Positions 1 through 64,000 of a stretch of 64,000 bases of DNA are shown one piece after another. The stretch covers positions 992,001-1,056,000 of the forward strand of contig NZ_JARVCO010000012.1 of the NCBI RefSeq assembly GCF_034531395.1. The letters are read 5' to 3'. The number at the start of each line of letters is the position of its first letter. Positions within the stretch are counted from its first letter, which is position 1. The stretch comes from Pontiella agarivorans. GTDB taxonomy: Bacteria; Verrucomicrobiota; Kiritimatiellia; Kiritimatiellales; Pontiellaceae. The notes beneath the pieces were generated by a model. It made no database searches and was not told the origin of the DNA. It was given only the letters and a program-made list of their open reading frames with translations. A program made the translations under genes and the position numbers.

Positions 1-397
1 GGCAGTGAGTGTCGGCGGTCCGTACGGCCATTTCAAGCTGCTGGATGAGGTGCGTGAAAAGCCGCTGTTGCTGATTTCCACGGGAACTGGAATTTCGCCG
101 TTTCACAGTTTTGCTGAGTCATATACCGGACTGAATTATCGGCTCATCCACGGCACGGCCCGCGCGGATGAAGCCTATGAATCTGATTTTTACGGGGATC
201 ACTATTTTCATTGTGTATCGCGCGAAGAGGGCGGCGATTTTAAAGGGCGTGTGACGGATTATCTGCGGGATCTTGAAATCGACCCCGAAACGAATGCTTA
301 TCTGTGTGGTAACTGCGATATGATCTATGAGGCCTTCGATATGCTGCAGGATAAAGGTCTTCCCACTGCTCAGATTCACACCGAGGTCTATTTTTAA
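1..397 (+). CDS. FAD/NAD(P)-binding oxidoreductase, C-terminal part (ferredoxin-NADP reductase-like), truncated by window edge
   Basis: The reading frame is open from the first bases to a TAA at 395-397, so only about 130 C-terminal residues are visible and the start lies outside the window. The visible part is the NAD(P)-binding half of a ferredoxin-NADP reductase fold: a GGPYGHF flavin-side loop near the start, a STGTGISPF nucleotide-binding loop at about residue 25, and a YLCGNCDMI segment near the end, as in flavodoxin/ferredoxin reductases. It would move electrons between NAD(P)H and ferredoxin or flavodoxin in the cytoplasm. MiaB follows 63 bp downstream on the same strand and is a radical-SAM enzyme that needs reduced flavodoxin/ferredoxin, so a functional link is plausible but is only inference. 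The exact substrate cannot be told from this fragment. Confidence 0.8.
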   Translation, partial: AVSVGGPYGHFKLLDEVREKPLLLISTGTGISPFHSFAESYTGLNYRLIHGTARADEAYESDFYGDHYFHCVSREEGGDFKGRVTDYLRDLEIDPETNAYLCGNCDMIYEAFDMLQDKGLPTAQIHTEVYF

Positions 398-460
398 TAT
401 AAAGACGGGGTATTCGGGGTGATCATTTCTATCCCGTAAAAGCGCTGTCAGAGAACTGTC

Positions 461-1795
461 ATGAAATGTTGCGTTGTCACTTTAGGTTGTCAGATGAATC
501 AGTCGGATTCCGAACGGATCCGCAGTGTCATTGAGAAATACGGTTATGAAATGACCGATTCCGAGGAGGCGGCGGATCTGATTGGTATTGTGGCGTGTTC
601 GGTGCGGCAGAAAGCAATTGATAAGGTTTACAGTAAAATTGCAAAGTGGAACAGATGGAAGAATGAGCGTCCGCTGGTGACGTTTGTTTCCGGCTGTATT
701 CTGCCGGCCGATGAAGTGAAATTCCTGAAATTGTTTGACCTGGTTTTCCGGATGAACGAACTCCCGGATCTGCCTAAAATGCTGCAGCAGTGCGGGGTGG
801 CGACTGAGTTTTCAGTCCGGAATCCGGTTGCCGATATTGAGCGGCATGATGAGCGTACCGATTTCTGGCAGGTGGATCCGACCTACAGTTCGGACTTTGA
901 AGCTTTTGTGCCGATCCAGAACGGGTGTGATAAGTTCTGTTCGTTCTGTGCGGTGCCCTATACCCGTGGCCGCGAGGTTTCCCGCCTGAGTGGTGATATT
1001 CTGCAGGAAGTGCAGAAGCTGATTGACCGAGATGTGAAGTCGATCACGCTGCTGGGGCAGAATGTGAACTCCTATGGATTGGATAAAAAAGGCGAAGAAA
1101 TTTCATTTGCCGAACTGTTGCGCAAAATCGGTGAGCTGGGTAAGGCCAGCGGCAAGGGTTTATGGGTGTATTTTACCTCGCCGCATCCGCGGGATATGAC
1201 GAGGGATGTGATTGAAGCGATTGCCGATTACGAGTGTCTCGCCAAGCAGATTCATCTGCCGGTGCAAAGCGGCGATGAAAAACTGCTGCGTAAAATGAAC
1301 CGGAATCACAGTATCGAGGATTATCTTAAAATTGTGGACGACATCCGCGAGCTGCTGCCGACGGCTACGATCTTTACCGATATCATTGTCGGCTTTACCG
1401 GCGAGACCGATGAACAGCTGGAAAATACGGCGAAGCTGATGCTGGGTGTGAAGTTCAATATGGCCTATATCGCCAAGTATTCGCCGCGTGTCGGTGCGCG
1501 CTCTGCCCGTTGGGAGGATGACATTACACCGCAGCAGAAGAGCGAACGACTGGCGCGCCTGACGGAAGTGCTCAAGCGTACGTCGCTGGAACACAATGAA
1601 TCGATGATCGGTAAAAAATATAAAGTGTTGGTTGAGCGGGTTGATCCGCGTAAGGAAGGGGCTGTGCAGGCCCGGACCGAAGGCAAGCTTCCTGTTCGTA
1701 TTACCGATGCGCCGGAAGATCTGGTGGGCACGTTCCAAACGGTGGAAATCACCCGGGCTTCCGAGTTATCGCTGACCGGTCGGCTGGTTGCCTAA
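461..1795 (+). CDS. miaB: tRNA-2-methylthio-N6-dimethylallyladenosine synthase MiaB
   Basis: This radical-SAM methylthiotransferase adds a methylthio group to N6-isopentenyladenosine at position 37 of tRNAs that read U-starting codons. The 444 residues match the family length. The N-terminal UPF0004 domain carries its three cluster-binding cysteines at C10, C46 and C79. The radical-SAM motif is C156-xxx-C160-xx-C163, within NGCDKFCSFCAVP. The SPHPRD segment and the C-terminal TRAM domain are also recognisable. The start ATG gives the expected CCVVTLGCQMN beginning. The stop codon overlaps the convergent tadA stop by 4 bp. MiaB is preferred over the paralogues MtaB and RimO because of the CSVR motif after C46 and the overall match, but subfamily assignment rests on memory of the family. 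It is probably co-transcribed with the upstream reductase. Confidence 0.93.
   Translation: MKCCVVTLGCQMNQSDSERIRSVIEKYGYEMTDSEEAADLIGIVACSVRQKAIDKVYSKIAKWNRWKNERPLVTFVSGCILPADEVKFLKLFDLVFRMNELPDLPKMLQQCGVATEFSVRNPVADIERHDERTDFWQVDPTYSSDFEAFVPIQNGCDKFCSFCAVPYTRGREVSRLSGDILQEVQKLIDRDVKSITLLGQNVNSYGLDKKGEEISFAELLRKIGELGKASGKGLWVYFTSPHPRDMTRDVIEAIADYECLAKQIHLPVQSGDEKLLRKMNRNHSIEDYLKIVDDIRELLPTATIFTDIIVGFTGETDEQLENTAKLMLGVKFNMAYIAKYSPRVGARSARWEDDITPQQKSERLARLTEVLKRTSLEHNESMIGKKYKVLVERVDPRKEGAVQARTEGKLPVRITDAPEDLVGTFQTVEITRASELSLTGRLVA
1733..1747. repeat. TTCCA-N5-TGGAA palindrome, in miaB
   Basis: Exact arms with core AACGG, near the 3' end of miaB. This core is the only one ending in a purine, so it may be a chance copy. 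Confidence 0.5.
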
Positions 1796-2307
1796 TTCGC
1801 AGCGGAATCTTCGTCGATTCGACGCTGTTTTTTGCGATCTTTGGAGGCCTGTCGAAGTTTCTGGAAAAATTCCTGCATAACAAACCGGCATTCACCTTCA
1901 AGCAGGCCGGCTTCAACTTCAACCGCATGGTTTAGATCTGCTTCGTTGAGAATATTGAATTTCGATGTTGCGCCGCCGCGGACCGGATCGGTCATACCCC
2001 AGACCACTTTTTTCATGCGCGAAAGAACCAGAGCGCCGGCACACATGGGGCAGGGTTCTTTGGTGACATACATCACGGCATCGTTGAGTCGCCAATTGCC
2101 GACGGTTTGCGTGGCCTGGGTGATGGCGAGCACTTCGGCATGTGCGGTGGGGTCGTTGAGCGTTTCGGTCTGGTTGTGCGCTTTTCCAATTACTTCGCCG
2201 TTGAGCACAATTACGGCCCCGCAGGGCACTTCACCTTCTTCGGCTGCCAGCCGGGCTTCGCGCAGGGCCATGTGCATGTAGAATTCATCTTCTGAAAAAT
2301 CGTCCAT
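1792..2307 (-). CDS. tadA: tRNA-specific adenosine deaminase TadA
   Basis: TadA deaminates adenosine 34 of tRNA-Arg(ACG) to inosine, an essential step for reading CGN codons. The 171-residue protein has the zinc-dependent cytidine/deoxycytidylate deaminase core: HAE at residues 56-58 (zinc ligand His and the proton-shuttling Glu) and PCPMC at 85-89 with the two zinc-ligand cysteines. The C-terminal tail is basic (KDRKKQRR), as expected for tRNA binding. It converges with miaB with a 4-bp overlap of the two stop codons and lies 45 bp downstream of the lipid kinase gene on the same strand. Confidence 0.93.
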   Translation of the reverse strand: MDDFSEDEFYMHMALREARLAAEEGEVPCGAVIVLNGEVIGKAHNQTETLNDPTAHAEVLAITQATQTVGNWRLNDAVMYVTKEPCPMCAGALVLSRMKKVVWGMTDPVRGGATSKFNILNEADLNHAVEVEAGLLEGECRFVMQEFFQKLRQASKDRKKQRRIDEDSAAN

Positions 2308-2352
2308 AAGGAATATTGCTTACTGTGTATTGCGGGCGGGGTAAAGTGAAAA

Positions 2353-3234
2353 TCAGAGCGAGGGGATAATTACATTCAGCGCAGAGGGGAGCACTTGAAT
2401 ATGCACATCGCCCTCGGTCTGGTACAGTTCTCCGTCAATCTGAATGGGGGTATCGTTTTCCCGCCTGACCGTCATTGTTTTGAAGTTTCGGTTGGTTACG
2501 AGATGATGTTGGTGGAAGGTTTTTTCAATGAAACGGTGGACTTGCGCAAGAACCAGGGGCATGTCTTTGGTTTCAATGGCCACCAGTTCCAGGTTGCCGT
2601 CGTCTGCTTTGGCATCGGGGGCCACAATTACATCGCTGCCGAACTGGGTGAGATTGGCGATGGTGAAAATCAGCGGATGTTTAAGTTCCAGCTGCTCGGA
2701 ATCGATTTCCACATGAAACGGCTGGGCTCGATATTCCAGCAGTTGCTGCGCTCCGGCGAGGACGTAGGGGACGATGCCGCGGAAAGGATATTTTTCGAAG
2801 GTTTCCACGAGCGCGGCGTCCCAGGCCATGGAGCAGGTGACAAAGAAGAGGCGGTCATTGACTTTGCCGACATCAATTTTTTCGGTATGTCCGTTGAGCA
2901 GGGCTTTGGTGGCGGGGCCCGGCTGAAGCGGAGTTTTGAAGTGCCGGGCGAATCCGTTGCCGCTGCCCGCGGGAAGTACGCCGAACCGGACATCGGTTCC
3001 GACCAGTTCAGAGCCGATGGTGTTGACCATGCCGTCGCCGCCTACAACCAGCACGGTATTTACCCCGCGTTCCACAGCACGGTGGACTTTTTCTATGCCG
3101 TCTTCGGCCGATTGGCTGAATTGGAAATAGACATCGTGCCACGGGTCATCCCACGTTTCCTGTACAGCTGTAATATAGCGGTGTGGGCCGCCTACGCCGG
3201 ATTTTGGGTTTATGAGTACGAGAACCTGTTCCAT
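2353..3234 (-). CDS. diacylglycerol/lipid kinase family protein (YegS/DagK type)
   Basis: This is a soluble lipid kinase of the DAGKc superfamily, which phosphorylates diacylglycerol or a related lipid with ATP at the membrane surface. Visible motifs are NPKSG at residues 9-13, the nucleotide-binding GGDG at 65-68, and PAGSGNGFAR at 88-97. The length (293 residues) matches YegS/BmrU/DgkB-type enzymes. The C-terminal half is the beta-sandwich domain typical of the family, with an IDGE segment close to the end. It lies upstream of tadA on the same strand. The actual lipid substrate cannot be determined from sequence; recycling of diacylglycerol or phosphatidylglycerol-type turnover are the common roles. 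Confidence 0.85.
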   Translation of the reverse strand: MEQVLVLINPKSGVGGPHRYITAVQETWDDPWHDVYFQFSQSAEDGIEKVHRAVERGVNTVLVVGGDGMVNTIGSELVGTDVRFGVLPAGSGNGFARHFKTPLQPGPATKALLNGHTEKIDVGKVNDRLFFVTCSMAWDAALVETFEKYPFRGIVPYVLAGAQQLLEYRAQPFHVEIDSEQLELKHPLIFTIANLTQFGSDVIVAPDAKADDGNLELVAIETKDMPLVLAQVHRFIEKTFHQHHLVTNRNFKTMTVRRENDTPIQIDGELYQTEGDVHIQVLPSALNVIIPSL

Positions 3235-3376
3235 TATTTCATCCGTTTTCCAGTCTTCGGAAAAGGGTGTAGCACAGAATGCCCCGCTTGTGAACCTCGG
3301 TGATAGATTATCATTACAGTATTTTTTTTGATTTGGAGTGTCCGGGTTTTATGGAAGAGGGCGTCTATTATTGTCT

Positions 3377-5017
3377 ATGGGAGCTATGGATTTAAGAACG
3401 GTTAGATTAACGGTGGGGGCGGTGTTTTTACTCTTGCTGTCCTCGTGTACGAAAATCGGGAATTATGCCGAGAAGCGGGCAAATAAAGCGGCCTACAGCA
3501 ATATTGCCGGAGCACAGCATTCCGCCTTTGGTGAGACCGATATTTTTTCCATTGGTGTAAAGGAAGAAGAGCTTCTGCAGCAACTGCTTGAAATCGACCG
3601 GAAGCAGGAAGAGGTGCAGCTGCTCAGTCTTGCCGATACGATTGCGCTGGCTATGGCCAACAGTCGATCCTACCAGTTTGAAAAGGAAAACCTCTTTATC
3701 CAGGCGCTGAACCTGACGGAAACGCAAAAGGACTTCAATTGGGATACCAGTGCTTCCAGTGCCGCGGCCAGCACTGGAATTTCGAAGCAGAACGGTAATG
3801 TTGAAACGTTCGGTGAACAGGGAGTGGATGGAAATCTGACCTTGGGGATTTCGCGCACGCTGGTTTCCGGGGCCAAGGTTTCGCTGGGATTCACCCATGC
3901 GTTTTTAAATGCATTTTCTTCTCCGGATACCTCCGGAGAGGGCAATGCTGTTTCCTTAAATATTGTTCAACCCCTTTTGAATGGGTTCGGGCCGTTGGTT
4001 GCGAAGGAAACGCTCCGGCAGGCGGAGCGGGACATGGTGTATGCTGTGCGGGAGTTCAAACGCTATCAGCAGGGTTTCGTGATCAATATAGCGGATCAGT
4101 ATTATTCCGCTTTGCAGACCCGCGATCAGCTGATCAACCAGCGCAGGAACTATGAAAGTGCGGTTGCCAACCGCGAGCAGACGGAATCGATGGCGAAGGC
4201 CGGTCGTATTAAGGAGTTTGAGGCGGCACAGGCAAAGCAGAGCGAGCTGAATGCTGCGGACAGTCTGACTTTGGCCATTTCGAATTATCAGTCTGCTCTG
4301 GATGATTTCCGCTACACGCTCGGCATTCCCATTGATTTGAATGTGGAACCTGACTCCCGGGAGCTGAAACTGTTGGAAGAACGCGGCCTGGTTCAGTTTG
4401 ATATCGATCAGCAAGCTGCCATGGACAGTGCTCTTTCCAATCGGCTGGATCTAATTACCCGCCGCGATGCGGTTGAAGACAATGAACGGTTGCTTGAAAT
4501 TACCCGTCGCAACTTTCTGCCGGATTTAAATGCCAATTATAATGTAACGGCCGATCCGGAATTCGACAGCAGCGATCAGGTTGATCAGGATTTGACGGTT
4601 TCGCTGGATATTCCGTTTGACTGGACGGAAAAACGCAACGATTACCGAATTGCCCAGATTCGGCTGGACCGGGCGGTGAGGAGTCTGCAGGCGGAAGAGG
4701 ATGATATCCGGCGCGATGTCCGGGAGCTGTGGCGTAAGCTGGAACGCAACCGATCCGTATATAAAAACCGCTTGCTGTCGGTGCGGCTGTCTGAACGGCG
4801 GGTGGAGAATACGGAGCTTCTGTTGCAACAGGGAAAGGTGCAGACGCGCGATCTGCTCGATGCGCAGGATGACCTGCTGAGTTCCCGTAACCAGGCAACC
4901 AGCGCGCTGGTGGATTACACCATTAACCGCCTGCGCTTCTGGGACGCCATTGAACGATTTGAAATTGACCCCAAGGGAATGTGGTATGAGCAATCCGAAG
5001 AAGAAATTACTGAGTAA
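3377..5017 (+). CDS. TolC-family outer membrane efflux lipoprotein
   Basis: Outer-membrane channel component of a tripartite efflux pump. The N-terminus has a lipoprotein-type signal (hydrophobic run ending LLLLSSC), as in NodT-like factors, so the mature protein probably starts with a lipidated Cys. The rest shows the long alpha-helical repeats of the OEP family, with two internal halves rich in A, Q, R and E heptads and a QRRNYESA-type coiled segment in the periplasmic tunnel. The frame stays open upstream to a GTG at 3338. I place the start at ATG 3377 because the signal peptide begins there; ATG 3386, with a nearby GGGAG, is an equally good choice. The 3' end overlaps the next gene by 32 bp. 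It is the first gene of a four-gene efflux operon. Confidence 0.85.
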   Translation: MGAMDLRTVRLTVGAVFLLLLSSCTKIGNYAEKRANKAAYSNIAGAQHSAFGETDIFSIGVKEEELLQQLLEIDRKQEEVQLLSLADTIALAMANSRSYQFEKENLFIQALNLTETQKDFNWDTSASSAAASTGISKQNGNVETFGEQGVDGNLTLGISRTLVSGAKVSLGFTHAFLNAFSSPDTSGEGNAVSLNIVQPLLNGFGPLVAKETLRQAERDMVYAVREFKRYQQGFVINIADQYYSALQTRDQLINQRRNYESAVANREQTESMAKAGRIKEFEAAQAKQSELNAADSLTLAISNYQSALDDFRYTLGIPIDLNVEPDSRELKLLEERGLVQFDIDQQAAMDSALSNRLDLITRRDAVEDNERLLEITRRNFLPDLNANYNVTADPEFDSSDQVDQDLTVSLDIPFDWTEKRNDYRIAQIRLDRAVRSLQAEEDDIRRDVRELWRKLERNRSVYKNRLLSVRLSERRVENTELLLQQGKVQTRDLLDAQDDLLSSRNQATSALVDYTINRLRFWDAIERFEIDPKGMWYEQSEEEITE

Positions 5018-6533
5018 ACGTTCCGTATTGATCGGGCTCGCTGTGGCACTGGTTGCTGTTGCCGTTCTGCTGCTGAATCCGGGAAATGATACGAATAAAA
5101 TCGATATGGATGAGGCCAACCTTTGCCAGGTTCAGCAGGGGGATCTGGTGGTAAGTATTTTGCAGTCGGGCGAACTGCGAGCAAAGAAGAGCCGGGATAT
5201 TCAGAATCAGGCCTATCGCGATGCCAAGATTACCTCGATTGTGGATGACGGCGCTTTTGTGACCAATGGACAGCTGCTGTTTGAGTTGGAATCGGCTCAG
5301 CTTCAGGAGCGCTATCTTGATCAGCAGTCCGATGTTGCCGAAGCGGAAGCCAGTCTGAAGCTGGCCATAGAAAATCTGGCCATCGCGAAGCTTAAAAATG
5401 CAACCGATCTGGAAACCGCAAAAATGAAAGCGGAGCTGGCCCGGATGGACCTGCAGAAATATGTGGACGTGGAATATCAGCAGCAGGTGGATAAGGCACA
5501 GTCGGAGATTTATCTCGCCGAACAGGAGCTGAAAAAGGCCCGTAATGAACTGGCCGGAACGCAGGAGCTTTATGATAAAGGCTATTCCAACCGGACGGAG
5601 CTGGAGGCCGATCAGCTGGGTGTGGAGCGTAAAGAGGTTGAGGTGAAAAATAAAAAAGCCGACCTCGAAATCCTGAAAAACTACACGCATATCAAGCGGC
5701 AGATGGAACTGAAAAATGCGGTTTCAAATGCGGTGTCAGCGCTGGAACGCATGAAAAAATCCCAGTCAGCGGATATCCAGAGTAAAGAAGCCGGCATCGA
5801 GTCCAAAAAGACCCGACTGGAAATTGAACGCAATCAGCTCGCGACTAAAGAGACCGAATTTTCCAATACCAAGGTTTATGCCGATTTTGACGGTCAGGTT
5901 TTTTATCCCAAGGAACGACACCGCCCGAAAATTGAAAAAGGGGCCACTGTTCAGATGCGTCAGAAAATCCTCTCATATCCGGATCTTTCGGCTTGGAATC
6001 TGCAGGTGGGTATTCCGGAAGCGATGATTGATAAGGTGTCGGTTGGGCAGCATGCCGTCGCGACGCTGGATGCGTTGCCGGGGCTGATCCTTGAGGGCAA
6101 TATTGAGAAGGTCAGTGCTGTTCCGGACTCCCAGAACTGGTTCAGTTCCGGTGTTAAGACGTATACGATTATGATCGATGTCACCTCCGAAACCAATACT
6201 CAGCTTAAGCCGGGAATGTCGGCTACCGTTGAAATCGTTACCGATGAGCTCAAAAACGTTCTTTATGTACCGATTCAGGCGGTGGTCTCGCGTGACGGAA
6301 CCCATTATGTTTATGTGGTGAATCACGGGCGTAAAGAGCTGCGCGAAGTTGAAATCGGTAAATTCAACACGTATTCCATCGAGATTGTTTCCGGTCTGGA
6401 AGTTGGAGAAGAGCTTTTACTTTATGCAGAAGTTGAGCTCGAAGCCGATGCTCAGCTCAAGAAAAGTCCACTTGATGTTGAGGAAAAAGGCCGGGCGGAA
6501 AACTCGAAATCAGAGGCCCGGGATAAAGCATGA
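4986..6533 (+). CDS. HlyD/MacA-family periplasmic adaptor subunit
   Basis: Membrane-fusion protein that bridges the inner-membrane ABC transporter and the TolC-like channel. A single N-terminal membrane anchor lies at about residues 12-30 (SVLIGLAVALVAVAVLLL). After it come a lipoyl/barrel-sandwich half, a very long coiled coil (roughly residues 90-280, rich in E, K, A, Q and L), the second barrel half, and a C-terminal beta domain of the MacA/CusB type. At 515 residues it is longer than most MacA proteins, mainly because of the hairpin. ATG 4986 is chosen because AAGGGA lies just upstream at suitable spacing. It ends in an ATGA overlap with the ABC ATPase gene, which implies translational coupling. 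The exported substrate is unknown. Confidence 0.87.
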   Translation: MSNPKKKLLSKRSVLIGLAVALVAVAVLLLNPGNDTNKIDMDEANLCQVQQGDLVVSILQSGELRAKKSRDIQNQAYRDAKITSIVDDGAFVTNGQLLFELESAQLQERYLDQQSDVAEAEASLKLAIENLAIAKLKNATDLETAKMKAELARMDLQKYVDVEYQQQVDKAQSEIYLAEQELKKARNELAGTQELYDKGYSNRTELEADQLGVERKEVEVKNKKADLEILKNYTHIKRQMELKNAVSNAVSALERMKKSQSADIQSKEAGIESKKTRLEIERNQLATKETEFSNTKVYADFDGQVFYPKERHRPKIEKGATVQMRQKILSYPDLSAWNLQVGIPEAMIDKVSVGQHAVATLDALPGLILEGNIEKVSAVPDSQNWFSSGVKTYTIMIDVTSETNTQLKPGMSATVEIVTDELKNVLYVPIQAVVSRDGTHYVYVVNHGRKELREVEIGKFNTYSIEIVSGLEVGEELLLYAEVELEADAQLKKSPLDVEEKGRAENSKSEARDKA

Positions 6534-7231
6534 GCGAGGCGATCGTTGAACTTAAAAGCTCCGTTAAGGAATACGTTAACGGTTCGCTTCGGGTGACGGC
6601 TATGCGGGAGATTGATCTCCGTATTGACCGGGGAGAGTACGCCGTCATTATGGGGGCATCCGGTTCGGGAAAATCCACCTGTCTGAATATCCTGGGCTGT
6701 CTGGACCGTCTGACCTCTGGAACGTATCTGCTGGGCGGACAGGATGTGTCGGATCTGAATGATGACGAGCTTTCCGAAATCCGTTCTAAGCGGCTGGGCT
6801 TCATCTTTCAGTCCTATAATCTGATTCCACAGCTCAACGTGCTCGAAAATATTGAAGTTCCGCTGTTTTATCAGGGGGTTCCGGAAGCGCAGGCCCGTAT
6901 GCAGGCGGAAAAGCTGGCGAAACGTATGGGGCTGGAAAAACGGCTCAAACATAAACCTATGGAACTGTCCGGCGGCCAGCAGCAGCGGGTGGCCATTGCG
7001 CGATCGCTGGTGTGTGATCCGATTCTCATGCTGGCCGATGAACCGACGGGTAATCTTGATTCCAGGACCGGTGAGGAGATTCTGGAACTGCTCGATGAGC
7101 TTCATGCCGAAGGGAAAAGTATTGTCATGGTTACGCACGATGATGAGATTGCGCATCGGGCCCAGCGCGTTGTCCGGTTCATGGATGGAAAAATTATTTC
7201 CAACGACTGGAATGGAGCCGCGAAAGTATGA
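6530..7231 (+). CDS. ABC transporter ATP-binding protein (MacB/LolD type)
   Basis: Cytoplasmic ATPase of the efflux pump. All canonical motifs are present: Walker [10 protein letters not shown] at residues 42-50, Q-loop Gln at 94, signature LSGGQ at 146-150, Walker B ILMLADE ending at 171, and the H-loop His at about 203. The 233-residue length is that of a stand-alone MacB/LolD/FtsE-like domain. It overlaps the adaptor gene by 4 bp upstream and the permease gene by 4 bp downstream. In E. coli MacB the ATPase and permease are one polypeptide; here they are two genes, which is common outside Proteobacteria. Confidence 0.93.
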
Positions 7232-8514
7232 ATACCATGCGACCAGAGCGGATGGTGAAACTGGCGGTTAAAAACCTCAGCCAGTACAAGCTTCGCGCCG
7301 GGTTGACAATGCTGGGCATTATTTTCGGGGTCTGTTCGGTGGTCGCCATGCTCAGTGTGGGCGAAGGGGCAAACCAGGAGATTCAGGAAAAAATTCAGCG
7401 GATGGGCAGTCGTAATATCCTGATTAAAAGTGTCAAGGTGCCGAAAGAAGAGACCAACAGCGGAGGCTCGCGGAATTTCATTGCCTCGTATGGTCTGACC
7501 TATGACGACGCAGACGATCTTACCCGTTTTGTGCCGAATCTCGAGGCCTCCATTCCGATCAAACGTCTGCGCTACGATGTGCAGTTTAAGGAACGCAAAC
7601 TGCAGACCGATGTGGTGGCCACGTTGCCGGCATTTATCCGGGTGCAGAATTACCGCATGGTTCGCGGGCGTTTTCTCAGTGCTGCGGATCAGTCTTTTGG
7701 AACTCCCGTCTGTGTGATTGGAACACGGTTGGCCCGCATGCTCTATGCCGGGTATGACCCTGTCGGGCAGACGCTCACGATTGATCGCGATGCCTATACG
7801 GTGGTCGGGATTGTCGGGGACATTGCACAGGGCGAAGTAGAGTTGTCGCAGAATGAGCTGTGGCTTGAGGGAGAAAATCAAAGTGTTTACATACCGCTCC
7901 GGACCTACCAGCAGAAGCGCGGTGATCTTTTTACTCAGTGGTCGGAAGGCGGCGGCACCTTCGAGAAAATTGAACTTTATGAGCTGATCCTCTCCATCGA
8001 TGAGCAGGATCATGTTGTGCGGGCAGTGGATGCGGTGCGCCGTGTTCTGAAAAAGAATCATAAGAAAGAGGATTACAGTGTTGTGGTTCCGCTTGAGCTG
8101 ATTCGTCAGGCCCGTGAAACACGGAAGCTGTTTAACATCGTGCTGGGGTCAATTGCAGCGATATCGCTGATTGTCGGCGGCATTGGCATCATGAATATCA
8201 TGCTGGCAACCGTCAGTGAACGCACTCGCGAGATCGGCATTCGCCGTGCGCTGGGGGCCACGCGCACCGATATTGTTCTCCAGTTTCTGATGGAAACTCT
8301 AATTCTCTCAATTTCCGGTGGTGTGATTGGTCTTGTTTTCGGGGCAATTATTCCGTTACTCATCACCGCCGCAACCGATGTTAAAACTGTGCTGACATTC
8401 CCGGCCTTTGCTGTGGCCTTTTCGGTTTCGGTGGCGGTCTCGGTTGTGTTCGGTATTTACCCGGCACGGCGTGCTGCCATGATGGATCCAATTGAGGCGT
8501 TGCGGCACGAATAA
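7228..8514 (+). CDS. ABC transporter permease, MacB/FtsX family
   Basis: Inner-membrane subunit of the efflux pump. Its 428 residues follow the MacB type VII architecture. The first transmembrane segment (about residues 18-45, TMLGIIFGVCSVVAMLSVG) is followed by a large periplasmic MacB_PCD domain. Three C-terminal transmembrane helices follow, including the IVGGIGIMNIMLATVSERTR region with the conserved ERTREIGIRRALGA coupling segment. The C-terminus PARRAAMMDPIEALR is a family hallmark. MacB-type pumps use mechanotransmission to drive substrates from the periplasm through a TolC channel, exporting macrolides, peptides or lipids. Nothing in the sequence narrows the substrate. It converges on the patatin gene 31 bp downstream. 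Confidence 0.93.
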   Translation: MNTMRPERMVKLAVKNLSQYKLRAGLTMLGIIFGVCSVVAMLSVGEGANQEIQEKIQRMGSRNILIKSVKVPKEETNSGGSRNFIASYGLTYDDADDLTRFVPNLEASIPIKRLRYDVQFKERKLQTDVVATLPAFIRVQNYRMVRGRFLSAADQSFGTPVCVIGTRLARMLYAGYDPVGQTLTIDRDAYTVVGIVGDIAQGEVELSQNELWLEGENQSVYIPLRTYQQKRGDLFTQWSEGGGTFEKIELYELILSIDEQDHVVRAVDAVRRVLKKNHKKEDYSVVVPLELIRQARETRKLFNIVLGSIAAISLIVGGIGIMNIMLATVSERTREIGIRRALGATRTDIVLQFLMETLILSISGGVIGLVFGAIIPLLITAATDVKTVLTFPAFAVAFSVSVAVSVVFGIYPARRAAMMDPIEALRHE

Positions 8515-8545
8515 ATATCGGTGGTTTCAGACTCCGGAATCGGAT

Positions 8546-10738
8546 TCAGAAGTTGTTGCCGATGGTTATGTAGAAGCGCGGACGGTTGAGGTCCAGGGCC
8601 TGGCCGATGCCGATCATTACACGCCCGATGAGGGTGTCGGCACCGAGGCCGGCCAGGGCGCCGAATTCAAGGTCCTTGATGTCGACGTCGCTTTTTTTCT
8701 TCCAGACCTTGCCGGTGTCGAAACGGGCCAGGGCAAATACGCCGTTACCGAAGGTGGGCGGCAGCCGGCCCAGCCGATAGCGGTAGGCCAAATTGAAAGA
8801 GCCGTAATAATTCCCGAAAAGCTGGTAGGGGGCATACCCTGCAAAGCTGTTCATGCCGCCAAGAAAAAATGACGCATAAAAGGGCAGTTCGGTGCCGAAG
8901 CTGCTGCCGCCGGAGAGCGTGGGGGTCAGGGTATGGCGGCCGATAGTCATCGGTACAAGGGCTTTGACTTCTACCCGGTCGAAACCATGCTCCGAGCCGA
9001 TTTTTTTATCGGTAAAACATCCGTCAACGGAGACCTGAAAGCCTTTACTTGGGAAAAAGTTATCATCAAGCTGGTCGAGTATCAGGCGGGTGGTGACGCC
9101 CACAACCCGATCGTTCAGTTCCCCCAGGGAGACGCTGCCGCTTCGCCCTTCATCCCATACGTGACCGCCGAGCATGCCGACGCGAAATTCTCCAAATTCG
9201 AATGCGGAAATTCCTGCGTCCAGATTGCAGAGAATGTGCTGTTGTTCGACCTCCGCGTAGCTGTCGTCATTATTATAAAGATCAATATCCTGGTCCAGTG
9301 CAGTCACCGAAGGGGAAACGAAGAAACGCCCGGAATGCGTCACCGGTTGATACCATTCGGCGAAAAATCCACGCTGCTGTTCGCCTCCCTGAAGATCGAC
9401 CCGGAGTTCGCCTCCGAGCGGGTTTAGATCACTATGTGTATAATTCAGAAGAAAGTTCCACAGCATCGAGGAATTGGAAGCCATCTCAAACTTTATACCG
9501 AAATGCAGGAATGCCGGACCCCAGTATTTTTCTTCGGTTTTATATACCAGAGCGTATTCTCCATTGTTGCGTTTCAGTTCATAAGTGACCGTTTGGAAAT
9601 TACCCATCCCGTATATTCTGCGCAGATCATGGTTGACGGTTTCCAGATCCAGCGGCCCTTTTTTTGACCGGACCCTGTATTCAATCAGATCAGTCAGCCC
9701 GCTGTTGCCATCTTCCACCCGAATTTCATTGATGATGATTTTTTTATCGTACTTTGCGCGCTGCCTGGCCAGGAATTCGGCATATTCAGCAGGCGGAACA
9801 CCCAGTGGTTTCAGCTCATCGAGTTTGTTTTCGGCGGCGATCTGGCCGGCCGGAATAATTTCAGCCGACCGCTGGAAATGGGAGGATGAGAAGTCGGAAA
9901 GATCGGGCTGGATTATGATATCAGCGGATTCGAGCTGCTTTTCCTGTCCCGGGCGCTGCATAATAGTATAAGTGCGGCCGATAACCTCAGGTACCGAATC
10001 AAAGTTGCTGACTTCGCTTTTGTGGGCCCCTGAAGCACCCACATCGACGGCAATGATAATGTCGGCTCCCATAGCTTTCACTACATCCACCGGCATATTG
10101 TTGAAAATGCCGCCGTCCACAAAAATTCGGTCGCCTATACGCACCGGCGTGAACACCCCCGGAACTGCCATGCTGGCCCGCATCGCCAGCGATAGATCCC
10201 CATCTTTCAGGATCACCGACTCACCTTTGCGCAGGTCTGTTGCGATGGCGCGATAGGGAATGTTCAGGTCATCAAAATCCGCGATACCGGTGCTGTTCAG
10301 CGAAAAGGTTTCCAGTACATTATTCAGCTTCTGTCCATAGGCCATACCGGGACGATATTGCAGTGCCCAGTGGTTGAATCCAAGTTCGGCTCCCATGTAG
10401 CGGTTGTCGTCCTGTTTGCGTCGGTAGACCAGGTATTGGTGCGGCGACTGATCTTTGAGCACATCCCACCAGTCGAGCTGCGTGAACGACTGTTCCATTT
10501 CGTCGGGGGTCATGCCGGAGGCATACATGCCCGCCACGATGGCCCCCATGCTTGTTCCGCCGATATAGTCGATGGGAATGTTGAGCTTTTCCAATTCTCT
10601 GATGACGCCGACATGTGCAAATCCCAACGCTCCGCCGCCGCCCAGTACAAGGCCGATTTTCGGTCGGTGGGTTTCGGTTCGGGCAACGGACGTGAGTGCC
10701 ATACAGAAGGTCAGAATAAACAGCCGTTTTCTTAACAT
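8546..10738 (-). CDS. Patatin-like phospholipase fused to POTRA and Omp85-type outer membrane barrel
   Basis: The N-terminus has a signal peptide (about residues 1-20), then a patatin domain. Its oxyanion loop GGGGALGF is at 33-40, the nucleophile elbow GTSMG at 61-65 gives catalytic Ser63, and DGG at 208-210 gives catalytic Asp208. After about residue 330 comes one POTRA-like domain (IIINEIRVEDGNSGL onwards), and from about 410 to the end an Omp85/surface-antigen beta barrel that finishes in phenylalanine. This is the PlpD/type Vd-like layout, in which the lipase is secreted or displayed by its own barrel. At 730 residues it is full length. It is divergent from thiL and convergent with the efflux operon. 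The lipid substrate is unknown. Confidence 0.9.
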   Translation of the reverse strand: MLRKRLFILTFCMALTSVARTETHRPKIGLVLGGGGALGFAHVGVIRELEKLNIPIDYIGGTSMGAIVAGMYASGMTPDEMEQSFTQLDWWDVLKDQSPHQYLVYRRKQDDNRYMGAELGFNHWALQYRPGMAYGQKLNNVLETFSLNSTGIADFDDLNIPYRAIATDLRKGESVILKDGDLSLAMRASMAVPGVFTPVRIGDRIFVDGGIFNNMPVDVVKAMGADIIIAVDVGASGAHKSEVSNFDSVPEVIGRTYTIMQRPGQEKQLESADIIIQPDLSDFSSSHFQRSAEIIPAGQIAAENKLDELKPLGVPPAEYAEFLARQRAKYDKKIIINEIRVEDGNSGLTDLIEYRVRSKKGPLDLETVNHDLRRIYGMGNFQTVTYELKRNNGEYALVYKTEEKYWGPAFLHFGIKFEMASNSSMLWNFLLNYTHSDLNPLGGELRVDLQGGEQQRGFFAEWYQPVTHSGRFFVSPSVTALDQDIDLYNNDDSYAEVEQQHILCNLDAGISAFEFGEFRVGMLGGHVWDEGRSGSVSLGELNDRVVGVTTRLILDQLDDNFFPSKGFQVSVDGCFTDKKIGSEHGFDRVEVKALVPMTIGRHTLTPTLSGGSSFGTELPFYASFFLGGMNSFAGYAPYQLFGNYYGSFNLAYRYRLGRLPPTFGNGVFALARFDTGKVWKKKSDVDIKDLEFGALAGLGADTLIGRVMIGIGQALDLNRPRFYITIGNNF

Positions 10739-10820
10739 GAAAGTCTTTTACCAGACTGCTTTCTAAGGTATCGAGTTTTTTTGAATGCGAAAGCGGTCTG
10801 GTAACGCTACCTTTTATTTC

Positions 10821-11717
10821 ATGTCAACATTACGCGAAATTGGTGAACATGCGGCTCTTCGTAAAATTCTTCCCCTGCTCGGAACCCATCCGGAACTTCG
10901 GATCGGGGCTGGCGATGATTGCGCCGTGTGCCGGTTGCCGGGCACCGGAGCGGATCAGGTGTTCACTACCGATCCCGTGATAGAAAATATACATTTCCAA
11001 TCGTTGGAAAATCCCATGCGTATTGGTCATAAAGCCGTTGGTCGGGTACTCAGCGATATCGCGGCCATGGGCGCGCGGCCCCAGTGGATTTTGGTGAATG
11101 TGGTGGCCCCGCCGGAGCTGGAAATCCATGATCTGGAAAAAATGTATAAGGGCATGATGGATCTTTGTAACCGTTTCGGCGCTTCGGTCATTGGCGGAGA
11201 TCTGGCACGCGGTCCCGCTCTGGAGCTCCACATTTTCGGGACCGGCCTGCTGCCGGAAAAATCGGCGCTGTTGCGTTCCGGGGCAAATGAAGGGGATTCA
11301 ATTTTGGTTACAGGGCCGCTCGGATGCAGTTTTGAATCCGGAAAGCATCTCGATTTTATTCCGCGTGTGGATGAGGGGTGCTTTCTGCGGGAAAGCGGTT
11401 TGGTGAATGCACTGATGGATATCAGCGACGGGCTGGCAACGGACCTGCGGCATATTCTCCAGCAGAGCGGCGTTGGTGCAGTATTGGACGGCCAGGCTGT
11501 TCCAAAGGCAGGAACGCTGAAGCAGGCGTTGTTTGACGGCGAAGACTTTGAGCTCCTGCTTACCGCGCCCGATCCGGAAGAGCTCCGTTTCCAATGGCAG
11601 GAAAAATTCGGCACGGTACTTCCGGTGATTGGAAGAGTTACAGCGGAAACAGGTATACTGCGGCTGGATGGGCAGGTGCTGGAGGCCAAAGCCTTTGAAC
11701 ATTTTTCACCGGAATAG
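10821..11717 (+). CDS. thiL: Thiamine-monophosphate kinase ThiL
   Basis: ThiL phosphorylates thiamine monophosphate to the cofactor thiamine diphosphate in the cytoplasm. It belongs to the PurM/SelD ATP-grasp-like superfamily: the GDDCAV metal/nucleotide motif lies near residue 43, the TTDP segment follows, an AMGARP motif is at about 90, the GGDLA loop lies near 125, and MDISDGLATDL in the second half binds substrate. The frame is open upstream to an ATG at 10785; I choose ATG 10821 because the protein then begins MSTLREIGEHA, as ThiL normally does. Neither start has a strong ribosome-binding site. The gene holds one exact and one near-exact copy of the dispersed 15-bp palindrome. Confidence 0.9.
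   Translation: MSTLREIGEHAALRKILPLLGTHPELRIGAGDDCAVCRLPGTGADQVFTTDPVIENIHFQSLENPMRIGHKAVGRVLSDIAAMGARPQWILVNVVAPPELEIHDLEKMYKGMMDLCNRFGASVIGGDLARGPALELHIFGTGLLPEKSALLRSGANEGDSILVTGPLGCSFESGKHLDFIPRVDEGCFLRESGLVNALMDISDGLATDLRHILQQSGVGAVLDGQAVPKAGTLKQALFDGEDFELLLTAPDPEELRFQWQEKFGTVLPVIGRVTAETGILRLDGQVLEAKAFEHFSPE
10995..11009. repeat. TTCCA-N5-TGGAA palindrome, in thiL
   Basis: Exact arms, core ATCGT; read in frame it encodes FQSLE. Confidence 0.85.
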
Positions 11718-11737
11718 GGCGGGAATCGCCCTCCTTT

Positions 11738-11752
11738 TTCCAATGGTTGGAA
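11738..11752. repeat. TTCCA-N5-TGGAA palindrome, intergenic after thiL
   Basis: Exact arms, core ATGGT, 20 bp past the thiL stop. No T-run follows, so it does not look like a factor-independent terminator. Confidence 0.85.
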
Positions 11753-11827
11753 ACTTGTATTCCCCGGGGTTTCATGGATACTTAGCGGCTCATTTTTTTA
11801 AGAGAATTTCGAACATACGGAGCAGCA

Positions 11828-13594
11828 ATGGCAGACAACAGATCGTTTGAATCGACACTTCACGATATCGTCTACAGTATCGACACGGGCACCGGACTGA
11901 AAATCATCCGTGTCGGACTCTATATTCTCCTGTTGCTTGTGATCGTTATGGTATTCACAGCCACACAGTTCCGCGGGCTTAAATCGGCCGAAGCTATGGA
12001 TTTGTGTCAGCTCGGCCGGAATATTTCGTTCGATAACGGTTTGATTACAAAAAATGTGCGCCCGCTGAGCATGCATGTGATGGAGGGGCGTACACCGGAT
12101 GAAAACCCTCAGATTGGGTTGCATCCGGATCTTTACAATGCCCCGGCCTATCCGGCGCTACTTTCGTTGGGGTTCGGGTTCTTTGAGTTGATCGGTGTTG
12201 ATCCGTTTGAGGTACCCGAGGGAAGCCATGCGGCGCTGCTCCCGGCGGAGCAGTGGGTGGTGCTTCCAGTCAATCATCTGTTTGCCATCCTGACCGGCAT
12301 GCTCGTGTTTTTGCTGGGAAAACGACTGTTTTCGCGCGAGATCGGTTTCCTGGGCATGACGATCTATTATTTAAGTAATCTGGTATGGATCGATTCCATT
12401 TCCGGACTGAATATTTCGATGGCCGTATTTTTTTCCGTATTATCATTTCATCAAATGATCGTCTCGATGCTGAATAAGCGCGACGGCGATGGCAAACTGT
12501 TATGGATTCTCCCGTTTCTGATTTCGATTATCTCGGCGGTGATTGCGTTTTACACCCGTTTTATCACGGCTGCCATTGTGCCGGGCATCTGTCTGTTTGC
12601 CTGGCTGATGGCCGGGCGTTTTCGCGGCGGCACGCGCTTCGTGTTTATCTTTGCGGTTTTATATTTTTTGCTGATCACACCGTGGTTCGTACGGAATTAC
12701 CGGATTAGCGGGAATCCCGTGGGGATGGCGATGTATTCTATGCTGAACGAATCGCCACGATTCCCTGATAATTCAGTAGAACGCGATTACCATCCTGAAA
12801 TTTCCGGCGGGCAGATCGTAGACTCTATGAAGAAAAAATGGGTGCTCAACTATTCCGGCGAATATGCAGGGGTTATTTCCGGTATGGGCGGCGGCATTCT
12901 TATGTCGCTCTTTCTGGTTACGTTCTTCTATCACTTTGTCCGTCCTCAGGTGAATTATCTCCGGTGGGGGCTGGGGGTATCATTGCTGCTCATGGTGATC
13001 ATCGCTGGCTTTTTCTCAGAGTCGTCCATTCGCATGCTACATCTGTTTTGGCCGTTTGCCATCCTCTACGGCTTGGCTTTTTTCTATATTCTGATCGATC
13101 GGCTCGACCTCGGAGTGCGGCTTTACAATCTGGCGCTTAAATGCCTGATTGTCTTTCTGGCTTTTATCCCGTTCGGACTTACCTTGATGCCGCCCCATGA
13201 GGTTCATCCGTATCCGCCGTATAACACCTACATCATTTCCCGCGTCGCCGGTATGCTCAATGAACGCGAAGTGCTTTGCACCGATATGCCATGGGCGACC
13301 GCGTGGTACGGTGATCGCGTTTCGGTTCTTCTCCCGCAGGACCTGGATCAGTTCTACGAAATAAACGATTATAAACAGTATATTTCAGGCATGTATTTCA
13401 CGACCATCACCAAGAACAAGCCGTTTGTGAAAGAGTTACTGGATGGTCCGGAAAAAAGCTGGCTTCCCGTGATGAGTGGCCGCACTCCCCCCGACTTCCC
13501 GCTTAAACAGGGGGTTTCGTTGCACCGACAGGACCAGATTTTCCTGTCCGACCGCGACCGCTGGTCCACCCGGGCCGCCGAAGCTGCTGAGTAA
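11828..13594 (+). CDS. Polytopic membrane protein, GT-C glycosyltransferase-like
   Basis: The product has 588 residues with about ten to eleven hydrophobic helices, the first at about residues 28-48. A short extracytoplasmic loop follows the first helix and carries an acidic residue (SAEAMDLC). This layout resembles ArnT/PMT-type GT-C glycosyltransferases, where an acidic residue in the first loop is catalytic. The last 130 residues form a soluble domain. I do not recognise a named family, so the glycosyltransferase assignment is structural analogy only. A GGAG box sits just before the ATG. It is followed after 14 bp by fmt on the same strand, but a functional link to fmt is not suggested by the sequence. 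Confidence 0.6.
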   Translation: MADNRSFESTLHDIVYSIDTGTGLKIIRVGLYILLLLVIVMVFTATQFRGLKSAEAMDLCQLGRNISFDNGLITKNVRPLSMHVMEGRTPDENPQIGLHPDLYNAPAYPALLSLGFGFFELIGVDPFEVPEGSHAALLPAEQWVVLPVNHLFAILTGMLVFLLGKRLFSREIGFLGMTIYYLSNLVWIDSISGLNISMAVFFSVLSFHQMIVSMLNKRDGDGKLLWILPFLISIISAVIAFYTRFITAAIVPGICLFAWLMAGRFRGGTRFVFIFAVLYFLLITPWFVRNYRISGNPVGMAMYSMLNESPRFPDNSVERDYHPEISGGQIVDSMKKKWVLNYSGEYAGVISGMGGGILMSLFLVTFFYHFVRPQVNYLRWGLGVSLLLMVIIAGFFSESSIRMLHLFWPFAILYGLAFFYILIDRLDLGVRLYNLALKCLIVFLAFIPFGLTLMPPHEVHPYPPYNTYIISRVAGMLNEREVLCTDMPWATAWYGDRVSVLLPQDLDQFYEINDYKQYISGMYFTTITKNKPFVKELLDGPEKSWLPVMSGRTPPDFPLKQGVSLHRQDQIFLSDRDRWSTRAAEAAE

Positions 13595-13608
13595 TTCAAG
13601 GAGGTAGC

Positions 13609-14532
13609 ATGCGTATCGTTTTCATGGGTTCAGCCGCATTGGCGGTTCCTTCGCTTAAAGCCATTCTCCACTCCGGGCAGGATGATGTGGTGGGGGTGGT
13701 TTCCCAGCCGGACCGGCCTGCCGGGCGTAAGCGTATTCTCACACCATGTCCGCTTAAAGCCTATGCCGATGAGCAGGGCCTGAATATCCTGACGCCGGAA
13801 AAAATTGGGGATCCCGATGCGGTACAGACCTTGGAACAGTTGAAGCCCGATCTGCTGGTGGTGGTCGCCTACGGTCAATATATTCCGCAGCGTGTAATCC
13901 GGTTGGCCACACATGAGGCCATCAATGTGCATCCGTCTCTGTTACCGAAGTACCGCGGCTCCGCACCGATTCAATGGGCCATTCTGAATGGAGACCAGGA
14001 AACCGGAGTCAGCATAATTTATCTGGCTGAAAAAATGGATGCCGGCGATATTTTGCGACAGGAGACTTATCCTTTGGACGGGAACGAAACCTCAGGAATC
14101 CTTCATGACAAGTTGGCTGTTGTCGGCGCGAACCTCTTAATCAAAGCCATCGACGATATTCGTCAGGGATCGGTCAGCCGGGTCATTCAGAATGAATCGG
14201 AAATGGTTGAGGTGCGAAAACTCACGAAAGACGATGGCCGAATCGACTGGTCTTTATCGGCGGATCAAATACGAAACCGTATCCGTGCTTTTGATCCCTG
14301 GCCCGGCAGCTTCTGCAGGATGCCCGGAGGTGACCTGCTCAAGATATGGAGTGCGGATGTGGAAGAGGGGCGCGGGGAGAAACCCGGAACCCTGCTTGAT
14401 GAACAGCTGCTGGTACAAGCCGGCGACGGGGCCCTGCGACTCAGGGAAGTTCAGCCTCCCGGAAAAAAACGTATGCCGGCGAAATCCTTTTTAAACGGTT
14501 TTACCCTCGTGAAGGGTGAAATTCTGGATTGA
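13609..14532 (+). CDS. fmt: Methionyl-tRNA formyltransferase
   Basis: Fmt transfers a formyl group from 10-formyltetrahydrofolate to initiator methionyl-tRNA. The 307 residues show the Rossmann-type formyltransferase domain, with the folate-binding and catalytic block NVHPSLLPKYRGSAPI at about residues 105-120 and the LAEKMDAGDIL segment that follows. The OB-fold-like C-terminal domain contains IRAFDPWPGSF. A strong AAGGAGG ribosome-binding site lies 6 bp before the ATG. Downstream is a 219-bp gap that holds two copies of a 22-bp palindrome and a hairpin. A partner def gene is not adjacent, which is unusual but not rare. Confidence 0.95.
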   Translation: MRIVFMGSAALAVPSLKAILHSGQDDVVGVVSQPDRPAGRKRILTPCPLKAYADEQGLNILTPEKIGDPDAVQTLEQLKPDLLVVVAYGQYIPQRVIRLATHEAINVHPSLLPKYRGSAPIQWAILNGDQETGVSIIYLAEKMDAGDILRQETYPLDGNETSGILHDKLAVVGANLLIKAIDDIRQGSVSRVIQNESEMVEVRKLTKDDGRIDWSLSADQIRNRIRAFDPWPGSFCRMPGGDLLKIWSADVEEGRGEKPGTLLDEQLLVQAGDGALRLREVQPPGKKRMPAKSFLNGFTLVKGEILD

Positions 14533-14561
14533 TCCCACCCTTCTGGAAATACAATCGAAAA

Positions 14562-14583
14562 TTCATACATTGCAATGTGTGAA
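14562..14583. repeat. 22-bp palindrome, copy 1 (candidate operator)
   Basis: TTCATACATTG followed by CAATGTGTGAA: an inverted repeat with a single mismatch and a perfect 12-bp centre (ACATTGCAATGT). It lies 29 bp after the fmt stop codon. The second copy is identical. Confidence 0.8.
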
Positions 14584-14619
14584 ACGGACAATGCGGTTCA
14601 GTATAGAGGTTTTCTTTTT

Positions 14620-14641
14620 TTCATACATTGCAATGTGTGAA
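14620..14641. repeat. 22-bp palindrome, copy 2 (candidate operator)
   Basis: Identical over all 22 bases to the copy at 14562, 58 bp further on. It follows a T-rich run and precedes the hairpin at 14660. Confidence 0.8.
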
Positions 14642-14659
14642 AATATGGGCAAAAAAATA

Positions 14660-14692
14660 CCTGAAAATCTCATCTTTCAAGAGATTTTCAGG
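14660..14692. terminator. 12-bp perfect hairpin, possible terminator between fmt and the bS22-like gene
   Basis: CCTGAAAATCTC pairs exactly with GAGATTTTCAGG across a 9-base loop. It is followed on the plus strand by AATTTTC and preceded by a run of seven A (a T-run on the minus strand). It could therefore end transcripts from either side: fmt from the left, and the hisG/bS22-like unit from the right. Confidence 0.5.
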
Positions 14693-14751
14693 AATTTTCA
14701 AAGCAAGGCCGATTTTTTTTCAACCTTGAAATGGATCTAAGCGGTTAAGGC

Positions 14752-14841
14752 TTATTTCTTTTTATGACGATCTGCGCGTCTGCGTTTGCGACGTTTGTGA
14801 TTCGACATTTTTTTCTTACGCCATTTTTTGATGGTACCCAT
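14752..14841 (-). CDS. Mini ribosomal protein, bS22/AURKAIP1-COX24-like (29 residues)
   Basis: A 29-residue, extremely basic ORF: MGTIKKWRKKKMSNHKRRKR, then RRADRHKKK. Sixteen residues are K or R. It matches the pattern of the short actinobacterial ribosomal protein bS22 and of the COX24/AURKAIP1 domain of mitoribosomal mS38 (start MG-x-I-K-K-x-R-K-K, M-x-x-x-K-x-R-K at the centre). An AGGAGAA ribosome-binding site lies 6 bp before the ATG. It sits 40 bp downstream of hisG on the same strand. In the ribosome such proteins lie near the decoding centre of the small subunit. The family call is from pattern memory, since the protein is too short for firm homology. Confidence 0.72.
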   Translation of the reverse strand: MGTIKKWRKKKMSNHKRRKRRRADRHKKK

Positions 14842-14881
14842 GATTTCTCCTGATTCGTTCTCAAAAGGGCAAGTAAAGTAC

Positions 14882-15754
14882 TTACGCCACAACTTTATTC
14901 AAGCTAATTTCGATAATTCCTTCGGCTCCGCTGTTTTTGAGCTCCGGAATAATTTCGCGGACAACGGATTCGTCGACGACCGTTTCGATGGCATACCAGC
15001 CGTTATCGGTCAGTTTGTTGACGGTAGGGGAGTGGAGTGCCGGAAGCAGGCCCTTAACTGCTTCGAGATTTTTTTCTTCTACATTAAGTTTCAGCAGTAC
15101 CTTATCTGCGGCATCGAGAGCGGCCTTGAGCAGGAGTGCAATTTTTTCAAGTTTCTGCTTTTTCCATTCATCGGCCCAGGCATCTTTGGAACAGAAGAAT
15201 TTAGTGTAGGACTCCATCAGTGTGTCGATAATCTTGAGGTTATTTGCCCGCAGAGAAGATCCGGTTTCGGTGATATCGACAATGGCATCCACAAAATCCG
15301 GAACTTTGACTTCGGTTGCTCCCCAGGAGAATTCAACTTCAGCTTTAACTCCGTTTTCTTTGAGGTAACGCTCAACAATGCCGACCCCTTCGGTGGCGAT
15401 TTTTTTGCCTTCGAGGTCTTTTACGGTTTTGATATCCGAATTATTCGGCACGGCCAGAACCCATCGAACGGGGCGTTTGCTTTGCTTGGAGTAGACCAAG
15501 CTGCAAAGGTCGACCACGTCGGAGCCATTGGCAGCAATCCAGTCCAGGCCGGTAATACCGGCATCGAGCATGCCGTGTTCAACATAGCGGCTCATTTCCT
15601 GCGAACGCAGGATGCGGATTTCAATTTCTTCGTCGTCAATCGACGGGAAATAAGAACGCGATCCGCCCTTAATCGTGAATCCGGCTTTTTTGAAAAGCGC
15701 ATACGTCGATTCCTGCAAGCTGCCTTTGGGCAGTCCGATTACCAGTTTTTTCAT
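14882..15754 (-). CDS. hisG: ATP phosphoribosyltransferase HisG, long form
   Basis: First enzyme of histidine biosynthesis, joining ATP and PRPP. The 290 residues exceed the short HisG (about 210) and include the C-terminal regulatory HisG_C domain from about residue 215, a ferredoxin-like fold that binds histidine for feedback inhibition. So no HisZ partner is needed. The N-terminus MKKLVIGLPKGSL and the ITETGSSLRANNL segment (PRPP loop) are family signatures. Downstream lies the bS22-like gene; upstream there is a palindromic repeat and tRNA-Arg. The only other his gene in the window is hisC at 58.3 kb, so the pathway is scattered. Confidence 0.93.
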   Translation of the reverse strand: MKKLVIGLPKGSLQESTYALFKKAGFTIKGGSRSYFPSIDDEEIEIRILRSQEMSRYVEHGMLDAGITGLDWIAANGSDVVDLCSLVYSKQSKRPVRWVLAVPNNSDIKTVKDLEGKKIATEGVGIVERYLKENGVKAEVEFSWGATEVKVPDFVDAIVDITETGSSLRANNLKIIDTLMESYTKFFCSKDAWADEWKKQKLEKIALLLKAALDAADKVLLKLNVEEKNLEAVKGLLPALHSPTVNKLTDNGWYAIETVVDESVVREIIPELKNSGAEGIIEISLNKVVA

Positions 15755-15836
15755 AAATCCTTTTCCTTTGTTGGTTTGGGAAAGCGGGGAATATAGAGGA
15801 ACAAATCCGGGCGTCCAATACCTGATTGCGAAAAAT

Positions 15837-15851
15837 TTCCAGTGATTGGAA
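15837..15851. repeat. TTCCA-N5-TGGAA palindrome, intergenic upstream of hisG
   Basis: Exact arms, core GTGAT, 83 bp upstream of the hisG start and 59 bp before tRNA-Arg, so it falls in the shared control region. Confidence 0.85.
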
Positions 15852-15909
15852 GAGGAGTGAAACCCCTTGAGGTCCTCCTGTAAAACCGGTATTTCTAGAA
15901 TTCACATGC

Positions 15910-15985
15910 GCACTCTTGGCCTAATGGATAAGGCAACTGGCTTCGAACCAGTCGATTGGGGGTTCGACTCCCTCAGAGTGCGCCA
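15910..15985 (+). tRNA. tRNA-Arg (anticodon TCG)
   Basis: Full cloverleaf: acceptor GCACTCT pairs with AGAGTGC, D-arm GCCT/AGGC, anticodon stem ACTGG/CCAGT enclosing loop CTTCGAA (anticodon TCG, reads CGA), variable loop, and T-arm with the GGTTCGACTCC-type loop. The 3' CCA is encoded, following discriminator G. Length is 76 nt. Confidence 0.95.
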
Positions 15986-16005
15986 TTCTTTTTTGTGCGG
16001 CAAGG

Positions 16006-17301
16006 TCATCGCTGATTGCCGTTGGAAAAATAGGAGCTGGTTCCTTTAGCGTTCATCGTTTCACCGAGGCGTTTGATGGCATGCACATAGGCGGCGGTGC
16101 GCATATCGGTTTTGATATCGTGATGCAGGTCATAGATGTATTCGAATTCGCGGGCCATGATGGCTTGGAGTTTGCGATGTACCTCCTGCAGTTCCCAGTA
16201 GCTTCCGGACCGGTTCTGAAGCCATTCAAAATAGCTGACGGTTACTCCGCCAGCATTGGCCAGAATGTCGGGTACCACTTCGATGTTCCGGCTGTTCAGG
16301 ATGGCATCGGCTTCGGAAGTGATCGGGCCGTTGGCAACCTCGACGATATATCGGGCTCGAATATTCTGGGCATTGCGGGATGTGATCTGGTTTTCAAGTG
16401 CGGCCGGGATAAGAATGTCTACATCCAGTTCAAGGAGTTCCTCATTGGTCAACTGATCGGCTGCGGTTGAAGTGCAGAGCGCTTTATCGCAATAAACGGT
16501 TTGTACATGACGGGTTTTTTCCTTGATGCGGATCAGACTGGGAATATCGAAGCCGTCGGGGTGGTAGACGGCCCCCTGGGAATCGCTGACGGCCACGATG
16601 CGGTATCCGTCTTTGTGAAGTAACCGGGCCACATGCTGTCCCGCATTGCCGAAGCCCTGAATGGCTATGCGCGTGGATGAGGGGGACTGGTCATGTTTTC
16701 GGGCGAGTTCTCTGATGCAGTAATAGGCGCCGCGGCCGGTGGCATCGGCCCGTCCGACACTTCCGCCCATGCTGACGGGTTTGCCGGTAATGACTGCCGG
16801 AACGTGCTGGCGGCGGATGGTGGAATATTCATCCATCATCCAGCCCATAATCCGTTCATTGGTATACATATCCGGCGCAGGAATATCGACGTCGGGGCCG
16901 ATGAAGTCGGCGACCTGCCGGATGAATCCGCGACTGAGTCGTTCAAGCTCCATGGGGCTCAGCGATTTGGCATCGACCGAAATCCCGCCTTTGGCTCCTC
17001 CGAACGGCACGCCGACAACTGCGCATTTAAAGGTCATCCAGAAAGCGAGGGATTTGACTTCGTCGAGTGTAACGGAGGGATGATAACGTAAGCCGCCTTT
17101 GGTGGGGCCGCGGGTGTTGTCGTGCCGGACGCGGTAGCCCCTGTAGAACGTCAGAGATCCGTCATCACGCCGTACCGGGACTGAAACCTCGAGGCAGGAT
17201 TTAGGGGTTCCGACACGCAACGCAATCTCGTCGTCGAGGTCGGTATACGGCATCGCGGTATTCAGCCGCTGCATGGCATCATCAAAAAGGCTTCTGCTCA
17301 T
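16006..17301 (-). CDS. Glutamate dehydrogenase (Glu/Leu/Phe/Val dehydrogenase family)
   Basis: Catalyses reversible oxidative deamination of glutamate to 2-oxoglutarate and ammonia. The 431 residues match the hexameric class found in Bacillus (GudB/RocG). The N-terminal domain has GGLRYHPSV and the catalytic-lysine loop GGAKGGI, then PAPDMYTNERIM. The nucleotide-binding domain has the IQGFGNAG Rossmann loop near residue 220 and ANAGGVTVSYFEW near the end. A GGAGG box precedes the ATG by 6-7 bp. Acidic versus basic residues after the Rossmann loop do not let me decide NAD versus NADP. The gene ends 20 bp after tRNA-Arg on the opposite strand and is divergent from the CHAD operon. Confidence 0.9.
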   Translation of the reverse strand: MSRSLFDDAMQRLNTAMPYTDLDDEIALRVGTPKSCLEVSVPVRRDDGSLTFYRGYRVRHDNTRGPTKGGLRYHPSVTLDEVKSLAFWMTFKCAVVGVPFGGAKGGISVDAKSLSPMELERLSRGFIRQVADFIGPDVDIPAPDMYTNERIMGWMMDEYSTIRRQHVPAVITGKPVSMGGSVGRADATGRGAYYCIRELARKHDQSPSSTRIAIQGFGNAGQHVARLLHKDGYRIVAVSDSQGAVYHPDGFDIPSLIRIKEKTRHVQTVYCDKALCTSTAADQLTNEELLELDVDILIPAALENQITSRNAQNIRARYIVEVANGPITSEADAILNSRNIEVVPDILANAGGVTVSYFEWLQNRSGSYWELQEVHRKLQAIMAREFEYIYDLHHDIKTDMRTAAYVHAIKRLGETMNAKGTSSYFSNGNQR

Positions 17302-17383
17302 GATTATCCTCCAGGAAATAAAGAAAGTTTAAATCTTCATCGTTGTGTCGTCAACGCTTGATCCATGTGGTGCCTCGCTTATA

Positions 17384-18913
17384 ATGAATTCCATGTCCAA
17401 CGGTAGCATATCCGGAGTCTGGAAATGGGGAACGTTTGATGTCTGTCATGTTGCCAGAAAACTGCCGCGCGGTTTTTCCATTGAGCCGGTGGAGGAGGCT
17501 GTGCTGACCGGGCAGATGCTGGACACCTTCAATGAAGTGATGCGGGAAAGCGGCTGCGTACTGTTGCAGACCGAAAAAAAACTGGTCCTCATCCATCTGC
17601 AGACCGGGAAAATTGATGAACAGACATTTTCCGGAAGCTGGAAGTTTGCGGATGAATTGAATGCCGGAGCTGTTCAATTTCAATGTCTGGAAAAATCCGA
17701 GCTCCGGGCTTTTATACCGTTGGGGGAGCTGACTGTTCAGTGGCGGCACTGGAGGGGGTGTGATGAGCTGCAGAAAACGGTGATGCGTTTAGTGAGTGTT
17801 GAATTCCTCTGCGGTGAAAAGCGGAGGGTCTGGCTGAGCGGTGAGGCATTGCGCGGTTATGAATCCGAAACGGCGAGGATTTTACGGGCATTGGAAAAGG
17901 CGGGGTTTGAAGCGGGCGATATGGAAAAAATTCCAATGTCTGGAAGCGGTCGGTCGGCCCATACCCCCAAGTCGATTGTGGCTATTGAGGCGGATTGGCC
18001 GATTTTTGAAACGGCGAATCAGATTGTACTAAGGGGGCTGGATATTGCCCGGCGGAATGAAGCCGGTGCGGCGGATGATGTTGATACTGAATTTCTGCAC
18101 GACTACCGGGTGAGCCTGCGCCGTGTCCGTTCATTACTTAGTCTTTTTAAAGGGGTGTATGACGATGGATTTTCGGAGGAAATGAAGTCTGAACTGAGGA
18201 ATGTGATGAAGCGAACAAACCGGCTGCGCGACCTGGATGTATATCTGCTGGGCCGGAAAAAATATTATGCACGGGTTCCAGAGTCGGTGCATGCGGGACT
18301 CGATATTATGTTCGGGATGATTGAGGCAGAGCGGTTGAGCGAACAGGAAAAAGTCGCCGCGTTTTTCCGGTCCTCGGAATACGATCGGCGGATGGAGCAC
18401 GTTCGGGCGAAGTTCCGGTGGTTCGAAAACCGGGGCCGAGGTTCCCGGGCGGCTATGCCGACGCTGAAGTTTGCGAGGCGGGTAAGCCGAAAACGGTATG
18501 AGCGGATTGTTGAAATTGCGCCGGTGATTTCAGAAAATGCGCCTGATGTTGCGGTCCATGAACTTCGGATTCAGTGTAAAAAGTTCCGTTATCTGCTGGA
18601 GTTTTTCGCGCCGCTTTTTCCGGCGGAAGAAAATAAGGTGCGGATCAAATCGCTGAAGAGATTGCAGGATGTGCTCGGGCGGTTTAATGATTATTCAGTG
18701 CAACGCGAGGCGCTGTCGGTTTTGGTGAAAACGCATCCGGTTCGAGGGAAAAAAGGGCTGATGCTGGCGGAGAGTGCGGGCGCGCTGGAGGCAACGTTGT
18801 TTCAACTGCAGTTGCAGGTCCGGCAGGATGTGGAAAAGGGGCTGGAAGAATTCGTGAAACCGGAGCCGGCCCGGGTATTCGAAGCATTATTTTCAAAAGG
18901 ATATACGGAATGA
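17384..18913 (+). CDS. CHAD domain-containing protein with CYTH-like N-terminal region
   Basis: CHAD domains are helical bundles with conserved histidines and basic residues that bind inorganic polyphosphate. The CHAD part covers about residues 210-500 and shows the hallmarks: HDYRVSLRRVRSLLSLF with His and Arg for phosphate binding, RLRDLDVYLL, VHELRIQCKKFRYLLEFF, then KRLQDVLGRFNDY. The first 190 residues look like a beta-rich, divergent CYTH (triphosphate tunnel) region, but the EXEXK motif is not obvious, so that label is tentative. The start is uncertain: the frame opens at GTG 17345, ATGs lie at 17384 and 17393, and none has a clear ribosome-binding site. The stop overlaps the ParA start by 4 bp (ATGA). 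It carries one exact and one near copy of the 15-bp palindrome. Confidence 0.85.
   Translation: MNSMSNGSISGVWKWGTFDVCHVARKLPRGFSIEPVEEAVLTGQMLDTFNEVMRESGCVLLQTEKKLVLIHLQTGKIDEQTFSGSWKFADELNAGAVQFQCLEKSELRAFIPLGELTVQWRHWRGCDELQKTVMRLVSVEFLCGEKRRVWLSGEALRGYESETARILRALEKAGFEAGDMEKIPMSGSGRSAHTPKSIVAIEADWPIFETANQIVLRGLDIARRNEAGAADDVDTEFLHDYRVSLRRVRSLLSLFKGVYDDGFSEEMKSELRNVMKRTNRLRDLDVYLLGRKKYYARVPESVHAGLDIMFGMIEAERLSEQEKVAAFFRSSEYDRRMEHVRAKFRWFENRGRGSRAAMPTLKFARRVSRKRYERIVEIAPVISENAPDVAVHELRIQCKKFRYLLEFFAPLFPAEENKVRIKSLKRLQDVLGRFNDYSVQREALSVLVKTHPVRGKKGLMLAESAGALEATLFQLQLQVRQDVEKGLEEFVKPEPARVFEALFSKGYTE
17931..17945. repeat. TTCCA-N5-TGGAA palindrome, in the CHAD gene
   Basis: Exact arms, core ATGTC. 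A one-mismatch copy (TTTCA arm) with the same core lies 253 bp upstream at 17678. Confidence 0.85.
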
Positions 18914-19650
18914 AGATTGTGGCATGTTACAGCAATAAGGGCGGCGTGGGAAAAACGGCGGCGGCCGTGAACTTGGCCTATGCTGCCGCTCTGAGTGGAA
19001 AGCGGGTGCTGCTGTGTGATCTGGATCCGCAGGGGGCGTCGGGGTTTTATTTCCGGGTGAAGCCGTCAAAACAACTGAGGGAAAAGCGGTTTTTTGAAGA
19101 TGTGAAGCGGTTTACTAAAGCAATCCGGGCAAGTGATTTTGATCACTTGGATCTGCTGCCGGCAAATCCGGATTTTCGGGATTTTGATATCTTTCTCTCG
19201 CGGATGAAGCATAGCCGTTCCCGGCTGAAAAAGGCGCTGAAGGCGGCGGACAATGAATATGATCTTTTGCTGCTGGACTGTCCGCCGAATATCTCACGCC
19301 TGTCGGAAAATGTTTTCAAGGCGTCGGACCGGATTATTGTTCCGGTTATTCCGACCACTCTTTCGGAACGGGCGCTGGAGCAGCTTTATTCATTTTTTGA
19401 TGAAGAAGGCTTGCGGAAGAAAAAAATCGTTCCGGTGTTTTCGATGGTGCAGAAGCGGAAGAAGCTGCATGCGGAGTCGATGGAACGTATGCGCAAAACG
19501 TATAAGCGGTTTCTGCAGCATACGATTCCTTTTTCGAGCGATATTGAAAAGATGGGTGTACACCGTGCTCCGGCGCTTTCGTATGCGGGGAAACGTTCGG
19601 CGGCTTGGGCCTATGAAGAGGTCTGGGAAGAAATTGAGTGTCTGATTTAG
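18910..19650 (+). CDS. ParA/MinD-family ATPase, orphan (no ParB next to it)
   Basis: A 246-residue deviant Walker A ATPase: KGGVGKT at residues 10-16, LCDLDPQGASGFYF as switch I, LLLLDCPPN as Walker B and a VIPTTLSERAL segment as in Soj/ParA. ParA proteins bind DNA and ATP as dimers and position cargo (chromosomes, plasmids, carboxysomes, chemosensory arrays) by travelling on the nucleoid. No ParB or parS-like array is nearby. Instead it is translationally coupled to a CHAD protein (ATGA overlap) and followed after 9 bp by a Nudix hydrolase. That arrangement suggests a cargo-positioning ATPase, with the polyphosphate-binding CHAD protein as the adaptor; this is inference. The middle section is unusually rich in K and R. 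Confidence 0.88.
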   Translation: MKIVACYSNKGGVGKTAAAVNLAYAAALSGKRVLLCDLDPQGASGFYFRVKPSKQLREKRFFEDVKRFTKAIRASDFDHLDLLPANPDFRDFDIFLSRMKHSRSRLKKALKAADNEYDLLLLDCPPNISRLSENVFKASDRIIVPVIPTTLSERALEQLYSFFDEEGLRKKKIVPVFSMVQKRKKLHAESMERMRKTYKRFLQHTIPFSSDIEKMGVHRAPALSYAGKRSAAWAYEEVWEEIECLI

Positions 19651-19659
19651 GATGAAATA

Positions 19660-20058
19660 ATGCAGAAACAGTATGGTGCTATTCCCTTTTTGTATGAGAA
19701 AGGTCAGCTCAAAGTGGTGATGATTACCAGTGCCCGCGGGTACTGGATTTTTCCGAAGGGCCGGTTCGAGGACAAGCTCGGTAAGTCTGGAACAGCTGCG
19801 CTGGAGGCGTTAGAGGAGGCGGGAATTGAAGGGCGCGTGGATAAAAAACACGTTTACCGGACCAAAGTGCTGATTAAGAGTGGAGAGCTGGTCCGGCTCT
19901 CTTTGTTTGCGCTGAAAGTGAACATCATACACGACGAATGGGATGAGAATGATCGCCGTAAACGCCGTATCGTTTCGATTCGGGAGGCCAAAACGCTGAT
20001 AACCTCAGAGGGTTTGCGGGATTGTCTGGAACAGTTTGAGGCGGAATTTGGTGGGTGA
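19660..20058 (+). CDS. Nudix hydrolase with partly degenerate Nudix box
   Basis: A 132-residue protein of the diphosphoinositol-polyphosphate/Ap4A hydrolase type. The fold signature WIFPKGRFED leads into the Nudix box. The metal-binding core E-x-x-E-E-x-G is intact (EALEEAGIEG, about residues 48-57), but the two other consensus positions are replaced: the first Glu by Leu and the Arg by Leu. Members of this branch cleave diphosphoinositol polyphosphates, dinucleoside polyphosphates and, in yeast Ddp1, polyphosphate. An AGGA box sits 7-8 bp before the ATG. As third gene of the CHAD-ParA operon, a phosphate-polymer role fits, but activity is not proven by sequence. Confidence 0.83.
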   Translation: MQKQYGAIPFLYEKGQLKVVMITSARGYWIFPKGRFEDKLGKSGTAALEALEEAGIEGRVDKKHVYRTKVLIKSGELVRLSLFALKVNIIHDEWDENDRRKRRIVSIREAKTLITSEGLRDCLEQFEAEFGG

Positions 20059-20107
20059 CTGGTCTTAATCCTGCTTCTAATGGTGGTTTTCTAAAGGTGA
20101 GGTGTTT

Positions 20108-20788
20108 ATGAAAGTTCTGAGAATGATTTTAATGCTGGTTGTCGCCGCAGGTGCTGCCGTCGGAGAGGAAAATGTGATTGAGCTGACGGCATCGAAAGAT
20201 GTGTTTTTTCGCAGTAATCACCGGACCAAGAACAACGGAGCCTCGAAGGCCCTGTTGTTGGCAGGGATGCCGGGAGTTACCACGCTGGTGGGGTTTGATC
20301 TGAGCGGCGTGACAAACGAAATTGAATCCGCGGAATTTTATTTCCAAATTCTAGAGGACTCCGATACGCCGCTTTCGCTGACAATTGCCACGATGGCGCT
20401 GGGTGAAAGCAATGGGCTCTGGGTTGAGGGGGGTGGAGATCTGGGGTTGCAGGGACGTAATGCAAAAGTCGGGGAATCGACTTTTCAGTGGCGGAGTTTC
20501 CGGGATGAAGACTGGGTGGATGCAAACGGACGTTCCGTTAAAAACCTGTTGGATTCCAGACTTTGGAATGAAGTTAAGCAGATTTCGGATGTAGAATGGG
20601 AGGCGGAGCGCCGGGTCGGCATTACGGTTGATCGCGCCCAGCTCGAAGAAGTCCGGAATATGGAAGTGCCGGTGATAACCTTCGGTCTTTGGGGAACCAA
20701 GGGGAATGGGGTTTATAAAATCGGTTCCAAAGAGTCGGATCAGCCAGCCCGGTTAATGTTGAAGGTTATTCCATCGGAAGCGTTCTGA
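20108..20788 (+). CDS. Exported DNRLRE/CBM96-like domain protein
   Basis: A signal peptide of about 20 residues (hydrophobic RMILMLVVAAGAAVG) precedes a single beta-sandwich domain. The pattern is that of the DNRLRE/CBM96 family: an N-terminal 'FRSNHRTKNNGASKALLLAG' strand, a LVGFDLSGV strand, a central LWVEGGGDLG loop, TFQWRSF, and a C-terminal FGLWGTKGNG segment. Such domains usually sit beside polysaccharide lyases or surface enzymes and bind carbohydrate; here the domain is alone. ATG 20108 is preferred over GTG 20102 because AGGTGAGG lies at the right distance. It follows the Nudix gene on the same strand, but there is no obvious functional link. Confidence 0.7.
   Translation: MKVLRMILMLVVAAGAAVGEENVIELTASKDVFFRSNHRTKNNGASKALLLAGMPGVTTLVGFDLSGVTNEIESAEFYFQILEDSDTPLSLTIATMALGESNGLWVEGGGDLGLQGRNAKVGESTFQWRSFRDEDWVDANGRSVKNLLDSRLWNEVKQISDVEWEAERRVGITVDRAQLEEVRNMEVPVITFGLWGTKGNGVYKIGSKESDQPARLMLKVIPSEAF
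20554..20568. repeat. TTCCA-N5-TGGAA palindrome, in the DNRLRE gene
   Basis: Exact arms, core GACTT, reading through codons for SRLWN. Confidence 0.75.
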
Positions 20789-20857
20789 ATAAAAAGGATT
20801 AATCTTTATTGGCATTGTAATTGCTATATATCTCCTGTCATTAACGGGAGAAGCAAG

Positions 20858-21079
20858 ATGATAAACAATGCTGAAGCTATGGGAGTGGTGGAAAGCGGTT
20901 CTGATGAACGCGAATTCCATGAAATGCTGGACCGTCAGATTCTCGAATACCGCAGGGTCGTCGGGTATCACCGTCTGGAAATGTCGATTGAAGAGGGCCG
21001 GGTGATTAACTGGCCCGAAGCGGAGCGTGAAGTTTCGGCTGCTATTCGCAGGAAATCGGGCCATCAGGCTGCAGCATAA
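20858..21079 (+). CDS. Small uncharacterised protein, 73 residues
   Basis: I do not recognise this protein. It is acidic to neutral and predicted helical (EFHEMLDRQILEYRRVV), with no signal peptide, membrane segment or cysteine. A GGGAG box 8 bp before the ATG and a plausible promoter (TTGTAA, then TATATA) just upstream support expression. The ending HQAAA is low complexity. It is followed by a long inverted-repeat element and then the convergent rnr gene. The WPEAEREVSAAIRR segment and overall size recall small stand-alone helical regulators, but no function can be given. Confidence 0.6.
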   Translation: MINNAEAMGVVESGSDEREFHEMLDRQILEYRRVVGYHRLEMSIEEGRVINWPEAEREVSAAIRRKSGHQAAA

Positions 21080-21203
21080 TTCCGGCACTGAAATTCCTGC
21101 ACCAGAAAAACACCGAGCCGGCTTCCGCCGGTTAGGGTGAGCAGGAATCAGCGCCGATAATTCAGCGTCTTCTGGAGATAAACGCCCTCTCTGAGTGCCG
21201 GAA
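21080..21203. other. Nested inverted-repeat element between the 73-residue gene and rnr
   Basis: Three nested pairings: outer TTCCGGCACT (21080-21089) with AGTGCCGGAA (21194-21203), inner ATTCCTGC (21093-21100) with GCAGGAAT (21141-21148), and a tip hairpin CCGGC-TTCC-GCCGG (21118-21131). All three are perfect. No T-run follows on either side. It may be a structured RNA, a degenerate small mobile element or a bidirectional transcription barrier between two convergent genes. Confidence 0.55.
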
Positions 21204-21213
21204 AGATTTGTTA

Positions 21214-23445
21214 TCAACGCCGTCTTCGGCGCTTATTTTTCTGGCGAGGCTGTCCGGTCCGTAAATCCGGTTCAATTTTCGGTCGGCGTTCACGGCGTCG
21301 GGGTCCGGCCGTCTGATCGGCCAGTACAAAGTCGATGAATCCGCGGGCAGTATCGACTTTTGCCAGCATAACTTCAACTTCCTGCCCAATCGTAAAGACA
21401 ACTTTCCCGTTTTTAGTTTGCGCCTGAGTCATCTCGTCGTTGGCTTCCAGCCAGTCGGAAGTGACGGAGGCAAAGGTGATCATGCCGCGTTGCAGTGAAT
21501 CGGGGAGCTCGACAATCATGCCCTTGCCTTTAATCGCCACGATATAGCCTTTGAAGGTTTGGGCCTGTGATGAATTCATCAGTTCGTTGTAATACTCGAT
21601 GCGTTTTTTTTCGGTACTTTTCTTCTCCAGCTCATCGGCCTTTTTTTCGGTTTCGGTGCAGTGCTGTGCAATTTCAGCAATCTGTTCTCCAGAGATGGGG
21701 TACTGTTTTCCCTGTTCCACGGCATTCAGGAGGCGGTGCACCAGCAAATCCGCATAGCGGCGAATCGGGGAAGTGAAGTGGGTGTAATCCTCGAACGCCA
21801 GGCCGAAATGGCCGATCTGCGTATTTGAATATTCGGCACGTTTGAAGTTGCGCAGAATCGCCAGATTGGCGGTATATTCCACAGGCGTTCCGATTGCCAT
21901 TTTTACGGCTTCGTTGATTTCGGTGCGGGTCTGCGGCAGCATCGGTATGCCCAGTGCCTGCAATTCCATCCCCATGGCGGCCCATTGTTCTTCGTCAGGT
22001 TCTTCGTGCACGCGGTAGATTGCCGGAAGTTCGGCATTGATCAGTGTTTCGGCCACGGCCCGGTTGGCCAGGAGCATGCAGTCTTCGACTAAGCCATAGG
22101 CTTGTCTGGATTCTGAGCGGGGCATCATTTTTTCCACTTTACCCTGTGCGTTGAGTTTGATCTCAATTTCGGGGGTATTGATTTCAATGGAGCCGCTGGC
22201 GATACGGCGGGCGCGGACCTTCTGCACCAGCGGCCACAGATTTTCGAGGCGCTGGATAATCTGTTCAGGAATACCGTGGTCCGTTTTGCCGTCGATAAAT
22301 TTCTGCACCTGCGTATAGGTCATCCGGCATTTGGAATGAATGACGGAGGGATAGGTTTTATAATCGAGCATCTCGGCATCGTCGCTCAGATGAATTTCAG
22401 CCGTATGGGAAAGATGATCATTTTCGGGGTTGAGGCTGCATATTTTGGTCGTCAGTTCTTTGGGCAGCATCATGACGGCGCGGTCGACCAGATAAATGGA
22501 GTTTCCGCGGTGATACGCTTCTGCATCAATTTTTGATCCTGGAGTGACATAGGTGGAAACATCAGCAATATGTACGCCGAGAATCCAGCCGCCGTCAGGG
22601 TGGGGCTCCAGCGAAATCGCATCGTCATAATCTTTCGCGGTTTCGGGATCGATGGTGAATGTGACGGCATGGCGCAGGTCGGTACGCCTTTCCATTTTTT
22701 CGGGGGTTATTTCGCCGGAAAGGCGGTTGGCTTCATCGATGACCTCCTGAGGGAAATCTTCGCGGATTCCGGCTTCGCGCAGCAGGCTGTCGATATCAAC
22801 GCCGGGATCTCCCATATTTCCGAGATCTTCGATAATTTCACCGTTCAACGGATGATAGGGGTCGCTCCAGTTGTGAAGTTTTACCAGGACCTTATGATTT
22901 TCCGGAATATGCTGTGTGTCTTCAATCCGGACATCGTGCCGGAACCCCTGGGCATCGGGAATGACATAGGAATAGTAGGGCGTGTGTTTCAGCAGACCGA
23001 CGGTGGTGGTGGAGTGGCGTTTGATCACAGATGTCACGCGGCCTTCGGCCCGGAGGTCGGTCTGGCCGCGCCGCTCGCGTTGCCGGGCGGCATATTCAGA
23101 GTGAAAGACTTCGATCGCCACTTTGTCATCCGGCAGTGCGACACCCTGATTCCGATCGGAAATATAAATCTCGGATTCATTTTCGTCGTCCGGAATAAAA
23201 ATTGCGCCGCCTTTGGGCATCATCTTAATGGTGCCGATAATCTCATTTCTGGTGTCTGGAAGTCCCCAGCGGTTTTTCCGGAGTTTGATAATTTTCCCCT
23301 CATCGGCGAGGCGGTAGAGATCGTGCCGGAAGTCGGCGCGCTGCCCCTTTGAAACGGCCTGAAGTGCCCGTGCCAGTTCGTGCTGCTTCATAGGTCGGTA
23401 ACCGGGGGCGGCCATAAATTGAAGGATTTGGGTATCGAAGCTCAT
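21214..23445 (-). CDS. rnr: Ribonuclease R (RNB/S1 exoribonuclease)
   Basis: A 3'-5' exoribonuclease that degrades structured RNA and rRNA. The 743 residues contain an N-terminal winged-helix/OB cold-shock region, the RNB catalytic domain with the metal-binding TIDPETAKDYDDAISL aspartates and the SPIRRYADLLVHR motif, and a C-terminal S1 domain. The tail is strongly basic and ends in five arginines, as in proteobacterial RNase R. The frame stays open another 297 bp upstream, but ATG 23445 is chosen: an AGGAA box precedes it and the protein then begins MSFDTQILQFM. Otherwise the gene would run through the divergent glgA start. It is divergent from glgA, with a 44-bp gap that must hold both promoters. 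Confidence 0.94.
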   Translation of the reverse strand: MSFDTQILQFMAAPGYRPMKQHELARALQAVSKGQRADFRHDLYRLADEGKIIKLRKNRWGLPDTRNEIIGTIKMMPKGGAIFIPDDENESEIYISDRNQGVALPDDKVAIEVFHSEYAARQRERRGQTDLRAEGRVTSVIKRHSTTTVGLLKHTPYYSYVIPDAQGFRHDVRIEDTQHIPENHKVLVKLHNWSDPYHPLNGEIIEDLGNMGDPGVDIDSLLREAGIREDFPQEVIDEANRLSGEITPEKMERRTDLRHAVTFTIDPETAKDYDDAISLEPHPDGGWILGVHIADVSTYVTPGSKIDAEAYHRGNSIYLVDRAVMMLPKELTTKICSLNPENDHLSHTAEIHLSDDAEMLDYKTYPSVIHSKCRMTYTQVQKFIDGKTDHGIPEQIIQRLENLWPLVQKVRARRIASGSIEINTPEIEIKLNAQGKVEKMMPRSESRQAYGLVEDCMLLANRAVAETLINAELPAIYRVHEEPDEEQWAAMGMELQALGIPMLPQTRTEINEAVKMAIGTPVEYTANLAILRNFKRAEYSNTQIGHFGLAFEDYTHFTSPIRRYADLLVHRLLNAVEQGKQYPISGEQIAEIAQHCTETEKKADELEKKSTEKKRIEYYNELMNSSQAQTFKGYIVAIKGKGMIVELPDSLQRGMITFASVTSDWLEANDEMTQAQTKNGKVVFTIGQEVEVMLAKVDTARGFIDFVLADQTAGPRRRERRPKIEPDLRTGQPRQKNKRRRRR

Positions 23446-23489
23446 GGAGGGTTCCTTTATTGTGTCACGGAATTTGCTTATAGGTTTGC

Positions 23490-24929
23490 ATGAAAGTAAT
23501 TTTTGTAAGTAGTGAAATTGTACCATTCGCATCGACGGGGGGTCTAGGAGATGTTTTGGCGGCTTTACCCCGGGCTCTGATGGAGCAGGGGGTGGAAGTG
23601 ATACGTTTTCTTCCGCTGTACCAGTCCATTGATCGCGAAAAATTTGGCATTGGACCTTGCGATTTTGATATTCATATTCCGCTGGGCAGCAGTTGGTTTC
23701 AGGGTACGGTCTGGAAAAATGAGTGGCAGGGGGTGACGACATTTTTCATCCAAAGCAATGCCTTTTTTGAACGTCCAGGTATTTACGGTGCCCCGAATCA
23801 CGGTTACGGCGATAATTTTGAGCGTTTTCTTTTTTTTCAGAAAGCAGTGGTGAGGCTGATCGATGAATGGGAACTGAAGCCGGATATCGTGCACTGCAAC
23901 GATTGGCAGGCCGGGCTGGTTCCGATGCTGCTGTATCACGGAATCGATGGGAATTTCCGTAATGGACGGGAAAAAACGCTGATGACGATTCATAATCTGG
24001 CGCATCAGGGCTGGGCACCGGCAGAAAAGTTTTATATGACGCAGTTGCCGGACAGCTGCTATACGATGGAGACGCTGGAGTTTTACGGCGAAATTAATTC
24101 GCTCAAGGGTGGGCTTGTTGGTGCCAGTGCGATTAACGCCGTCAGCCCGACCTATGCCAAGGAAGTGAAAACCGCGGAATTCGGCTGTAAACTTAACGGG
24201 GTGCTCTATCACCGGCAGGATGTGTTGCACGGTATTCTGAACGGCATCGATTATGAGCGCTGGAATCCGGAAACCGATACACATATTCCGGCGAACTATT
24301 CAGCAAAGGATCTGTCCGGAAAGGCGGAGTGTAAAGCCGCTCTTCAGAAAGTTTGCGGCTTCCGTGTAAACCCCGATGTTCCGCTGCTCGGAATGATTTC
24401 CCGTATGGTTCCGCAGAAGGGAATTGATCTGCTTTTTGATTCCATCAAACCGATTGTGGAAAGCGGCGCACAGCTGGTGATTCTCGGGACCGGTGATGAG
24501 CATTATGAAAGCGCCTGCCGGAACTGGGCCGATCGCTGGCCCGAAAATGTGTGTGCGTGGATTGAATTTTCAAATACTAAAGCGCACCGGATAGAAGCCG
24601 GTGCTGACCTGTTCCTGATGCCTTCCGAATTTGAACCATGTGGACAGAACCAGCTCTATTCCATGCGGTACGGAACCATTCCGGTGGTCCGGTCGGTCGG
24701 AGGATTGGAAGATTCCGTGACCGATTATTCCGATAAAGGTGGAACTGGTTTCAAGTTCAGTGAATTTTCAGCGGAGGCCTTTTTCCAGTGTTTGGAACGC
24801 GCGCTGAAGATTTATAAGAATCCCAACCGCTGGAAAACGCTGATGAAGCGCGCCATGCGGCAGGATTTTTCTGTTACGCATATGGCCAACGATTACATTG
24901 CACTCTACAGAAAGATCATTGGAAACTGA
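23490..24929 (+). CDS. glgA: Glycogen synthase GlgA (ADP-glucose type)
   Basis: Adds glucose from ADP-glucose to growing alpha-1,4-glucan. The 479 residues have the GT5 N-terminal catalytic domain and the GT1-type C-terminal domain, with a GT-B fold. The C-terminal nucleotide-sugar site shows LLGMISRMVPQKG, the FLMPSEFEPCGQNQLYSMRYGT block and the RSVGGLEDSV segment. One oddity: the family's KxGGL motif near the N-terminus (Lys15 in E. coli) reads STGGL here, so the substrate-contacting Lys is Ser15. It could be a subfamily trait. No glgB, glgC or glgP is adjacent. It has a purine-poor leader and starts 20 bp after a GTG-rich region shared with rnr. Confidence 0.92.
   Translation: MKVIFVSSEIVPFASTGGLGDVLAALPRALMEQGVEVIRFLPLYQSIDREKFGIGPCDFDIHIPLGSSWFQGTVWKNEWQGVTTFFIQSNAFFERPGIYGAPNHGYGDNFERFLFFQKAVVRLIDEWELKPDIVHCNDWQAGLVPMLLYHGIDGNFRNGREKTLMTIHNLAHQGWAPAEKFYMTQLPDSCYTMETLEFYGEINSLKGGLVGASAINAVSPTYAKEVKTAEFGCKLNGVLYHRQDVLHGILNGIDYERWNPETDTHIPANYSAKDLSGKAECKAALQKVCGFRVNPDVPLLGMISRMVPQKGIDLLFDSIKPIVESGAQLVILGTGDEHYESACRNWADRWPENVCAWIEFSNTKAHRIEAGADLFLMPSEFEPCGQNQLYSMRYGTIPVVRSVGGLEDSVTDYSDKGGTGFKFSEFSAEAFFQCLERALKIYKNPNRWKTLMKRAMRQDFSVTHMANDYIALYRKIIGN
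24783..24797. repeat. TTCCA-N5-TGGAA palindrome, in glgA
   Basis: Exact arms, core GTGTT; in frame it encodes FQCLE. Confidence 0.85.
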
Positions 24930-24934
24930 TTGGA

Positions 24935-25426
24935 ATGGCCGGTAAAAGGCACAAAAAGTATGGGTATGCAGACCGATTCCGTTTTTGTGTTTCTTCTGTC
25001 TTTTCAGGGCTTAAAATCCTCCCTTGGAGAAAGAAAGAGGCACCGCACCTGAAGTCCGGTCGCTGGGGGGAGAAGGTTGCGGTCAAATTCCTGCGTTCCA
25101 AACATTGGAAAATTATCGGAGAACGGGTTCGTTCGGGAAAACACGATGAGCTCGATATTGTGGCCGACGACGGGAACGCTCTGGTTTTTGTCGAAGTCAA
25201 AACGCGTAAAAATGAAGATTTCGGCCGTCCGTTTTCTGCAGTTAACAACGCGAAGCGAAAACGTCTGTCCCGTGCTGCGGTGAACTACCTGAAAAAGAAA
25301 AACGCCAAACCCGATTATATCCGGTTTGACGTTATTGAGGTGATCGGCGAGCCCGGAGGTGATCCTGAAATTCGGCATATTGAAAATGCCTTTTCGCTGG
25401 ACCCGGCCTATTCCCTTTGGTGGTAG
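24935..25426 (+). CDS. UPF0102/YraN-family endonuclease-like protein
   Basis: A 163-residue protein with a basic, possibly membrane-seeking N-terminal stretch, then the YraN core: GRWGEKVAVKFL, the DELDIV motif (Asp of the PD-(D/E)XK fold), FVEVKTRK (the E-x-K catalytic pair) and RFDVIEV. The family shares the restriction-endonuclease-like fold, but its biological role is unclear; it has been linked with DNA repair or uptake. It begins 6 bp after glgA, so it is likely in the same transcript, and ends 3 bp before the convergent sodN stop. It carries an exact copy of the 15-bp palindrome. Confidence 0.85.
   Translation: MAGKRHKKYGYADRFRFCVSSVFSGLKILPWRKKEAPHLKSGRWGEKVAVKFLRSKHWKIIGERVRSGKHDELDIVADDGNALVFVEVKTRKNEDFGRPFSAVNNAKRKRLSRAAVNYLKKKNAKPDYIRFDVIEVIGEPGGDPEIRHIENAFSLDPAYSLWW
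25096..25110. repeat. TTCCA-N5-TGGAA palindrome, in yraN-like gene
   Basis: Exact arms, core AACAT, read in a different frame from the FQxLE copies (SKHWK). Confidence 0.85.
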
Positions 25427-25429
25427 AGT

Positions 25430-25870
25430 TTAGTGCTGGTGTTTTTCACCGAAGTAGGTGTGTTCCAGCTTGTGAATGGCTTCACTCAGTTTTTTCGCGT
25501 TCGCCACATCGGTGGTCTGTTTGCATTTCATGGAATAGACAATGATCTGATGCAGGGTTTTCAGATTGTCTTCGTAATGGTCCATGCCTTCTTTGATGCG
25601 CTGGGCGAGGAAGTAGTCTGAAACAAGTTCGATGATTTCTTCAGCATGCTTTTCTTTGTTCATGATCCAGCGGGTGGTCTGATTTGCGTTCTGACCGGCT
25701 TCAATCTGCTGCATGGCTTTGGTGATGGTGGTGACGTGTTCGTACATCATTTTTACGCGCATTTCGTCATCATATATGCCGCAGGGCACTTGGCAGTGGG
25801 CCTGAACCGATGCGGTGGCTATGGCGCCGAACAAGACCATAATAGTCATATATTTGGCTGTTTTTTTCAT
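25430..25870 (-). CDS. sodN: Nickel superoxide dismutase with Sec signal peptide
   Basis: The 146-residue precursor has a Sec-type signal (basic start, hydrophobic core, VQA cleavage motif at 22-24). It is followed at once by HCQVPCGIY (residues 25-33), the nickel hook of NiSOD in which the free amino group and side chain of His1, Cys2 and Cys6 bind nickel. Cleavage after A24 would leave His as residue 1, so signal peptidase could replace the SodX protease that trims NiSOD in Streptomyces. The rest is the all-helical NiSOD bundle. A GAAGGAG box lies 9 bp before the ATG. No sodX-like gene is next to it. It would detoxify superoxide in the periplasm. Confidence 0.9.
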   Translation of the reverse strand: MKKTAKYMTIMVLFGAIATASVQAHCQVPCGIYDDEMRVKMMYEHVTTITKAMQQIEAGQNANQTTRWIMNKEKHAEEIIELVSDYFLAQRIKEGMDHYEDNLKTLHQIIVYSMKCKQTTDVANAKKLSEAIHKLEHTYFGEKHQH

Positions 25871-25899
25871 GGGGTTTACTCCTTCGTTTGGGGTTATCG

Positions 25900-26523
25900 T
25901 TAGAGGGTATTGAAGATGCGGTCGCCGGCATCGCCCAGACCGGGCAGAATATAGGCATTTTCGTTCAGACCTTCATCAATGGCACAGGAGAAGATGGAGA
26001 CATCCGGATGTGCCTTCTGAACCTTTTCGATACCTTCCGGAGAGGCTATGGTGCAGAGCATGGACACATTTTCCGCGCCCCAGTCCTTTACCATATTCAC
26101 CGCTTCAACGGCTGAGCCTCCTGTGGCCAGCATCGGGTCGAGTACAAAGGCGATTTCCGGAGGATGCTCCGAAAACTTCTGGTAATATTCAACGGGTTTG
26201 AGGGTGGATTCATCGCGGTAAAAACCCAGATGCCAGACTTCGGCCTGGGGGATCAGTTCCTGAACCGCTTCGCACATTCCGAGGCCGGCGCGCAGAATCG
26301 GGACGAGACCGATGCGAGTTGTGATATGTTTGCACATCGTGTTGCAGAGCGGGGTTTCAATATTCACCTCTTCAACGGGGAGTGTGGCGGTAGCCTCGTA
26401 GGCCAGCAGCAACGTAAGCCGACGGATCTGATCCCTGAAAATGTAAGTTGGGGTGTTTTTATCCCGCAACATAGCCATATGGTGTTTCACCAGCGGGTGC
26501 TTCAATTCAACAACTCTGCTCAT
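25900..26523 (-). CDS. upp: Uracil phosphoribosyltransferase
   Basis: Salvages uracil with PRPP to make UMP. The 207-residue protein has the PRPP-binding loop as VLDPMLATGGSAVEAV and the uracil-binding C-terminus YILPGLGDAGDRIFNT, both diagnostic for Upp. The N-terminal hood region (HPLVKHHMAMLRDKNT) also matches. The frame begins four codons earlier at 26535; ATG 26523 is chosen because the protein then starts MSRVVELKHP. It lies 29 bp upstream of sodN on the same strand. Confidence 0.95.
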   Translation of the reverse strand: MSRVVELKHPLVKHHMAMLRDKNTPTYIFRDQIRRLTLLLAYEATATLPVEEVNIETPLCNTMCKHITTRIGLVPILRAGLGMCEAVQELIPQAEVWHLGFYRDESTLKPVEYYQKFSEHPPEIAFVLDPMLATGGSAVEAVNMVKDWGAENVSMLCTIASPEGIEKVQKAHPDVSIFSCAIDEGLNENAYILPGLGDAGDRIFNTL

Positions 26524-26647
26524 TTTTCTATCCAATCTGGTTGGGCCGGAAATCGGATTCTCGAACGTCTAAAATCGCCGGAATGGTAACATACCGAATT
26601 TTATCACGGCGATGTCAGACTTTGAGATTCAGATTTTTGACCGTTTC

Positions 26648-28210
26648 TTATTTCGCGTATTCAACGCAACGTGTTTCGCGGATCACCGTCACACGAACTG
26701 TGCCGGGAATCTTAACTTCCTTACCGATCTGTTTGGCAATATTTTTCGCAAGCAATGAGGCCCCATGGTCGTTGAATTTTTCGGGTTCAACCATAATACG
26801 GATTTCCCGCCCGGCCTGAACCGCATAACTGCTTTTCACACCGGCATACTGATTGCAAATCTGCTCAATTTTTTCCAGCCGTTCAATATAGATGTCGGTG
26901 GTTTCCATGCGGGCGCCGGGGCGGGCGGCGGTGAGTGCGTCGGCGGCATCGCAAAGCACGCCGTAAATACTGTGCACATCAAGACCTTCGTGTTGTGACC
27001 CGACGGCTTCCCAGACCAGTTGCTCCTCGCCGTATTTTCGGAGAATTTTTGCTCCGATCTCGGCGTGACCGCCCTCCATTTCGTGATCCAGTGCTTTGCC
27101 GATATCGTGAAAGATGCCGCAGCGTTTTGCAGTTTTCGGATCGAGCCCGAGGTCGGCAGCCATCATTGCAATCAAGTGGGCCGCCTCGACGGAATGGTCG
27201 AGAACATTCTGATTATAGCTGGTCCGGAATTTCAATTTACCGAGAATATGAACCAGCTCCGGAGCAACCCCGGTAATGCCCAGTCCGAACAAGGCCTCTT
27301 CCCCGGCGCGGCGGATCGTGTCGTCGATTTCCTCTTTGACTTTGGTCACGGTTTCTTCAATTCGCGCCGGGTGAATTCGGCCGTCCTCGATCAGTCGTTC
27401 CAGAGCTACGCGTGCAATTTCACGTCGAATCGGGTCGTAACACGAGAGCACAACCACTTCCGGGGTTTCATCGATGAGGACATTCACCCCGGTTTCGGCT
27501 TCGAACGATTTTATATTCCGGCCCTCTTTACCGATGATCCGTCCTTTCACATCGTCACTTTCCAGATTAACCTGACTGGTGGTGACATCATTGACCGTCT
27601 CGGCGGAATAGCGCTGAATGGCAGTCACCACGATCTCGCGGGCCCGTTTACGGGCTTCTTCTTTGGCCTCTTTCTGCGAGCGCCGAATCAGACTGTCAGT
27701 TTCAGCCTTCAGCTCTTCCTTCATGCGGTCCATGATGATTTTCCGGGCCTCTTCTCGGGACAGGCTGGCAGCATCTTCAATCCGCAGGGTTTCTTCGTGT
27801 ATCAAACGGTTGAGTTCGGTTTCTTTCGCTCTCAGCACATCCTTCTGTTCGCTGATTTCTGTCATCCGCCCGGTAAGCTGAAGCTCTTTATTATTGAGCA
27901 TTTCCAGTTTGCTGGTCAGGTTTTTCTCGCGATTGACGACTCTTTTTTCCAGATCAAGGATGTCGGTTCGCTGTTTGGAAAGCTCCCGCTCGGAATTTTC
28001 GCGTGCGCGAAGGATGGCATCTTTTGCCTGCACCTTTGCTTCGCGGCGCACCACTTCGGCTTCTTTCTGGGCTTCATCCAGAATCGCCTTGGCCTGTTTG
28101 CTCGCGGCAATGGCATTGGTTTTCGTGATATAGGCATGAAAAAAGAATCCGAGCACCAGGAATCCGACGCCCAGGATAAATTCAAAACCTGTGTAACTTG
28201 CAAATTCCAC
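26648..28210 (-). CDS. rny: Ribonuclease Y (membrane-anchored HD endoribonuclease)
   Basis: RNase Y starts mRNA decay at the inner membrane in bacteria that often lack RNase E. The 520-residue product has an N-terminal membrane helix (FILGVGFLVLGFFFHAYI), a long coiled coil of about 180 residues rich in E, K, R and A, a KH RNA-binding domain with DDVKGRIIGKEGRNIK, and an HD domain with FHDIGKALDHEM. The end ETRCVEYAK is conserved. The start is GTG 28210, with a GGAGG box 5-6 bp upstream; the open frame extends to 28273 without a better site. It is transcribed away from ygfA's direction of origin with a 128-bp gap. Confidence 0.95.
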   Translation of the reverse strand: MEFASYTGFEFILGVGFLVLGFFFHAYITKTNAIAASKQAKAILDEAQKEAEVVRREAKVQAKDAILRARENSERELSKQRTDILDLEKRVVNREKNLTSKLEMLNNKELQLTGRMTEISEQKDVLRAKETELNRLIHEETLRIEDAASLSREEARKIIMDRMKEELKAETDSLIRRSQKEAKEEARKRAREIVVTAIQRYSAETVNDVTTSQVNLESDDVKGRIIGKEGRNIKSFEAETGVNVLIDETPEVVVLSCYDPIRREIARVALERLIEDGRIHPARIEETVTKVKEEIDDTIRRAGEEALFGLGITGVAPELVHILGKLKFRTSYNQNVLDHSVEAAHLIAMMAADLGLDPKTAKRCGIFHDIGKALDHEMEGGHAEIGAKILRKYGEEQLVWEAVGSQHEGLDVHSIYGVLCDAADALTAARPGARMETTDIYIERLEKIEQICNQYAGVKSSYAVQAGREIRIMVEPEKFNDHGASLLAKNIAKQIGKEVKIPGTVRVTVIRETRCVEYAK

Positions 28211-28338
28211 GGTAACCTCCGTTTCATGATAGATCGCACTCCATGGAAAGCCCGATGCAATCAACGGCACCATACGGGCAGCACGATCCCCTTGTGTTTA
28301 TAGGTTCACAAAGAGTAACCCGAGAGGAAGGATTTTGT

Positions 28339-28911
28339 CTAACGTTCCTTTGGAACTTTCCTGCATTTTGTTTCTGATACGATGTGGTCTACGGGCCGGT
28401 CGTGCAGGTCCACCGGAACGGTTTCCACATATTGGAAATCAAAACATATGCCGGTTGTAATTCCCGGAAAACCGGACAGCATCCGGTCATAATACCCGCC
28501 GCCGCGGCCCAGTCGGTTTCCGGAGGGGTCGAACGCAACGCCGGGGACGGCGATCAGGTCAATGTCCGAAAGCGGCAGTAAACACGGAGAAACAGGTTCC
28601 TGAATGCCGTAATTTCCGATTTCGAATGCCGTGGATGCCGTAATTTCCGCCATTTCATAAATCCGGGTTTCCGGGTTGAAAACCGGGATGGCTGTCCGTT
28701 TTCCGAGCGACCAGCAGATCTCAAATAAAAGTTCCAGATTCACTTCGCCGCCGATGGCCTTATACAGCGCGACTGTTTCCGACGATTGGAACTCTTCCAA
28801 TGATTGGAGATTTTCGACTATCCGAGTGCTGGTTTTTTCCAGCCATTGGGGATCCAGCACGGTACGTTTGGTTGCGATGGTTTTTCGGATTTTTTGTTTG
28901 GTCAGGGTCAT
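28339..28911 (-). CDS. ygfA: 5-formyltetrahydrofolate cyclo-ligase
   Basis: Converts 5-formyltetrahydrofolate to 5,10-methenyltetrahydrofolate with ATP. The 190-residue protein shows the family blocks: VALYKAIGGEVNLELL, GKRTAIPVFN, the PGVAFDPSGNRLGRGGGYYDR nucleotide-binding segment, and a C-terminal DRPVDHIVSE. The frame extends to 28959; ATG 28911 (MTLTKQKIRK) is a normal family start. The gene is unusual in holding one exact and two one-mismatch copies of the 15-bp palindrome. In Proteobacteria ygfA is the neighbour of the 6S RNA gene; here a structured RNA candidate lies two genes away beyond rarA. Confidence 0.92.
   Translation of the reverse strand: MTLTKQKIRKTIATKRTVLDPQWLEKTSTRIVENLQSLEEFQSSETVALYKAIGGEVNLELLFEICWSLGKRTAIPVFNPETRIYEMAEITASTAFEIGNYGIQEPVSPCLLPLSDIDLIAVPGVAFDPSGNRLGRGGGYYDRMLSGFPGITTGICFDFQYVETVPVDLHDRPVDHIVSETKCRKVPKER
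28433..28447. repeat. TTCCA-N5-TGGAA palindrome, in ygfA
   Basis: Exact arms, core CATAT. Near copies with one mismatch lie in the same gene at 28777 and 28795. Confidence 0.75.
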
Positions 28912-29117
28912 ATTCAAAATAAACCTTTTCGGAGCATTAAGAGCGAGCCGTTTTTGCAAGGAGCGGATCCGCGGGTTCTGGGTTTGGCGACGGATATTTT
29001 CAGGCGATTCGAGGTCGATGAACTTGGCTGGAAATTTTTCCGGAGCGGGCCAGGATTCTGCCGTTCCGGTGGAGCGGCGTTGGAGCCGGAATGAGGTTGG
29101 GGACCTCGGCTACAGCG
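28912..29117. other. 206-bp gap between rarA and ygfA with no gene seen
   Basis: No convincing ORF. The sequence is GC-rich with repeated GGAGCGG and GGGCGGGGGCCG-type words on the plus strand. It resembles degenerate intergenic repeat DNA, and I see no terminator hairpin in it. Confidence 0.4.
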
Positions 29118-30473
29118 TTATGTAGGGCGGGGGCCGTGATCCCGTCTTTCGGTGGAAGGGGTTTTCTTCCGCTGACTGTTCCAATATTCAATGCGTTTGC
29201 GAATGATGTCTTCATAGCCCTGATTGGTAGGGGCATAATAAATTTTGTCGGTGGGAACATATTCCTGATCCACAAAATGGCCTTCGCCAGCATGGGCATA
29301 TTGGTATTTCCGGTCGCCCTTATCGGGCTTCGGTCCGCTCTGCAGGTGTTTGGGAACGGGGAGAGTTCGGCCGTTTTCCACATCGTCGAGTGCAGCGTTT
29401 ACTGCAACATAGGCGGCATTGCTTTTTGGCGCGCAGGCGAGGTAGGTGGTGCATTGGGCGAGGGTGATGCGAGCTTCGGGCATACCGATAAATTCCACGG
29501 CCTGCATGCAGGAAACGGCGAGGGTGATGCCGCGCGGGTCGGCATTGCCGATATCCTCGGAGGCCAGAATCATCAAACGCCGGGCGATGAAACGCGGGTC
29601 TTCGCCGGCATAGAGCATTTTGGCCAGCCAGTAGACCGCCGCGTTGGGATCGGATCCGCGTACGCTTTTGATAAAGGCGGAAATTGTGTCGTAGTGTTCA
29701 TCCTCGTCGTGGTCGTAGTTGACCGCTTTTTTCTGAACGGATTCTTCAATTTCATATTTGGTCAGGTGCACGATTCCGTCATCACCCGGCGGGGTGGTGA
29801 GCGCGGCGATTTCGAGGGCATTCAAAGAGCGTCGTGCATCGCCCTCGCAGACGGAGGCCAGATGTTGCAACGCCTCATTGTCGGCTGTTACAAGATTGTT
29901 TAATCCCTGCGGAGCTTTAAGCGCGCGGGTTAAAACTTTAATAATGGATTCTTCGGAAAGCGGCTGGAGCTGGAAAATCTGTGAGCGGGAGTTGAGCGGA
30001 GTGTTGATGAAGAAAAATGGATTGTGCGTGGTGGCACCGATTATAATGATGTCGCCGTTTTCCACATAGGGCAGGAGAACATCCTGCTGCGATTTGTTGA
30101 AGCGGTGAATTTCATCGATGAACAGAATGGTGTCCTGCCCCTTCATTTTTTTCCAATGACTGGACGCCTCCAGAATTTTCCGGAGAATGGACACATTGGC
30201 CAGTACGCCGCTGGTTCGCTCAAACCGTCGATCGGTGGTTTTGGCAATAACTTCCGCGAGCGTCGTTTTTCCACATCCGGGGGGGCCATAGAGAATGATC
30301 GAACTGATTCGATCGGCTTCGATGGCGCGGCGCAGCAACTTGTCATCGGCCAGAATATGTTCCTGTCCGACCATATCCTCGAGGTTCTTCGGGCGCATGC
30401 GTGCGGCCAGCGGTGCAGTGCCTGCTCCGGCTTTCGGCTTCGGTTTTTCGGATGGATGGCTGAAAAGATCCAT
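29118..30473 (-). CDS. rarA: Replication-associated recombination AAA ATPase RarA (MgsA)
   Basis: RarA acts at stalled replication forks and resembles clamp-loader subunits. The 451-residue protein has RPKNLEDMVGQEHIL, Walker A GPPGCGKTT near residue 60, the Walker B FIDEIHRFNKSQQD, sensor 1 GATTHNPFF and an arginine finger region GDARRSLNALE. The C-terminal MgsA/YrvN domain has the conserved DPRFIARRLMILASEDIGNAD and the KSNAAYVA segments. It sits between ygfA (206 bp downstream) and a structured intergenic region upstream. A one-mismatch 15-bp palindrome lies at 30151. Confidence 0.95.
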   Translation of the reverse strand: MDLFSHPSEKPKPKAGAGTAPLAARMRPKNLEDMVGQEHILADDKLLRRAIEADRISSIILYGPPGCGKTTLAEVIAKTTDRRFERTSGVLANVSILRKILEASSHWKKMKGQDTILFIDEIHRFNKSQQDVLLPYVENGDIIIIGATTHNPFFFINTPLNSRSQIFQLQPLSEESIIKVLTRALKAPQGLNNLVTADNEALQHLASVCEGDARRSLNALEIAALTTPPGDDGIVHLTKYEIEESVQKKAVNYDHDEDEHYDTISAFIKSVRGSDPNAAVYWLAKMLYAGEDPRFIARRLMILASEDIGNADPRGITLAVSCMQAVEFIGMPEARITLAQCTTYLACAPKSNAAYVAVNAALDDVENGRTLPVPKHLQSGPKPDKGDRKYQYAHAGEGHFVDQEYVPTDKIYYAPTNQGYEDIIRKRIEYWNSQRKKTPSTERRDHGPRPT

Positions 30474-30550
30474 AAGGGGAAGATAACGGATGCGGGATTA
30501 AGGTTGCAAGAGGAGGAGTATCCCGAATCAGAAGAAAATATGAAGCAAGG

Positions 30551-30800
30551 AAAAGGAACCCCGCGTTGGCCGTCTACTAGGCGAACCTCTATCACCGTGG
30601 TAATAGATGTGGGCGCGAATCAATCCGGATTCCAGAACCACCACTTATTCAGCGGCATGTAGGCACCGGGCCGAAAGTTAAGCTCCCTTTAGTGTATCAT
30701 TGGGTAAGAGGAGTTACCTATTACTCGTACCACGTAGGGCGTTCATTCCTTTCCTTAACTTCTGGAATTACCCTAGCATTCAGGGATTGCCGGCTCCATG
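30551..30800. ncRNA. Structured intergenic RNA candidate, possibly 6S RNA
   Basis: The 359-bp gap between rarA and the GtrA-like gene lacks a credible ORF but can fold into one long, interrupted helix. Pairings I can trace: GTTGGC (30563) with GCCGGC (30789), CTAGG with CCTAG, GAAC-CTCTA with TAGGG-C-GTTC, CGTGG with CCACG, and TAATAG with CTATTA. Local hairpins lie inside (GAATC/GATTC; TAAGCTCC with GGAGTTA). 6S RNA has such a rod with a central bubble, and is a neighbour of ygfA in Proteobacteria and of the rarA homologue yrvN in Bacillus. Both genes are adjacent here. I find no primary-sequence signature of tmRNA, RNase P RNA or SRP RNA. Strand is undecided. Confidence 0.4.
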
Positions 30801-30832
30801 AAAAAATCGGATTTACCTCCATTAATTCCTAG

Positions 30833-31366
30833 ATGAAAATTGCTAATTCAAACGTGTTCAGATACTTTATGATTATGGAATTCATTAAAAAAATCCTGCT
30901 GGAAAAGGAGCATCCGGGCGTTCAGTTTCTCAAATATGCATTTTGCGGCGGTTTGGCATTCGCAACGGATATTACGATTTTCTATCTGACGGCTCTGTTT
31001 GTTTTTCCGGCTTTGACTCCGGATGATTTTTTTGCGCAGCTGCTCGGGCTCGAGATTGAACCGATTTCAGAGTCACTGCGGCTGAAGCATTTCTGGCTGT
31101 GCAAGGCTTCCGGATTTATGGGGGGGAATATTGTGGCTTACGTCACGAACGTGCTTTTTGTATTCAAGGGCGGAAAGCACAAGGTGCTGCACGAGATCGC
31201 TCTGTTTCTGGGGGTTTCGTTTGCTGCGTTTTTACTCAGTACCTGGTCCGGCGATGCTCTGATCCGGTTTTTCGGAGTTCAGACTACGGTATCCAACCTG
31301 ACCGCGATCGTTTTTGCCACGCTGTTCAATTATACCGGCCGGAAGTTTTTTATTTTTCACGGCTGA
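30833..31366 (+). CDS. GtrA-like family membrane protein
   Basis: A protein of up to 177 residues with four hydrophobic segments, the GtrA topology: LKYAFCGGLAFATDITIFYL, a second helix, FMGGNIVAYVTNVLFVF, and a last pair ending LFNYTGRKFFIF. GtrA proteins are thought to move or flip undecaprenyl-linked sugars for surface polysaccharide modification. Between helices 1 and 2 there is an unusual soluble insert of roughly 30 residues (LTPDDFFAQLLG...RLKHFWL). The start could also be ATG 30869 or 30875; no site has a convincing ribosome-binding site. The 3' end overlaps the convergent coaB gene by 17 bp. Confidence 0.78.
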   Translation: MKIANSNVFRYFMIMEFIKKILLEKEHPGVQFLKYAFCGGLAFATDITIFYLTALFVFPALTPDDFFAQLLGLEIEPISESLRLKHFWLCKASGFMGGNIVAYVTNVLFVFKGGKHKVLHEIALFLGVSFAAFLLSTWSGDALIRFFGVQTTVSNLTAIVFATLFNYTGRKFFIFHG

Positions 31367-32000
31367 TTTTTTCCAATGCCTGGAAAATGTGTTCGGCACA
31401 TTTGGTTTTACTGATTGTTCCCCAGGGTTCGAAGGCGTCGTTTTTTGCGGATAGAAAACTGAAAGAGCCGGACTCCGCACCGAGTGTGGCCGGGGTGTTT
31501 AAAACGATACCGTCGAGATTTTTGGATTTCAGTTTCCGTCGGGCGTTTTTTTCTCCCTCAGCGGTCTGAAGTGCAAACCCGAGGGCGATCTGGTTTTCAG
31601 TTTTTGAAGCGCAGAGGGTTTTTGCAATATCCGGTGTGGCCTTCAGGCGAAGAATGAGCTCTTCCTCCGATTTGGCCATTTTTTCGGTTTGTTTTTCTTG
31701 CGGGGTATAGTCGGCCACCGCAGCGGCAAAAATAATTACATCTGCAGCGTGGAAATGGCTCTGTGCGGCAACGAGCATTTCTTCGGCTTCCGTCACCCGA
31801 ACAACCTGTCCCGCACTTCCAAGGTCTGGAAGATGGGTCGGAGCAACCGGACCGGAAATGAAAATAATTTGATCGTTGTGACGCAGGGCCTCTTCCGCGA
31901 TGGCCTTGCCCATGAGTCCGCTGCTGGCATTGCCGATAAAACGAACGGGGTCGATATATTCGTGGGTAGGTCCGGAGAGAACAAGCAGGGTCCGGTTCAT
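31350..32000 (-). CDS. coaB: Phosphopantothenate-cysteine ligase, stand-alone CoaB
   Basis: Second of the two activities usually fused as CoaBC/Dfp: joins 4'-phosphopantothenate and cysteine with CTP. The 216 residues start LLVLSGPTHEYIDPVRFIGNASSG, the CoaB nucleotide-binding motif; AAAVADY and the ALGFALQTAEGEKNARRKL block follow. It overlaps coaC by one base (TGATG), so the two subunits are translationally coupled. The 3' end overlaps the convergent GtrA-like gene. Two exact 15-bp palindromes lie inside, one of them within the last 15 codons. Confidence 0.92.
   Translation of the reverse strand: MNRTLLVLSGPTHEYIDPVRFIGNASSGLMGKAIAEEALRHNDQIIFISGPVAPTHLPDLGSAGQVVRVTEAEEMLVAAQSHFHAADVIIFAAAVADYTPQEKQTEKMAKSEEELILRLKATPDIAKTLCASKTENQIALGFALQTAEGEKNARRKLKSKNLDGIVLNTPATLGAESGSFSFLSAKNDAFEPWGTISKTKCAEHIFQALEKISREK
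31371..31385. repeat. TTCCA-N5-TGGAA palindrome, end of coaB
   Basis: Exact arms, core ATGCC; minus-strand reading encodes FQALE. It lies 5 bp past the GtrA-like stop. Confidence 0.85.
31817..31831. repeat. TTCCA-N5-TGGAA palindrome, in coaB
   Basis: Exact arms, core AGGTC, the same core as the copy at 55000. Confidence 0.85.
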
Positions 32001-32554
32001 CAGAAGACCGAATTAAGCACAATCTGCGTAATAACGGTCTGGGCGGACAGGCGGCCGTATCCGGAGGTTCCGCAGGCCATACGGCCTTTTTCAGGCCCGA
32101 CCTGATGCCAGCCGTAGTGCAGCAGTTTTTTCACGTTATCCTGCACCACGGGATTTCCCCACATCTGAAAATTCATGGCCGGACAGAAAATACGTTTGCA
32201 GTCGGATTTCAGTGAGAGGGCGCTACACGAAACAAGATCATCGCCCAGACCGTGTGCGATCTTTGAAATAGTATTGGCTGTCGCCGGGATAACAAGAAAA
32301 GCGTCTGCTTCTGTTGCTGGATAGAGGTGTGGATAGATGATGTCCATACCGCCGGAGTTGCTTTCCGGGAACATGGATGTCAGTACCTTTTCCTGGGTCA
32401 GGGCGGCAAAGGTTGCCGGCCCCACGAATTTGGTGGCGGATTCGGTCATGACCACCCGGACGTCGCAGCCGGCTTTCACCAGCTGACTTACGACGTCGGC
32501 TGCCTTGTATGCAGCGACACCTCCGGAAACTCCAACGAGAACTTTCGGTTTCAT
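32000..32554 (-). CDS. coaC: Phosphopantothenoylcysteine decarboxylase, stand-alone CoaC
   Basis: A flavoprotein of the HFCD family that decarboxylates 4'-phosphopantothenoylcysteine to 4'-phosphopantetheine. The 184 residues show GVSGGVAAYK at the N-terminus, the FMN-binding PATANTISKIAHGLGDDL block, the substrate-binding PAMNFQMW and the clamp motif ACGTSGYGR. Active-site His lies in IYPHLYPA. Separate coaB and coaC genes are common in a few groups, including archaea-like and PVC lineages, but less usual than the fusion. It lies downstream of frr, with an 84-bp gap holding a hairpin. Confidence 0.92.
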   Translation of the reverse strand: MKPKVLVGVSGGVAAYKAADVVSQLVKAGCDVRVVMTESATKFVGPATFAALTQEKVLTSMFPESNSGGMDIIYPHLYPATEADAFLVIPATANTISKIAHGLGDDLVSCSALSLKSDCKRIFCPAMNFQMWGNPVVQDNVKKLLHYGWHQVGPEKGRMACGTSGYGRLSAQTVITQIVLNSVF

Positions 32555-32589
32555 AGAATCGCTTTACTCCAATTATCGGTTATTCATCA

Positions 32590-32614
32590 ATGGTTATCCG
32601 GTGTGGATAACCAT
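32590..32614. other. Perfect 10-bp hairpin in the frr-coaC gap
   Basis: ATGGTTATCC pairs with GGATAACCAT across GGTGT. It is flanked by further GGTTAT/ATAACC words on both sides. On the coding (minus) strand no T-run follows, so an mRNA-processing or regulatory hairpin fits better than a terminator. Confidence 0.55.
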
Positions 32615-32638
32615 TAAATTTTCAGGAAATAACCACTT

Positions 32639-33196
32639 TTAAACTTCCATAATATCTTTTTCTTTTGCCGCGAGCATCTCATCCATCTTTTTGATGTGCT
32701 CGTTGGTGGATTTCTGGATCTGTTCCAGAGCGGCGTCGCGGTCATCTTCAGTGATGTCGCCGTTTTTCTGCAGGTTCTTAATCTGATCATTTGCATCGCG
32801 ACGGATGTTGCGGACGGATACGCGCTGTTCTTCCGTGGTGCGGCCGGCCATTTTGGCCATATCCTTACGGCGCTCTTCGGAGAGTTCCGGAATCGGCACG
32901 CGGATCAGGCGTCCGTCGTTCATCGGGGTAATACCGATGTTTGCAGCAACAATGGCTTTTTCGATGAGGCCGAGCGATGAGGGATCGAACGGATTGATCA
33001 CAATAAGACGCGGCTCCGGAGTGGAGATGTTGGCCAGATCGCGCAGTCGGGTTGGGGTTCCATAGTAGTCCACGGTGATCGTGTCGACCAGGGCCGGATT
33101 AGCTTTTCCGGTGCGCAGGCCGCTGAGTTCCTGTTGCAGAAACTGCAGCGTTTTATCCATCTTGTCTTCGGCTTCCAAAAGTATTTCGTCGGTCAT
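32639..33196 (-). CDS. frr: Ribosome recycling factor
   Basis: Frr splits post-termination ribosomes together with EF-G. The 185 residues follow the family exactly: L-shaped three-helix bundle and beta/alpha/beta domain, with ELSGLRTGKANPALVDTITVDYYGTPT, then PFDPSSLGLIEKAI, LIRVPIPELSEERRKDM and a C-terminal amphipathic helix. It starts 13 bp after pyrH, the usual pyrH-frr pairing, and is followed by coaC and coaB on the same strand. Confidence 0.97.
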   Translation of the reverse strand: MTDEILLEAEDKMDKTLQFLQQELSGLRTGKANPALVDTITVDYYGTPTRLRDLANISTPEPRLIVINPFDPSSLGLIEKAIVAANIGITPMNDGRLIRVPIPELSEERRKDMAKMAGRTTEEQRVSVRNIRRDANDQIKNLQKNGDITEDDRDAALEQIQKSTNEHIKKMDEMLAAKEKDIMEV

Positions 33197-33209
33197 TGTT
33201 TTTCCTCAA

Positions 33210-33923
33210 TTATGCGTGTGTTACCCGTGTTCCGGACTCTACGCCGGTCAGGACATCTACCATCCCGTTTTCCTTGAAAAAGTCAAACACGACGATGGGA
33301 ATGTCATTTTCCATGCAGAGCGAGAAGGCGGCGGCATCCATGACTTTCAGTTGTTTGTTGAGAGCATCCTGATAGGTGATGGTTTCAAATTTCGTGGCAT
33401 TCGGATCCTTGACCGGATCAGCGGTATAGATGCCGTCGACTTTGGTGGCTTTCATCAGGACATCCGCGTTGATCTCTGAGGCGCGCAGTGCGGCTGCGGA
33501 ATCGGTGGTGAAGTAGGGATTACCCGTACCGGCACCGAAAATGACGACGCGGCCTTTTTCCAGATGGCGCACCGCTTTGCGGCGGATAAACGGTTCGGCG
33601 ATGGCTCGCATCGTGATGGCTGTCATGACGCGGGTGTCAATGCCTTCATTTTCGAGGGCATTTTGAATGGCGAGAGAGTTGATGACTGTCGCCAGCATGC
33701 CCATGTAGTCGCCGGTGGTTCGGTTCGTGCCGGACTGAGAACCGGCCAGGCCGCGGAAGATGTTACCTCCTCCGACCACGACGGCAATTTCGGCGCCCAT
33801 TTCGAGCATGGTTTTAAACTGGGCGGCCAGCATGGCCATGATTTCCGGGTCGTGGTTGAGGGCTTTTTCTCTGTTCTGGAGCGCTTCACCACTGATTTTG
33901 AGGAGGATGCGTTTATACTTCAT
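33210..33923 (-). CDS. pyrH: UMP kinase
   Basis: Phosphorylates UMP to UDP; hexameric amino-acid-kinase fold. The 237 residues show KRILLKISGEAL at the N-terminus, AVVVGGGNIFRG at about residue 50, the family's GTGNPYFTTDSAAALRA near 140 and the KVDGIYTADP block. PyrH is the first gene of a pyrH-frr-coaC-coaB cluster transcribed leftward. It is divergent from the GH10-like gene, with a 93-bp gap that holds one 15-bp palindrome. Confidence 0.97.
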   Translation of the reverse strand: MKYKRILLKISGEALQNREKALNHDPEIMAMLAAQFKTMLEMGAEIAVVVGGGNIFRGLAGSQSGTNRTTGDYMGMLATVINSLAIQNALENEGIDTRVMTAITMRAIAEPFIRRKAVRHLEKGRVVIFGAGTGNPYFTTDSAAALRASEINADVLMKATKVDGIYTADPVKDPNATKFETITYQDALNKQLKVMDAAAFSLCMENDIPIVVFDFFKENGMVDVLTGVESGTRVTHA

Positions 33924-33981
33924 AAATTCCTTTCATGTAACAACGCCTTAAGGTTAGAACATTGTACACCGTAGTGTAAAT

Positions 33982-33996
33982 TTCCAATGTCTGGAA
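33982..33996. repeat. TTCCA-N5-TGGAA palindrome, intergenic between pyrH and the GH10-like gene
   Basis: Exact arms, core ATGTC. It ends 20 bp before the preferred start codon of the GH10-like gene, so it sits in the 5' leader or promoter. Confidence 0.85.
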
Positions 33997-34016
33997 ACTG
34001 CACCCGGGAATTGAAA

Positions 34017-35213
34017 ATGAAACAATTTCGCGTTTTACTGGCTATTCTGATTGCAGTCACCGCTTTGGTGGCAGTTCTGTTTGTGTGGGTGCAGCCCACT
34101 GCTCCGAAACTGCCTCAGGTCCGCGCACTGTGGGTGACCCGGTTCGATTATTCCAATCCCGAGGATGTCCGAAACATTATCCGGAATGTCGGGGAGGCCG
34201 GGTTTACGGATGTTTTTTTTCAGGTGCGCGGGAATGGTACGGCATTTTATAACAGTTCACTTGAGCCATGGGCATACGAACTTTCCGGCCATCGGATTGC
34301 GGACCTTGGAAAAGATCCGGGGTGGGACCCGCTGCAGCTGGCGGTTGATTCGGCCCGGCCGCTCGGGCTTCGGGTTCATGCCTATATGAATGTGCTGCCG
34401 GGCTGGAAGGGCCGTGCCGAGCCGCCGGAATCGGCGGGGCAGCTCTGGACAGCGCATCCCGACTGGTTCATGGTTGATTCGTTCGGAGATAAGATGCTGC
34501 CGACATCCGGTTGGTATGCTTTTGTTAATCCGGTGGTGCCTGAGGTTCGTCAGCATCTTAAAGGGATTGTAAAAGAGCTCTGCGCGTACGATGTTGCGGG
34601 CATTCACCTCGACTATATCCGCTATCCGCACGATTATCATCTGGTGGCAAAACAGAACTATCCTGATGCAACCGATCAGGAGTTGAGACGTCGTGCTGAT
34701 TTTTCCTATGATTCGGTTTCTCAGTCCGCGTTGTATGAAAAATACGGGTGGGATGTGACGAAAAAACAGATTGAAGATTTCCGACGGGATTCTGTGACCA
34801 AAGTTGTTCGGGATCTTGCTTATGAGATGCAGGTGGAACGTCCGGGATCATGTATTCTTTCTGCCAGTGTGATGGGGAATCCGGTCGAGGGACGGTCGCA
34901 TGCCTATCAGGATTCAGGGCATTGGGTTCGTGCAGGGCTTATTGATTGGGCTGTTCAAATGAACTATGCCACCCGTTCTTTTGACCGCTACATAAGCAGC
35001 ATGAAGAAGGCTGCAGGGCGGAAGGGGTTTCGTAATTCGGTGGTTGTCGGGGTCTATCTTAAGCATGATGAAGAACGCATTCTTCGGCAGATTGAAGCGG
35101 TGAAAAAATCGAAAAGCAGGGGGCTGGCGCTGTTTTCCTACACCTTTCTTTTCGGGGAAAATCATCAGATAACAGAAAAAGGCCGGAGTGTTCTTAAGGC
35201 AATCCGGCCATGA
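34017..35213 (+). CDS. Glycosyl hydrolase-like 10 (GHL10/YngK) family protein, membrane-anchored
   Basis: The protein starts with an N-terminal signal/anchor helix (LLAILIAVTALVAVLFVW), then a TIM-barrel domain of the GHL10 (DUF187) family. Family features seen: VRALWVTRFDYSNPEDV, FTDVFFQVRGNGTAFY, DPLQLAVDSARPLGLRVHAYMN, FVNPVVPEVR and the DYIRYP segment. These resemble GH10-type folds, and some members act on glycosaminoglycan- or peptidoglycan-like substrates, but the substrate here is unknown. At 398 residues it is at the short end. The frame is open to 33987, inside the palindrome; ATG 34017 fits the signal peptide better. It converges on the TPR gene 19 bp downstream. Confidence 0.83.
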   Translation: MKQFRVLLAILIAVTALVAVLFVWVQPTAPKLPQVRALWVTRFDYSNPEDVRNIIRNVGEAGFTDVFFQVRGNGTAFYNSSLEPWAYELSGHRIADLGKDPGWDPLQLAVDSARPLGLRVHAYMNVLPGWKGRAEPPESAGQLWTAHPDWFMVDSFGDKMLPTSGWYAFVNPVVPEVRQHLKGIVKELCAYDVAGIHLDYIRYPHDYHLVAKQNYPDATDQELRRRADFSYDSVSQSALYEKYGWDVTKKQIEDFRRDSVTKVVRDLAYEMQVERPGSCILSASVMGNPVEGRSHAYQDSGHWVRAGLIDWAVQMNYATRSFDRYISSMKKAAGRKGFRNSVVVGVYLKHDEERILRQIEAVKKSKSRGLALFSYTFLFGENHQITEKGRSVLKAIRP

Positions 35214-35232
35214 GCGTATTCTGAATTCAGGC

Positions 35233-37200
35233 TTATTCGGGAATGGTGATATCCTGAAGAGATTCGGTTGGCTTCAGTTTTACAGATTCCTTCTTCGGTT
35301 CGCCCTCGGTTTTATTCGCTTCGCGATTCTTTGCGGCCAGTTTGCGGGCTTTTTCCACTGCAGCCTCTGCTTCGTCGGAGAGTCCCGCATGTCTGCAGGC
35401 GGATGCATAAGTAGCCCAGGCGAGCAGACTTTCGGGCATCTGATGCGTGGCCTTTCGCAGTGAAGCTACCGAATCGCTGAATTGTTTTAGCATCAGCTGG
35501 CTGCTTCCGAGACCGATCCATGCAGCCGGAGCTGCCGCATTTCCACGGAGGATGAGCGAGAATATGGATTTTGCTTCGACGGGCCGATTGAAGGCGAGAT
35601 AGATCTTGCCGGCCCCGATCAGCTCGGCAGGATTTCCGCCTTTGCTGTTGCGCGCGGCATAGGCTTTACGCGCGGCCTCCAGTTTGGCCAGGCCGCTTTG
35701 CTGTAAAGCGGTGTTGTTGAGCAGGCTTTGGAATTCGGTTTTGTTCTGGAGTACTACAGCGGTGGTTCCATCGAAGTAGGCGAGCTTCCAGATCGGATTG
35801 CTCAGGAGTGTGGCCACTCCTTGGGCCGAGGCCGGGGTGAGCGTGTTGATAATATAGGCTTCAGGGCGGTATTTATCCTGAATAGTGTTATAGGCTTCGC
35901 GGTCGCCGAGCAGAGTCTTGTTCAGGGTTTTCAGGAGTTCTTTGTCATACGTTCCGGAGCGGTAATCAATAAAACATTTTCGCCCATATTTGAAGGCAAG
36001 GTATCCGCCGTCAGCCGCCAGATTGATGGCGGTTTCGGGAAAGGCCGGATCGTTAAACAGTGGTTCGAGATCGTTCGGGAACAGGTTTTCCTGCACTCCG
36101 AGACCGAAGGTGGATGCACTGCCGGTTTTGACATAGGCCTTGTTCTGAATAATCGGAACAATGGAGAGCAGGATCAATACAGCGAGAATCGCTCCCGTCA
36201 GCGGAGCCATTACTTTTGCATTATCACCGAGAATGGATTTGAAAGAGTGGTTGAGGTATTCACTGATTGAGGTGAGGCTCAGCACAATGAATGGGAAAGC
36301 CATGGCCGCGAACAGCATTGCGGTCGCCGGTGAGGTCCAAACCAAAAACGCACTGTAGATCGCCAGTGTGGTCAGTACAAGAGGTAGCCGTTTTTTGAGG
36401 GTAATCAGGCCGGCGGCTCCGAGGATCATGGTGAAAAAGATCAGCGGTTTAACTTCCGGAATCTGATAGTATTCAATGAAAAGCGAGGACCAGTATGCAG
36501 GCGCTGGAGATTTGATGTTGGTAATCATCTGAGCGTGCATATTCAGAAAATAGGGGTTCGCAACCGTGCATATCAGCAGTACCGCAGTCAGAATACCGAA
36601 CAGACCGGACTGATTTTCCTGCTTCTTTTTCCGCGCACCGGGTGCCTTTGCGGCTTGAGCGGCCTGTGCCGCGGTAAGCGCGACAATGATTGGGCCGTAA
36701 ATGAAGGAACTGTGCATATTGGTCCAGAGAATCTGGAGAGGAATCAGGCTGCCGAAGAGTACCGCCGGAGAGCGGCGGGTATTCAAAATAAACAGAAAGA
36801 GAGCAATAAAGAGCATCATCACTGTGCGGGGGCCGACATCCACCGTCTGGAAGATCAGGTGTCCGCAAATGAGAAGGGCAAACCCCTGAGCCATTCCGCC
36901 GCCCCACTTTTTTGATACTTGAATGAGCAGGTAGAAGGCGGCAACAAGACCTATTACGTTAAGGATGATGACCAGTGATGCGCCGCCGAGGTTCCATACG
37001 ATGTAGAGCAGCTTATCGTAGAGCCAGCTGGTATTGACAAAGGCGTCTCCTTCAATAAAGGAGATCGGGCCGTTATTCTGGCCCAGCGCTAGATGCGTCC
37101 AGAGTTCCGGAGTGCTTATGGTGCGCAGGCCGATGACGGCAATGAACACCAGTCCCAAAACCATATAAAGGACGGATACACCGAACGACTTCTTACTCAT
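35233..37200 (-). CDS. Polytopic membrane protein with C-terminal TPR-like domain
   Basis: The 655-residue protein has about ten hydrophobic segments in its first 370 residues, starting with SVLYMVLGLVFIAVIGL. A large soluble part of about 280 residues follows. The last 150 residues repeat helical pairs with TPR character (LIGAGKIYLAFNRPVEAKSIFSLIL, then AWIGLGSSQLML, then LLAWATYASACRHAGLSDEAE). The loop after the first helix contains STPELWTHLALGQ, reminiscent of the acidic-residue loop in GT-C glycosyltransferases and oligosaccharyl transferase-like proteins, but I would not assign catalysis. It converges on the GH10-like gene and is divergent from nothing else nearby. Confidence 0.6.
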   Translation of the reverse strand: MSKKSFGVSVLYMVLGLVFIAVIGLRTISTPELWTHLALGQNNGPISFIEGDAFVNTSWLYDKLLYIVWNLGGASLVIILNVIGLVAAFYLLIQVSKKWGGGMAQGFALLICGHLIFQTVDVGPRTVMMLFIALFLFILNTRRSPAVLFGSLIPLQILWTNMHSSFIYGPIIVALTAAQAAQAAKAPGARKKKQENQSGLFGILTAVLLICTVANPYFLNMHAQMITNIKSPAPAYWSSLFIEYYQIPEVKPLIFFTMILGAAGLITLKKRLPLVLTTLAIYSAFLVWTSPATAMLFAAMAFPFIVLSLTSISEYLNHSFKSILGDNAKVMAPLTGAILAVLILLSIVPIIQNKAYVKTGSASTFGLGVQENLFPNDLEPLFNDPAFPETAINLAADGGYLAFKYGRKCFIDYRSGTYDKELLKTLNKTLLGDREAYNTIQDKYRPEAYIINTLTPASAQGVATLLSNPIWKLAYFDGTTAVVLQNKTEFQSLLNNTALQQSGLAKLEAARKAYAARNSKGGNPAELIGAGKIYLAFNRPVEAKSIFSLILRGNAAAPAAWIGLGSSQLMLKQFSDSVASLRKATHQMPESLLAWATYASACRHAGLSDEAEAAVEKARKLAAKNREANKTEGEPKKESVKLKPTESLQDITIPE

Positions 37201-37275
37201 GACTATACTCCCGTGTTAACGTAAAACAGGCTAATGCGAACCGGATTATGAATGCAAGTTGCTAATTCTTTGAAA

Positions 37276-39780
37276 TCAGAACAGGTCCAGCTGCGAAATA
37301 TTCGCTTTAAGTTTATGGGGACGTTTCCTGGCCAGTTTCGGCTGACCTGTATCTCCGAGTTCTCCCTCTTCGAGATTGGTCAGTATATCGTTGGCTCTTT
37401 CGATGACTGCATTCGGCAGGCCGGCCAGCCGGGCCACCTGAATGCCGTAACTCTTGTCTGCCGCACCGGGTACAATTTTGCGCAGGAAAGTAATTGAATC
37501 CCCTTTCTCTTTCACCAGCACGCTGAAATTCTGCACATTCTGAAGGGTCAGGGCGAGATCGGTAAGTTCATGATAATGCGTGGCAAAAAGTGTCTTGGCC
37601 TTCATGTCTTCATTTTTGCAGAGAAACTCGGCCACGGACCACGCGATACTGATCCCGTCGAACGTTGAGGTGCCGCGTCCGATTTCATCCAGCACAATGA
37701 GGCTTTTCGGTGTGGCGTTGTTCAGAATGTTGGCGGTCTCCTGCATTTCCACCATGAAGGTGGAGCGTCCACGGGCCAGATCGTCGCTTGCTCCCACCCG
37801 GGTGAAGACGCGATCCACGATTCCGATTTCGGCCTTCGCCGCCGGGACAAAACCGCCCATGTGGGCCATAATGGTAATCAGAGCGACCTGCCGGATATAG
37901 GTTGACTTACCGGCCATATTCGGACCGGTGATTATAATCAGCTGGTGGGTCTCGCGATCCAGCCGGGTATCGTTTGGAACAAAACGTTCGGCATCGGGCA
38001 TCTGTTCAACCACGGCGTGCCGCCCGTCTTTAATATCAAGCCGTCCATCGTCGTTCATCAGTGGCCGGGTGTAATTGTTGGCCAATGCCCGGTCTGCAAA
38101 GGTCGCGAGTACGTCTACCTGACCGATGGCCAGTGCATTTTTCTGAATGGTTTCCAGATGGTCAACCACCCGGCGGCGGACTTCATTGAAAATTTCCTGT
38201 TCAAGGGCGACGGAACGTTCCTGCGCACCGAAGATTTTGTTTTCGTATTCTTTCAGCTCGGGAGTGATATAACGCTCGGCATTGACCAGAGTCTGTTTCC
38301 GGATGTAATCCTCCGGCACCAGCGCAACATTGGCTTTGCTGACTTCAATATAGTATCCGAACACTTTGTTATGCCGGACCTTCAGGTTTTTAATGCCGGT
38401 GCGCTCCATTTCCGATGCCTGGAAATCGGCCAGCCATTTTCGGCCCTGTGTAGCGGCGTCGCGCAGTTCATCCAGTTCGGGATGGTAGCCTTCACGAATC
38501 ACGCCTCCGTCTTTCAGGTTGATCGGCGGTTCGTCGACAATGGCCGATTCAATCAGCGCCACAATCTCAGGCAGCGAGGTAATCTGCTCTCCGAGGATTT
38601 CGAGCATCGTTCCTTTGTTGATGAGCAGCGACTTCATCAGCGGCATTTGCTGCAATGAAACCCCCATAGCACGCACATCGCGCGGATTTCCGGTGGTGGA
38701 ACCGATGCGGGAAATCAGGCGTTCAATGTCTTTAATATCGCCGAGTATGTCACGCAGTGAACGAAGATAAGTCTGGTTGTTGGTCATCAGTTCGACCGCA
38801 TCGTGTCGGGCATTGATCTGTTCAAGATTGTTCAGAGGCCGTAGGACCCACTCGCGTAACAGGCGGCCGCCCATGGCGGTGCAGGTGGAATCGAGCACGT
38901 TGAGCAGTGTGGCTTTATAGGCCTGCCGGTTGGAGTTGATCGGAACAACCAGTTCGAGATTGCTGGCGGTGGTTTCGTCGAGCAGCATGTAGTCGGCCGG
39001 ATTTTTCACGCGGATGGTGCGGACATGATCGAGGTTTCGGCGGAGCTCGGTTTTGCAGTAATACAGTACGGCACCGGCCGCACCGAGGGCCGCACTCATG
39101 GCGGAACATCCGAAGCCTTCCAGTGAATGGACATTAAAATGGCGCAACAGAAAATCATTAGCGGAGGCTGTCTCGAACGTCCAGTCCTCGCAGGCGGTTA
39201 AGAGGGTATTCGTGGCTTCGAGCGTCAGCTCGGAAAACTCCGGAGTATCCATCTGTTCTTCGGCCACAATGCATTCAGCCGGGGCATAACGGGAGAGATT
39301 GGATTGCACACTCAGCACATCTTCCGGCTCTTCGATCCAGAATTCGCCGGTGGAGAGGTCCAGCATAGCCATTCCGTAGCGGTTTTTCTCTTTATAGAGC
39401 CCCGCCAGAAAATTGTTCTGATTTCCCTCCAGCGTCACTTCATCGAGAATGGTGCCTGGTGTAATGATGCGGGTCACGTCGCGCTTTACCACCCCTTTGG
39501 CTGTGGCGGGATCTTCGATCTGTTCACATATGGCGACCTTTACGCCGGCTTTCACCAGCCGTTCGAGATAACCGCCGGCTGAATGGTAGGGCACCCCGCA
39601 CATGGGTGTATTGTGCCGTTTGGTCAGGGTGATGCCGAGAATGTCTGAGGCGGTTTTGGCATCATCGAAAAACATTTCATAGAAATCGCCCAGACGGAAA
39701 AATAGGATGGTATCTTCCGGCAGCTCACGCCGGATGGTCCGGTATTGCTGCATCATCGGTGTTTCTTTTTTATCCGCCAT
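37276..39780 (-). CDS. mutS: DNA mismatch repair protein MutS
   Basis: Binds mismatches and signals MutL. The 834 residues contain the N-terminal mismatch-binding domain with the FYEMFFDDAK (the Phe-x-Glu wedge), connector, lever and clamp domains, and the ATPase with Walker A GPNMAGKSTYIRQ, the DDLARGRSTFMVEM block, and Walker B LIVLDEIGRGTSTFDG, then ATHYHEL. Length matches MutS1. The frame starts at 39810, but ATG 39780 has a GGGAGAA box 5 bp upstream and gives MADKKETPMMQQY. A one-mismatch palindrome lies at 38410. MutL is not in the window. Confidence 0.96.
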   Translation of the reverse strand: MADKKETPMMQQYRTIRRELPEDTILFFRLGDFYEMFFDDAKTASDILGITLTKRHNTPMCGVPYHSAGGYLERLVKAGVKVAICEQIEDPATAKGVVKRDVTRIITPGTILDEVTLEGNQNNFLAGLYKEKNRYGMAMLDLSTGEFWIEEPEDVLSVQSNLSRYAPAECIVAEEQMDTPEFSELTLEATNTLLTACEDWTFETASANDFLLRHFNVHSLEGFGCSAMSAALGAAGAVLYYCKTELRRNLDHVRTIRVKNPADYMLLDETTASNLELVVPINSNRQAYKATLLNVLDSTCTAMGGRLLREWVLRPLNNLEQINARHDAVELMTNNQTYLRSLRDILGDIKDIERLISRIGSTTGNPRDVRAMGVSLQQMPLMKSLLINKGTMLEILGEQITSLPEIVALIESAIVDEPPINLKDGGVIREGYHPELDELRDAATQGRKWLADFQASEMERTGIKNLKVRHNKVFGYYIEVSKANVALVPEDYIRKQTLVNAERYITPELKEYENKIFGAQERSVALEQEIFNEVRRRVVDHLETIQKNALAIGQVDVLATFADRALANNYTRPLMNDDGRLDIKDGRHAVVEQMPDAERFVPNDTRLDRETHQLIIITGPNMAGKSTYIRQVALITIMAHMGGFVPAAKAEIGIVDRVFTRVGASDDLARGRSTFMVEMQETANILNNATPKSLIVLDEIGRGTSTFDGISIAWSVAEFLCKNEDMKAKTLFATHYHELTDLALTLQNVQNFSVLVKEKGDSITFLRKIVPGAADKSYGIQVARLAGLPNAVIERANDILTNLEEGELGDTGQPKLARKRPHKLKANISQLDLF

Positions 39781-39976
39781 TCGTTCTCCCATAAAAAAAT
39801 CAAAACGCACAGTGTAGCCTGAGCGTTGTATGAATCAATCCATAAAGCCGGTTGATCAATGGGAACCCGCCCATAATCAAGCGCGATGCGGATCGGCCGG
39901 AGCGTAAACAAAACATTAACATTCATTGCGCTTGGCCGGAACACGTTCTACCCTAAACTGCTCAAGAGGACATTAT

Positions 39977-41551
39977 ATGGCAGAAAAATCAGACCATTCC
40001 ATAACCTATCAACTCAAAGCGGTAATCGATATCGGTTCCACCTCTATCCGGATGGTGGTGGCTCAGGTTTTCGGGAACGGAACCTTCCAGACATTGGATA
40101 CGCTCAATCAGAGTGTCTCCATTGGCAGTGATACGTTTACCCGTGGCCGCATTTCGCGATCAACAATCGGTGATGCCGTCAAGGTGCTGCGCAATTTTTC
40201 GAGTGTATTGAACGAATATAATATTGATCCGAAAAAGGATGTTTATGCGGTGGCAACCAGTGCTGTGCGCGAGGCCCGGAACCGTGATGAATTTATTGAT
40301 CGGGTGTCCATGGCGACGGATATTGAGGTTCAGGCCATTGATGGCACAGAAGTCAATCGCCTGACCTTTCTGGCCATCCAGCCGACGTTGAAAAAATATT
40401 CCGGTCTCCGGAAAAACAGGTTGTTGGTGGCAGAAGTCGGCGGTGGCAGTACCGAACTGCTGGGGTTGGATCAGGGGCGGGTTTCTTTTGCCCATATTTA
40501 CCGCATGGGGGCCTATCGCCTGCGCGAGGCGATGGACGGTCAGGAAGGTTCCGTTGCACGGAAACGCGACGTGCTGCAGATGGAAATCGATTCCGGTATC
40601 CGCCAGTGTCGCGATGCGGTGCCGCGCGACGGACAACCGCTTTCACTTCTTCTGATGGGGGGCGAGGCCCGTTTTACCGCGCAGACGGTTGATGCGGACT
40701 GGGATGAACAGTCGGTTATTGATATCAGACTGAACGAATTGGAAAAGCTGGCCGAAAAAATCTTGTCCATGGATGTGGAGAAGGTGGTCCGCAAATACCA
40801 CATGACCATTGAAGAGGCGCAGACGCTTGCGCCTGCGCTCTTAACTTATGTGAAACTGGCGCAGGCATTCGGGGTGAAAAAAGTATCCGTCTGCGGCGCC
40901 TCCTTGCGGGATGGGCTGCTGACGGAAGCGGCGAGCGGGGGAGCCTGGAGTGAGGACTTTGTGGAACAGGTGCTGCACTCTGTGCACGAAGTCGGCCGGC
41001 GCTATCAGCTGGATCAGAATCATGCCGATTGCGTAACAGAGATTTCGCGTGCGATTTTCCGGGCGCTGAAGCGTGAGCATAAGTTGAGTTTCCGCTATGA
41101 AGTCATTTTGACGGTGGCCGCTCAACTTCACGACGTAGGTATGTTTATCGGCAGCAGCAGTCATCATAAACACAGTCAGTACATTATTGAAAACAGCGAT
41201 CTGTTCGGGCTCGGCGAAGAAGATATCAAACTGGTGGCGCTGGTGGCGCGGTATCATCGTCGGGCCAATCCCCGGCCGGGGCATCCGGGCTATGGAACAC
41301 TTACACGTGAAAACCGGCTGGCGGTGAATAAACTGGCGGCCATTCTTCGAGCCGCCGATGCCTTTGACCGTTCGCACACGCAGGCCATCCGCGATGTGAA
41401 AATTAGTGTTCACGAAGAGGAAGTGGTGGTTGAGACCACCCGGTCCGGTGATTTTACGGCGGAGAAACGGGCGCTTGCGGGTAAGGCAAAACTGTTTGAA
41501 CAGGTCTATGGTCGCACCATGGTTTTAAGGTCTAGAAGAAGACGGGGATAA
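39977..41551 (+). CDS. ppx: Exopolyphosphatase / guanosine pentaphosphatase (Ppx/GppA family)
   Basis: Hydrolyses terminal phosphates of polyphosphate or the gamma phosphate of pppGpp; the sequence does not tell which. The 524 residues have the ASKHA ATPase fold: AVIDIGSTSIRMVV near residue 15, TSAVREARNRDEF at about 88, VAEVGGGSTELLG at about 150, and a C-terminal HD-type domain (VAAQLHDVG, SHHKHSQYII) as in E. coli Ppx. ATG 39977 is chosen from an AAGAGGA box 8 bp upstream; the frame opens at 39926. Ppk1 follows 72 bp downstream on the same strand, which strengthens a polyphosphate role. Confidence 0.92.
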   Translation: MAEKSDHSITYQLKAVIDIGSTSIRMVVAQVFGNGTFQTLDTLNQSVSIGSDTFTRGRISRSTIGDAVKVLRNFSSVLNEYNIDPKKDVYAVATSAVREARNRDEFIDRVSMATDIEVQAIDGTEVNRLTFLAIQPTLKKYSGLRKNRLLVAEVGGGSTELLGLDQGRVSFAHIYRMGAYRLREAMDGQEGSVARKRDVLQMEIDSGIRQCRDAVPRDGQPLSLLLMGGEARFTAQTVDADWDEQSVIDIRLNELEKLAEKILSMDVEKVVRKYHMTIEEAQTLAPALLTYVKLAQAFGVKKVSVCGASLRDGLLTEAASGGAWSEDFVEQVLHSVHEVGRRYQLDQNHADCVTEISRAIFRALKREHKLSFRYEVILTVAAQLHDVGMFIGSSSHHKHSQYIIENSDLFGLGEEDIKLVALVARYHRRANPRPGHPGYGTLTRENRLAVNKLAAILRAADAFDRSHTQAIRDVKISVHEEEVVVETTRSGDFTAEKRALAGKAKLFEQVYGRTMVLRSRRRRG

Positions 41552-41623
41552 GTGCTTGGTGCGGAAACGGGTATGCAGACCGCTTAAACTGCGGACATTT
41601 TAAAAAAAACAGGCAGATACAGA

Positions 41624-43726
41624 ATGGCGAAAACTACACCGAAATCTAACTATTTCAACCGGGAACTGAGCTGGCTCGAGTTCAACCAGCGGGTGCTCGA
41701 ACAGGCGAAAGATCCGCGTAATCCGATGCTGGAGCGGTTGAAGTTCCTGGCCATCACGGCCTCCAACCTGGATGAGTTTTTCATGGTCCGTGTCGGCGGG
41801 CTGGCCATGGCCCGTAAAGCGGGACTGCGTAAAAAAGATCCGGCAGGTATGACGCCGCTGGCGCAGTTGAAGGAAATCTATCCGCGCTCGCAGAAAATGA
41901 TGAAGGAATTGCACAGCTGTTTTAACGATGTGGTTTCACCGGCGTTGGAGCGGGGCGGAATCCGGCATGCGGACATTCATGCGTTGACGGCGGAGCAGGA
42001 TGCATTTGTTTTTGAGCTTTTTAAAGAGGAGCTGTTTCCGGTGATTACACCGGTGGCGCTGTGTGATGGGCAGAGTGTGCCGATGATCCGGAATCTGGCG
42101 CTGAATGTACTGGTACGTTTGCAGGACAAAGCGTCCGGAGATCGAAAAAATCTTTATGCCGTCATGTCGCTGGATCGGGCTGGTTCTCGTATTGTGCAGC
42201 TGCCGAGCGATGAGGGCTATGTTTATGTGCTGCGTGAAGAGGTGGTGAAAAAATATGCGGCCGACTGGTTTCCTGGCTATGAGGTTATGGAATGTGCACA
42301 GTTCCGCATCACCCGGAATGCGGACTTTGCCGTTGCGGAAAATGAAGCGCCGGATCTCATGCGGGGCATGGAGGATGTGCTGGAAGAACGGAAGACGGGC
42401 GATTGCGTTCGGCTTGAGGTTAAATCTGCCGTTTCCAAAGGTGTGTTGAAGTTTCTTTCGGCCAGTTTGCAGGTTTCGGCCGAAGCGATATTTTTGATCG
42501 ACGACGTATTGAACATGAAGGATTTTATGTCGATGTTTATACCGGGATACGATGAGCTCAAGGTGGAGCCGTGGCCGCCTCAGGCTTCGCCTGACGTAAT
42601 TCCGAACGAACCGATGTTTGGTCAGATCGCAAAAAAAGATCTGCTGTTTTATCATCCGTATGAAACGTTCGATCCGGTGGTTCGCTTTATTGAAGAGGCG
42701 GCGGCTGATCCCGATACCATGGCGATTAAGATGGTGCTGTACCGCACCAGTTCCGACAGCGCGATTATTGCCGCTCTCAAACGGGCCGCGGAAAACGGGG
42801 TGAATGTCACGGCGCTGATAGAGCTTAAGGCGCGGTTTGATGAAGCGCAGAATATTTCCTGGTCGCGTGCGCTGGAGCAGTGCGGAGTGCAGGTGATATA
42901 CGGTGTCAAGGGGTATAAGACCCATGCTAAAATCTGCATGGTGGTGCGCCGTGAACCGGCCGGGGTGGTGCGCTATTGCCATTTCGGCACGGGGAATTAT
43001 AACGAATCCACCGCCAAACTGTATGGCGATATCAGCTATATGACCTGTAACCCCGATCTGGGCAATGATGCCGCCGGTTTTTTCAATGCGCTCTGCGGAT
43101 ATGCTCAGCCACGCGATTTTAATCTTATCAGCATGGCACCGATCAGTATGCGCGATAAGTTGTTGGAGATGATTGATTTTGAAATTGAACGCGCCAAAAA
43201 AGGCAAAAAGGCGCTGGTGAATGCCAAGGTGAACTCGTTGGTGGATGTGGTGCTTTCGGAAAAACTGTATGAAGCCGCGAAGGCGGGTGTGAAAATCAAC
43301 CTGAATGTTCGGGGGATCTGCTGCCTGAAACCGATTGCGAATATCACCGTCACCAGCATCATCGATCGCTATCTGGAACATGCTCGCATCATTCATTTTC
43401 ATCACGGCGGAAAACCACGGGTCTATATTGCGAGCGCGGACTGGATGCCGCGGAATCTGGACAAACGGCTGGAGTTGATGGTGCCGGTGGAAGATCCGGG
43501 CTGCCGGGATCAACTGATCAGAATGAATGAGATCCACAATGCAGACAACCAGAGTGCGTGGGTGCTGAAGCCTTCGGGAACCTACGAGCGGGTGAGCAGC
43601 CGCGGTGTAAAAAAGATCCGAAGTCAGGAGGTGCTGTATAACAACGCCTGCTCGGCTCTTGTCGACGCCGAGAAAAAACGTCGCACCCGGTTTGAACCGC
43701 ATCGGCCGGAATCGCAGAGTACATAA
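41624..43726 (+). CDS. ppk1: Polyphosphate kinase 1
   Basis: Makes polyphosphate from ATP reversibly through a phosphohistidine. The 700 residues have the four-domain layout: N-terminal FNRELSWLEFNQRVLEQA, then head and two phospholipase-D-like domains. The autophosphorylated His is in GYKTHAKIC, at about residue 436. The next block HFGTGNYNESTAKLYGD and the RGICCLKP segment, which bind ATP, are intact, and SADWMPRNLDKRLELM is near the end. Length matches E. coli Ppk (688). It follows ppx, with which it forms a polymer-turnover pair. Confidence 0.96.
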   Translation: MAKTTPKSNYFNRELSWLEFNQRVLEQAKDPRNPMLERLKFLAITASNLDEFFMVRVGGLAMARKAGLRKKDPAGMTPLAQLKEIYPRSQKMMKELHSCFNDVVSPALERGGIRHADIHALTAEQDAFVFELFKEELFPVITPVALCDGQSVPMIRNLALNVLVRLQDKASGDRKNLYAVMSLDRAGSRIVQLPSDEGYVYVLREEVVKKYAADWFPGYEVMECAQFRITRNADFAVAENEAPDLMRGMEDVLEERKTGDCVRLEVKSAVSKGVLKFLSASLQVSAEAIFLIDDVLNMKDFMSMFIPGYDELKVEPWPPQASPDVIPNEPMFGQIAKKDLLFYHPYETFDPVVRFIEEAAADPDTMAIKMVLYRTSSDSAIIAALKRAAENGVNVTALIELKARFDEAQNISWSRALEQCGVQVIYGVKGYKTHAKICMVVRREPAGVVRYCHFGTGNYNESTAKLYGDISYMTCNPDLGNDAAGFFNALCGYAQPRDFNLISMAPISMRDKLLEMIDFEIERAKKGKKALVNAKVNSLVDVVLSEKLYEAAKAGVKINLNVRGICCLKPIANITVTSIIDRYLEHARIIHFHHGGKPRVYIASADWMPRNLDKRLELMVPVEDPGCRDQLIRMNEIHNADNQSAWVLKPSGTYERVSSRGVKKIRSQEVLYNNACSALVDAEKKRRTRFEPHRPESQST

Positions 43727-43804
43727 TCAAACACACGGAAAGCCCGGTTTTCAGATCCTTTTTCCGTTGCTTACCAGCAGCATCAGGCAGGTTTTAGGCG
43801 GGAT

Positions 43805-43819
43805 TTCCAATGTTTGGAC
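43805..43819. repeat. One-mismatch 15-bp palindrome upstream of pfkA
   Basis: TTCCA arm exact, right arm TGGAC, core ATGTT, 37 bp before the pfkA start. Listed because it is intergenic. Confidence 0.55.
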
Positions 43820-43855
43820 TGGCGGAACACCCGGCAGTCAGAATAGATTTTCGGT

Positions 43856-44956
43856 ATGGAAACCAAAACAAAAACCATCGGAATTTTAACATCGGGCGGA
43901 GACTGTCCGGGACTCAATGCAGCTATCCGCGGAGTGGCGAAAGCGGCGCTCGGGCAGGGGACAACCGTGATTGGAATTCAGGACGGATTTCGCGGTCTGG
44001 TCGAAAACCGGGTGATGATGCTGGATGATAAGGATGTCAGCGGCATTCTGACGCACGGCGGAACCTTTCTGGGATCGAGTCGCGATAAACCCCACAAAAT
44101 GCCTATGGGCGATAAGGTGCTGGATATGACCGAAGTCGCGGTTTCCAATGCCCGGAAAAATCATATCGACTGTCTGGTCTGTCTCGGAGGAAACGGCACG
44201 CAGAAAAATGCGATGCGCCTGCATGAAGCCGGGCTGAATGTGCTGACGCTGCCGAAAACGATTGATAACGATGTGGCCGGCACCGATATTACGTTTGGTT
44301 TTGATTCTTCAATGGCCATTGCGACCGAAGCCATTGACCGTTTGCATACGACGGCGAGCAGTCATCATCGTGCGATTGTCTGCGAAATCATGGGGCATAA
44401 AGCCGGCTGGCTGACGCTGGGAGCAGGAATTGCGGGAGGAGCGGATGTGATTCTGCTGCCGGAAATTCCGTATGATCTTGAGCATGTTGTAGAGCACCTT
44501 ATGGCGCGGCGTCACCATAATAAGCGGTTTTCGATTATCGCTGTTGCAGAAGGTGCAATTTCGAAAACCGAGGCTTCAGAGGGGCGTAAAAAAAAGAAAA
44601 TTCCGCGTGACGGGGAAGTTGAAGGTTTGATTCAGGAACCGGTGGCCAGTCGTGTGGCGCGCGAAATCCAGCAGGCTGCCGGGATCGAAGTGCGCTATAC
44701 CTCGCTGGGTCATGTGCAGCGCGGGGGATCGCCCACGGCAACCGACCGCCTGCTCTCCACACGGCTTGGGACGAAAGCCGGTGAACTGCTGCACGACGGG
44801 ATTTATAATGTGATGGTGGGGCTGAAAGGAGAAACCTGCGAGGCGGTTCCGCTGAACGAGGTGGCGGGACGGACCAAGGTGGTTCCAGCGGATCATCCAT
44901 GGCTGAAGACCGCCGCTCTGGTGGATACCTGCCTGGGGGATCAGCTTGAATTTTAG
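43856..44956 (+). CDS. pfkA: 6-phosphofructokinase (PfkA superfamily; phosphoryl donor unclear)
   Basis: Phosphorylates fructose 6-phosphate in glycolysis. The 366 residues start with LTSGGDCPGLNAAIRG. The donor-site motif, normally GGDGS/T, reads GGNGT, so the Asp at E. coli position 103 is Asn. Position 104 is Gly, the residue found in ATP-dependent enzymes, while the later PKTIDND has the Lys at position 124 that typifies pyrophosphate-dependent ones. Substrate loops TIDND, IMGHKAGWL and GHVQRGG are intact. A similar motif mix occurs in PFKs of clostridial and spirochaete type. It follows ppk1 on the same strand after 129 bp. The donor could be ATP or pyrophosphate. Confidence 0.9.
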   Translation: METKTKTIGILTSGGDCPGLNAAIRGVAKAALGQGTTVIGIQDGFRGLVENRVMMLDDKDVSGILTHGGTFLGSSRDKPHKMPMGDKVLDMTEVAVSNARKNHIDCLVCLGGNGTQKNAMRLHEAGLNVLTLPKTIDNDVAGTDITFGFDSSMAIATEAIDRLHTTASSHHRAIVCEIMGHKAGWLTLGAGIAGGADVILLPEIPYDLEHVVEHLMARRHHNKRFSIIAVAEGAISKTEASEGRKKKKIPRDGEVEGLIQEPVASRVAREIQQAAGIEVRYTSLGHVQRGGSPTATDRLLSTRLGTKAGELLHDGIYNVMVGLKGETCEAVPLNEVAGRTKVVPADHPWLKTAALVDTCLGDQLEF

Positions 44957-45041
44957 TCGCCGCTTATTTTCTGATATTTTCGGTAGACGGTGCCGACGCT
45001 GAGCGATAGAACCAGCTCAGAATCTAATTGAGGTGCGACCT

Positions 45042-45164
45042 ATGGGATGTAAAAAAGGCAAGTCGACCCATAAAAAGAAAAAAGATCACTTCGAGTGTAA
45101 AAAATGCGGTGCCGTGGTCAAAAACAAAGGCAAGGTCTGCAAACCGAAAAGGTTGAAAGACTGA
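45042..45164 (+). CDS. Small zinc-ribbon protein, 40 residues
   Basis: A short ORF with start MGCKKGKSTHKKKKDHFECK, then KCGAVVKNKGKVCKPKRLKD. Four cysteines, of which C19-xx-C22 and C33 (with C3 or a His) form a rubredoxin-knuckle-like zinc site. Sixteen residues are K or R, typical of small ribosome- or RNA-associated zinc ribbons. A GAGGTG box lies 6-8 bp before the ATG, and an intrinsic terminator follows 90 bp downstream at 45254, so it may be the end of the pfkA transcript. I do not recognise a named family. Confidence 0.65.
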   Translation: MGCKKGKSTHKKKKDHFECKKCGAVVKNKGKVCKPKRLKD

Positions 45165-45253
45165 TCTCCGGACCGCGTAAAAAACGTCGCATTTTTACGT
45201 CAAAAATTTCCGGATTTTCCGGAACCCGTACAACAATGTAGTTTTCCAGATAC

Positions 45254-45281
45254 AGGATGGCGGGGAACTGCCATCCTTTTT
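45254..45281 (+). terminator. Intrinsic terminator after the zinc-ribbon gene
   Basis: AGGATGGC pairs with GCCATCCT over an 8-base loop, followed by TTTTTG. It lies 57 bp before nadA and separates the pfkA/zinc-ribbon unit from nadA. Confidence 0.8.
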
Positions 45282-45337
45282 GTTTTGTTTTTACTACACG
45301 CTTCGTTTTATATACGCCGCTTTGCCGAGGACAAACT

Positions 45338-46243
45338 ATGCAGACGATTGAAGAAAAAATTCAGAAACTGAAGCGCGAACGAGGGGCCATTATTATTGCC
45401 CATAACTATCAGCCCGATGAGGTGCAGGCCATTGCTGATTTCACCGGCGACTCGCTGGAACTCAGCCGCAAAGCGGCCGAGCTTGATGAAGAGGTCATTG
45501 TCTTCTGCGGGGTACATTTCATGGCCGAGACCGCAGCGATTCTGAGTCCGGAAAAAAAGATTCTGCTGCCGGATCAGTTTGCCGGATGCCCAATGGCTGA
45601 TATGATTACCGCAGAAGCACTTCGGGCAAAAAAGGCAGAGCATCCGGGCGCGGTCGTTATTGCGTATGTGAACAGCTCTGCGGCAGTGAAAGCCGAGAGC
45701 GATCTTTGTGTGACCTCTTCGAATGCCATGAAAATTGTAGACTCTGTACCGGCCGATAAAACGATCATTTTCGTGCCCGATACTCATCTCGGCCACTACG
45801 TTCAGGAAGAGCTCGGACGCGAGATGGTGATTTGGGACGGATACTGCCCGACGCACTCGCGAATCCGCGACGTGGATATTAAACGCGAGCTTGAAGATCA
45901 TCCGAACGCCAAGATCATGGCGCACCCGGAATGTCCGCTGCCGATCCGCGACTTGGCAGACTACCTGCTATCGACCGGTCAGATGATCACTCACGCCAAA
46001 GAGTCGGACGAAACGGAATTTATTGTGGCCACCGAAATGGGGCTGCTTTACCGCCTTCGTAATGAAAATCCGGAGAAGAAATTCTATTCCGTCAGCGACC
46101 GCGCTCTTTGTCCTAATATGAAAAAAATCGATCTGGAAAAGGTGCTCTGGTCACTTGAGGACATGCAGCATCGCATTACGGTCCCCGAGGAAATTGCGGA
46201 CAAAGCCCGGCTCTCGATCGAACGGATGCTCGAATTGAGCTGA
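45338..46243 (+). CDS. nadA: Quinolinate synthase NadA
   Basis: Condenses iminoaspartate and dihydroxyacetone phosphate to quinolinate for NAD synthesis, using a [4Fe-4S] cluster. The 301-residue protein has IIIAHNYQPDEVQAIADFTGDSLELSR at the N-terminus, and the three cluster cysteines in VFCGVHFMAE, GYCPTHSRI and ALCPNMKKI. The frame is open to 45257; ATG 45338 has a GAGGAC box 7-8 bp upstream. Fe-S assembly genes nifU and nifS follow on the same strand, the usual partnership for a labile cluster enzyme. NadB and NadC are not in the window. Confidence 0.95.
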   Translation: MQTIEEKIQKLKRERGAIIIAHNYQPDEVQAIADFTGDSLELSRKAAELDEEVIVFCGVHFMAETAAILSPEKKILLPDQFAGCPMADMITAEALRAKKAEHPGAVVIAYVNSSAAVKAESDLCVTSSNAMKIVDSVPADKTIIFVPDTHLGHYVQEELGREMVIWDGYCPTHSRIRDVDIKRELEDHPNAKIMAHPECPLPIRDLADYLLSTGQMITHAKESDETEFIVATEMGLLYRLRNENPEKKFYSVSDRALCPNMKKIDLEKVLWSLEDMQHRITVPEEIADKARLSIERMLELS

Positions 46244-46271
46244 CCAGAAAGACCAGGGGTAAGTAACCGGA

Positions 46272-47102
46272 ATGTGGGAATATACGGATAAAGTAACCGA
46301 CCACTTTAAAAATCCAAGAAATGTAGGGGCTGTTGAAAATCCGGATGGGGACGGATTGGCCGGTTCGCTGGCCTGCGGAGATGCGCTTCGGCTGACCTTC
46401 AGGCTGAACGAAGAGAAAAAAATCGCCGAGGCGAAATTCCAGACCTTCGGCTGCGCTTCGGCGATTGCTTCTTCGTCGGCACTCACGGAAATGCTGATCG
46501 GCAAGACGGTCGAAGAAGCCGAAGAGATCACCAACGCGGACATCATTGCCTATCTGGGCGAGCTGCCGAAGCAGAAGGTGCACTGTTCGGTGATGGGGCG
46601 TGAAGCCCTTGAAGCGGCTATCTACAATTACCGTACCGGTAAAAAACTGGATAAGCACATTGATGGCGAGGTGATCTGTCACTGTTTCGGCGCAACGGAT
46701 AAAGAGATCGAAAAGATCACCCGCGAACAGAAGCTGGCAACGGCTGAGGATGTGACCCATGCCTGTAAAGCGGGCGGCGGTTGCGGACAGTGTATTCCGG
46801 AGATCGAAGAAATCATCAACCGCGTCATCGGCGAAGAACAGGCGGAAGAAGAGCCGAAACCGAAATTGACGCAGCTTCAGAAAATCAAGCTGATCGAAGA
46901 GACGATTGATCGGCAGGTGCGGCCGATTCTGCGCCGCGACAACGGCGACCTCGAGCTGCACGATGTGGACGGCGATAAAGTCATCGTCAAATTCATCGGT
47001 GCCTGCGTCAGCTGTCCGGTATCGGCCGTAACCCTCAAAGATGTGGTCGAAACCCAGCTTCGCGAGGCGGTTTCGCAGAATATTATTGTGGAGGCGGTGT
47101 AG
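46272..47102 (+). CDS. nifU: Fe-S cluster scaffold NifU (IscU-like + BFD-like + Nfu domains)
   Basis: The 276 residues show all three NifU modules. The IscU domain (about 1-125) has its three cluster cysteines in LACGDAL, FGCASAIASSS and VHCSVMG. The central [2Fe-2S] BFD-like domain has ICHCFGAT and, 40 residues on, CGQC. The C-terminal Nfu domain has GACVSCPVSAVTL near residue 245. This is the full-length architecture of nitrogen-fixation NifU, but no nif genes are near, and the same fusion serves general Fe-S assembly in bacteria lacking isc or suf. It lies 28 bp after nadA and 163 bp before nifS. Confidence 0.94.
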   Translation: MWEYTDKVTDHFKNPRNVGAVENPDGDGLAGSLACGDALRLTFRLNEEKKIAEAKFQTFGCASAIASSSALTEMLIGKTVEEAEEITNADIIAYLGELPKQKVHCSVMGREALEAAIYNYRTGKKLDKHIDGEVICHCFGATDKEIEKITREQKLATAEDVTHACKAGGGCGQCIPEIEEIINRVIGEEQAEEEPKPKLTQLQKIKLIEETIDRQVRPILRRDNGDLELHDVDGDKVIVKFIGACVSCPVSAVTLKDVVETQLREAVSQNIIVEAV

Positions 47103-47265
47103 CCCGAAGCGCCCTGCTCGAAACGCCGGACAAACACGATCTGGTGTGCGGGCAGGAACGCAAAGGTCTTCCGGCTGAATATAAGGTTTTCATTTTAAGG
47201 AGCCGTTGAGCAGGAAGCCGATCGAAAACTCGTTTTTAGCTCTTTTTGAACGATAGGAATAAAAA

Positions 47266-48432
47266 ATGAAACAGCCGGTTTATATCGATAACAACGCTAC
47301 GACACAAATTGCACCGGAAGTGACGGAAGCCATTCTTCCATACCTTACCGAGCACTGGGGAAATCCGTCTTCGATGCATAATTTCGGAGGACAGGTTAAA
47401 CGCGCGCTCGATACGGCACGCGAGCAGGTAGCGGCACTGATCGGAGCCGAACACCCGAACGAAATTATTTTCACCAGCTGCGGTTCGGAATCTGATAATA
47501 TGGCGATCCGCGGCGCGGTGGATGCCATGGGAGGTCATCCGCACCTGATCACAACGCGCGTTGAACACGCGGCCGTTCTCGGTCCCTGCCACTATCTCGA
47601 AGATAAAGGGTTTCGCCTGACTACGCTTGAGGTCGACAGAAAAGGAAATCTGGATCTGGATGTCGTGCGTGAAAAATCGATGTCCGGCAAGAAGACGGTC
47701 GCATCGATCATGTGGGCGAATAACGAAACCGGCGTCATTTTTCCAATCGCTGAAATTGCGGACATCATTAAAGAGGGAGGCGGAGTCTTCCATACGGATG
47801 CAGTTCAGATTGCCGGAAAGCTGCCGATTTCGGTGAAAGATATTCCCGTCGATATGCTTTCTATTTCCGGTCACAAACTGCATGCCCCGAAAGGTATCGG
47901 TGCGCTTTATGTGCAGCGCGGGACCAAGGTGACCCCGCATATCATGGGCGGGCATCAGGAACGCGGCCGCCGTGCCGGTACGGAAAATGTGCCCTACATT
48001 GTCGGTCTTGGAAAAGCCTGTGAGCTGGCCCGGGAACGCATGGAAAAGGATGTAGTGCATGAGCGTAAACTGCGCGACCGTCTTGAAGAGGGTATCCTGG
48101 CTACGTGCAAAGGAGCGCAGGTGAATGGCGATCCTTCAAACCGTCTGCCGAACACGACAAATATCAGTTTTGAATATGTGGAAGGCGAAGCCATTCTGCT
48201 CATGATGGACGATCAGGGCATCTGTGCCTCGACGGGTTCAGCCTGTGCGTCGGGCTCGCTGGAGCCGTCGCATGTGCTGCGCGCCATGGATGTTCCGCGC
48301 TCCAGCCTGCACGGCTCAATCCGTTTCAGCCTGAGTCGCTATAACACAGAAGAGGACATTGATACCGTGCTCGAGAAACTGCCGGTCATTATCAACCGTC
48401 TGCGTGAACTGTCTCCTTTTGCCGACGACTGA
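47266..48432 (+). CDS. nifS: Cysteine desulfurase NifS/IscS family
   Basis: A pyridoxal-phosphate enzyme that takes sulfur from cysteine to build Fe-S clusters on NifU. The 388 residues begin with VYIDNNATTQIAPEV and show the family's HNFGGQVKRALDTAR near residue 45. The PLP lysine is in SGHKLHAPKG at about 205. The mobile catalytic Cys is in TGSACASGS at about 327, followed by EPSHVLRAM. It pairs with nifU just upstream and with nadA. It is convergent with the PaaK cluster across a bidirectional terminator. Confidence 0.95.
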   Translation: MKQPVYIDNNATTQIAPEVTEAILPYLTEHWGNPSSMHNFGGQVKRALDTAREQVAALIGAEHPNEIIFTSCGSESDNMAIRGAVDAMGGHPHLITTRVEHAAVLGPCHYLEDKGFRLTTLEVDRKGNLDLDVVREKSMSGKKTVASIMWANNETGVIFPIAEIADIIKEGGGVFHTDAVQIAGKLPISVKDIPVDMLSISGHKLHAPKGIGALYVQRGTKVTPHIMGGHQERGRRAGTENVPYIVGLGKACELARERMEKDVVHERKLRDRLEEGILATCKGAQVNGDPSNRLPNTTNISFEYVEGEAILLMMDDQGICASTGSACASGSLEPSHVLRAMDVPRSSLHGSIRFSLSRYNTEEDIDTVLEKLPVIINRLRELSPFADD

Positions 48433-48449
48433 TAAGATCCGCCGGTCAT

Positions 48450-48481
48450 TTCAGGCGGCTCCGCAATCCGGGCCGCCTGAA
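48450..48481. terminator. Bidirectional terminator between nifS and the PaaK cluster
   Basis: TTCAGGCGGC pairs with GCCGCCTGAA across 12 bases. A T-rich run (TTATTTTTTCC) follows on the plus strand; on the minus strand the following bases are AT-rich but no clear T-run. Only 4 bp separate it from the convergent paaK-like stop. Confidence 0.7.
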
Positions 48482-48485
48482 TATC

Positions 48486-49802
48486 TTATTTTTTCCTTCG
48501 GTCGATTACATGCCGGGCTTTGCCTGTAAAGCGTTCGAGCGAATTCGGCGAAACCAGTTCAATATTCATCCGCAGTCCCGTGATGGCCTGAATGGCGTGT
48601 TCAATCCGCTCTTTCAGTTCCTGCATATTTTTCATACTTGAACTGAAGGATTCTTCGGTCATCTCCACTTTCACAGAAACGATATCTTTACGGTCCGGAC
48701 GATCCACTTCAATCTGGTAGTGCGGTGCCGTTCCTTCAACGCGCAGCAGAGCCTGCTCAATTTGCGAAGGGTAGATATTCACCCCCTTGATGATGAGCAT
48801 ATCGTCGCTGCGGCCTTTGATGCGGCTCATGCGTATTGAGGTTCGTCCGCAGGCGCAGGGCTCCGGGTTCAGCGATGCAATATCGCGCGTGCGATAGCGG
48901 ATAATCGGCATGGCCTCTTTGCATAAAGAGGTAAAGACGAGTTCGCCTTCCTCGCCGGGCGCCACGGGTTCGAGGGTGTCCGGATCGATGCATTCAACGA
49001 TGAAGGCATCCTCTGAAATATGCATGCCGTCCCGCACGGCACATTCGCCGCTGACGCCGGGACCGATGACTTCGCTCAGGCCGTAGTTGTTAAAGCAGAG
49101 AATCCCCATTTCATCTTCGATCCGTGCCCGCATATCCTCCGTCCACGGCTCACCGCCGAAGTGGGCGTATTTCAGATTCAGGGCCTCTCTCGGAATTTGA
49201 TTTTTGAGGATAAATTCCGAAATCGTCAAAGCATAACTCGGCGTACAGACCAGTGCGTCGACCTGCATATCCTTCATCAGCATCAGTTGCTTTGAGGTGT
49301 TTCCGGCAGCGGCCGGAATGACCGAAGCGCCCACATGTTCCACGCCGTAGTGCAGGCCGAACCCGCCGGTGAAAAGGCCGTAGCCGAACGCAATCTGGAC
49401 GCTGTGTTCCGGTAAAAGTCCGCCTGCGGTCAGAAAACGGGCACATAAATTAGACCACGTTTTTAAATCATTTTTGGTATAGGCCACCATCGTCGGCCGG
49501 CCGGTGGTGCCGGATGAACCGTGATACCGGGCGACCTCTTTGCGATCGACCGCCAGCATGCCCAGCGGATACTCCTCCCGCAAATCCGCTTTGGTGGTGA
49601 AGGGGAGACGCTGCAGATCGTCCAGCGTCCGGATCTTATCCGGTGTGATGCCGGCTTCCGCAAATTTCTGTTTATAAAACGGAATCCGCTGAACCTGTTC
49701 AACCGTTTTCCGCAGTCGGGAAGACTGAAGCGATTGAAGGTCGGATCGGGGCAGTGATTCCGCTTTATCCCAAATTCGGTTTTCTACCACAAAGCCGCTC
49801 AT
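48486..49802 (-). CDS. Phenylacetate-CoA ligase (PaaK family), paralogue 1
   Basis: Adenylate-forming ligase that activates an aryl acid, probably phenylacetate or a relative, with ATP and CoA. The 438 residues show the P-loop-like YHGSSGTTGRPT near residue 93, the FGYGLFTGGFGLHYGVE block at about 144, NNYGLSEVIGPGVSGEC near 237, and RTRDIASL with the C-terminal AMP-binding_C_2 domain (SDDMLIIKGVNIYPSQIE). It starts directly after the ACT gene's stop (TAA then ATG). PaaK paralogue 2 lies just upstream, with 40-50 percent identity by eye. Working in reverse it could yield ATP from the aryl-acyl-CoA made by IorAB; that is inference. Confidence 0.9.
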   Translation of the reverse strand: MSGFVVENRIWDKAESLPRSDLQSLQSSRLRKTVEQVQRIPFYKQKFAEAGITPDKIRTLDDLQRLPFTTKADLREEYPLGMLAVDRKEVARYHGSSGTTGRPTMVAYTKNDLKTWSNLCARFLTAGGLLPEHSVQIAFGYGLFTGGFGLHYGVEHVGASVIPAAAGNTSKQLMLMKDMQVDALVCTPSYALTISEFILKNQIPREALNLKYAHFGGEPWTEDMRARIEDEMGILCFNNYGLSEVIGPGVSGECAVRDGMHISEDAFIVECIDPDTLEPVAPGEEGELVFTSLCKEAMPIIRYRTRDIASLNPEPCACGRTSIRMSRIKGRSDDMLIIKGVNIYPSQIEQALLRVEGTAPHYQIEVDRPDRKDIVSVKVEMTEESFSSSMKNMQELKERIEHAIQAITGLRMNIELVSPNSLERFTGKARHVIDRRKK

Positions 49803-50243
49803 TTAATTTTCCGTATTCGGGAAAAGTGCAACGCGGTCCAGCACCTTGAACCCTGCGCTCTGCAGCGCCGTGACAGCTTTATCCATGTCGTCGAAACGGA
49901 ACAGCAGTACGGCATTTTCACCGCTCTTAATCGTGAAGGCATACATGTATTCCACGCTGATTTCCGCCGCCTCTTCCACCTGCAGAACATCCCGTAATCC
50001 ACCGGGTTCATCGCTTACTTCCACCGCAATCACTTCTGTGATTTTGGCCACAAACCCTTTTTCTTCCAGAAGGGACTTCGCCGCCTCGCAGTCGCTGACG
50101 ATCAGGCGGAGAATACCGAACTGTTCCGTGTCGGCCAGTGAGATCGTGATCATGTTGATTCCGTTATCCGCCAGCAATGCACAAAGCTCGCGTAACCGGC
50201 CGGGTTTATTTTCCAGGAATACCGATAACTGTTTCAGTTTCAT
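49803..50243 (-). CDS. Tandem ACT-domain protein
   Basis: A 146-residue protein of two ACT-like modules: KQLSVFLENKPGRLRELCALL in the first, and VAVEVSDEPGGLRDVLQVEEAA in the second. ACT domains bind amino acids, so this may sense an aromatic or branched-chain amino acid. Similar stand-alone tandem ACT proteins accompany PaaK-IorAB loci in anaerobes. It lies between two paaK paralogues with 24 bp and 0 bp gaps, so it is certainly in one transcript. A GGAG box precedes its ATG. Whether it regulates the ligases allosterically is inference. Confidence 0.88.
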   Translation of the reverse strand: MKLKQLSVFLENKPGRLRELCALLADNGINMITISLADTEQFGILRLIVSDCEAAKSLLEEKGFVAKITEVIAVEVSDEPGGLRDVLQVEEAAEISVEYMYAFTIKSGENAVLLFRFDDMDKAVTALQSAGFKVLDRVALFPNTEN

Positions 50244-50267
50244 ATTTTTATCTCCAGATTGATTGTT

Positions 50268-51593
50268 TTATCGATTATCGATCACCCGTTTTGCTTTGCC
50301 CATGGACCGCTCGATCATGTTGGGTTCAACCAGGGTGAGCTTTACGCGAATGCCGAGGATGTGAGCGATGGCATCGGACAGTTGTTTGTGTACGGCTTCC
50401 ACTCCGCGAACGGTGTCGGTGAAGGTTTCGGCCGTGACTTCCACCTGAACTTCCATCTGGTCCATTCCGCCGGAGCGCGAAAGTACAATCTGATAATGCG
50501 GCAGCGTTTCCTCCACGTTAAGCAGCGCGGCTTCGACCTGCGACGGGAAGACGTTTACGCCGCGAATAATGAACATGTCGTCGGAGCGGCGGGCAATTCG
50601 GTTGATCCGACGGATGGTGCGGCCGCATTCGCATTTTTCCGGAATGATGCTCGTGATGTCGTGGGTGCGGTAGCGCATTACGGGCATCGCTTTTTTGCTC
50701 AGCGTTGTGATGATCAGCTCGCCTTCTTCGCCATCGGGCATGGGTTCATCGGTGACGGGGTCAACAATTTCGATCATGAAATGATCTTCAAAAATATGCA
50801 GGCCGCTCTGTTCGGAGCAGGCCATACCGACGCCGGGGCCGATGATTTCCGAAAGACCGTAAATATCGAATGCTTTGATGCCCGTTTTCCCTTCAATGTA
50901 TTCGCGCATCTCATCGGTCCACGGTTCGGCACCGAAGATTCCTGCCCGCAACGGGAGATCGGGCCACTCGATGCCCATCTTTTCTGCATACTCAATCAGA
51001 TGCAGAAAATAGCTCGGTGTGGCACAGATGGCGGTGGTGCCGAAATCGCGCATCACCATAATCTGCCGTTCGGAATTTCCGCCGGAAATAGGAATAACCG
51101 TGGCGTTTAATGCTTCAGCGCCGTAGTGCGCGCCGAGTCCTCCGGTGAAGAGGCCGTAGCCATAGGCATTCTGGACGATGTCTCCGCTATGCAATCCCGC
51201 ACAGGCAAAAGCCCGAATCATGACCTCTTTCCAGACCTCAATATCTTCGGTGGTGTAGGCCACAACAATGGGCTTTCCCGTCGTGCCGGACGAAGCATGC
51301 AAACGAACCACCTCGCTCATCGGGACGGCGAAGAGTCCGTAGGGATAGGTGTCGCGCAGGTCCGTTTTCTGTGTGAACGGCAGCTTGCGGATATCGTCCA
51401 GCGTTTGGACATCATCGGGCGTCACTCCCGTTGCCTCCATGCGTTCCCGGAAGAGCGTTTGATTTTCATAAGCGTGCCGGGTCATGGCCCGAAGCCGTTG
51501 AAGCTGAAGTTTTCGAAGCTGTTCTTCGCGCAGATAATCCGGCGCGGAAGCAGGATGAATCAGACTCTCCCGATCATTCCATTGTGTGTGCAT
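50268..51593 (-). CDS. Phenylacetate-CoA ligase (PaaK family), paralogue 2
   Basis: First gene of the leftward PaaK-ACT-PaaK unit. The 441 residues carry LHASSGTTGKPIVVAY near residue 98, NAYGYGLFTGGLGAHYGAE near 140, FDIYGLSEIIGPGVG near 238, RTHDITSIIPEKCECGR and SDDMFIIRGVNVFPSQVE near the C-terminus. It is more conserved than paralogue 1 in the C-terminal region. A shared operator-like inverted repeat lies 75 bp upstream. Having two ligases suggests two aryl acids (for example phenylacetate and indole- or hydroxyphenylacetate), but the sequence does not assign which does which. Confidence 0.92.
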   Translation of the reverse strand: MHTQWNDRESLIHPASAPDYLREEQLRKLQLQRLRAMTRHAYENQTLFRERMEATGVTPDDVQTLDDIRKLPFTQKTDLRDTYPYGLFAVPMSEVVRLHASSGTTGKPIVVAYTTEDIEVWKEVMIRAFACAGLHSGDIVQNAYGYGLFTGGLGAHYGAEALNATVIPISGGNSERQIMVMRDFGTTAICATPSYFLHLIEYAEKMGIEWPDLPLRAGIFGAEPWTDEMREYIEGKTGIKAFDIYGLSEIIGPGVGMACSEQSGLHIFEDHFMIEIVDPVTDEPMPDGEEGELIITTLSKKAMPVMRYRTHDITSIIPEKCECGRTIRRINRIARRSDDMFIIRGVNVFPSQVEAALLNVEETLPHYQIVLSRSGGMDQMEVQVEVTAETFTDTVRGVEAVHKQLSDAIAHILGIRVKLTLVEPNMIERSMGKAKRVIDNR

Positions 51594-51667
51594 GGCATGC
51601 CTTTCAGTAACGTTATTTGAATTGAAAAGATCTACTGAATACCGGCCGTTAAAGCAAGATAGCTCAC

Positions 51668-51696
51668 CAAAATACTTAAATTCTATACGTATTTAA
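51668..51696. promoter_or_regulatory. Operator-like dyad A (AAATAC-T, N11, CGTATTTAA)
   Basis: Half-sites CAAAATACT and CGTATTTAA are separated by 11 bp, about two helical turns centre to centre. It lies 75 bp upstream of the paaK-like start codon. The right half is 12/12 identical to dyad C over ATACGTATTTAA. Confidence 0.65.
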
Positions 51697-51893
51697 ATTT
51701 AGTATCAAATAGCCCGGCTGCCGGACCGGTATTGGATTGAAGCTGAAAATCGAAAAGAAAAAGCTCAATCGGTCCGAAGCGAACCGGGGTATGGACTTAT
51801 GAAAATCGAAAAAAGAAGCGAAACAGCCATACGTGATCATCGAATACACCATATCGCACCGAAGAAGCTTGGCCCTTTTCGTTGAATCCCTCT

Positions 51894-51922
51894 TAAAATA
51901 CGGTTAAAAAGTACGTTTATTT
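51894..51922. promoter_or_regulatory. Operator-like dyad B (TAAAATACG, N11, CGTTTATTT)
   Basis: Same spacing as dyads A and C, with the right half slightly diverged (CGTTTATTT). It ends 15 bp before the thioesterase ATG, so binding would interfere with initiation. It is the weakest of the three. Confidence 0.55.
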
Positions 51923-51937
51923 TCTTTGGGGAATTCC

Positions 51938-52351
51938 ATGTTCAGTCATACCTGTCAACTGAGAGTACGTTACAGTGAATCGGATCGCATGGGGACCTTC
52001 TATAATTCACGCCTGCTGGAGTGGATGGAAGTGGGGCGCTCAGAGCTGACCCGCGCCGCGGGAAAAGCCTATGCGGAATGGGAGGCCGAGGGGGTCATGG
52101 CTCCGATTATAGAAGCGAATCTGAAGTTTAAAGGGCGCGCCGGTTATGATGACCTGCTGTGTCTGGAAACCACGTGCGAGCGGGCGGGGCGGGCGCGGCT
52201 TAAATTTCAGACGGTGATCACCATGGCCGGAACCGGGAAACCCGTGGCGGAAGGATTTACCATTCATGCACTGACCAACCCCGAAGGAAGCCCCATCCGT
52301 ATTCCGGATTGGATTAATCATTTACTAAACGGAGAGAAATATGAGCAGTGA
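51938..52351 (+). CDS. Acyl-CoA thioesterase, YbgC/4-hydroxybenzoyl-CoA type hotdog protein
   Basis: A 137-residue hotdog-fold protein whose family cleaves acyl- or aryl-CoA esters. The hotdog start VRYSESDRMGTFYNSRLLEWMEVGR carries the active-site acidic residue region (Asp within ESDRMG) and the central helix. ATG 51938 is preferred; the frame opens at TTG 51926. A GGGG box lies 6 bp upstream. It overlaps iorA by 11 bp, so the two are coupled. In this locus it could hydrolyse arylacetyl-CoA formed by the oxidoreductase. Confidence 0.85.
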   Translation: MFSHTCQLRVRYSESDRMGTFYNSRLLEWMEVGRSELTRAAGKAYAEWEAEGVMAPIIEANLKFKGRAGYDDLLCLETTCERAGRARLKFQTVITMAGTGKPVAEGFTIHALTNPEGSPIRIPDWINHLLNGEKYEQ

Positions 52352-53936
52352 ACGTAAACTGATGAGCGGCAACGAAGCCGTTGCTCTGGGAACCAAACAT
52401 GCCGGCTGTGCGCTGGGCGTTGGATATCCCGGAACGCCATCCACCGAAATTCTCGAAAATTATGCCAAGCTCGAAGACTGTAAAGCGCAGTGGGCTCCGA
52501 ATGAAAAAGTCGCCCTGGAAGTCGGTATCGGCGTGGCCTTTGCCGGAACCCGCACCATCATCACCATGAAACACGTCGGCCTCAATGTGGCCGCCGATCC
52601 GCTTTTCACCGTGGCCTACACCGGTGTCACCGGCGGGATGGTGCTGGCCGTTGCCGACGATCCGGGCATGGCCTCCTCTCAGAATGAGCAGGATTCACGA
52701 AACTATGCCCGGGCGGCCGGCGTTCCGCTGCTCGAACCGGCCGACTCGCAGGAAGCCTATGATATGACCAAGCTGGCGTTCGAGATTTCCGAACGTTGGG
52801 GTCAGCCTGTTATTCTCCGACTCAGCACACGGGTTTGCCATTCCAAAACCATCGTGATTCCTTCTGAATCGAAACCTGTTCCGCAGGCCGATTATGTGCG
52901 CGACATTTCAGGCCGTGTGATGATTCCGGCCTATGCACGTCCGGCACACAAAAGAATGCGGGCCAAGCTGGCGGAAATCGAAGAATGGAACAATGCTGAA
53001 GGACCGAATCCAATCATTGGAAACAGCACTAAACTCGGCATCATTGCCAACGGCGTTACCGCGCTGCATGCGCAGGAAGCGGCGCCGGATGCAAAAGTGA
53101 TGAAGCTGGGCATGGTTTATCCGCTGCCCATGAAAGCCATTCTTGAATTCATCGATTCCGTGGATGACTGCATCATTATCGAAGAATCCGATCCCTTCAT
53201 TCAAACCGAAGTGCAGGCCGCCGGCGGCAAGGTCCGCCCGCGGCTGGAGCGCTATCGGTATGGCGAGCTCGATGTGATTCGTGTGAAACGTATCATCGAT
53301 GGCGACGACTCCGAAGAAGCGGCACCGCCGCGCGGAAAGCCGCCGCAGCTCTGCGACGGCTGCCCGCACCGTGCCAGTTTCAAATTGCTGAAAAATATCG
53401 GATGCACCATCACCGGCGACATCGGTTGCTACACGCTGGGCGTGCTGCCGCCTTTCGAAACCATGGATACCTGCATCTGCATGGGCGGTTCGATTGGGAT
53501 CGGTCTGGGAATGCGCCACGTACTGCCGGAAGAGCAGGCGCGCAAAGTGGTCAGTGTAATCGGCGACGGAACCTTTATGCATAGCGGTCTGACCGGGGTG
53601 GCCGATATGATCTGTAACCGTCCGAAGTATGGCCACGTGATCGTGATTCTGGATAATGGAACCACCGCCATGACCGGCCTGCAGGAACATCCGGGCACCG
53701 GGAAAACGCTGGATCATCAGCCGGCAGAAAAAACGGTTTCCATCGAAGCCACCTGCGAAGCCATGGGGGTTGATAAAGTGGTGGTGCTTGATCCGTCCCG
53801 CGAAATGGAACGCTTTGAGCAGGCCGTCCGCGATGCCTTGGCCTCTGACGACCTGACGGTAATTATTGCGCGCCGTCCCTGCATTCTTGCTGTTGCGCGC
53901 GATGCAAAAATCAAGCGCGGCGAGAAGGTGCGCTAG
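52341..53936 (+). CDS. iorA: Indolepyruvate ferredoxin oxidoreductase alpha subunit, lacking the C-terminal ferredoxin domain
   Basis: TPP-dependent enzyme that oxidises aromatic 2-oxo acids (indole-, phenyl- or hydroxyphenylpyruvate) to arylacetyl-CoA, reducing ferredoxin. The 531 residues have the pyrimidine-binding N-terminal GVGYPGTPSTEI, the EQDSRNYARAAGVPLLEP block, the LCDGCPHRASFKLL motif near residue 340, and the TPP GDIGCYTLGV, IGDGTFMHSG and DNGTTAMTG segments. Typical IorA proteins have about 60 more residues with two CxxCxxCxxxCP [4Fe-4S] motifs at the C-terminus. Here the protein ends at KIKRGEKVR just where they would start, and none is found downstream. It starts with an 11-bp overlap with the thioesterase. 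Confidence 0.92.
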   Translation: MSSERKLMSGNEAVALGTKHAGCALGVGYPGTPSTEILENYAKLEDCKAQWAPNEKVALEVGIGVAFAGTRTIITMKHVGLNVAADPLFTVAYTGVTGGMVLAVADDPGMASSQNEQDSRNYARAAGVPLLEPADSQEAYDMTKLAFEISERWGQPVILRLSTRVCHSKTIVIPSESKPVPQADYVRDISGRVMIPAYARPAHKRMRAKLAEIEEWNNAEGPNPIIGNSTKLGIIANGVTALHAQEAAPDAKVMKLGMVYPLPMKAILEFIDSVDDCIIIEESDPFIQTEVQAAGGKVRPRLERYRYGELDVIRVKRIIDGDDSEEAAPPRGKPPQLCDGCPHRASFKLLKNIGCTITGDIGCYTLGVLPPFETMDTCICMGGSIGIGLGMRHVLPEEQARKVVSVIGDGTFMHSGLTGVADMICNRPKYGHVIVILDNGTTAMTGLQEHPGTGKTLDHQPAEKTVSIEATCEAMGVDKVVVLDPSREMERFEQAVRDALASDDLTVIIARRPCILAVARDAKIKRGEKVR

Positions 53937-53985
53937 CACCCTCCGATTTAGGCATTGGGATTCGGACTCCTGAAAGGATTGAACT

Positions 53986-54456
53986 ATGAATAAAGTTACG
54001 AATGTAAAATTTGCAGGGCTGGGCGGACAGGGGATTTTAACCTGCACCGACATTCTCGGGCGCGTTGTGTTTGATATGGGCAACGATGTGAAAAAAGCGG
54101 AAGTGCACGGCATGAGTCAGCGCGGCGGTTCCATTACCTCCGATCTTCGTTTCGGCGATAAGGTGCTCAGCCCGATGATTTCGGCCGGGCAGGCCGATTT
54201 CCTGGTGGTGATGGGAGAGGATCTGGTTGAAGCCAATCAGTATTTTCTGAAGGATGGCGGTATGCTCGTGAAACCGTCCGATTTCGAGGTGGATCAACTG
54301 ACCAATAAGCGGACGTTGAATGTGGCTCTGCTCGGCGCACTGAGCAAACATATGCCGTTTTCGGTGGAGCAGTGGATGGATGCCGTCCGCGCACAGCTTC
54401 CAGAACGCCTGCATGAAGTGAACGAAGCCGCGTTCATGCTCGGAAGAGGTGAGTAG
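53986..54456 (+). CDS. iorB: Indolepyruvate ferredoxin oxidoreductase beta subunit
   Basis: A 156-residue gamma/beta-type subunit of 2-oxoacid:ferredoxin oxidoreductases. It shows FAGLGGQGILTCTDILG at the N-terminus, the KKAEVHGMSQRGGSITSDLRFG block and LLGALSKHMPF towards the end. It is shorter than most IorB proteins (about 190-200), having lost part of the C-terminus. It forms the partner of IorA 49 bp upstream. A large hairpin (54486-54523) and a thioesterase gene follow. Together the subunits would make arylacetyl-CoA plus reduced ferredoxin from aromatic amino acids after transamination. Confidence 0.9.
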   Translation: MNKVTNVKFAGLGGQGILTCTDILGRVVFDMGNDVKKAEVHGMSQRGGSITSDLRFGDKVLSPMISAGQADFLVVMGEDLVEANQYFLKDGGMLVKPSDFEVDQLTNKRTLNVALLGALSKHMPFSVEQWMDAVRAQLPERLHEVNEAAFMLGRGE

Positions 54457-54485
54457 GAACGGACCTTCCTGTCAGAAAACGTCTG

Positions 54486-54523
54486 AAGGTCGAAAGTCAA
54501 AGGTCTGCTTGACTTTCGACCTT
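54486..54523. repeat. 15-bp perfect hairpin in the iorB-thioesterase gap
   Basis: AAGGTCGAAAGTCAA pairs perfectly with TTGACTTTCGACCTT across AGGTCTGC. Related words (GACCTTTGAC) continue for 25 bp. It has the look of an intergenic REP-type repeat, and would fold strongly in mRNA. Confidence 0.75.
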
Positions 54524-54565
54524 TGACATTGGGACCTTTGACCGAACAGGAAACCGGAGATTTAT

Positions 54566-54982
54566 ATGAGTGCGCATAAAATTAAAGAACTGATTCGGAA
54601 GAACGATAATCTGGGCAATTATCTGGGCGTCAAATTAACCGAAGTCAGTGAAGGGCGGGCATACGCCGAACTGAAAATTGAAAAATGCCACCTGAACGCG
54701 GCGGGCGTTACCCATGGAGCCTCGATCTTTGCGCTGGCGGATATTGCGTTGGCGGCGGCATCGAACTCCTATGGCAATGTGGCCTTGCTGACCAACGGCA
54801 ATATTCAGGTTTTTCATGCCACGCCGCTGGGCGACACCCTCACCGCGAAAGCCAAGGAAGTTTCCGCCAGCCGCAAGCTGGCGCACTACCGGATTAAGGT
54901 AACCAATCAGGCCGGCGACCAAATTGCGGTCTATAATGCGACGGTGTATAAAACCAGTACGCCGCTGCCCGACAGCGAATAG
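54566..54982 (+). CDS. PaaI-family hotdog thioesterase
   Basis: A 138-residue hotdog-fold protein of the PaaI/YdiI branch: start MSAHKIKELIRKNDNLGNYL, the active-site helix GVTHGASIFALADIALAAAS, LTNGNIQVFHATPLGDTL and the terminal ATVYKT. PaaI hydrolyses aryl-CoA or stalled intermediates in phenylacetate catabolism. It is the second thioesterase in this unit (the first at 51938 is YbgC-like). It lies 109 bp after iorB. Two palindromes and a terminator follow within 70 bp, so it is probably the last gene of the rightward transcript. Confidence 0.88.
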   Translation: MSAHKIKELIRKNDNLGNYLGVKLTEVSEGRAYAELKIEKCHLNAAGVTHGASIFALADIALAAASNSYGNVALLTNGNIQVFHATPLGDTLTAKAKEVSASRKLAHYRIKVTNQAGDQIAVYNATVYKTSTPLPDSE

Positions 54983-54997
54983 TTCCAATCTCTGGAA
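54983..54997. repeat. TTCCA-N5-TGGAA palindrome, tandem copy 1 after the PaaI-family gene
   Basis: Exact arms, core ATCTC, starting with the base after the stop codon. A second copy begins 17 bp later. Confidence 0.85.
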
Positions 54998-54999
54998 AA

Positions 55000-55014
55000 T
55001 TCCAAGGTCTGGAA
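55000..55014. repeat. TTCCA-N5-TGGAA palindrome, tandem copy 2 after the PaaI-family gene
   Basis: Exact arms, core AGGTC, two bases after copy 1 and 7 bp before the terminator stem. Confidence 0.85.
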
Positions 55015-55021
55015 ACGCAGA

Positions 55022-55051
55022 AAGCGCCCTCCGCACGGAGCGCGCTTTTTT
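55022..55051 (+). terminator. Intrinsic terminator of the ior unit
   Basis: AAGCGC-C-CTCC pairs with GGAG-C-GCGCTT around a GCAC loop, followed by six T. The only unpaired position in the stem is one C/C mismatch. Confidence 0.82.
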
Positions 55052-55070
55052 GTTTTCCGGCAAGGGGCGT

Positions 55071-56273
55071 TCAGAACGCATACGTCAGAAACAAACGAAA
55101 ATCACCGGCCGGGGTATTCGGGCCGTCCTGATACCCGAGTCCCGCTTTTCCGCACACCGTCATATTTTCGCCGACGGGTTGTTTGACGATCAGATCTAGT
55201 TCGCCTGCACTGTTTAAGGCAGCGAGATCATTCTGTTTGGTGTATTGCAGCAGGGTATAGAGTATCGTTTCAGAACGTTCCAGTCGGGTCGTGGCTTTCA
55301 GGTAGAACGAGTCCGCGCCGCCGGCAAATGTGTCGGTATAAAACATCAGCGAGGTGCCCAGCGCATGATTAAACCCGGTGGTGAAGGGATTGAACTGAAG
55401 CCCATCTCCGTACACCCCGAAATAACCGCCTTCCACACGAACCTTGCCCACCCGCTGCACCACCGAAAGTCCCAGCGCATCCGCGTGGTGCGTTGCGGCG
55501 CGGCCGAGATTGAACTCGTTGCGGTAGTAGCCGAGCAGAGAGGTTTTTTCCGAGAGCGTATATCCGGCGCGAATCCCGAACAGATTGGCCACATCCCATG
55601 CGGCGGCATCGAAAAGTGCAATATCGAGTTCCTCCATTCCGGTATAGGCGGCCTCGCCCCAGGTCATCCCGTCCGTGTCGTAGCTCTTGCCGAATATCTC
55701 GCCGTAGTTCCGGAATTTCCAGCGATCGCCCGCATCCAGAATTCCGCTTTGTTCAATGGCATGGCCGCCCGCAAACCGCCAGTGCCCGATGTCGTTAAAC
55801 CGGGCCTGCAGGGCGGTGATAGAACGGGATTTCTGGCGGATGTCATCGGCGCGGAAGACTTCGGCATTGTTGATTTGCCGTCCGACGCTGGCGCTGGAGT
55901 ATTCAAGAAAGGTATAATTCACATACGCTTCGTTGAGCACGTGAATGCGACCGTTGGAGACGAGATAATCGCCGGGATTCGCGGTCTTGCCGTAATCCAT
56001 GGAATCGAGCACGCCCGCGCCGTTATAGGCCGCGCCGAGGGACCAGCCGGACAAGTCCGGGGACGTATATTTCAGAAGAAAACCCAGTGTCGTTGAGTAG
56101 GCGTTGGCCCCGTTGTCATAGTCGCGGTACATGCTGACCGATTGCAGGCGTCCGGAGAGTGTGCCGAAGCCCTTTTCGTTCAGCGGTTTCACAACGCTTT
56201 CGGCCGTTGCAAAGGAGGCCGCCAGGGTTGCTGCCAGAATGCAGGTAGTTTTTTGTTTCATGCTGTTTTTCAT
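55071..56273 (-). CDS. OprD-like outer membrane porin
   Basis: A 400-residue protein with a signal peptide (MKNSMKQKTTCILAATLAAS, cleaved near ATAE) and an all-beta sequence with repeated amphipathic strands, ending in the aromatic F that marks outer-membrane barrels. The start of the mature part, with GRLQSVSMYRDYDNGANAYSTTL and YTSPDLSGWSLGAAYNG, resembles the OprD family, which includes aromatic-acid porins such as PhaK and OpdK; the similarity is by eye. It is translationally coupled (ATGA) to the symporter gene upstream. It would let the aryl acid cross the outer membrane. Confidence 0.78.
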   Translation of the reverse strand: MKNSMKQKTTCILAATLAASFATAESVVKPLNEKGFGTLSGRLQSVSMYRDYDNGANAYSTTLGFLLKYTSPDLSGWSLGAAYNGAGVLDSMDYGKTANPGDYLVSNGRIHVLNEAYVNYTFLEYSSASVGRQINNAEVFRADDIRQKSRSITALQARFNDIGHWRFAGGHAIEQSGILDAGDRWKFRNYGEIFGKSYDTDGMTWGEAAYTGMEELDIALFDAAAWDVANLFGIRAGYTLSEKTSLLGYYRNEFNLGRAATHHADALGLSVVQRVGKVRVEGGYFGVYGDGLQFNPFTTGFNHALGTSLMFYTDTFAGGADSFYLKATTRLERSETILYTLLQYTKQNDLAALNSAGELDLIVKQPVGENMTVCGKAGLGYQDGPNTPAGDFRLFLTYAF

Positions 56274-57916
56274 GATTTCGTTCCCATACATCGGTCCAGA
56301 TGATCTTCCGCTGTTTTTTTGGAAAAACACGAAACGGCCACCGTCATCAGTACGGACAGCGGAAGGCCGATCATCAGCGGATCAACATAGGCCCAGACAA
56401 TGGGGCCCATGGATGAAAACACCTCTTTCCCGTCGACCAGATGAATGGCCAGCGACCGGGTGCCGAAAAGCCGGTTGCAGAGGAGCAGGGCGGAAGAGGC
56501 CTTTTCCTGAATAAAGACCATCCAGAAAAGGCTGAAAACGGAGCCGCTCAGCATGCCGGCAATGGCCCCGGCTTTGGTAATGCTTCGGCTCCACAAGGCC
56601 CCCACATACATGGGCAGAAAGGCGCAGGCGCAAAGACCGAAAAAGATAGCGGTCCCGCGGGCCACAATCGAGGTTCCCGTTTTGCCGAATTTAAGTTCGA
56701 TGATGTAGCTGAGGTAAACAGAAATCAGAATGCCCACGAACACCGCTCCGCGGGTGGCCAAAACGCCTCCGCCGTTATTCTTCCGGCCCATGGATTCTTC
56801 AACCAGATCCCGGCCGAGCGAAGTGCCCATCACATGAAACTGGCTGCTGAGCGTGCTCATGGCCGCAGAAATCAGGGTGAGCATAAACAGAATGCTGAAC
56901 CATTCGGGCATGGCACTTTGAAGATACATCGGGATGATGGCTTCAACATCACCCTTGGCCGCCACAATGGATACCTTGCCCAGCGTCTGCTGAAAATGGA
57001 CGTTGGAAAGTGCGCCGACCACATATGCCACACCGGTCACCATCATAATAAACACACCGCCGATCGGAATGGCACGGTTCAGCTCTTTGCCGCTCTTCAC
57101 CGTCATATACCGCACCGCCAGCTGAGGCTGAGCCAACACGCCGATGCCCACGCCCATAATGATGGTGCTCACCAGCACCCACCAGCTCGGGGCACCGAAC
57201 TTCGGCATACTCGTCCAGCCCTGATGTCCGCCCGCCTGCAGTTTTTCCGGAACCAGCGCCGCCATGTCGGTAAGGCTTTGGTGGGCCGCCGTAACCCCGC
57301 CCATTTTAACGTAGGTCATGATCAGCAGCGCCGTCATGCCGAACAGCATGATGGTTCCCTGCAGCGCATCCGTATACATCACGCCCTTGATTCCGCCCAT
57401 CACCACATAAAGCGCAATGATGACGGAAAAAACAAACAGCGCCACGTTGTAGTCGACCGAAAACTGCGAGGAAATATATTTCGCCGCGCCGATCAGAACG
57501 GCCGAAGCATAGAGCGGAATGAACAGAAAAATAATGATGGCCACGGCGCCCTGGATGAAGCGCGATTGAAACCGTCTGCCCAGCAGTTCCGGAAAGGTAT
57601 GGGCATCGAGCCGAAGTCCCATTCTGCGCGTCCGGCCGCCAAATACCCAGAAGGCGATAAAGATGCCGATAAAGATATTCATAACCGTCAGCCACAGCAG
57701 CCCCATGCCGAATACGCCGGCCGCACCGCCGAACCCGACGATGGCCGAGGTGCTGATGAAGGTGGCTCCATACGACATCGCCATCACATACGGATGAACC
57801 GAACGTCCGCCCAGCATATAGTCGGTGGCCGATTTTGTGGTTTTAAAGCCCCGGAACCCGAGGTATCCAATGACGCAGAGATACGCCACGACAATGATCA
57901 TCATCCAAATAGACAT
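56270..57916 (-). CDS. Sodium:solute symporter (SSS family)
   Basis: A 548-residue secondary transporter with about 13 transmembrane helices of the SSS/LeuT fold. Family landmarks are the GGRSVHPYVMAMSYGATFISTSAIVGFGGAAG region near residue 35-65, VMGGIKGVMYTDALQG and the ISAAMSTLSSQFHVM block near residue 345. A small accessory-protein gene (57926) sits just upstream, and the porin overlaps by 4 bp downstream, so three genes form one unit. It probably imports an organic acid with sodium. The shared operator-like dyad points to an aryl acid; the substrate is not provable from sequence. Confidence 0.9.
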   Translation of the reverse strand: MSIWMMIIVVAYLCVIGYLGFRGFKTTKSATDYMLGGRSVHPYVMAMSYGATFISTSAIVGFGGAAGVFGMGLLWLTVMNIFIGIFIAFWVFGGRTRRMGLRLDAHTFPELLGRRFQSRFIQGAVAIIIFLFIPLYASAVLIGAAKYISSQFSVDYNVALFVFSVIIALYVVMGGIKGVMYTDALQGTIMLFGMTALLIMTYVKMGGVTAAHQSLTDMAALVPEKLQAGGHQGWTSMPKFGAPSWWVLVSTIIMGVGIGVLAQPQLAVRYMTVKSGKELNRAIPIGGVFIMMVTGVAYVVGALSNVHFQQTLGKVSIVAAKGDVEAIIPMYLQSAMPEWFSILFMLTLISAAMSTLSSQFHVMGTSLGRDLVEESMGRKNNGGGVLATRGAVFVGILISVYLSYIIELKFGKTGTSIVARGTAIFFGLCACAFLPMYVGALWSRSITKAGAIAGMLSGSVFSLFWMVFIQEKASSALLLCNRLFGTRSLAIHLVDGKEVFSSMGPIVWAYVDPLMIGLPLSVLMTVAVSCFSKKTAEDHLDRCMGTKS

Positions 57917-57925
57917 CGATTCCCC

Positions 57926-58102
57926 TTACAACTCTGCTTCAACGCGGTTTTCTTCTTCGGCCCAATGCGAAATTTCTTCTTCAGGCTCCTGAACCGTGTC
58001 ATCGACATTCCATTTGAACGCCCCCCAGACGAGGCAAATCAGTGTGCAGATTATGCACAGAAAATAACCCAAAACGACCCATGGATCTTCAATCCCCAGC
58101 AT
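57926..58102 (-). CDS. Symporter small accessory protein
   Basis: A 58-residue single-pass membrane protein: MLGIEDPWVVLGYFLCIICT, then LICLVWGAFKWNVDD and an acidic tail. This pattern matches the small accessory proteins found next to SSS-family transporters. ATG 58102 is chosen over the ATG at 58138, because a GGGGGA box lies 7 bp upstream and the protein then begins MLGIEDPW. It lies 9 bp before the symporter gene, so it is coupled to it. It may help fold or target the transporter. Confidence 0.88.
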   Translation of the reverse strand: MLGIEDPWVVLGYFLCIICTLICLVWGAFKWNVDDTVQEPEEEISHWAEEENRVEAEL

Positions 58103-58156
58103 TGATACATCCCCCTGTATTGTTACGATTCGACGCAATACAACAGGTTAGCGCAT

Positions 58157-58185
58157 TTAAATACGGATAGACAATACGTATTTAA
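58157..58185. promoter_or_regulatory. Operator-like dyad C (perfect TTAAATACG, N11, CGTATTTAA)
   Basis: A perfect 9-bp inverted repeat separated by 11 bp. It lies 55 bp upstream of the symporter accessory gene. It is the best preserved of three such dyads, the others controlling the PaaK and ior units. Confidence 0.75.
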
Positions 58186-58336
58186 GCGTGAGGCAGACTT
58201 TTGCACCCGCAAAATATGATCATTTTATTCGCATATCTTCGCCGTGAATTATCACGGTTGGGCATTGCTCCGCGGGGGGCGGATGATAACATAGACGTTT
58301 TACATTTTTTATCACCGATAATGCAAGGAGCAGGGG

Positions 58337-59437
58337 ATGATACCCAAAAAATATATTTCCGATCTGCGGGTCTACGAACCCGGAAAACCCATCGAAGAAG
58401 TGGCGCGCGAACTGGGGTTCGACGATATCGCCGAAATTGTGAAAGTGGCATCCAATGAAAATGAACTCGGTCCGTCACCGCTGGCGGCGGAAGCCATGCG
58501 GGAAGCCATTCCGGAAATGCACCGCTATCCGGACGGCGGCGCATTTTATCTGAAACAGAAATTGGCGGAAAAGCTTTCGGTTGACCCCGAAAACCTTCTG
58601 TTCGGCTGCGGGAGCAATGAGCTGATTGTTTTCCTCTGCCATGTATTTATGGAGCAGGGAAAAAATCTGATTATGGGGGCCGAAGCCTTTGCCGTCTATT
58701 TTCTGGCCAACGCCCTCTACGGCGGCGAAACCATTCGCGTTCCCATGCCGGAGCACGTGCACGATCTCGATGCCATGCTCGCCGCCATCACCCCCGAAAC
58801 CCGTCTGGTCTGCATCTGCAATCCCAACAACCCGACCGGAACGATGCTTCCGCCCGAAGCCATCGACGCCTTCATCGAACAGCTGCCGGATCACGTTGTC
58901 GCGGTTTTCGACGAAGCCTATTTTGAAGTCATGCCCGATGCCATGAAACCCGATGTGCTCAAACACATCCGCGCCGGGAAAAAGAATATCATTGTGCTGC
59001 GCACCTTTTCCAAAGCCTACGGTCTCGCCGGGCTGCGCATCGGCTATGCCGTCGCGCATCCCGAATTGATCAACCTGCTCAACAAAGTGCGCCAGCCCTT
59101 TAACGTCAATCTGATGGCGCAATCAGCGGCCCTGGCGGCGCTCGATGATGTGACGCATATGGTTGAAACCCGCGAAATGGTTTTCCAGGGATTGGAATTT
59201 TTCCAAGCCGAACTTCCAAAGCTTGGAATCGAGACGGTTCCGTCGGGCGCGAACTTTATTCTGGTGAAGACCGGAAACGGACGGGAAATCTTTGAAGAAC
59301 TGCAGAAACGCAAGGTGATTGTGCGTCCGATGGATCCCTATGGATTGCCGGACTATATTCGCATAACTATCGGCACCCCAGAGCAGAATCAATTGATGCT
59401 CGACGCGCTGAAATCGGTCATGGCGGATAAAAGTTAA
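58337..59437 (+). CDS. hisC: Histidinol-phosphate aminotransferase HisC
   Basis: A PLP-dependent aminotransferase acting on imidazole-acetol phosphate; the class also accepts aromatic substrates. The 366 residues have VASNENELGPSP, FGCGSNELI, the CNPNNPTGTMLP motif, DEAYFEVM and the PLP lysine segment TFSKAYGLAGLRIGYAV near residue 228, plus PSGANFILVK. An AAGGAGC box precedes the ATG. Only hisG (14.9 kb) is otherwise seen in the window, so the his pathway is split. Given its neighbourhood beside the aryl-acid regulon, a role in aromatic amino-acid transamination should not be excluded. Two exact 15-bp palindromes lie inside. Confidence 0.93.
   Translation: MIPKKYISDLRVYEPGKPIEEVARELGFDDIAEIVKVASNENELGPSPLAAEAMREAIPEMHRYPDGGAFYLKQKLAEKLSVDPENLLFGCGSNELIVFLCHVFMEQGKNLIMGAEAFAVYFLANALYGGETIRVPMPEHVHDLDAMLAAITPETRLVCICNPNNPTGTMLPPEAIDAFIEQLPDHVVAVFDEAYFEVMPDAMKPDVLKHIRAGKKNIIVLRTFSKAYGLAGLRIGYAVAHPELINLLNKVRQPFNVNLMAQSAALAALDDVTHMVETREMVFQGLEFFQAELPKLGIETVPSGANFILVKTGNGREIFEELQKRKVIVRPMDPYGLPDYIRITIGTPEQNQLMLDALKSVMADKS
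59183..59197. repeat. TTCCA-N5-TGGAA palindrome, in hisC
   Basis: Exact arms, core GGGAT; in frame FQGLE. Followed 16 bp later by another copy. Confidence 0.85.
59214..59228. repeat. TTCCA-N5-TGGAA palindrome, second copy in hisC
   Basis: Exact arms, core AAGCT, which makes all but one central base pair palindromic. Confidence 0.85.
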
Positions 59438-59455
59438 CTTTTTTTTCATCACCCC

Positions 59456-59483
59456 TTGACTCAAAAACCGGAATGGGTACTAT
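59456..59483 (+). promoter_or_regulatory. Sigma-70-type promoter of the tRNA-Val pair
   Basis: TTGACT, 16-bp spacer, TACTAT, placing transcription start about 14-20 bp before the first tRNA. Confidence 0.65.
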
Positions 59484-59503
59484 GTCCGCTCCTTTGAACG
59501 AAT

Positions 59504-59580
59504 GGGAAATTAGCTCAGTTGGCTAGAGCATCTCGTTTACACCGAGAGGGTCGGCGGTTCGAGCCCGTCATTTCCCACCA
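59504..59580 (+). tRNA. tRNA-Val (anticodon TAC), copy 1
   Basis: Acceptor GGGAAAT with ATTTCCC, D-arm with AGCTCAGTTGGCTAGAGC, anticodon stem TCTCG/CGAGA enclosing TTTACAC (anticodon TAC), T-loop GGTTCGAGCCC, encoded CCA. 77 nt. Confidence 0.97.
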
Positions 59581-59605
59581 TTTTTTCAAAGGAAACGATC
59601 CATTC

Positions 59606-59682
59606 GGGCGACTAGCTCAGTTGGCTAGAGCATCTCGTTTACACCGAGAGGGTCGGCGGTTCGAGCCCGTCGTCGCCCACCA
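59606..59682 (+). tRNA. tRNA-Val (anticodon TAC), copy 2
   Basis: Identical to copy 1 through D-, anticodon- and T-arms but with acceptor GGGCGAC/GTCGCCC, so four of seven pairs differ with compensation. Encoded CCA. 25-bp spacer from copy 1. Confidence 0.97.
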
Positions 59683-59688
59683 TCTTTC

Positions 59689-59718
59689 AGGCTGAAACTT
59701 CGGTTTCAGCCTTTTTTT
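59689..59718 (+). terminator. Intrinsic terminator of the tRNA-Val pair
   Basis: AGGCTGAAAC, tetraloop TTCG, GTTTCAGCCT: a perfect 10-bp stem followed by a run of T. Confidence 0.95.
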
Positions 59719-59954
59719 GTGTCCGTAAGGGATTCCCCGGAGAAGGCGCAGCGTAAAAAAACTCCGCCCGCCCGATCCGCCTTCTTTCCAAGGGTTGGAA
59801 TTTGCTGAAAAGCGGGTCTGAATCTATCGTTTAAACCGTTTATCCTAGAAACGGATAGGAACCACGGATACATACGGATCAACAAAGATATGGGAACAGG
59901 ATGGGATAATCCGGTGGTGCTCCAGCAGGTGAGCATTTTGCATGTTCTAAGCAC
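59719..59954. other. Degenerate intergenic DNA after the tRNAs
   Basis: No gene seen. It holds one 15-bp palindrome (59786) and the word ACGGATAC repeated as GGAT-spaced units near 59850. It leads into the broken restriction-modification remnant. Confidence 0.5.
59786..59800. repeat. TTCCA-N5-TGGAA palindrome, intergenic after tRNA-Val
   Basis: Exact arms, core AGGGT. Confidence 0.85.
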
Positions 59955-60325
59955 TTGGTTATCAGAGTTCTTCTGTGGTTCTATTATGCAGGCCGACGGA
60001 TTCAGTCTCGACGACAAACGCCAGCCCGTCGACGCCAACGATATTCCCGACATTGTCGCGCGGTATCTGAGTTTGGAATAATGTACCGACCCAGCCGGAC
60101 GGGAATGCGGTACGCGAACAGGACCGCGCCCGCACCGAAAAACCGTTCCTCGCGCCCAAGACCGAGGTTGCCGGAAATGAATACGACCTCTTCAGCAACC
60201 GTTATAAAGAGATTGTCTGCGAAGTGGTCATCTACGATCCGCCCGCAGTGCTGCTCGATCGCATTGCCGAACTCGAAACCGGCATTACCGCCGGGATTGT
60301 GGAATTGAAGGGGATGCTCAAATGA
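59955..60325 (+). pseudogene. Remnant of a type I restriction-modification methyltransferase (HsdM), C-terminal part
   Basis: Three pieces in two shifted frames read as the HsdM C-terminus. VLLWFY (about 59967-59985) is followed after a 2-base loss by MQADGFSLDDKRQPVDANDI, ending SLE with a stop at 60079-60081. The next frame continues with REQDRARTEKPFLAPKTEV and YDLFSNRYKEIVCEVVIYDPP up to a TGA ending at 60325. The order and spacing match intact HsdM, so at least two frameshifts have inactivated it. The N-terminal methylase domain is missing, so only the last fifth or so survives. No HsdR is nearby. Confidence 0.85.
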
Positions 60326-60387
60326 GAGGGCAACAACGTAGCACAAGCGTCCCGCTCGTTTTCCGTAGAATGGAGCCGCGCCACCGC

Positions 60388-60408
60388 GGACAGGCAGGAT
60401 GCCTGTCC
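60388..60408. repeat. Palindromic intergenic repeat (GGACAGGCA, GGA, TGCCTGTCC)
   Basis: A perfect 9-bp stem with a 3-base loop, in the gap between the HsdM and HsdS remnants. Words of this sort (ACAGGCAGGATGCCTGTCC) are known as dispersed intergenic repeats in planctomycete- and kiritimatiellote-like genomes; that is from memory. It adds a sign of decay/repeat DNA in this stretch. Confidence 0.7.
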
Positions 60409-60474
60409 TACTTTCTTTGCGGGAGCCTATCACGAAACCGGGTTAGAAAATGGTGACGTTGTGGGAGGTGTGTC

Positions 60475-60564
60475 CTGCCGCCGATGGAGGAGCAGCGGCG
60501 GATTGTGGAGATCTTGGATTCGGCGCAGGCGTTGAGCGACCAACCGGCGTTTGTAATATTCTGA
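60475..60564 (+). pseudogene. Remnant of a type I restriction-modification specificity subunit (HsdS), C-terminal end
   Basis: The frame LPPMEEQRRIVEILDSAQAL, then SDQPAFVIF and a TGA, matches the PLxEQrrIVeiLD end motif found in each target-recognition repeat of HsdS. No HsdS upstream of it is intact. It sits 150 bp after the HsdM remnant in the usual hsdM-hsdS order, so both are relics of one locus. Confidence 0.75.
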
Positions 60565-60612
60565 TGGACGTGGTCTGATGCGGTCGGATAGTAATAAATA
60601 CTAGAGCAGGCG

Positions 60613-60640
60613 TTGACAAAAACGAATTGCCGACTAGTGT
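60613..60640 (+). promoter_or_regulatory. Possible promoter of the 251-residue membrane protein gene
   Basis: TTGACA, 16-bp spacer, TAGTGT, 37 bp before the ATG. The minus-10 match is weak. Confidence 0.4.
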
Positions 60641-60676
60641 GTGGGGGTTATCTTAGGAGGAGAAGAGGGGAGAGCC

Positions 60677-61432
60677 ATGCTAAGATTCTTGCGTATTACG
60701 GGAGTGGTTGTTTTTTCTGTGCTGGTCGGTGTTACAGCCTATAACATCAAGAAGATGCAGGAGAGCGGCGCATTGTATGAAAAGTACAACTATGAGCGGC
60801 GCTCAAATATTACACTGTTGAGTAGCTCGATGCTGGCGCTGTTGACGCTGGGGTATTTTGAGATCAACAGTATGCGTCGGCGTCGCGAGCAGTATCACTT
60901 GGGCGACGGCCGGTATCGGAAAGGGCGTGATGATGAAGCTGCGGGCCGTGATACTTCCTCCATCTATACCGCTCCAAGACAGATTGATGAATGGAAGGGA
61001 CGTTCGCATAAGCATGCAAAGATGCATAAAAAACTGCCGGGTAAAAAAGAGGGCGTCGGTGCCGGGTTGCTGTTTCTGCGTGTATTCAGCGTTGTCCTTC
61101 CCGTGGTTTACGCGGTTTTGCTGGCGTGGACGTTGATGAGGTGGACGGAATACGAAAGGCCCGCAATTTTACTTCCTGCATTTTTCGTTGTGCTGCTGAT
61201 GGTCTCTATGTTGGCGGCCATTGGAATTCATTGGAAGAAAACGTGGGGGCTTTCGCTGGGCTATCTGTTGGCACTCGGTAATCTTATGATTTTTCCGTAC
61301 GGCACTGCCATGGGGCTGTTGCTGATTCTGGCGCTGGTTGCTTCGGGGGATGCTTTTGCCGAATCCGCAGCTCGGAAACGGCGCAAATCGCACCGCCGCG
61401 ATGTGCCCCGTTCAACCACCAGGGCATTCTAG
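60677..61432 (+). CDS. Uncharacterised membrane protein, 251 residues
   Basis: The protein has an N-terminal helix (about residues 7-25, TGVVVFSVLVGVTAYNI), then a second near 45-60, a soluble, basic middle (GRYRKGRDDEAAGRD, then KHAKMHKKLPGKK), and three more helices between about residues 135 and 230. The C-terminus is strongly basic (RKRRKSHRRD). I do not recognise the family. ATG 60677 has an AGGGGAGAG box 4-5 bp upstream; the ORF can start at 60641. It overlaps the convergent putP-like stop by 4 bp. It lies just beyond the decayed type I locus, but nothing suggests it belonged to it. Confidence 0.65.
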   Translation: MLRFLRITGVVVFSVLVGVTAYNIKKMQESGALYEKYNYERRSNITLLSSSMLALLTLGYFEINSMRRRREQYHLGDGRYRKGRDDEAAGRDTSSIYTAPRQIDEWKGRSHKHAKMHKKLPGKKEGVGAGLLFLRVFSVVLPVVYAVLLAWTLMRWTEYERPAILLPAFFVVLLMVSMLAAIGIHWKKTWGLSLGYLLALGNLMIFPYGTAMGLLLILALVASGDAFAESAARKRRKSHRRDVPRSTTRAF

Positions 61433-62901
61433 TTGCGGGCGGTTTCGAAAGTGTCTGTAATTCCGGATTCCGGTTTTTTATCGATCAGGCTGAATACGAC
61501 AATCAGAAGGGTTGAAATGATAAAGCCCGGGACAATTTCATACAGATCGAAAAGGCCGCCGTTCAACTGTTTCCAGACGAGTACGGTGATGCCGCCGCCG
61601 ATAATGCCGGCAATGGCACCGTTACGGGTCATGCGGTTCCAGTAGAGGGAAACAATGACAAGCGGTCCGAAAGTGGCACCGAATCCGGCCCAGGCATAGG
61701 AGACGAGTCCAAGCACACTGCTGTCGGGTTTGAGTGCGATCAGGCAGGCCAGCAGGGCCACGGCAATGACGGTGCCCCGGCTTACCCAGACCAGTTCTTT
61801 GTTTGATGCTTTCGGCCGGATGATTACGCGATAAAGGTCTTCGGTCAATGCCGAGGAGGTGACCAGCAGCTGCGAGTCGGCGGTGCTCATGATGGCGGCA
61901 AGTACCGCCGCCAGCAGAATGCCGCCTACAATGGGATGGGTCAGCTGATCGACCATAATCATGAAGATTTTTTCTGCGTCGGAATCCGGCAGCAGTTCGG
62001 TGAGGTAGATGCGGCCGGCCATACCGACCAGTACGGCACAGGTGAGACTGACGACCACCCAGGCCATAGCGATCCGTCGTGCGGGTTTGATTTCGTCCGG
62101 TGAGCGGATGGCCATAAACCGGGTCAGGATGTGCGGCTGGCCGAAATAGCCGATCCCCCAGGCCATGAGTGAGATGACAGAAATCGTTTTCAGCGTTTCT
62201 CCATCGGCATGGGAAAACATATCAAGAAATCCGGGGGTGGCCGATTTCCAGGCATGGGATGCTTCGGTAAAGCCGCCGGCGGCATGAATGCCGAGCATGG
62301 GAACCGTGATAATGGCGAAGAACATGATGACACCCTGGAAAAAATCGGTCCAGCTGACAGCCATGAAACCGCCAAGTGCGGTGTAGGAGATGATGACCAC
62401 CACGCCGATGAGCAGGGCGGAGTGATAGGGCAGGCCGAAGACGGATTCAAACAGTTTGGCGCCGGCGACGAACCCCGATGCGGTGTAGATGAGGAAGAAG
62501 ACGAGAATAAATACGGCGGACAGTACGCGCAGAGTCTTGTTGTGGTCGTTGAAACGGTTGGAGAAATAGTCGGGCAATGTGATGGAATCGCCGGCGAGTT
62601 CCGTATAGCGCCGAAGTTTTTTAGCCACAAATTTCCAGTTGAGATAGGTTCCAATGCCGAGGCCAAGCGCAATCCATACGGCTTCCATTCCCTGGAGATA
62701 GGCATAGCCCGGAAGGCCGAGCAGGAGCCATCCGCTCATATCTGAGGCTTGAGCGCTCATGGCGGCAACCCATTTGTTGAGCTGTCGGTCACCGATCAGA
62801 TAATCGGAGAGGGATTCGTTTTTTTTGTAGAAGTGAGTACCGATCAGCAGCATGAAAATCAGGTAGCCGGCAAAGGTTAGAATAATGTGTAGGTTTTCCA
62901 T
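61429..62901 (-). CDS. Sodium:proline symporter-like protein (PutP type, SSS family)
   Basis: A 490-residue SSS transporter with about 13 transmembrane helices. It has LSDYLIGDRQLNKWVAAMSAQASDMSGWLLLGLPGYAY near the N-terminus, matching the PutP sodium site and proline-binding region. It also has the GGFMAVSWTDFFQGVIMFF and AIMSTADSQLLVTSSALTED blocks typical of PutP. Length is close to E. coli PutP (502). Proline is therefore the likely substrate, though close homologues vary. No putA is next to it. It is convergent with the 251-residue membrane protein and divergent from the M42 peptidase. Confidence 0.9.
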   Translation of the reverse strand: MENLHIILTFAGYLIFMLLIGTHFYKKNESLSDYLIGDRQLNKWVAAMSAQASDMSGWLLLGLPGYAYLQGMEAVWIALGLGIGTYLNWKFVAKKLRRYTELAGDSITLPDYFSNRFNDHNKTLRVLSAVFILVFFLIYTASGFVAGAKLFESVFGLPYHSALLIGVVVIISYTALGGFMAVSWTDFFQGVIMFFAIITVPMLGIHAAGGFTEASHAWKSATPGFLDMFSHADGETLKTISVISLMAWGIGYFGQPHILTRFMAIRSPDEIKPARRIAMAWVVVSLTCAVLVGMAGRIYLTELLPDSDAEKIFMIMVDQLTHPIVGGILLAAVLAAIMSTADSQLLVTSSALTEDLYRVIIRPKASNKELVWVSRGTVIAVALLACLIALKPDSSVLGLVSYAWAGFGATFGPLVIVSLYWNRMTRNGAIAGIIGGGITVLVWKQLNGGLFDLYEIVPGFIISTLLIVVFSLIDKKPESGITDTFETARN

Positions 62902-62984
62902 AGCCTGAATGTCGTACTGTTTATTCCGTATTGATACAATACGGAATCTGCATTACCAATAGGGCCGTTAACTCAGGAGTGCTT

Positions 62985-64000
62985 ATGAAAAAAGAATCAA
63001 AACAGTTTCTCGCCAGTCTCATCAACAGCATCAGTCCTTCCGGTTATGAGGGACCGGTAGCGAATGTGTGGAAGAAGGAGGCGAAGGCTTTCGCTTCCCG
63101 CGTCTGGACCGATACGCACGGAAATTCGCACGCCATTGTAAATCCGGGCGGTTCACCGGTGGTGATGTTTGCAGGGCATTATGACGAGATCGGCTTTCAG
63201 ATTTCGCACATTGATGATCAGGGGTTCTGCTGGATTCAGGCATTGGGCGGCTGGGATCCGCAGATTGCGCAGGGCCAGCGGGTGCAGATTAATACGAAGA
63301 AGGGCATTATCCGCGGGGTGATCGGTAAAGTGGCCATTCACCTGCAGTCGCCGGAGGACCGTAAAAAAGTTTCAGAAGTGAAAGATCTGTGGGTGGATAT
63401 CGGGGCAAAGGATAAAGCGGATGCAGAAAAGATGGTTGAAATCGGCGACCCGCTGGTCGTGGCATATGGCTATGAGGAAATGGCCAACGGGCTGGCGGTC
63501 GGCCGGGCCTTTGACGATCGTGCCGGCGCCTTTGTGGTGCTGGAGGCGGCGCGGCAGCTTTCAGCCCTGAATCCGGCAGCGGAAATTCACTGTGTGGCGA
63601 CGGTACAGGAAGAGATCGGACTGCGCGGTGCGCAGACGGCGGCCTATGGAATTAATCCCGACATTGGAATTGCGGTGGATGTGACATTTGCAACGGATCA
63701 CCCGAATATGGCGGATGCGGTTAAACGTGAAAACCTGATTGAACTCGGCAAAGGGCCGGTGATTACGCGTGGGCCGAATATCAATGCCAAGCTGTTCGAT
63801 CTTCTGGTGAAAACGGCGAAAGCGGAAAAGATTCCGGTGCAGATCAATGCCGAGCCGCGGGGAACCGGAACCGATGCCAATGCATTGCAGCTCAATCGGG
63901 CCGGTGTCACGACGGCGCTGGTGAGTATTCCGCTTCGTTATATGCACAGCCCCTGTGAACTGATCAGCCTGAAGGATCTGGAAGCCTGTGCGAAGCTGAT
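62985..64000 (+). CDS. M42-family metallopeptidase (glutamyl aminopeptidase/FrvX-like), truncated by window end
   Basis: A CAGGAG box 6 bp before ATG 62985; the frame is still open at the window end (338 codons seen of an expected 345-360). The product has the M42 layout: metal ligand His in AGHYDEIG near residue 66, bridging Asp in AFDDRAG near 176, catalytic and ligand Glu in ATVQEEIGLRGA near 208, Asp in AVDVTF near 230, and the last His in RYMHSPCEL. These are the five zinc-ligand positions, so it should be active. It is a cytosolic aminopeptidase, perhaps forming a 12-mer tetrahedron. It is divergent from the putP-like gene. Confidence 0.92.
   Translation, partial: MKKESKQFLASLINSISPSGYEGPVANVWKKEAKAFASRVWTDTHGNSHAIVNPGGSPVVMFAGHYDEIGFQISHIDDQGFCWIQALGGWDPQIAQGQRVQINTKKGIIRGVIGKVAIHLQSPEDRKKVSEVKDLWVDIGAKDKADAEKMVEIGDPLVVAYGYEEMANGLAVGRAFDDRAGAFVVLEAARQLSALNPAAEIHCVATVQEEIGLRGAQTAAYGINPDIGIAVDVTFATDHPNMADAVKRENLIELGKGPVITRGPNINAKLFDLLVKTAKAEKIPVQINAEPRGTGTDANALQLNRAGVTTALVSIPLRYMHSPCELISLKDLEACAKL

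Follow-up and report, generated by a model that had tools for sequence, protein, structure and literature searches.

The window, a stretch of 64,000 nucleotides from the genome of Pontiella agarivorans, contains 18 exact copies of the palindrome TTCCA-N5-TGGAA, 12 of them inside genes and six between genes, according to gene calls made within this analysis. The copies are listed here, with no strand assigned; G017, G009 and G040 are relatives in which the aligned places were compared.

1733..1747, TTCCAAACGGTGGAA: in gene 494-1795 (radical SAM / TRAM domains); exact in G017, not in G040
7198..7212, TTCCAACGACTGGAA: in gene 6530-7231 (ABC transporter ATPase); absent from the earlier list; exact in G040
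10995..11009, TTCCAATCGTTGGAA: in gene 10821-11717 (thiL); not in G040
11738..11752, TTCCAATGGTTGGAA: intergenic, 20 bp past the thiL stop; exact in G040
15837..15851, TTCCAGTGATTGGAA: intergenic; exact in G040
17931..17945, TTCCAATGTCTGGAA: in gene 17384-18913 (CHAD domain)
20554..20568, TTCCAGACTTTGGAA: in gene 20132-20788; exact in G040
24783..24797, TTCCAGTGTTTGGAA: in gene 23580-24929 (starch synthase type); aligned place without a site in G040, G017 and G009
25096..25110, TTCCAAACATTGGAA: in gene 24935-25426; one arm mismatch in G017 and G009
28423..28437, TTCCACATATTGGAA: in gene 28339-28911 (5-FTHF cyclo-ligase); earlier given as 28433; exact in G040, not in G017 or G009
31371..31385, TTCCAATGCCTGGAA: in gene 31350-32000 (DFP domain); exact in G017, not in G040 or G009
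31817..31831, TTCCAAGGTCTGGAA: in the same gene, 31350-32000 (DFP domain); exact in G017, not in G040 or G009
33982..33996, TTCCAATGTCTGGAA: between divergent genes; exact in G040, G017 and G009
54983..54997, TTCCAATCTCTGGAA: immediately past the stop of gene 54566-54982; opens a 17-bp pair with 55000; exact in G009, with one mismatch in G017
55000..55014, TTCCAAGGTCTGGAA: second of the 17-bp pair with 54983; exact in G017 and G009
59183..59197, TTCCAGGGATTGGAA: in gene 58337-59437 (aminotransferase); opens a 31-bp pair with 59214; exact in both G017 and G009, but not in G040
59214..59228, TTCCAAAGCTTGGAA: second of the 31-bp pair with 59183, same gene, different reading frame; exact in G017 and G009, not in G040
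59786..59800, TTCCAAGGGTTGGAA: intergenic

Geometry, consensus and placement of the palindrome

The expected number of exact copies in the window was 0.08, as estimated from 100 dinucleotide shuffles, of which none contained more than one copy. In the whole P. agarivorans NLcol2 genome we counted 1146 sites versus five for the reversed control pattern; thus, the dispersed palindrome reported in an earlier note on this window is real. That note listed 17 exact positions, 16 of which are correct, while 28433 should read 28423 and the copy at 7198 had been overlooked; its ten one-mismatch sites all exist, with 53009 corrected to 53008, although the total at N5 is 22. N5 is the sole enriched arm spacing. 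Exact arm matches numbered 18 at N5, zero at N0-N4 and at N6, and one at N7, so that N4 and N6, which the note had considered as potentially equally common spacings, are not; one-mismatch matches at the other spacings tried (N0 to N11) ranged from 1 to 6. The proposed R-NNN-Y middle was sharpened to an extended consensus, TTCC(A/G)-R-N-S-N-Y-(T/C)GGAA, in which, among 128 sites (464 kb), 93% have R at position 6 and 90% have G/C at the centre. Conservation of the flanks stops after one or two bases. Sites depart from the consensus most often by A5>G, T1>A or C3>T, and specificity is graded over 15-17 bp. Motif-rich genomes carry approximately 240-520 sites per Mb; within the sampled phylum, the enrichment is patchy and restricted to one class. 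We found no published description of the TTCCA-N5-TGGAA palindrome.

The palindrome acts at the DNA level, in genes as well as in gaps. The genic sites of the window use all three reading frames (6, 3 and 3 sites), and 85 genic sites were observed compared to a mean of 9.6 over 40 synonymous shuffles, so that the counts are far from a codon-aware expectation and protein constraint does not explain them, as the earlier note had argued. The peptide pattern FQxLE occurred 45 times versus 1.25, suggesting that selection at the DNA level shapes protein sequence. In a set of 162 sites, 109 lie within genes and 53 are intergenic; the palindrome is common to both kinds of DNA, though denser in non-coding DNA. 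Among the 53 intergenic sites, 22 lie within 40 bp of a stop codon (10.2 expected) and 12 lie near a start (11.4 expected). This stop-side excess without a preference for starts indicates that the palindrome is not of the promoter type. Variants compatible with G.U pairing on the sense strand are nearly balanced by A.C mismatches (28:26 and 8:11), and this balance speaks against an RNA hairpin.

Site positions are randomly spread along 604 kb, and in G028, a relative from the same order, the centre base is indifferent to GC skew (41:41). A strand or partition mark, which had been suggested, is therefore doubtful; yet in two Pontiella stretches the centre G prefers the G-rich strand (76:40, P 0.024, and 23:11, P 0.12), slightly above the base-skew expectation.

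Helical phasing of neighbouring copies

Neighbouring copies stand approximately 17, 22 or 31 bp apart. Of 40 close pairs in P. agarivorans itself, 16 are separated by 30-32 bp versus 0.9 expected. In G028, 42 of 43 pair distances are close to whole helical turns, the exception being 91 bp, and R reaches 0.90 at 10.5 bp; the values for Pontiella are lower (0.33, p 0.013, in G000; 0.30, p 0.012, in G017; 0.30, p 0.099, in G001), and it should be noted that pair distances inside one array are non-independent. Pairs at 16-18 bp correspond to a non-integer number of turns, and when they are removed R rises to 0.41 (G000), 0.49 (G017) and 0.42 (G001). Arrays in other families show spacings of 31, 32, 31 and of 22, 30, 31, 31, 31, 22. 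The helical-turn arrays hold 3-7 copies and lie mostly in intergenic DNA, and several start right past a stop codon. Compared with a CRISPR layout, the arrays have a variable centre and spacers mostly of 16-17 bp, and the own genome has few clustered sites.

Conservation and turnover among relatives

Using aligned places, we found that positions are conserved among motif-rich species: the site was exact in 9 of 14 cases in G017 (77% identity; control 7.8%), in 7 of 12 in G009 and likewise in 7 of 12 between G017 and G009 (controls 5-10%), where the samples are small (12-18 aligned sites from one region, in overlapping sets). In the closer, motif-poorer G040, only 18 of 68 places were exact versus 20.8% in the control; the positions drift, with no detectable constraint. 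A gap inside the site was seen in one of the 61 sites, out of 128, that could be aligned to G040 (67 were not alignable), the others being identical or substituted. Such gaps become commoner with distance (1/14, 1/12 and 3/18, and 4/16 between G017 and G040). A 45-kb stretch without alignment to the G040 stretch contains one site compared to 12 expected. Helical phasing, conservation among motif-rich species and drift in the close relative are the most telling facts, and they were beyond the reach of a reading confined to the window.

Known systems and candidate explanations

Chromosome-organising proteins of the MatP/Noc type each read dispersed palindromic sites, which number in the tens and lie within one chromosomal domain, whereas motif-rich genomes have the present palindrome about 240-520 times per Mb, randomly spread over the 604 kb tested. 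The DNA uptake sequences DUS/USS have a similar copy number, approximately 1000-2000. The earlier note likened it to HIP1 and to uptake sequences, a fitting parallel as far as dynamics are concerned. The DUS/USS of Neisseriaceae and Pasteurellaceae are, like the palindrome, dispersed over coding and non-coding DNA and gained by point mutation (PMC1939737); unlike them, the palindrome is symmetric, forms phased arrays and is independent of the presence of ComEC. HIP1 and the alternate HIPs of cyanobacteria (Elhai 2015, PMC4390886) share with it that they are palindromic, over-represented genome-wide as dispersed and mostly isolated short motifs, and patchily lost within the phylum; the present motif differs in being 15-17 bp long and interrupted, with a fixed N5, graded positions and arrays at whole helical turns. 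Operators bound by cooperative dimeric regulators (Lrp family, PMC2995911; IclR group 1, PMC8222616) share the 15-bp dyad, half-sites about one turn apart and a tandem arrangement at two or three turns, and the IclR group-1 consensus GKTYCRYW3-4RYGRAMC (PMC8222616) has the half-site order TTYCR...YGRAA that is present in ours. However, the palindrome has more than 1000 sites, mostly coding and without promoter bias, and neither family follows it. The 18-nt palindrome of Caldithrix abyssi (PMC5317091) is likewise short and isolated, without a longer repeat context, and prefers gene ends, but it has 38 exact copies, mostly intergenic and with a clear strand preference, compared to over 1000 mostly genic copies here, with strand bias absent in G028 and at most weak in Pontiella.

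A protein-binding site, one of the suggestions made earlier, is the best reading, supported by the fixed-spacing palindrome acting at the DNA level. We consider it somewhat probable that the palindrome is a site on duplex DNA for a putative dimeric protein with a chromosome-wide role, and that it is selected while the protein is present. The reader would probably be a helix-turn-helix protein contacting TTCCR half-sites separated by one helical turn, with added preferences for T(-1), R6 and S8. Adjacent dimers may cluster cooperatively, often on one helix face (about 22 and 31-32 bp), and may also be close-packed at 17 bp. Such a protein would occupy the 240-520 sites per Mb, genic and intergenic, without preference for gene-upstream DNA, which suggests a role in nucleoid architecture or as a self-mark rather than promoter control. 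Point substitutions would create and keep the sites under selection, and where the protein is lost, as may have happened in G040, sites would decay at the neutral rate. Searches for Lrp, IclR, HTH_3, RAYT and ComEC did not find a partner, as none matched the motif pattern. The IclR-type HTH does not follow the motif, with no HTH_IclR match in G122 (467 sites) and only weak ones in the motif-rich G033, G034, G027 and G030; nor does HTH_3, for which copy number alone was compared and could hide a tracking orthologue.

An architectural role, biased uptake and a methylation-driven process predict similar dynamics. A self-recognition sequence for DNA uptake, preferred by competent cells and spread by recombination through molecular drive as are DUS/USS, is unlikely but is the strongest alternative. 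The coding and non-coding presence, the non-coding excess and the gain and loss by point mutation match the uptake sequences of PMC1939737, of which 65% lie in ORFs in H. influenzae and 35% in N. gonorrhoeae; however, known uptake sequences are non-palindromic (PMC1939737). Drift in G040 would fit a loss of drive, the unaligned 45-kb block is site-poor, and ComEC is present, though in 35 of 36 genomes whatever the motif density, G004, G019 and G040 included. Mostly intergenic arrays of 3-7 copies at helical-turn spacing are, to our knowledge, not what uptake sequences would be expected to form.

The inner core CCA-N5-TGG has a type II recognition geometry (PflMI/Van91I), which would suit an extended HIP1-type methyltransferase target enriched via methylation-dependent repair or selection. 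As PMC4390886 describes, HIPs are frequent palindromes that come and go with their cognate methylases. We regard this as quite unlikely, as specificity is graded over the whole 15-17 bp, including the G/C centre, and a methylase alone does not account for the helical phasing. More doubtful still is a role at gene ends as a transcription terminator, roadblock or RNA hairpin: the stop-side excess and the arrays opening just past a stop speak for it, whereas most sites are within genes and there is no sign of selected RNA pairing. The sites may still act as a protein roadblock.

That the Lrp/AsnC-like protein of these genomes reads the palindrome is very improbable. Lrp proteins bind 13-17-bp palindromes with centres two or three helical turns apart (PMC2995911), a spacing that is found here besides the 17-bp class; one or two copies are encoded in 58 of 63 genomes of the class, and of the six differences that separate the G000 protein from that of G040, four fall, by eye, in the presumed recognition helix. 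However, the protein is also present in the motif-less G004, G019, G011 and G020, and the recognition helix of the motif-rich G001 and G017, GTSAEDV, resembles GTSADDV of the drifting G040 (40 of 50 proteins compared). Moreover, no site array adjoins the Lrp gene in the 27 loci inspected out of 30, and Lrp sites have AT-rich centres (PMC2995911), unlike the G/C centre here. The "mobile miniature repeat" of the earlier note, taken as a REP-like palindrome that RAYT (Y1) transposases would spread, is largely refuted: the copies are palindromic, numerous and often 3' of genes, and 37 of 42 genomes have Y1 transposases, but sites aligned to G040 are nearly always substituted or unchanged, no flank is conserved past one or two bases, and Y1 does not follow the motif (no match in G088 with 61 sites or G181 with 193 sites; 21 matches in G056 with 18 sites).

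Returning to the dimeric DNA-binding protein, we tentatively suggest a chromosome-wide positional code, in which a putative cooperative protein may read more than 1000 palindromes, selection may rewrite protein sequence (FQxLE), and several independent losses of the code may have occurred in one class, where all stages of erasure would be visible. We know of few bacterial sequence codes of about 1000 exact copies that are understood (Chi, KOPS, DUS/USS), and HIP1 is still debated. P. agarivorans, a marine bacterium, is a cultured host for studying a genome-wide palindrome; together with a near relative from which the motif seems to be disappearing, rich and poor sister species and the helical phasing, this brings the reader protein and its job within reach of standard means. 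In its relatives the palindrome is either retained at its positions or left to decay, a contrast that points to a putative protein reading the whole genome, and the palindrome suggests that selection at the DNA level can shape protein sequence.

Abundance and anatomy of the palindrome

The window contains 18 exact copies of the 15-bp palindrome TTCCA-N5-TGGAA, compared with 0.08 expected from dinucleotide shuffles, and the whole genome of P. agarivorans NLcol2, an isolate deposited in culture collections (DSM 113125), contains 1146 copies in 4,436,865 bases, compared with five of the reversed control pattern, AAGGT-N5-ACCTT. The list of sites in the earlier note is correct, except that 28433 should read 28423, and that the site at 7198 was overlooked. 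The enrichment is specific to the five-base spacing: spacings N0-N4 and N6 do not occur in the window. In 464 kb of the same genome, N5 was found 128 times and each of the other spacings from 0 to 11 between 0 and 4 times; other arm spacings are not enriched in either stretch. The z-score of TTCCA-N5-TGGAA was higher than that of any other spaced dyad, of four or five bases, that was tested in the 464 kb. We found no description of the palindrome in the open-licence literature, which was searched for the exact pattern and for the lineage combined with palindromes or inverted repeats.

According to our own gene caller, 85 of the 128 sites are genic (reading frames 41/31/13) and 43 are intergenic; over 604 kb (162 sites), genes have 203 sites per Mb and intergenic regions 787. 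The genic sites exceed the codon-aware expectation (85, whereas 40 synonymous-codon shuffles gave 9.6 on average and 18 at most), so that protein constraint is insufficient to explain them, as the earlier note argued. It should be noted that this baseline is itself inflated because the proteins bear the imprint of the palindrome: the peptide FQxLE was observed 45 times versus 1.25 expected from residue frequencies, and the control peptides FQxLD and YQxLE 4 and 0 times, respectively. The dinucleotide shuffles, the reversed control and the synonymous-codon shuffles rule out chance or codon bias as the origin of the sites. An RNA hairpin is likewise without support: on the sense strand, G.U variants, which a hairpin tolerates, and A.C variants, which it does not, are about equally frequent (28:26 and 8:11); therefore, RNA pairing is unlikely to be the feature that selection would keep.

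In the logo of the 128 sites, TTCCA is preceded by T(-1) in 59% and followed by a purine (R at position 6, 93%), an unconstrained position 7 and a central G or C (90%), after which the mirror image begins; the distance between half-sites is one helical turn. The most frequent single deviations (n=138) were A5>G (44), T1>A (23) and C3>T (18). A HIP-type methylation target is a possible reading of the palindrome. The graded pattern of deviations is closer to that of a protein-binding site than to that of a restriction site. In the motif-rich same-order relative G028, the centre base has no strand bias with respect to GC skew (41:41), and in two Pontiella stretches the centre G lies on the G-rich strand in ratios of 76:40 and 23:11. 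Compared with base skew alone, these ratios give P 0.024 and 0.12, respectively (pooled 0.008), and the strand preference in Pontiella is at most weak.

Along the 604 kb, site positions are random apart from a short-range excess, and regular spacing is rejected. Intergenic sites cluster within 40 bp of stop codons (22 of 53 versus 10.2 expected), with no excess near starts (12 versus 11.4). Ten window genes near sites were scanned; seven had Pfam matches, mostly metabolic, and three had none. Placed in this way, the sites do not look like those of a promoter regulon. We also observed that MutS, an exopolyphosphatase-type protein and polyphosphate kinase are encoded side by side in the window (37276-43726), inside a 21-kb interval (33997-54982) with no exact palindrome; a CHAD-domain protein is encoded apart from this group (17384-18913).

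Conservation between species and taxonomic spread

Alignment to G040, a closer but motif-poorer relative (84% identity), placed 61 of the 128 sites and left 67 unaligned. An internal gap was found in only one of the 61, the remainder being identical or differing by substitutions; in more distant comparisons, internal gaps, counted as totals, occur in 1/14, 1/12, 3/18 and 4/16 aligned sites. Judged by these alignments, the sites did not arise as inserted elements, and the suggestion that they are a mobile miniature repeat is rejected for the sites alignable to G040.

Conservation was compared with same-phase windows nearby, using the 162 sites in 604 kb of the P. agarivorans genome; the sets are small, overlapping and from one region. 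Sites of P. agarivorans are exact in the motif-rich relatives G017 (77% identity) in 9 of 14 cases versus 7.8% of controls (P 1.5e-7) and G009 in 7 of 12 versus 10.2%. The reciprocal values are 8/18 versus 5.8% for G017 and 7/14 versus 8.8% for G009, and between these two relatives 7/12 sites are exact in either direction (4.9% of controls from G017 to G009, 6.3% from G009 to G017). Conversely, in the nearer relative G040, sites of P. agarivorans are exact in 18/68 cases versus 20.8% (P 0.16), and those of G017 in 2/16 versus 5.3%. G040 has 42 sites in 460 kb (91 per Mb), of which 25 align to P. agarivorans, 18 of them exact there; 2/4 are exact in G017. On a plain reading of these alignments, the sites would be held in the motif-rich species and drifting in G040, where most would be relics.

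The density of sites does not follow gene conservation monotonically: for gene identity to G040 of <50%, 50-70%, 70-85% and at least 85%, there are 106, 270, 525 and 204 sites per Mb, respectively, and genes without a match in G040 have 189. A 45-kb block of the P. agarivorans genome (G000:C12, ~835000-880000, L128-L130) that does not align to the G040 stretch contains one site versus ~12 expected; the same block is rich in large same-strand ORFs.

Among 80 RNase Y loci compared, the nine closest to that of P. agarivorans come from Pontiella, Pontiellaceae or Kiritimatiellales. In a count of 40 genomes, 25 of the genus had 5 to 2297 copies, 14 of the same-order family f2 had 181 to 1091, and the single genome from elsewhere in the class had 6. 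A survey of 288 genomes of this phylum, tallied by hand from the count table, found at least 50 copies in 23 of 85 genomes of the same class outside the order, scattered over families, and more than 30 in none of 191 from other classes. Counts jump within genera (271, 221 and 209 versus 29 in f11/g17; 179 versus 18 in f8/g14), which suggests repeated loss of the palindrome within the class. The reversed control occurs 55 times in G099, a 2.4-Mb genome from another class of the phylum, versus 0-15 elsewhere in the table, and is perhaps another iterated palindrome there.

Helical phasing and arrays

Pair distances in G028 (3.88 Mb, one contig) were taken from 20 spread stretches. Of 43 distances within 110 bp, 42 are near whole helical turns (22, 31-32, 41-42, 52-53, 62-63, 84, 94-95 and 104 bp), the exception being 91 bp; the resulting R=0.90 is limited by the mutual dependence of distances inside one array. 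Other families have arrays of 3-7 copies, mainly intergenic, with spacings such as 31,32,31 or 22,30,31,31,31,22 and spacers mostly unrelated to one another; genes flanking the larger arrays were assessed by eye. P. agarivorans has 40 pairs at 16-46 bp versus 9.2 expected; the 30-32 bp range accounts for 16 of these, versus 0.9 expected. Pontiella has an additional class of 17-bp pairs, a distance that does not correspond to whole turns; this class partly accounts for the weaker phase scores of P. agarivorans, G017 and the motif-rich relative G001 (0.33, 0.30 and 0.30; 0.41, 0.49 and 0.42 without pairs at 16-18 bp). In some cases (G000:C7:430415; G017:C99:10059 and 19235), the two members of a 17-bp pair together make up a perfect 32-bp palindrome.

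In the motif-poor Pontiella species G015, three arrays close to the starts of contigs are made up of a variant palindrome, TTTTCCAYWGYGTGGAAAA, with spacings of 22 and 31 bp:
L192, 262-369, contig C98: array of TTTTCCAYWGYGTGGAAAA
L193, 50-179, contig C99: array of TTTTCCAYWGYGTGGAAAA
L194, from 74, contig C250: array of TTTTCCAYWGYGTGGAAAA
Two of the arrays are upstream of ORFs, one ECF-sigma-like and the other DUF499-like ATPase (both named by eye). The variant could represent a dialect of this palindrome system.

Candidate reader proteins and proposed role

Searches of the compared genomes for Lrp, RAYT, ComEC, IclR HTH and HTH_3 did not find a partner protein that tracks the motif. An Lrp/AsnC-like protein was an attractive candidate because Lrp sites have a similar geometry, being palindromes of 13-17 bp at distances of two or three turns (PMC2995911). 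One or two such proteins (~160 aa) are present in 58 of 63 genomes of the class (L236, L239, L232-L261, L312-L331; of 30 loci, 3 gave no ORF, and in the other 27, searched over their whole length, no site array lies beside the gene); however, they occur in motif-less genomes too, and were rejected as the reader. The presumed recognition helix varies widely among species, contains four of the six differences between the P. agarivorans and G040 copies, and does not track the motif, being near-identical in motif-rich G001/G017 and drifting G040; in this comparison, 10 of 50 loci lacked a parsed protein, including motif-rich G009, G027, G028 and G033. IclR group-1 motifs (PMC8222616) are similar to the palindrome, yet HTH_IclR matches are absent from motif-rich G122. 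Neither RAYT nor ComEC follows the motif in its presence, nor does HTH_3, as judged by copy number and best scores. When 604 kb of the P. agarivorans genome (~14%) was compared with stretches of G040, G017, G009 and G001, nine genes were nearer to, or exclusive to, the stretches of the motif-rich relatives; one is sigma-factor-like (by eye), and no helix-turn-helix repressor is apparent among the nine in this part of the genome. A separate "gap gene" resembles a LacI/XylR-type regulator (by eye).

A palindromic uptake signal is a possible explanation of the sites. The best-supported reading is that the palindrome is a chromosome-wide binding site of a putative cooperative dimeric protein. Sites would be selected while this reader protein is present and would erode after its loss, and the protein may have an architectural role.

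Follow-up and report, generated by a model that had tools for sequence, protein, structure and literature searches.

A conserved CHAD-ParA gene pair as a probable polyphosphate module with its own ParA-type ATPase and a candidate for granule placement on the nucleoid

Three adjacent plus-strand genes lie in the stretch of DNA analysed here (the window), which comprises 64,000 nucleotides of contig NZ_JARVCO010000012.1 from Pontiella agarivorans. The first gene, at 17384..18913, opens with ATG and encodes a CHAD protein (Pfam CHAD, PF05235, E 1e-52); a GTG at 17345 is a possible alternative start, and an ATG at 17393 is the best fit to the relatives. Its stop overlaps the start of the second gene in an ATGA junction (18910..18913, + strand), so that the two genes are likely to be translationally coupled, and this second gene, at 18910..19650, encodes an orphan ParA-type ATPase (Pfam AAA_31, PF13614, E 2e-37) that falls in a CHAD-linked clade. 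A small, accessory Nudix hydrolase-like gene follows 9 bp after ParA, at 19660..20058 (PF00293, E 0.0019). A check of the open reading frames and junctions found this arrangement, with its overlap and 9-bp gap, exactly as the original prediction had described it, and the absence of an adjacent ParB was likewise borne out, none being present among the ParA neighbours. The sole ParB of the genome is encoded at C12:14484, about 1 Mb from the ParA gene, and a Soj-type ParA of the same genome is found on contig C10. The genome holds a single CHAD gene, with PPK2 and CYTH genes located elsewhere.

The original prediction had also pointed to ppk1 and ppx as part of the setting. Both are real and lie in the window, ppx at 39926-41551 (+ strand) and ppk1 directly after it at 41624-43726 (+ strand), but they are about 20 kb from the CHAD-ParA pair and outside its operon. 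A phosphofructokinase gene comes after these two, all three being on the + strand within 39926-44956. Upstream of the pair, positions 8546-10738 encode a protein that joins a patatin-like phospholipase to an Omp85-type barrel, a PlpD-like architecture. The product of the gene that follows Nudix (20102-20788) is probably secreted and matches CBM96 weakly; this gene probably stands outside the CHAD-ParA module. A defence-system reading of the locus was dropped because PADLOC returned only weak P-loop matches for ParA and no match for CHAD or Nudix, and a phage origin was dropped as well, the PHROGs match being to a general ParA-like family only.

When 195 genomes of the phylum were searched for orthologues of the ATPase, ten matches exceeded 200 bits; after them came a gap down to matches below 85 bits, at which the Soj-type proteins begin. 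CHAD is present in nine of the ten ParA-holding genomes and adjoins ParA in all nine, compared with 51 of the 195 genomes that hold CHAD overall, which puts the association well beyond chance; co-occurrence alone yields a Fisher p of 2.6e-5 across the 195 genomes. One of the ten, from genome G150, is identical to the ParA of Lentisphaerota bacterium zth2. A wider scan of 85,000 species genomes recovered at least 80 ParA relatives, and those listed come from Pseudomonadota, Thermodesulfobacteriota, Myxococcota, Chlorobiota, Bacteroidota, Acidobacteriota, Actinomycetota, Dormibacterota, KSB1, Dadabacteria and Lentisphaerota. Among the matches listed, 52 of 80 relatives have CHAD immediately upstream of ParA, and 33 of these 52 share the four-base stop-start overlap. 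CHAD-ParA pairs in other genomes, for which the original prediction had proposed a search, are thus adjacent in at least ten phyla rather than confined to a single species, and both genes are retained together when unlinked.

This co-retention is clearest in the Chlorobiaceae, where 59 of 61 genomes hold this CHAD type and 60 of the 61 hold ParA; the two genes are neighbours in 53 genomes and separated but both kept in 6, and the sole ParA-only genome has its ParA cut at a contig end. Methylococcales with an unlinked ParA hold this CHAD type, 500 residues long, at another place in the genome, and in several of them the unlinked CHAD gene adjoins a SixA phosphatase gene. In two Halomonas, ParA is directly followed by a short CHAD gene in convergent orientation. 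In Chitinophagaceae with a ParA of this clade, CHAD is missing or divergent, and no CHAD was detected in the Marinobacter and Kushneria genomes with such a ParA; since these lineages keep the ATPase with a divergent CHAD or none detectable, it may have other partners.

The CHAD protein is of a distinct type, in which a degenerate triphosphate-tunnel (CYTH-like, TTM) domain at about residues 8-188 and a long CHAD domain at about residues 206-505 are connected by a flexible, low-confidence linker (about residues 183-205) that contains K196. The CHAD domain had been recognised correctly from the start, and the degenerate TTM domain had been overlooked. Structural matches to the N-terminal domain include 2GFG at Z 8.3, a level (Z about 8) that can be common, and several TTM structures near Z 7; the domain also matches 5A60, a TTM-CHAD protein, and TTM entries dominate its matches. 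The ExExK signature is absent in 54 of 55 CHAD family members, the window protein included, and present in five of the five neighbour CYTH proteins checked.

The linker carries a motif of the form Y-[ST]-[SA]-K, whose position is encoded at 17939..17998 on the + strand (about residues 186-205). The tyrosine is found in 43 and the lysine in 42 of 55 family members; because the strict form, Y[ST][SAPG]K, occurs in only 28 of 55 and the window protein reads H-T-P-K (the lysine being K196), we treat the motif as a lead and not as a defining mark. The unlinked CHAD proteins of Methylococcales and the CHAD protein of Chlorobium tepidum retain it; where a genome lacks this ParA, the motif was not observed in its CHAD proteins. 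The part of ParB that activates ParA is a short, disordered peptide centred on an Arg or Lys (PMC12462528), and by analogy the CHAD linker is a candidate site for ParA contact and activation.

The CHAD family profile finds the C. tepidum CHAD domain (CtCHAD; 3E0S, 6QV7/6QVA) at 407 bits, and the AlphaFold model of the window protein superposes on 6QV7 with a Z of 35.7 and an rmsd of 1.9 over 314 residues. CtCHAD was crystallised with a polyphosphate (polyP) 9-mer in its central pore (PMC6537752; 6QVA), its binding to polyP has been shown in vitro (PMC6537752), and H253, R256, R260 and R296 matter for that binding (PMC6537752). These four contacts are invariant in 55 of 55 family members, the K441 position is K or R in all 55, and the window equivalents are H239, R242, R246, R282 and K425. 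With all core contacts present, the window protein is predicted to bind polyP, and the polyP link originally proposed for CHAD is upheld for this CHAD type by the experimental binding of CtCHAD (PMC6537752). In the genome with the 100% match to CtCHAD, moreover, the CHAD gene lies 2 bp upstream of a ParA of the same clade, with PPK1 about 3 kb upstream of the pair.

The ATPase has the marks of its family, namely a deviant Walker A motif with the signature lysine (KGGVGKT), the Walker A' aspartates and Walker B, and K10, K15, T16, D37, D39 and D123 are invariant in 90 of 90 relatives. Its AlphaFold model (pLDDT 90) aligns with Soj and ParA entries at TM 0.84-0.90, the nearest folds being ATP-bound ParA, Soj and McdA structures. 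In the tree, a branch with full support (100/100) separates all 90 members from Soj-type proteins; the window ParA groups with Desulfobacter and next with roseobacters and Nitrosomonas, and lateral transfer is evident. The positions equivalent to K227 and K230, the DNA-contacting lysines of H. pylori Soj, are neither basic nor conserved here, and a conserved basic set (R183, K184, K214, R219) lies in the same region. DNA-contact residues are poorly conserved between ParA-like families (PMC7229837), and non-specific DNA binding by this ATPase, for which ParA proteins use basic residues at the edge of the dimer, is likely by family membership.

Around the pair, genes of polyP metabolism and phosphohistidine turnover recur. 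Within about 6 kb of ParA at the 80 listed loci there are 13 CYTH, 11 SixA, 8 PPK1, 5 Nudix and 3 PPX genes, the Nudix count having been obtained with the window Nudix as query among the matches listed. The eight PPK1 genes compare with about 0.3 expected within 6 kb, a difference that is significant even allowing for relatedness. PPK1 was found in 37 of 41 ParA-holding genomes tested and PPK2 in three of the other four; the remaining genome, which has neither, measures 1.5 Mb and is probably incomplete. The Nudix protein of the window scores 18.7 bits against PF00293, just under the family cut-off of 21.1, and keeps the metal-binding glutamates of the Nudix box with two box positions changed, whereas its counterpart in the same operon of a same-genus relative reaches 27.4 bits against that cut-off. 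The gene does belong to the operon, as had been proposed, but its rarity at the listed loci makes it an optional accessory, and a CHAD-Nudix core was rejected on the same count. The commoner third gene is a CYTH/TTM phosphatase. A CYTH gene is absent from the window operon; the same-genus genome G157 has the order CHAD-ParA-CYTH-Nudix, and genome G187 encodes a natural CYTH-Nudix fusion downstream of CHAD-ParA (L037:7553-8425).

Taken together, CHAD-ParA is well supported as a conserved polyP module with its own ParA. The module proposed in the original prediction thus survives in its pairing across phyla and its polyP-binding CHAD type, and not in a Nudix core or in ppk1 and ppx as operon members. 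Because a polyP-gripping protein is paired with a ParA in many phyla, bacteria may place and share their phosphate granules by means of an ATP-driven machine, and ParA-driven placement of polyP granules on the nucleoid is the best explanation of the pair, to which we assign somewhat better than an even chance. The CHAD protein would coat the granules through its long CHAD domain and serve as cargo adaptor in place of ParB or McdB, while ParA would dimerise on ATP and bind the nucleoid. Granule-bound CHAD protein would then trigger ATP hydrolysis and release of ParA, probably by contact through its flexible linker or degenerate TTM domain, such that granules would follow the ParA gradient upwards, keep their distances along the nucleoid and be divided among the daughter cells, with neighbours such as CYTH, SixA, Nudix and PPK1 tuning chain synthesis and turnover at the granule. 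ParA-CHAD contact, nucleoid binding and granule movement are the steps we infer here. The full proposition, a ParA system with polyP granules as cargo and CHAD replacing ParB/McdB, spread over at least ten phyla by vertical and lateral descent and governing the placement and inheritance of phosphate stores, appears evenly balanced between being right and wrong.

ParA/MinD relatives also act as regulators, as is the case for BcsQ, FlhG and FleN, and the ATPase could instead act in polyP metabolism as a regulator or an assembly factor, its ATP-dependent docking switching PPK1, CYTH or CHAD complexes on and off, in the way that BcsQ acts on cellulose synthase and FlhG on flagella. Such a role fits the neighbouring genes (PPK1, SixA, CYTH, Nudix), whose enzymes act in polyP metabolism and in the turnover of phosphohistidine in proteins, the membership of BcsQ and FlhG in the same superfamily as ParA, the proximity of ParA to PPK1 in a Marinobacter genome without CHAD, and the lack of conservation of the canonical Soj DNA-binding lysines. 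By both sequence and fold, however, the closest counterparts of the ATPase are the nucleoid-binding ParA/Soj proteins, followed by McdA, and BcsQ and FlhG stand further off; inspection of the AlphaFold model of the ATPase revealed no membrane-targeting tail, and the ATPase is usually paired with a granule binder, not with an enzyme. We regard the regulatory role as possible but rather unlikely.

A further alternative, which we consider improbable, makes DNA the cargo or target, with granules held on the nucleoid through ParA-CHAD affecting chromosome segregation or the compaction of the nucleoid during starvation. Family membership of the ATPase and the connection in Caulobacter between how chromosomes segregate and how granules are inherited (reviewed in PMC13052382) speak for it, yet the genome has its own ParB and Soj-type ParA elsewhere, and a patchy distribution (10 of 195 genomes) combined with lateral transfer is ill-suited to an essential chromosome function. 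The pair might also be a relic of plasmid or mobile-element partition, a stray ParA gene beside CHAD by chance, since annotation libraries call the ATPase plasmid ParA/RepA-like and one relative (G173) resides on an 885-kb replicon. No ParB accompanies it, however, and the occurrence of the pair in at least ten phyla, together with its co-retention after separation, leaves this account very little probability for the present locus; as a general account, it is refuted by the conserved CHAD-ParA pairing.

Placement of polyP granules by ParA-CHAD, the reading we prefer, has its closest parallel in McdAB, which positions carboxysomes on the nucleoid. As with McdA-McdB, an orphan ParA-type ATPase is encoded beside a binder of an intracellular body, and McdA is among the closest solved folds to the window ParA, after Soj/ParA; unlike McdA-McdB, the candidate adaptor gene here is CHAD in every linked locus, the presumed cargo is polyP and the ParA forms a separate clade. 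Similarly, the window protein shares the CtCHAD long fold and core contacts with CHAD proteins and phosins (CtCHAD, YgiF, PptA), CtCHAD being itself ParA-linked, and differs from other CHAD proteins in its TTM-like domain without ExExK and in the linker motif, which CHAD proteins of ParA-lacking genomes did not show.

In Acidithiobacillus, a folD-ppk-parA-CHAD cluster with the same kind of neighbourhood was reported in 2019 and 2024, with parA between ppk and CHAD and termed a partition protein (PMC6416229, PMC10892726). That cluster, which we compare by its published description, concerns one genus, its parA was glossed as serving plasmid/chromosome partition, and granule placement was not proposed. 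The one characterised factor that spaces polyP granules evenly on the nucleoid, AlgP of Pseudomonas aeruginosa (PMC9239181), does not belong to the ParA proteins; unlike the window ATPase, it is a histone-H1-like DNA tether of an unrelated family with no ATPase. A 2025 review of organelle positioning names AlgP as the polyP-granule positioning protein and counts both the mechanism of spacing and any dependence on ATP among the unknowns (PMC13052382), and none of the papers covered by our literature search proposes a ParA for polyP granules. The present work offers a named, genome-wide candidate pair, including a protein crystallised with polyP, which makes the granule spacing question directly testable; if the proposal is true, a granule of a polymer that is neither DNA nor protein would join the cargoes of ParA ATPases.

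Some loci of the clade show further arrangements. In Chitinophagaceae (L110, L113, L115, L117, L118, L120 and others), the gene after the CHAD-less ParA often encodes a conserved putative esterase of 243 residues (PF00756), which may be a different cargo or partner of the clade ParA. At L102 and L119, the clade ParA is close to PPK1, in convergent orientation and with no CHAD beside it. Genome G173 has PPK2 and no PPK1, and at its locus L034 (contig C2, 884666 bases) CHAD-ParA-CYTH-Nudix spans the contig ends, with pieces of CHAD at 884429-884653 and 24-443, so the replicon that carries the module there is apparently circular, with a length of about 885 kb.

What the first reader, a model, noticed from the sequence alone, without database searches (positions are those of the whole stretch)
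51668..58185. A shared 29-bp operator links three aryl-acid transcription units
Dyads with half-sites like AAATACG and CGTATTT, always 11 bp apart, occur at 51668 (before the PaaK unit), 51894 (before thioesterase-iorA-iorB) and 58157 (before accessory protein-symporter-porin). The last is perfect over 9+9 bases. Half-site centres are 20 bp apart, two helical turns, as for dimeric regulators. Nothing similar was seen elsewhere in the window. No regulator gene is adjacent, so the regulator is encoded elsewhere.
Basis: seen in the sequence. Interest (0 to 1): 0.78.

Follow-up and report, generated by a model that had tools for sequence, protein, structure and literature searches.

The report
Shared operator of aryl-acid gene cluster
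Three neighbouring promoters that drive aryl-acid uptake and aromatic-acid enzymes in the marine bacterium Pontiella agarivorans carry the same evolutionarily kept DNA dyad, most likely the docking site of one still unidentified repressor, which is a solid but fairly ordinary kind of regulatory finding.

Summary
Dyads AAATACN-N11-CGTATTT lie at 51670-51694, 51896-51920 and 58159-58183, in the promoters of paaK1-ACT-paaK2, thioesterase-iorA-iorB and accessory protein-symporter-porin. A matrix built from any two sites and their orthologues recovers the third at or near the top of 127,952 window positions. None of 20,000 shuffles of the paaK1/iorAB intergenic region gives two such sites. Genome-wide, only six places match with 2 or fewer mismatches, three of them these. 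The genome is Pontiella agarivorans NLcol2 (identical size, contig count and N50). In three sister genomes the arms of the paaK1 site are invariant while its spacer drifts, and the symporter-promoter dyad is partly kept in five relatives. Comparative promoter anatomy puts the iorAB site over the -10 box and the symporter site over the -35 box, so a repressor is the best reading; the paaK1 site has two possible promoter contexts. No regulator gene lies in the window, within 16 kb to the right, or consistently beside the cluster in relatives. PaaX is absent from the genus, and the regulator remains unidentified. A local orphan operator: real, conserved, new in detail, not new in kind.

The parts
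51670..51694 (.). Site 1, AAATACTTAAATTCTATACGTATTT, upstream of paaK1-ACT-paaK2
   Evidence: arms AAATAC and TACGTATTTAAAT invariant in G000, G001, G009, G025 with variable spacer
51896..51920 (.). Site 2, AAATACGGTTAAAAAGTACGTTTAT, over the -10 region of thioesterase-iorA-iorB
   Evidence: kept in the same four genomes
58159..58183 (.). Site 3, AAATACGGATAGACAATACGTATTT (perfect 9+9 dyad over 58157-58185), over the -35 region of accessory protein-symporter-porin
   Evidence: dyad pairing of 5 of 7 kept in G001, G009, G005, G022 (two copies) and G017 at or near the same frame
51882..51910 (+). Inferred promoter of thioesterase-iorA-iorB: TTGAAT-N17-TAAAAA (or N16-TTAAAA)
   Evidence: Position-conserved TTGAAA-like and TTTAAA-like boxes in eleven genomes
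58145..58174 (-). Inferred promoter of accessory protein-symporter-porin: TTGTCT-N18-TAACCT
   Evidence: TTG and TAAC/TAGC positions conserved in most of nine orthologous upstream regions
51629..51657 (-). Inferred conserved promoter P2 of paaK1: TTGCTT-N17-TAGATC; site 1 then centres near -60
   Evidence: Boxes kept in G000, G001, G009, G025, G017, G022
51680..51708 (-). Alternative promoter P1 of paaK1: TTGATA-N17-TAGAAT, with site 1 around its -10 as at site 2
   Evidence: 10 of 12 consensus match, but about one such match is expected by chance and the -10 hexamer is not kept in sisters
58265..58292 (+). Inferred separate promoter of the divergent aminotransferase: TTGCTC-N16-TAACAT
   Evidence: Boxes recognisable in relatives; site 3 lies about 100 bp upstream of it
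50268..51593 (-). paaK1, phenylacetate-CoA ligase family
   Evidence: TIGR02155, 569 bits, below its cut-off of 646
49803..50243 (-). ACT-domain-pair protein
   Evidence: PF19571
48486..49802 (-). paaK2, second aryl-CoA ligase
51938..52351 (+). TE1, hotdog thioesterase
52341..53936 (+). iorA, indolepyruvate:ferredoxin oxidoreductase alpha subunit lacking the C-terminal end of the model
   Evidence: TIGR03336, positions 2-540 of 595, below cut-off
53986..54456 (+). iorB, beta subunit
   Evidence: below cut-off
54566..54982 (+). TE2, PaaI-like hydroxyphenylacetyl-CoA thioesterase
   Evidence: TIGR02286, below cut-off
55071..56330 (-). Porin-like outer-membrane protein
   Evidence: weak Opr-porin match only
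56270..57916 (-). Sodium:solute symporter
   Evidence: PF00474
57929..58105 (-). Symporter small accessory protein
   Evidence: NF045580, 58 bits, cut-off 35
58337..59437 (+). HisC-family aminotransferase, divergent from the symporter unit
   Evidence: TIGR01141, over cut-off

Best explanation
The three dyads are binding sites of one DNA-binding protein, encoded elsewhere in the genome, that controls this locus. Shown: the sites are real, shared, rare in the genome and kept in sister species. Inferred: the protein is mainly a repressor. At thioesterase-iorA-iorB it would cover the -10 box and at the symporter unit the -35 box, keeping RNA polymerase off; at paaK1 it would either cover a clade-specific promoter (P1) in the same way or act from about -60 of the conserved promoter (P2). 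Inferred further: the signal is an aromatic metabolite of the pathway (aryl acid, aryl-CoA, arylpyruvate or aromatic amino acid), so that uptake (porin, symporter), aryl-CoA formation (PaaK) and the IorAB oxidoreductase step rise and fall together.
For: Leave-one-out matrices recover each site at rank 1, 3 and 5 of 127,952 positions, outscored only by the other sites and their reverse readings. 0 of 20,000 shuffles. Six places genome-wide with 2 or fewer mismatches, three of them here. Site 1: arms invariant and spacer variable across four genomes; site 2: 25 of 28 columns invariant against 37 of 77 outside. Site 3 orthologues keep 5 of 7 arm pairs in six of nine other upstream copies at or near the same frame, against about 2-3 in slid frames. 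The core promoters were placed from genus-wide conservation, independently of the dyads. The gene families form one aryl-acid pathway.
Against: No protein has been shown to bind. The arms drift in more distant Pontiellaceae that keep the same genes. At site 3 column conservation among the three closest genomes inside the site (16 of 25) is hardly above outside (46 of 85). The geometry differs between promoters. The regulator was not found.
Confidence: 0.62

Rival explanations
1. The sites are activator sites: a regulator bound upstream recruits RNA polymerase, as class-I activators do from about -61.
For: At paaK1 the conserved promoter P2 (TTGCTT-N17-TAGATC) has a weak -10 box and puts site 1 at about -60.
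Against: At iorAB the site covers -10 and at the symporter it covers -35, both unusual for activation. P2 is kept in G017 and G022, which lack the site.
Confidence: 0.2
2. The arms are not an operator but promoter boxes: TTAAAT (-35) and TATTTA (-10) spaced by 16, which happen to be mutually complementary.
For: TTAAAT-N16-TATTTA can be read at sites 1 and 3, and the citrate-synthase promoters of the genus end in a conserved CGTATTTT that looks like a -10 box.
Against: At iorAB and the symporter a different core promoter is conserved genus-wide with the arms outside or around it. In G001 and G005 the symporter arms would be poor boxes. At site 1 the invariant block ATTTAAATACGTA is longer than a -35 hexamer.
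Confidence: 0.1
3. Chance similarity of AT-rich promoter DNA.
For: The intergenic DNA is AT-rich (40% GC in 51594-51937), and matches with 3 mismatches are as common as in the control.
Against: 0 of 20,000 shuffles, leave-one-out ranks, and conservation of arms with a drifting spacer.
Confidence: 0.04
4. The sites belong to a wider regulon that includes central carbon genes (citrate synthase, isocitrate dehydrogenase, an ActP-like acetate permease).
For: Motif-like places lie upstream of citrate synthase in G000 and G017, of isocitrate dehydrogenase in G000 and G025 and of an ActP-like permease in G018.
Against: Orthologues do not keep the dyad: at citrate synthase only the promoter boxes are constant; at isocitrate dehydrogenase in G025 the match overlaps the 3' end of the upstream gene and the other genomes lack it; the ActP dyad is lost in G022. 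No excess over control genome-wide.
Confidence: 0.08

Closest known systems
PaaX / PaaR control of phenylacetate genes in proteobacteria and Thermus (from memory)
   Same: An operator in front of phenylacetate-CoA ligase genes, repression relieved by an aryl-CoA
   Different: PaaX is absent from all eleven Pontiella-group genomes searched, and its known operator is a different sequence (from memory)
CrbS/R and RpuS/R two-component control of SSS symporters and acid utilisation (PMC5715377, PMC9100948)
   Same: A short repeat in promoters of organic-acid symporter genes
   Different: The published ACTU sites (for example TACTACCATCGTCGAAT) are activator sites of another sequence; RpuR uses an imperfect direct repeat. 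Neither resembles AAATACG-N11-CGTATTT
TyrR and TrpR boxes (aromatic amino-acid regulons of enterobacteria, from memory)
   Same: Dyad operators shared by scattered aromatic-metabolism units
   Different: Different half-sites and spacings; neither family was searched for here
Lrp/AsnC regulators paired with aminotransferase genes
   Same: Every genome that carries the operator at two or more promoters has an Lrp-type gene directly upstream of an aminotransferase gene
   Different: Also present in genomes without the operator, and its own promoter lacks the dyad; only a weak candidate

Membership tests
Shared operator of one regulon | Same sequence in several promoters beyond chance | tested here: met
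Shared operator of one regulon | Kept in orthologous promoters of related species | tested here: met
   Sites 1 and 2 in four genomes, site 3 partly in five relatives
Shared operator of one regulon | Absent from unrelated promoters | tested here: met
   No excess over the reversed control outside the cluster
Shared operator of one regulon | Bound by a defined regulator | not testable with these tools
   Needs pull-down or footprinting
PaaX regulon | PaaX-family regulator in the genome | tested here: not met
   PF07848: 0 of 11 genomes, while control genomes give matches
CrbR (ACTU) regulon | ACTU-type inverted repeat | tested here: not met
   Published sequences compared by eye with the three sites
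Lrp/AsnC regulon | Lrp-type regulator present | tested here: met
   One copy in G000
Lrp/AsnC regulon | Regulator distribution matches operator distribution | tested here: not met
   Also in G018, G015, G002 and G032, where no operator was seen

The most novel reading that the evidence does not exclude
An undescribed transcription factor of Kiritimatiellota, sensing an aromatic metabolite, co-represses aryl-acid uptake, aryl-CoA ligation and the indolepyruvate:ferredoxin oxidoreductase through a 25-bp dyad of a type not assigned to any known family; the operator spread from the symporter promoter to the enzyme promoters within the genus Pontiella.
Probability: 0.3. Interest if true: 0.5.

Novelty: new member of a known kind. 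Interest (0 to 1): 0.36.

Why it matters
I found no described regulator or operator for indolepyruvate:ferredoxin oxidoreductase with aryl-CoA ligase in the literature held here. The site ties uptake and enzymes into one unit, which would help decide whether the pathway salvages aryl acids into aromatic amino acids or ferments amino acids. P. agarivorans is in culture, so the dyad is a ready bait for finding the regulator.

Tried and rejected
Wider regulon: motif-like places before citrate synthase, isocitrate dehydrogenase and an ActP permease were followed through orthologues and dropped. Finding the regulator: flanks of the cluster in relatives, 16 kb beyond the window on the right, Lrp/AsnC, PaaX and MarR (too many copies to resolve) gave no convincing gene. 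Loop phasing between sites 1 and 2: their spacing differs between genomes (226 bp here, about 480 bp in G001), so no fixed phase. Direct-repeat parse (AATACG twice, 13 bp apart) fits sites 2 and 3 but not site 1. Papers on regulators of indolepyruvate oxidoreductase: none relevant. Rfam found only three tRNAs in the window.

Full report
What was checked. In the 25-bp frame they are AAATACTTAAATTCTATACGTATTT (51670), AAATACGGTTAAAAAGTACGTTTAT (51896) and AAATACGGATAGACAATACGTATTT (58159). Against AAATACG-N9-TACGTATTT the window holds only one other place with up to 3 mismatches, at 6352.

Chance. Leave-one-out test: a matrix made from two sites and their orthologues, arms only, ranks the third at position 1 (site 3), 3 (site 1) or 5 (site 2) of 127,952, and all higher scores are the other sites or their reverse readings. 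Shuffling the 344-bp paaK1/iorAB intergenic region 20,000 times never gave a 13/14 match together with a 12/14 match. In the 4.44-Mb genome six places match with 2 or fewer mismatches, three of them these; at 3 mismatches there is no excess over the reversed control. The element is therefore local, not global.

Organism.

Conservation. The cluster occurs in about a dozen genomes of the genus and, in part, in the order. In the three nearest (G001, G009, G025; IorA 93-95% identical) site 1 keeps AAATAC and TACGTATTTAAAT without change while the spacer varies, and site 2 keeps 25 of 28 columns against 37 of 77 outside. G025 has no close symporter orthologue and no site 3. At the symporter promoter, G001, G009, G005, two copies in G022, and G017 keep 5 of 7 arm pairs at or near the same frame, against typically 2-3 in slid frames (the frame had to be moved by one base in G005 and two in G017). 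G007, G018 and G002 do not. The iorAB and paaK1 sites are absent in G005, G017 and G022 although the genes are there. The simplest history is an old site at the symporter and a later spread to the enzyme promoters, or loss in the others.

Promoter anatomy. Boxes conserved across the genus place the iorAB promoter at TTGAAT-N17-TAAAAA and the symporter promoter at TTGTCT-N18-TAACCT. Site 2 then spans the -10 box and site 3 the -35 box. paaK1 has a widely kept P2 (TTGCTT-N17-TAGATC), which leaves site 1 at about -60, and a possible P1 (TTGATA-N17-TAGAAT) that would give the same geometry as site 2; P1 is not kept in sister species. Two of three positions are classical for repression. The divergent aminotransferase has its own conserved promoter about 100 bp from site 3, so whether it belongs to the regulon is open. 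All promoters are inferred from sequence; no start site has been mapped.

Function of the targets. Aryl-CoA ligases, an ACT-domain pair, thioesterases (one PaaI-like), IorA and IorB, a sodium:solute symporter with its small accessory protein, and a porin-like protein, divergent from a HisC-family aminotransferase. In G039 a gene that reads as chorismate mutase/prephenate dehydratase by its N-terminus lies next to TE1 (not confirmed by a family search). This fits either salvage of aryl acids into aromatic amino acids or oxidative breakdown of aromatic amino acids; the sequence does not decide.

Regulator. None in the window as read from its open reading frames (not every frame was put through a family search), none recognised in 16 kb to the right, and none consistently linked in relatives. 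PaaX is absent from the genus. One Lrp-type gene directly upstream of an aminotransferase gene is present in nearly all genomes; its promoter lacks the dyad and it also occurs where the operator does not. In G018 an ArsR-like gene diverges from TE1 (read sequence; weak MarR_2 hit L313), but G018 lacks the dyad there. The regulator stays unknown.

Verdict. A real, conserved, locus-specific operator; most likely for a repressor that answers to an aromatic metabolite. Shared site and conservation are shown; repression is inferred from geometry; ligand and protein are not known. New in detail, ordinary in kind.

Noticed in passing
51594-51937; L058, L059, L061, L063, L263: Five relatives carry a small ferredoxin gene between paaK1 and the thioesterase; it is missing here and in G025, while this IorA lacks the C-terminal end of the IOR alpha model, so the electron carrier must come from elsewhere.
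   Followed up: partly
L278-L289 (citrate synthase upstream regions): A strikingly constant promoter CTTGMAWG...AMCGTATTTT in front of citrate synthase across the genus, which may show what -10 boxes look like in Pontiella.
   Followed up: partly
L264-L275: A conserved pair of Lrp-type regulator and class-I aminotransferase genes in most Pontiella genomes searched.
   Followed up: partly
58212-58236: Weak fourth match AAATATGATCATTTTATTCGCATAT, 53 bp (about five helical turns) from site 3; not clearly kept in relatives.
   Followed up: partly
L061, L063: The accessory protein-symporter pair is duplicated in G017 and G022; each genome has a dyad at one copy or more.
   Followed up: no
L065 (G018), upstream of TE1: An ArsR-like helix-turn-helix gene divergent from the thioesterase gene, possibly a different regulator of the same operon.
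   Followed up: no
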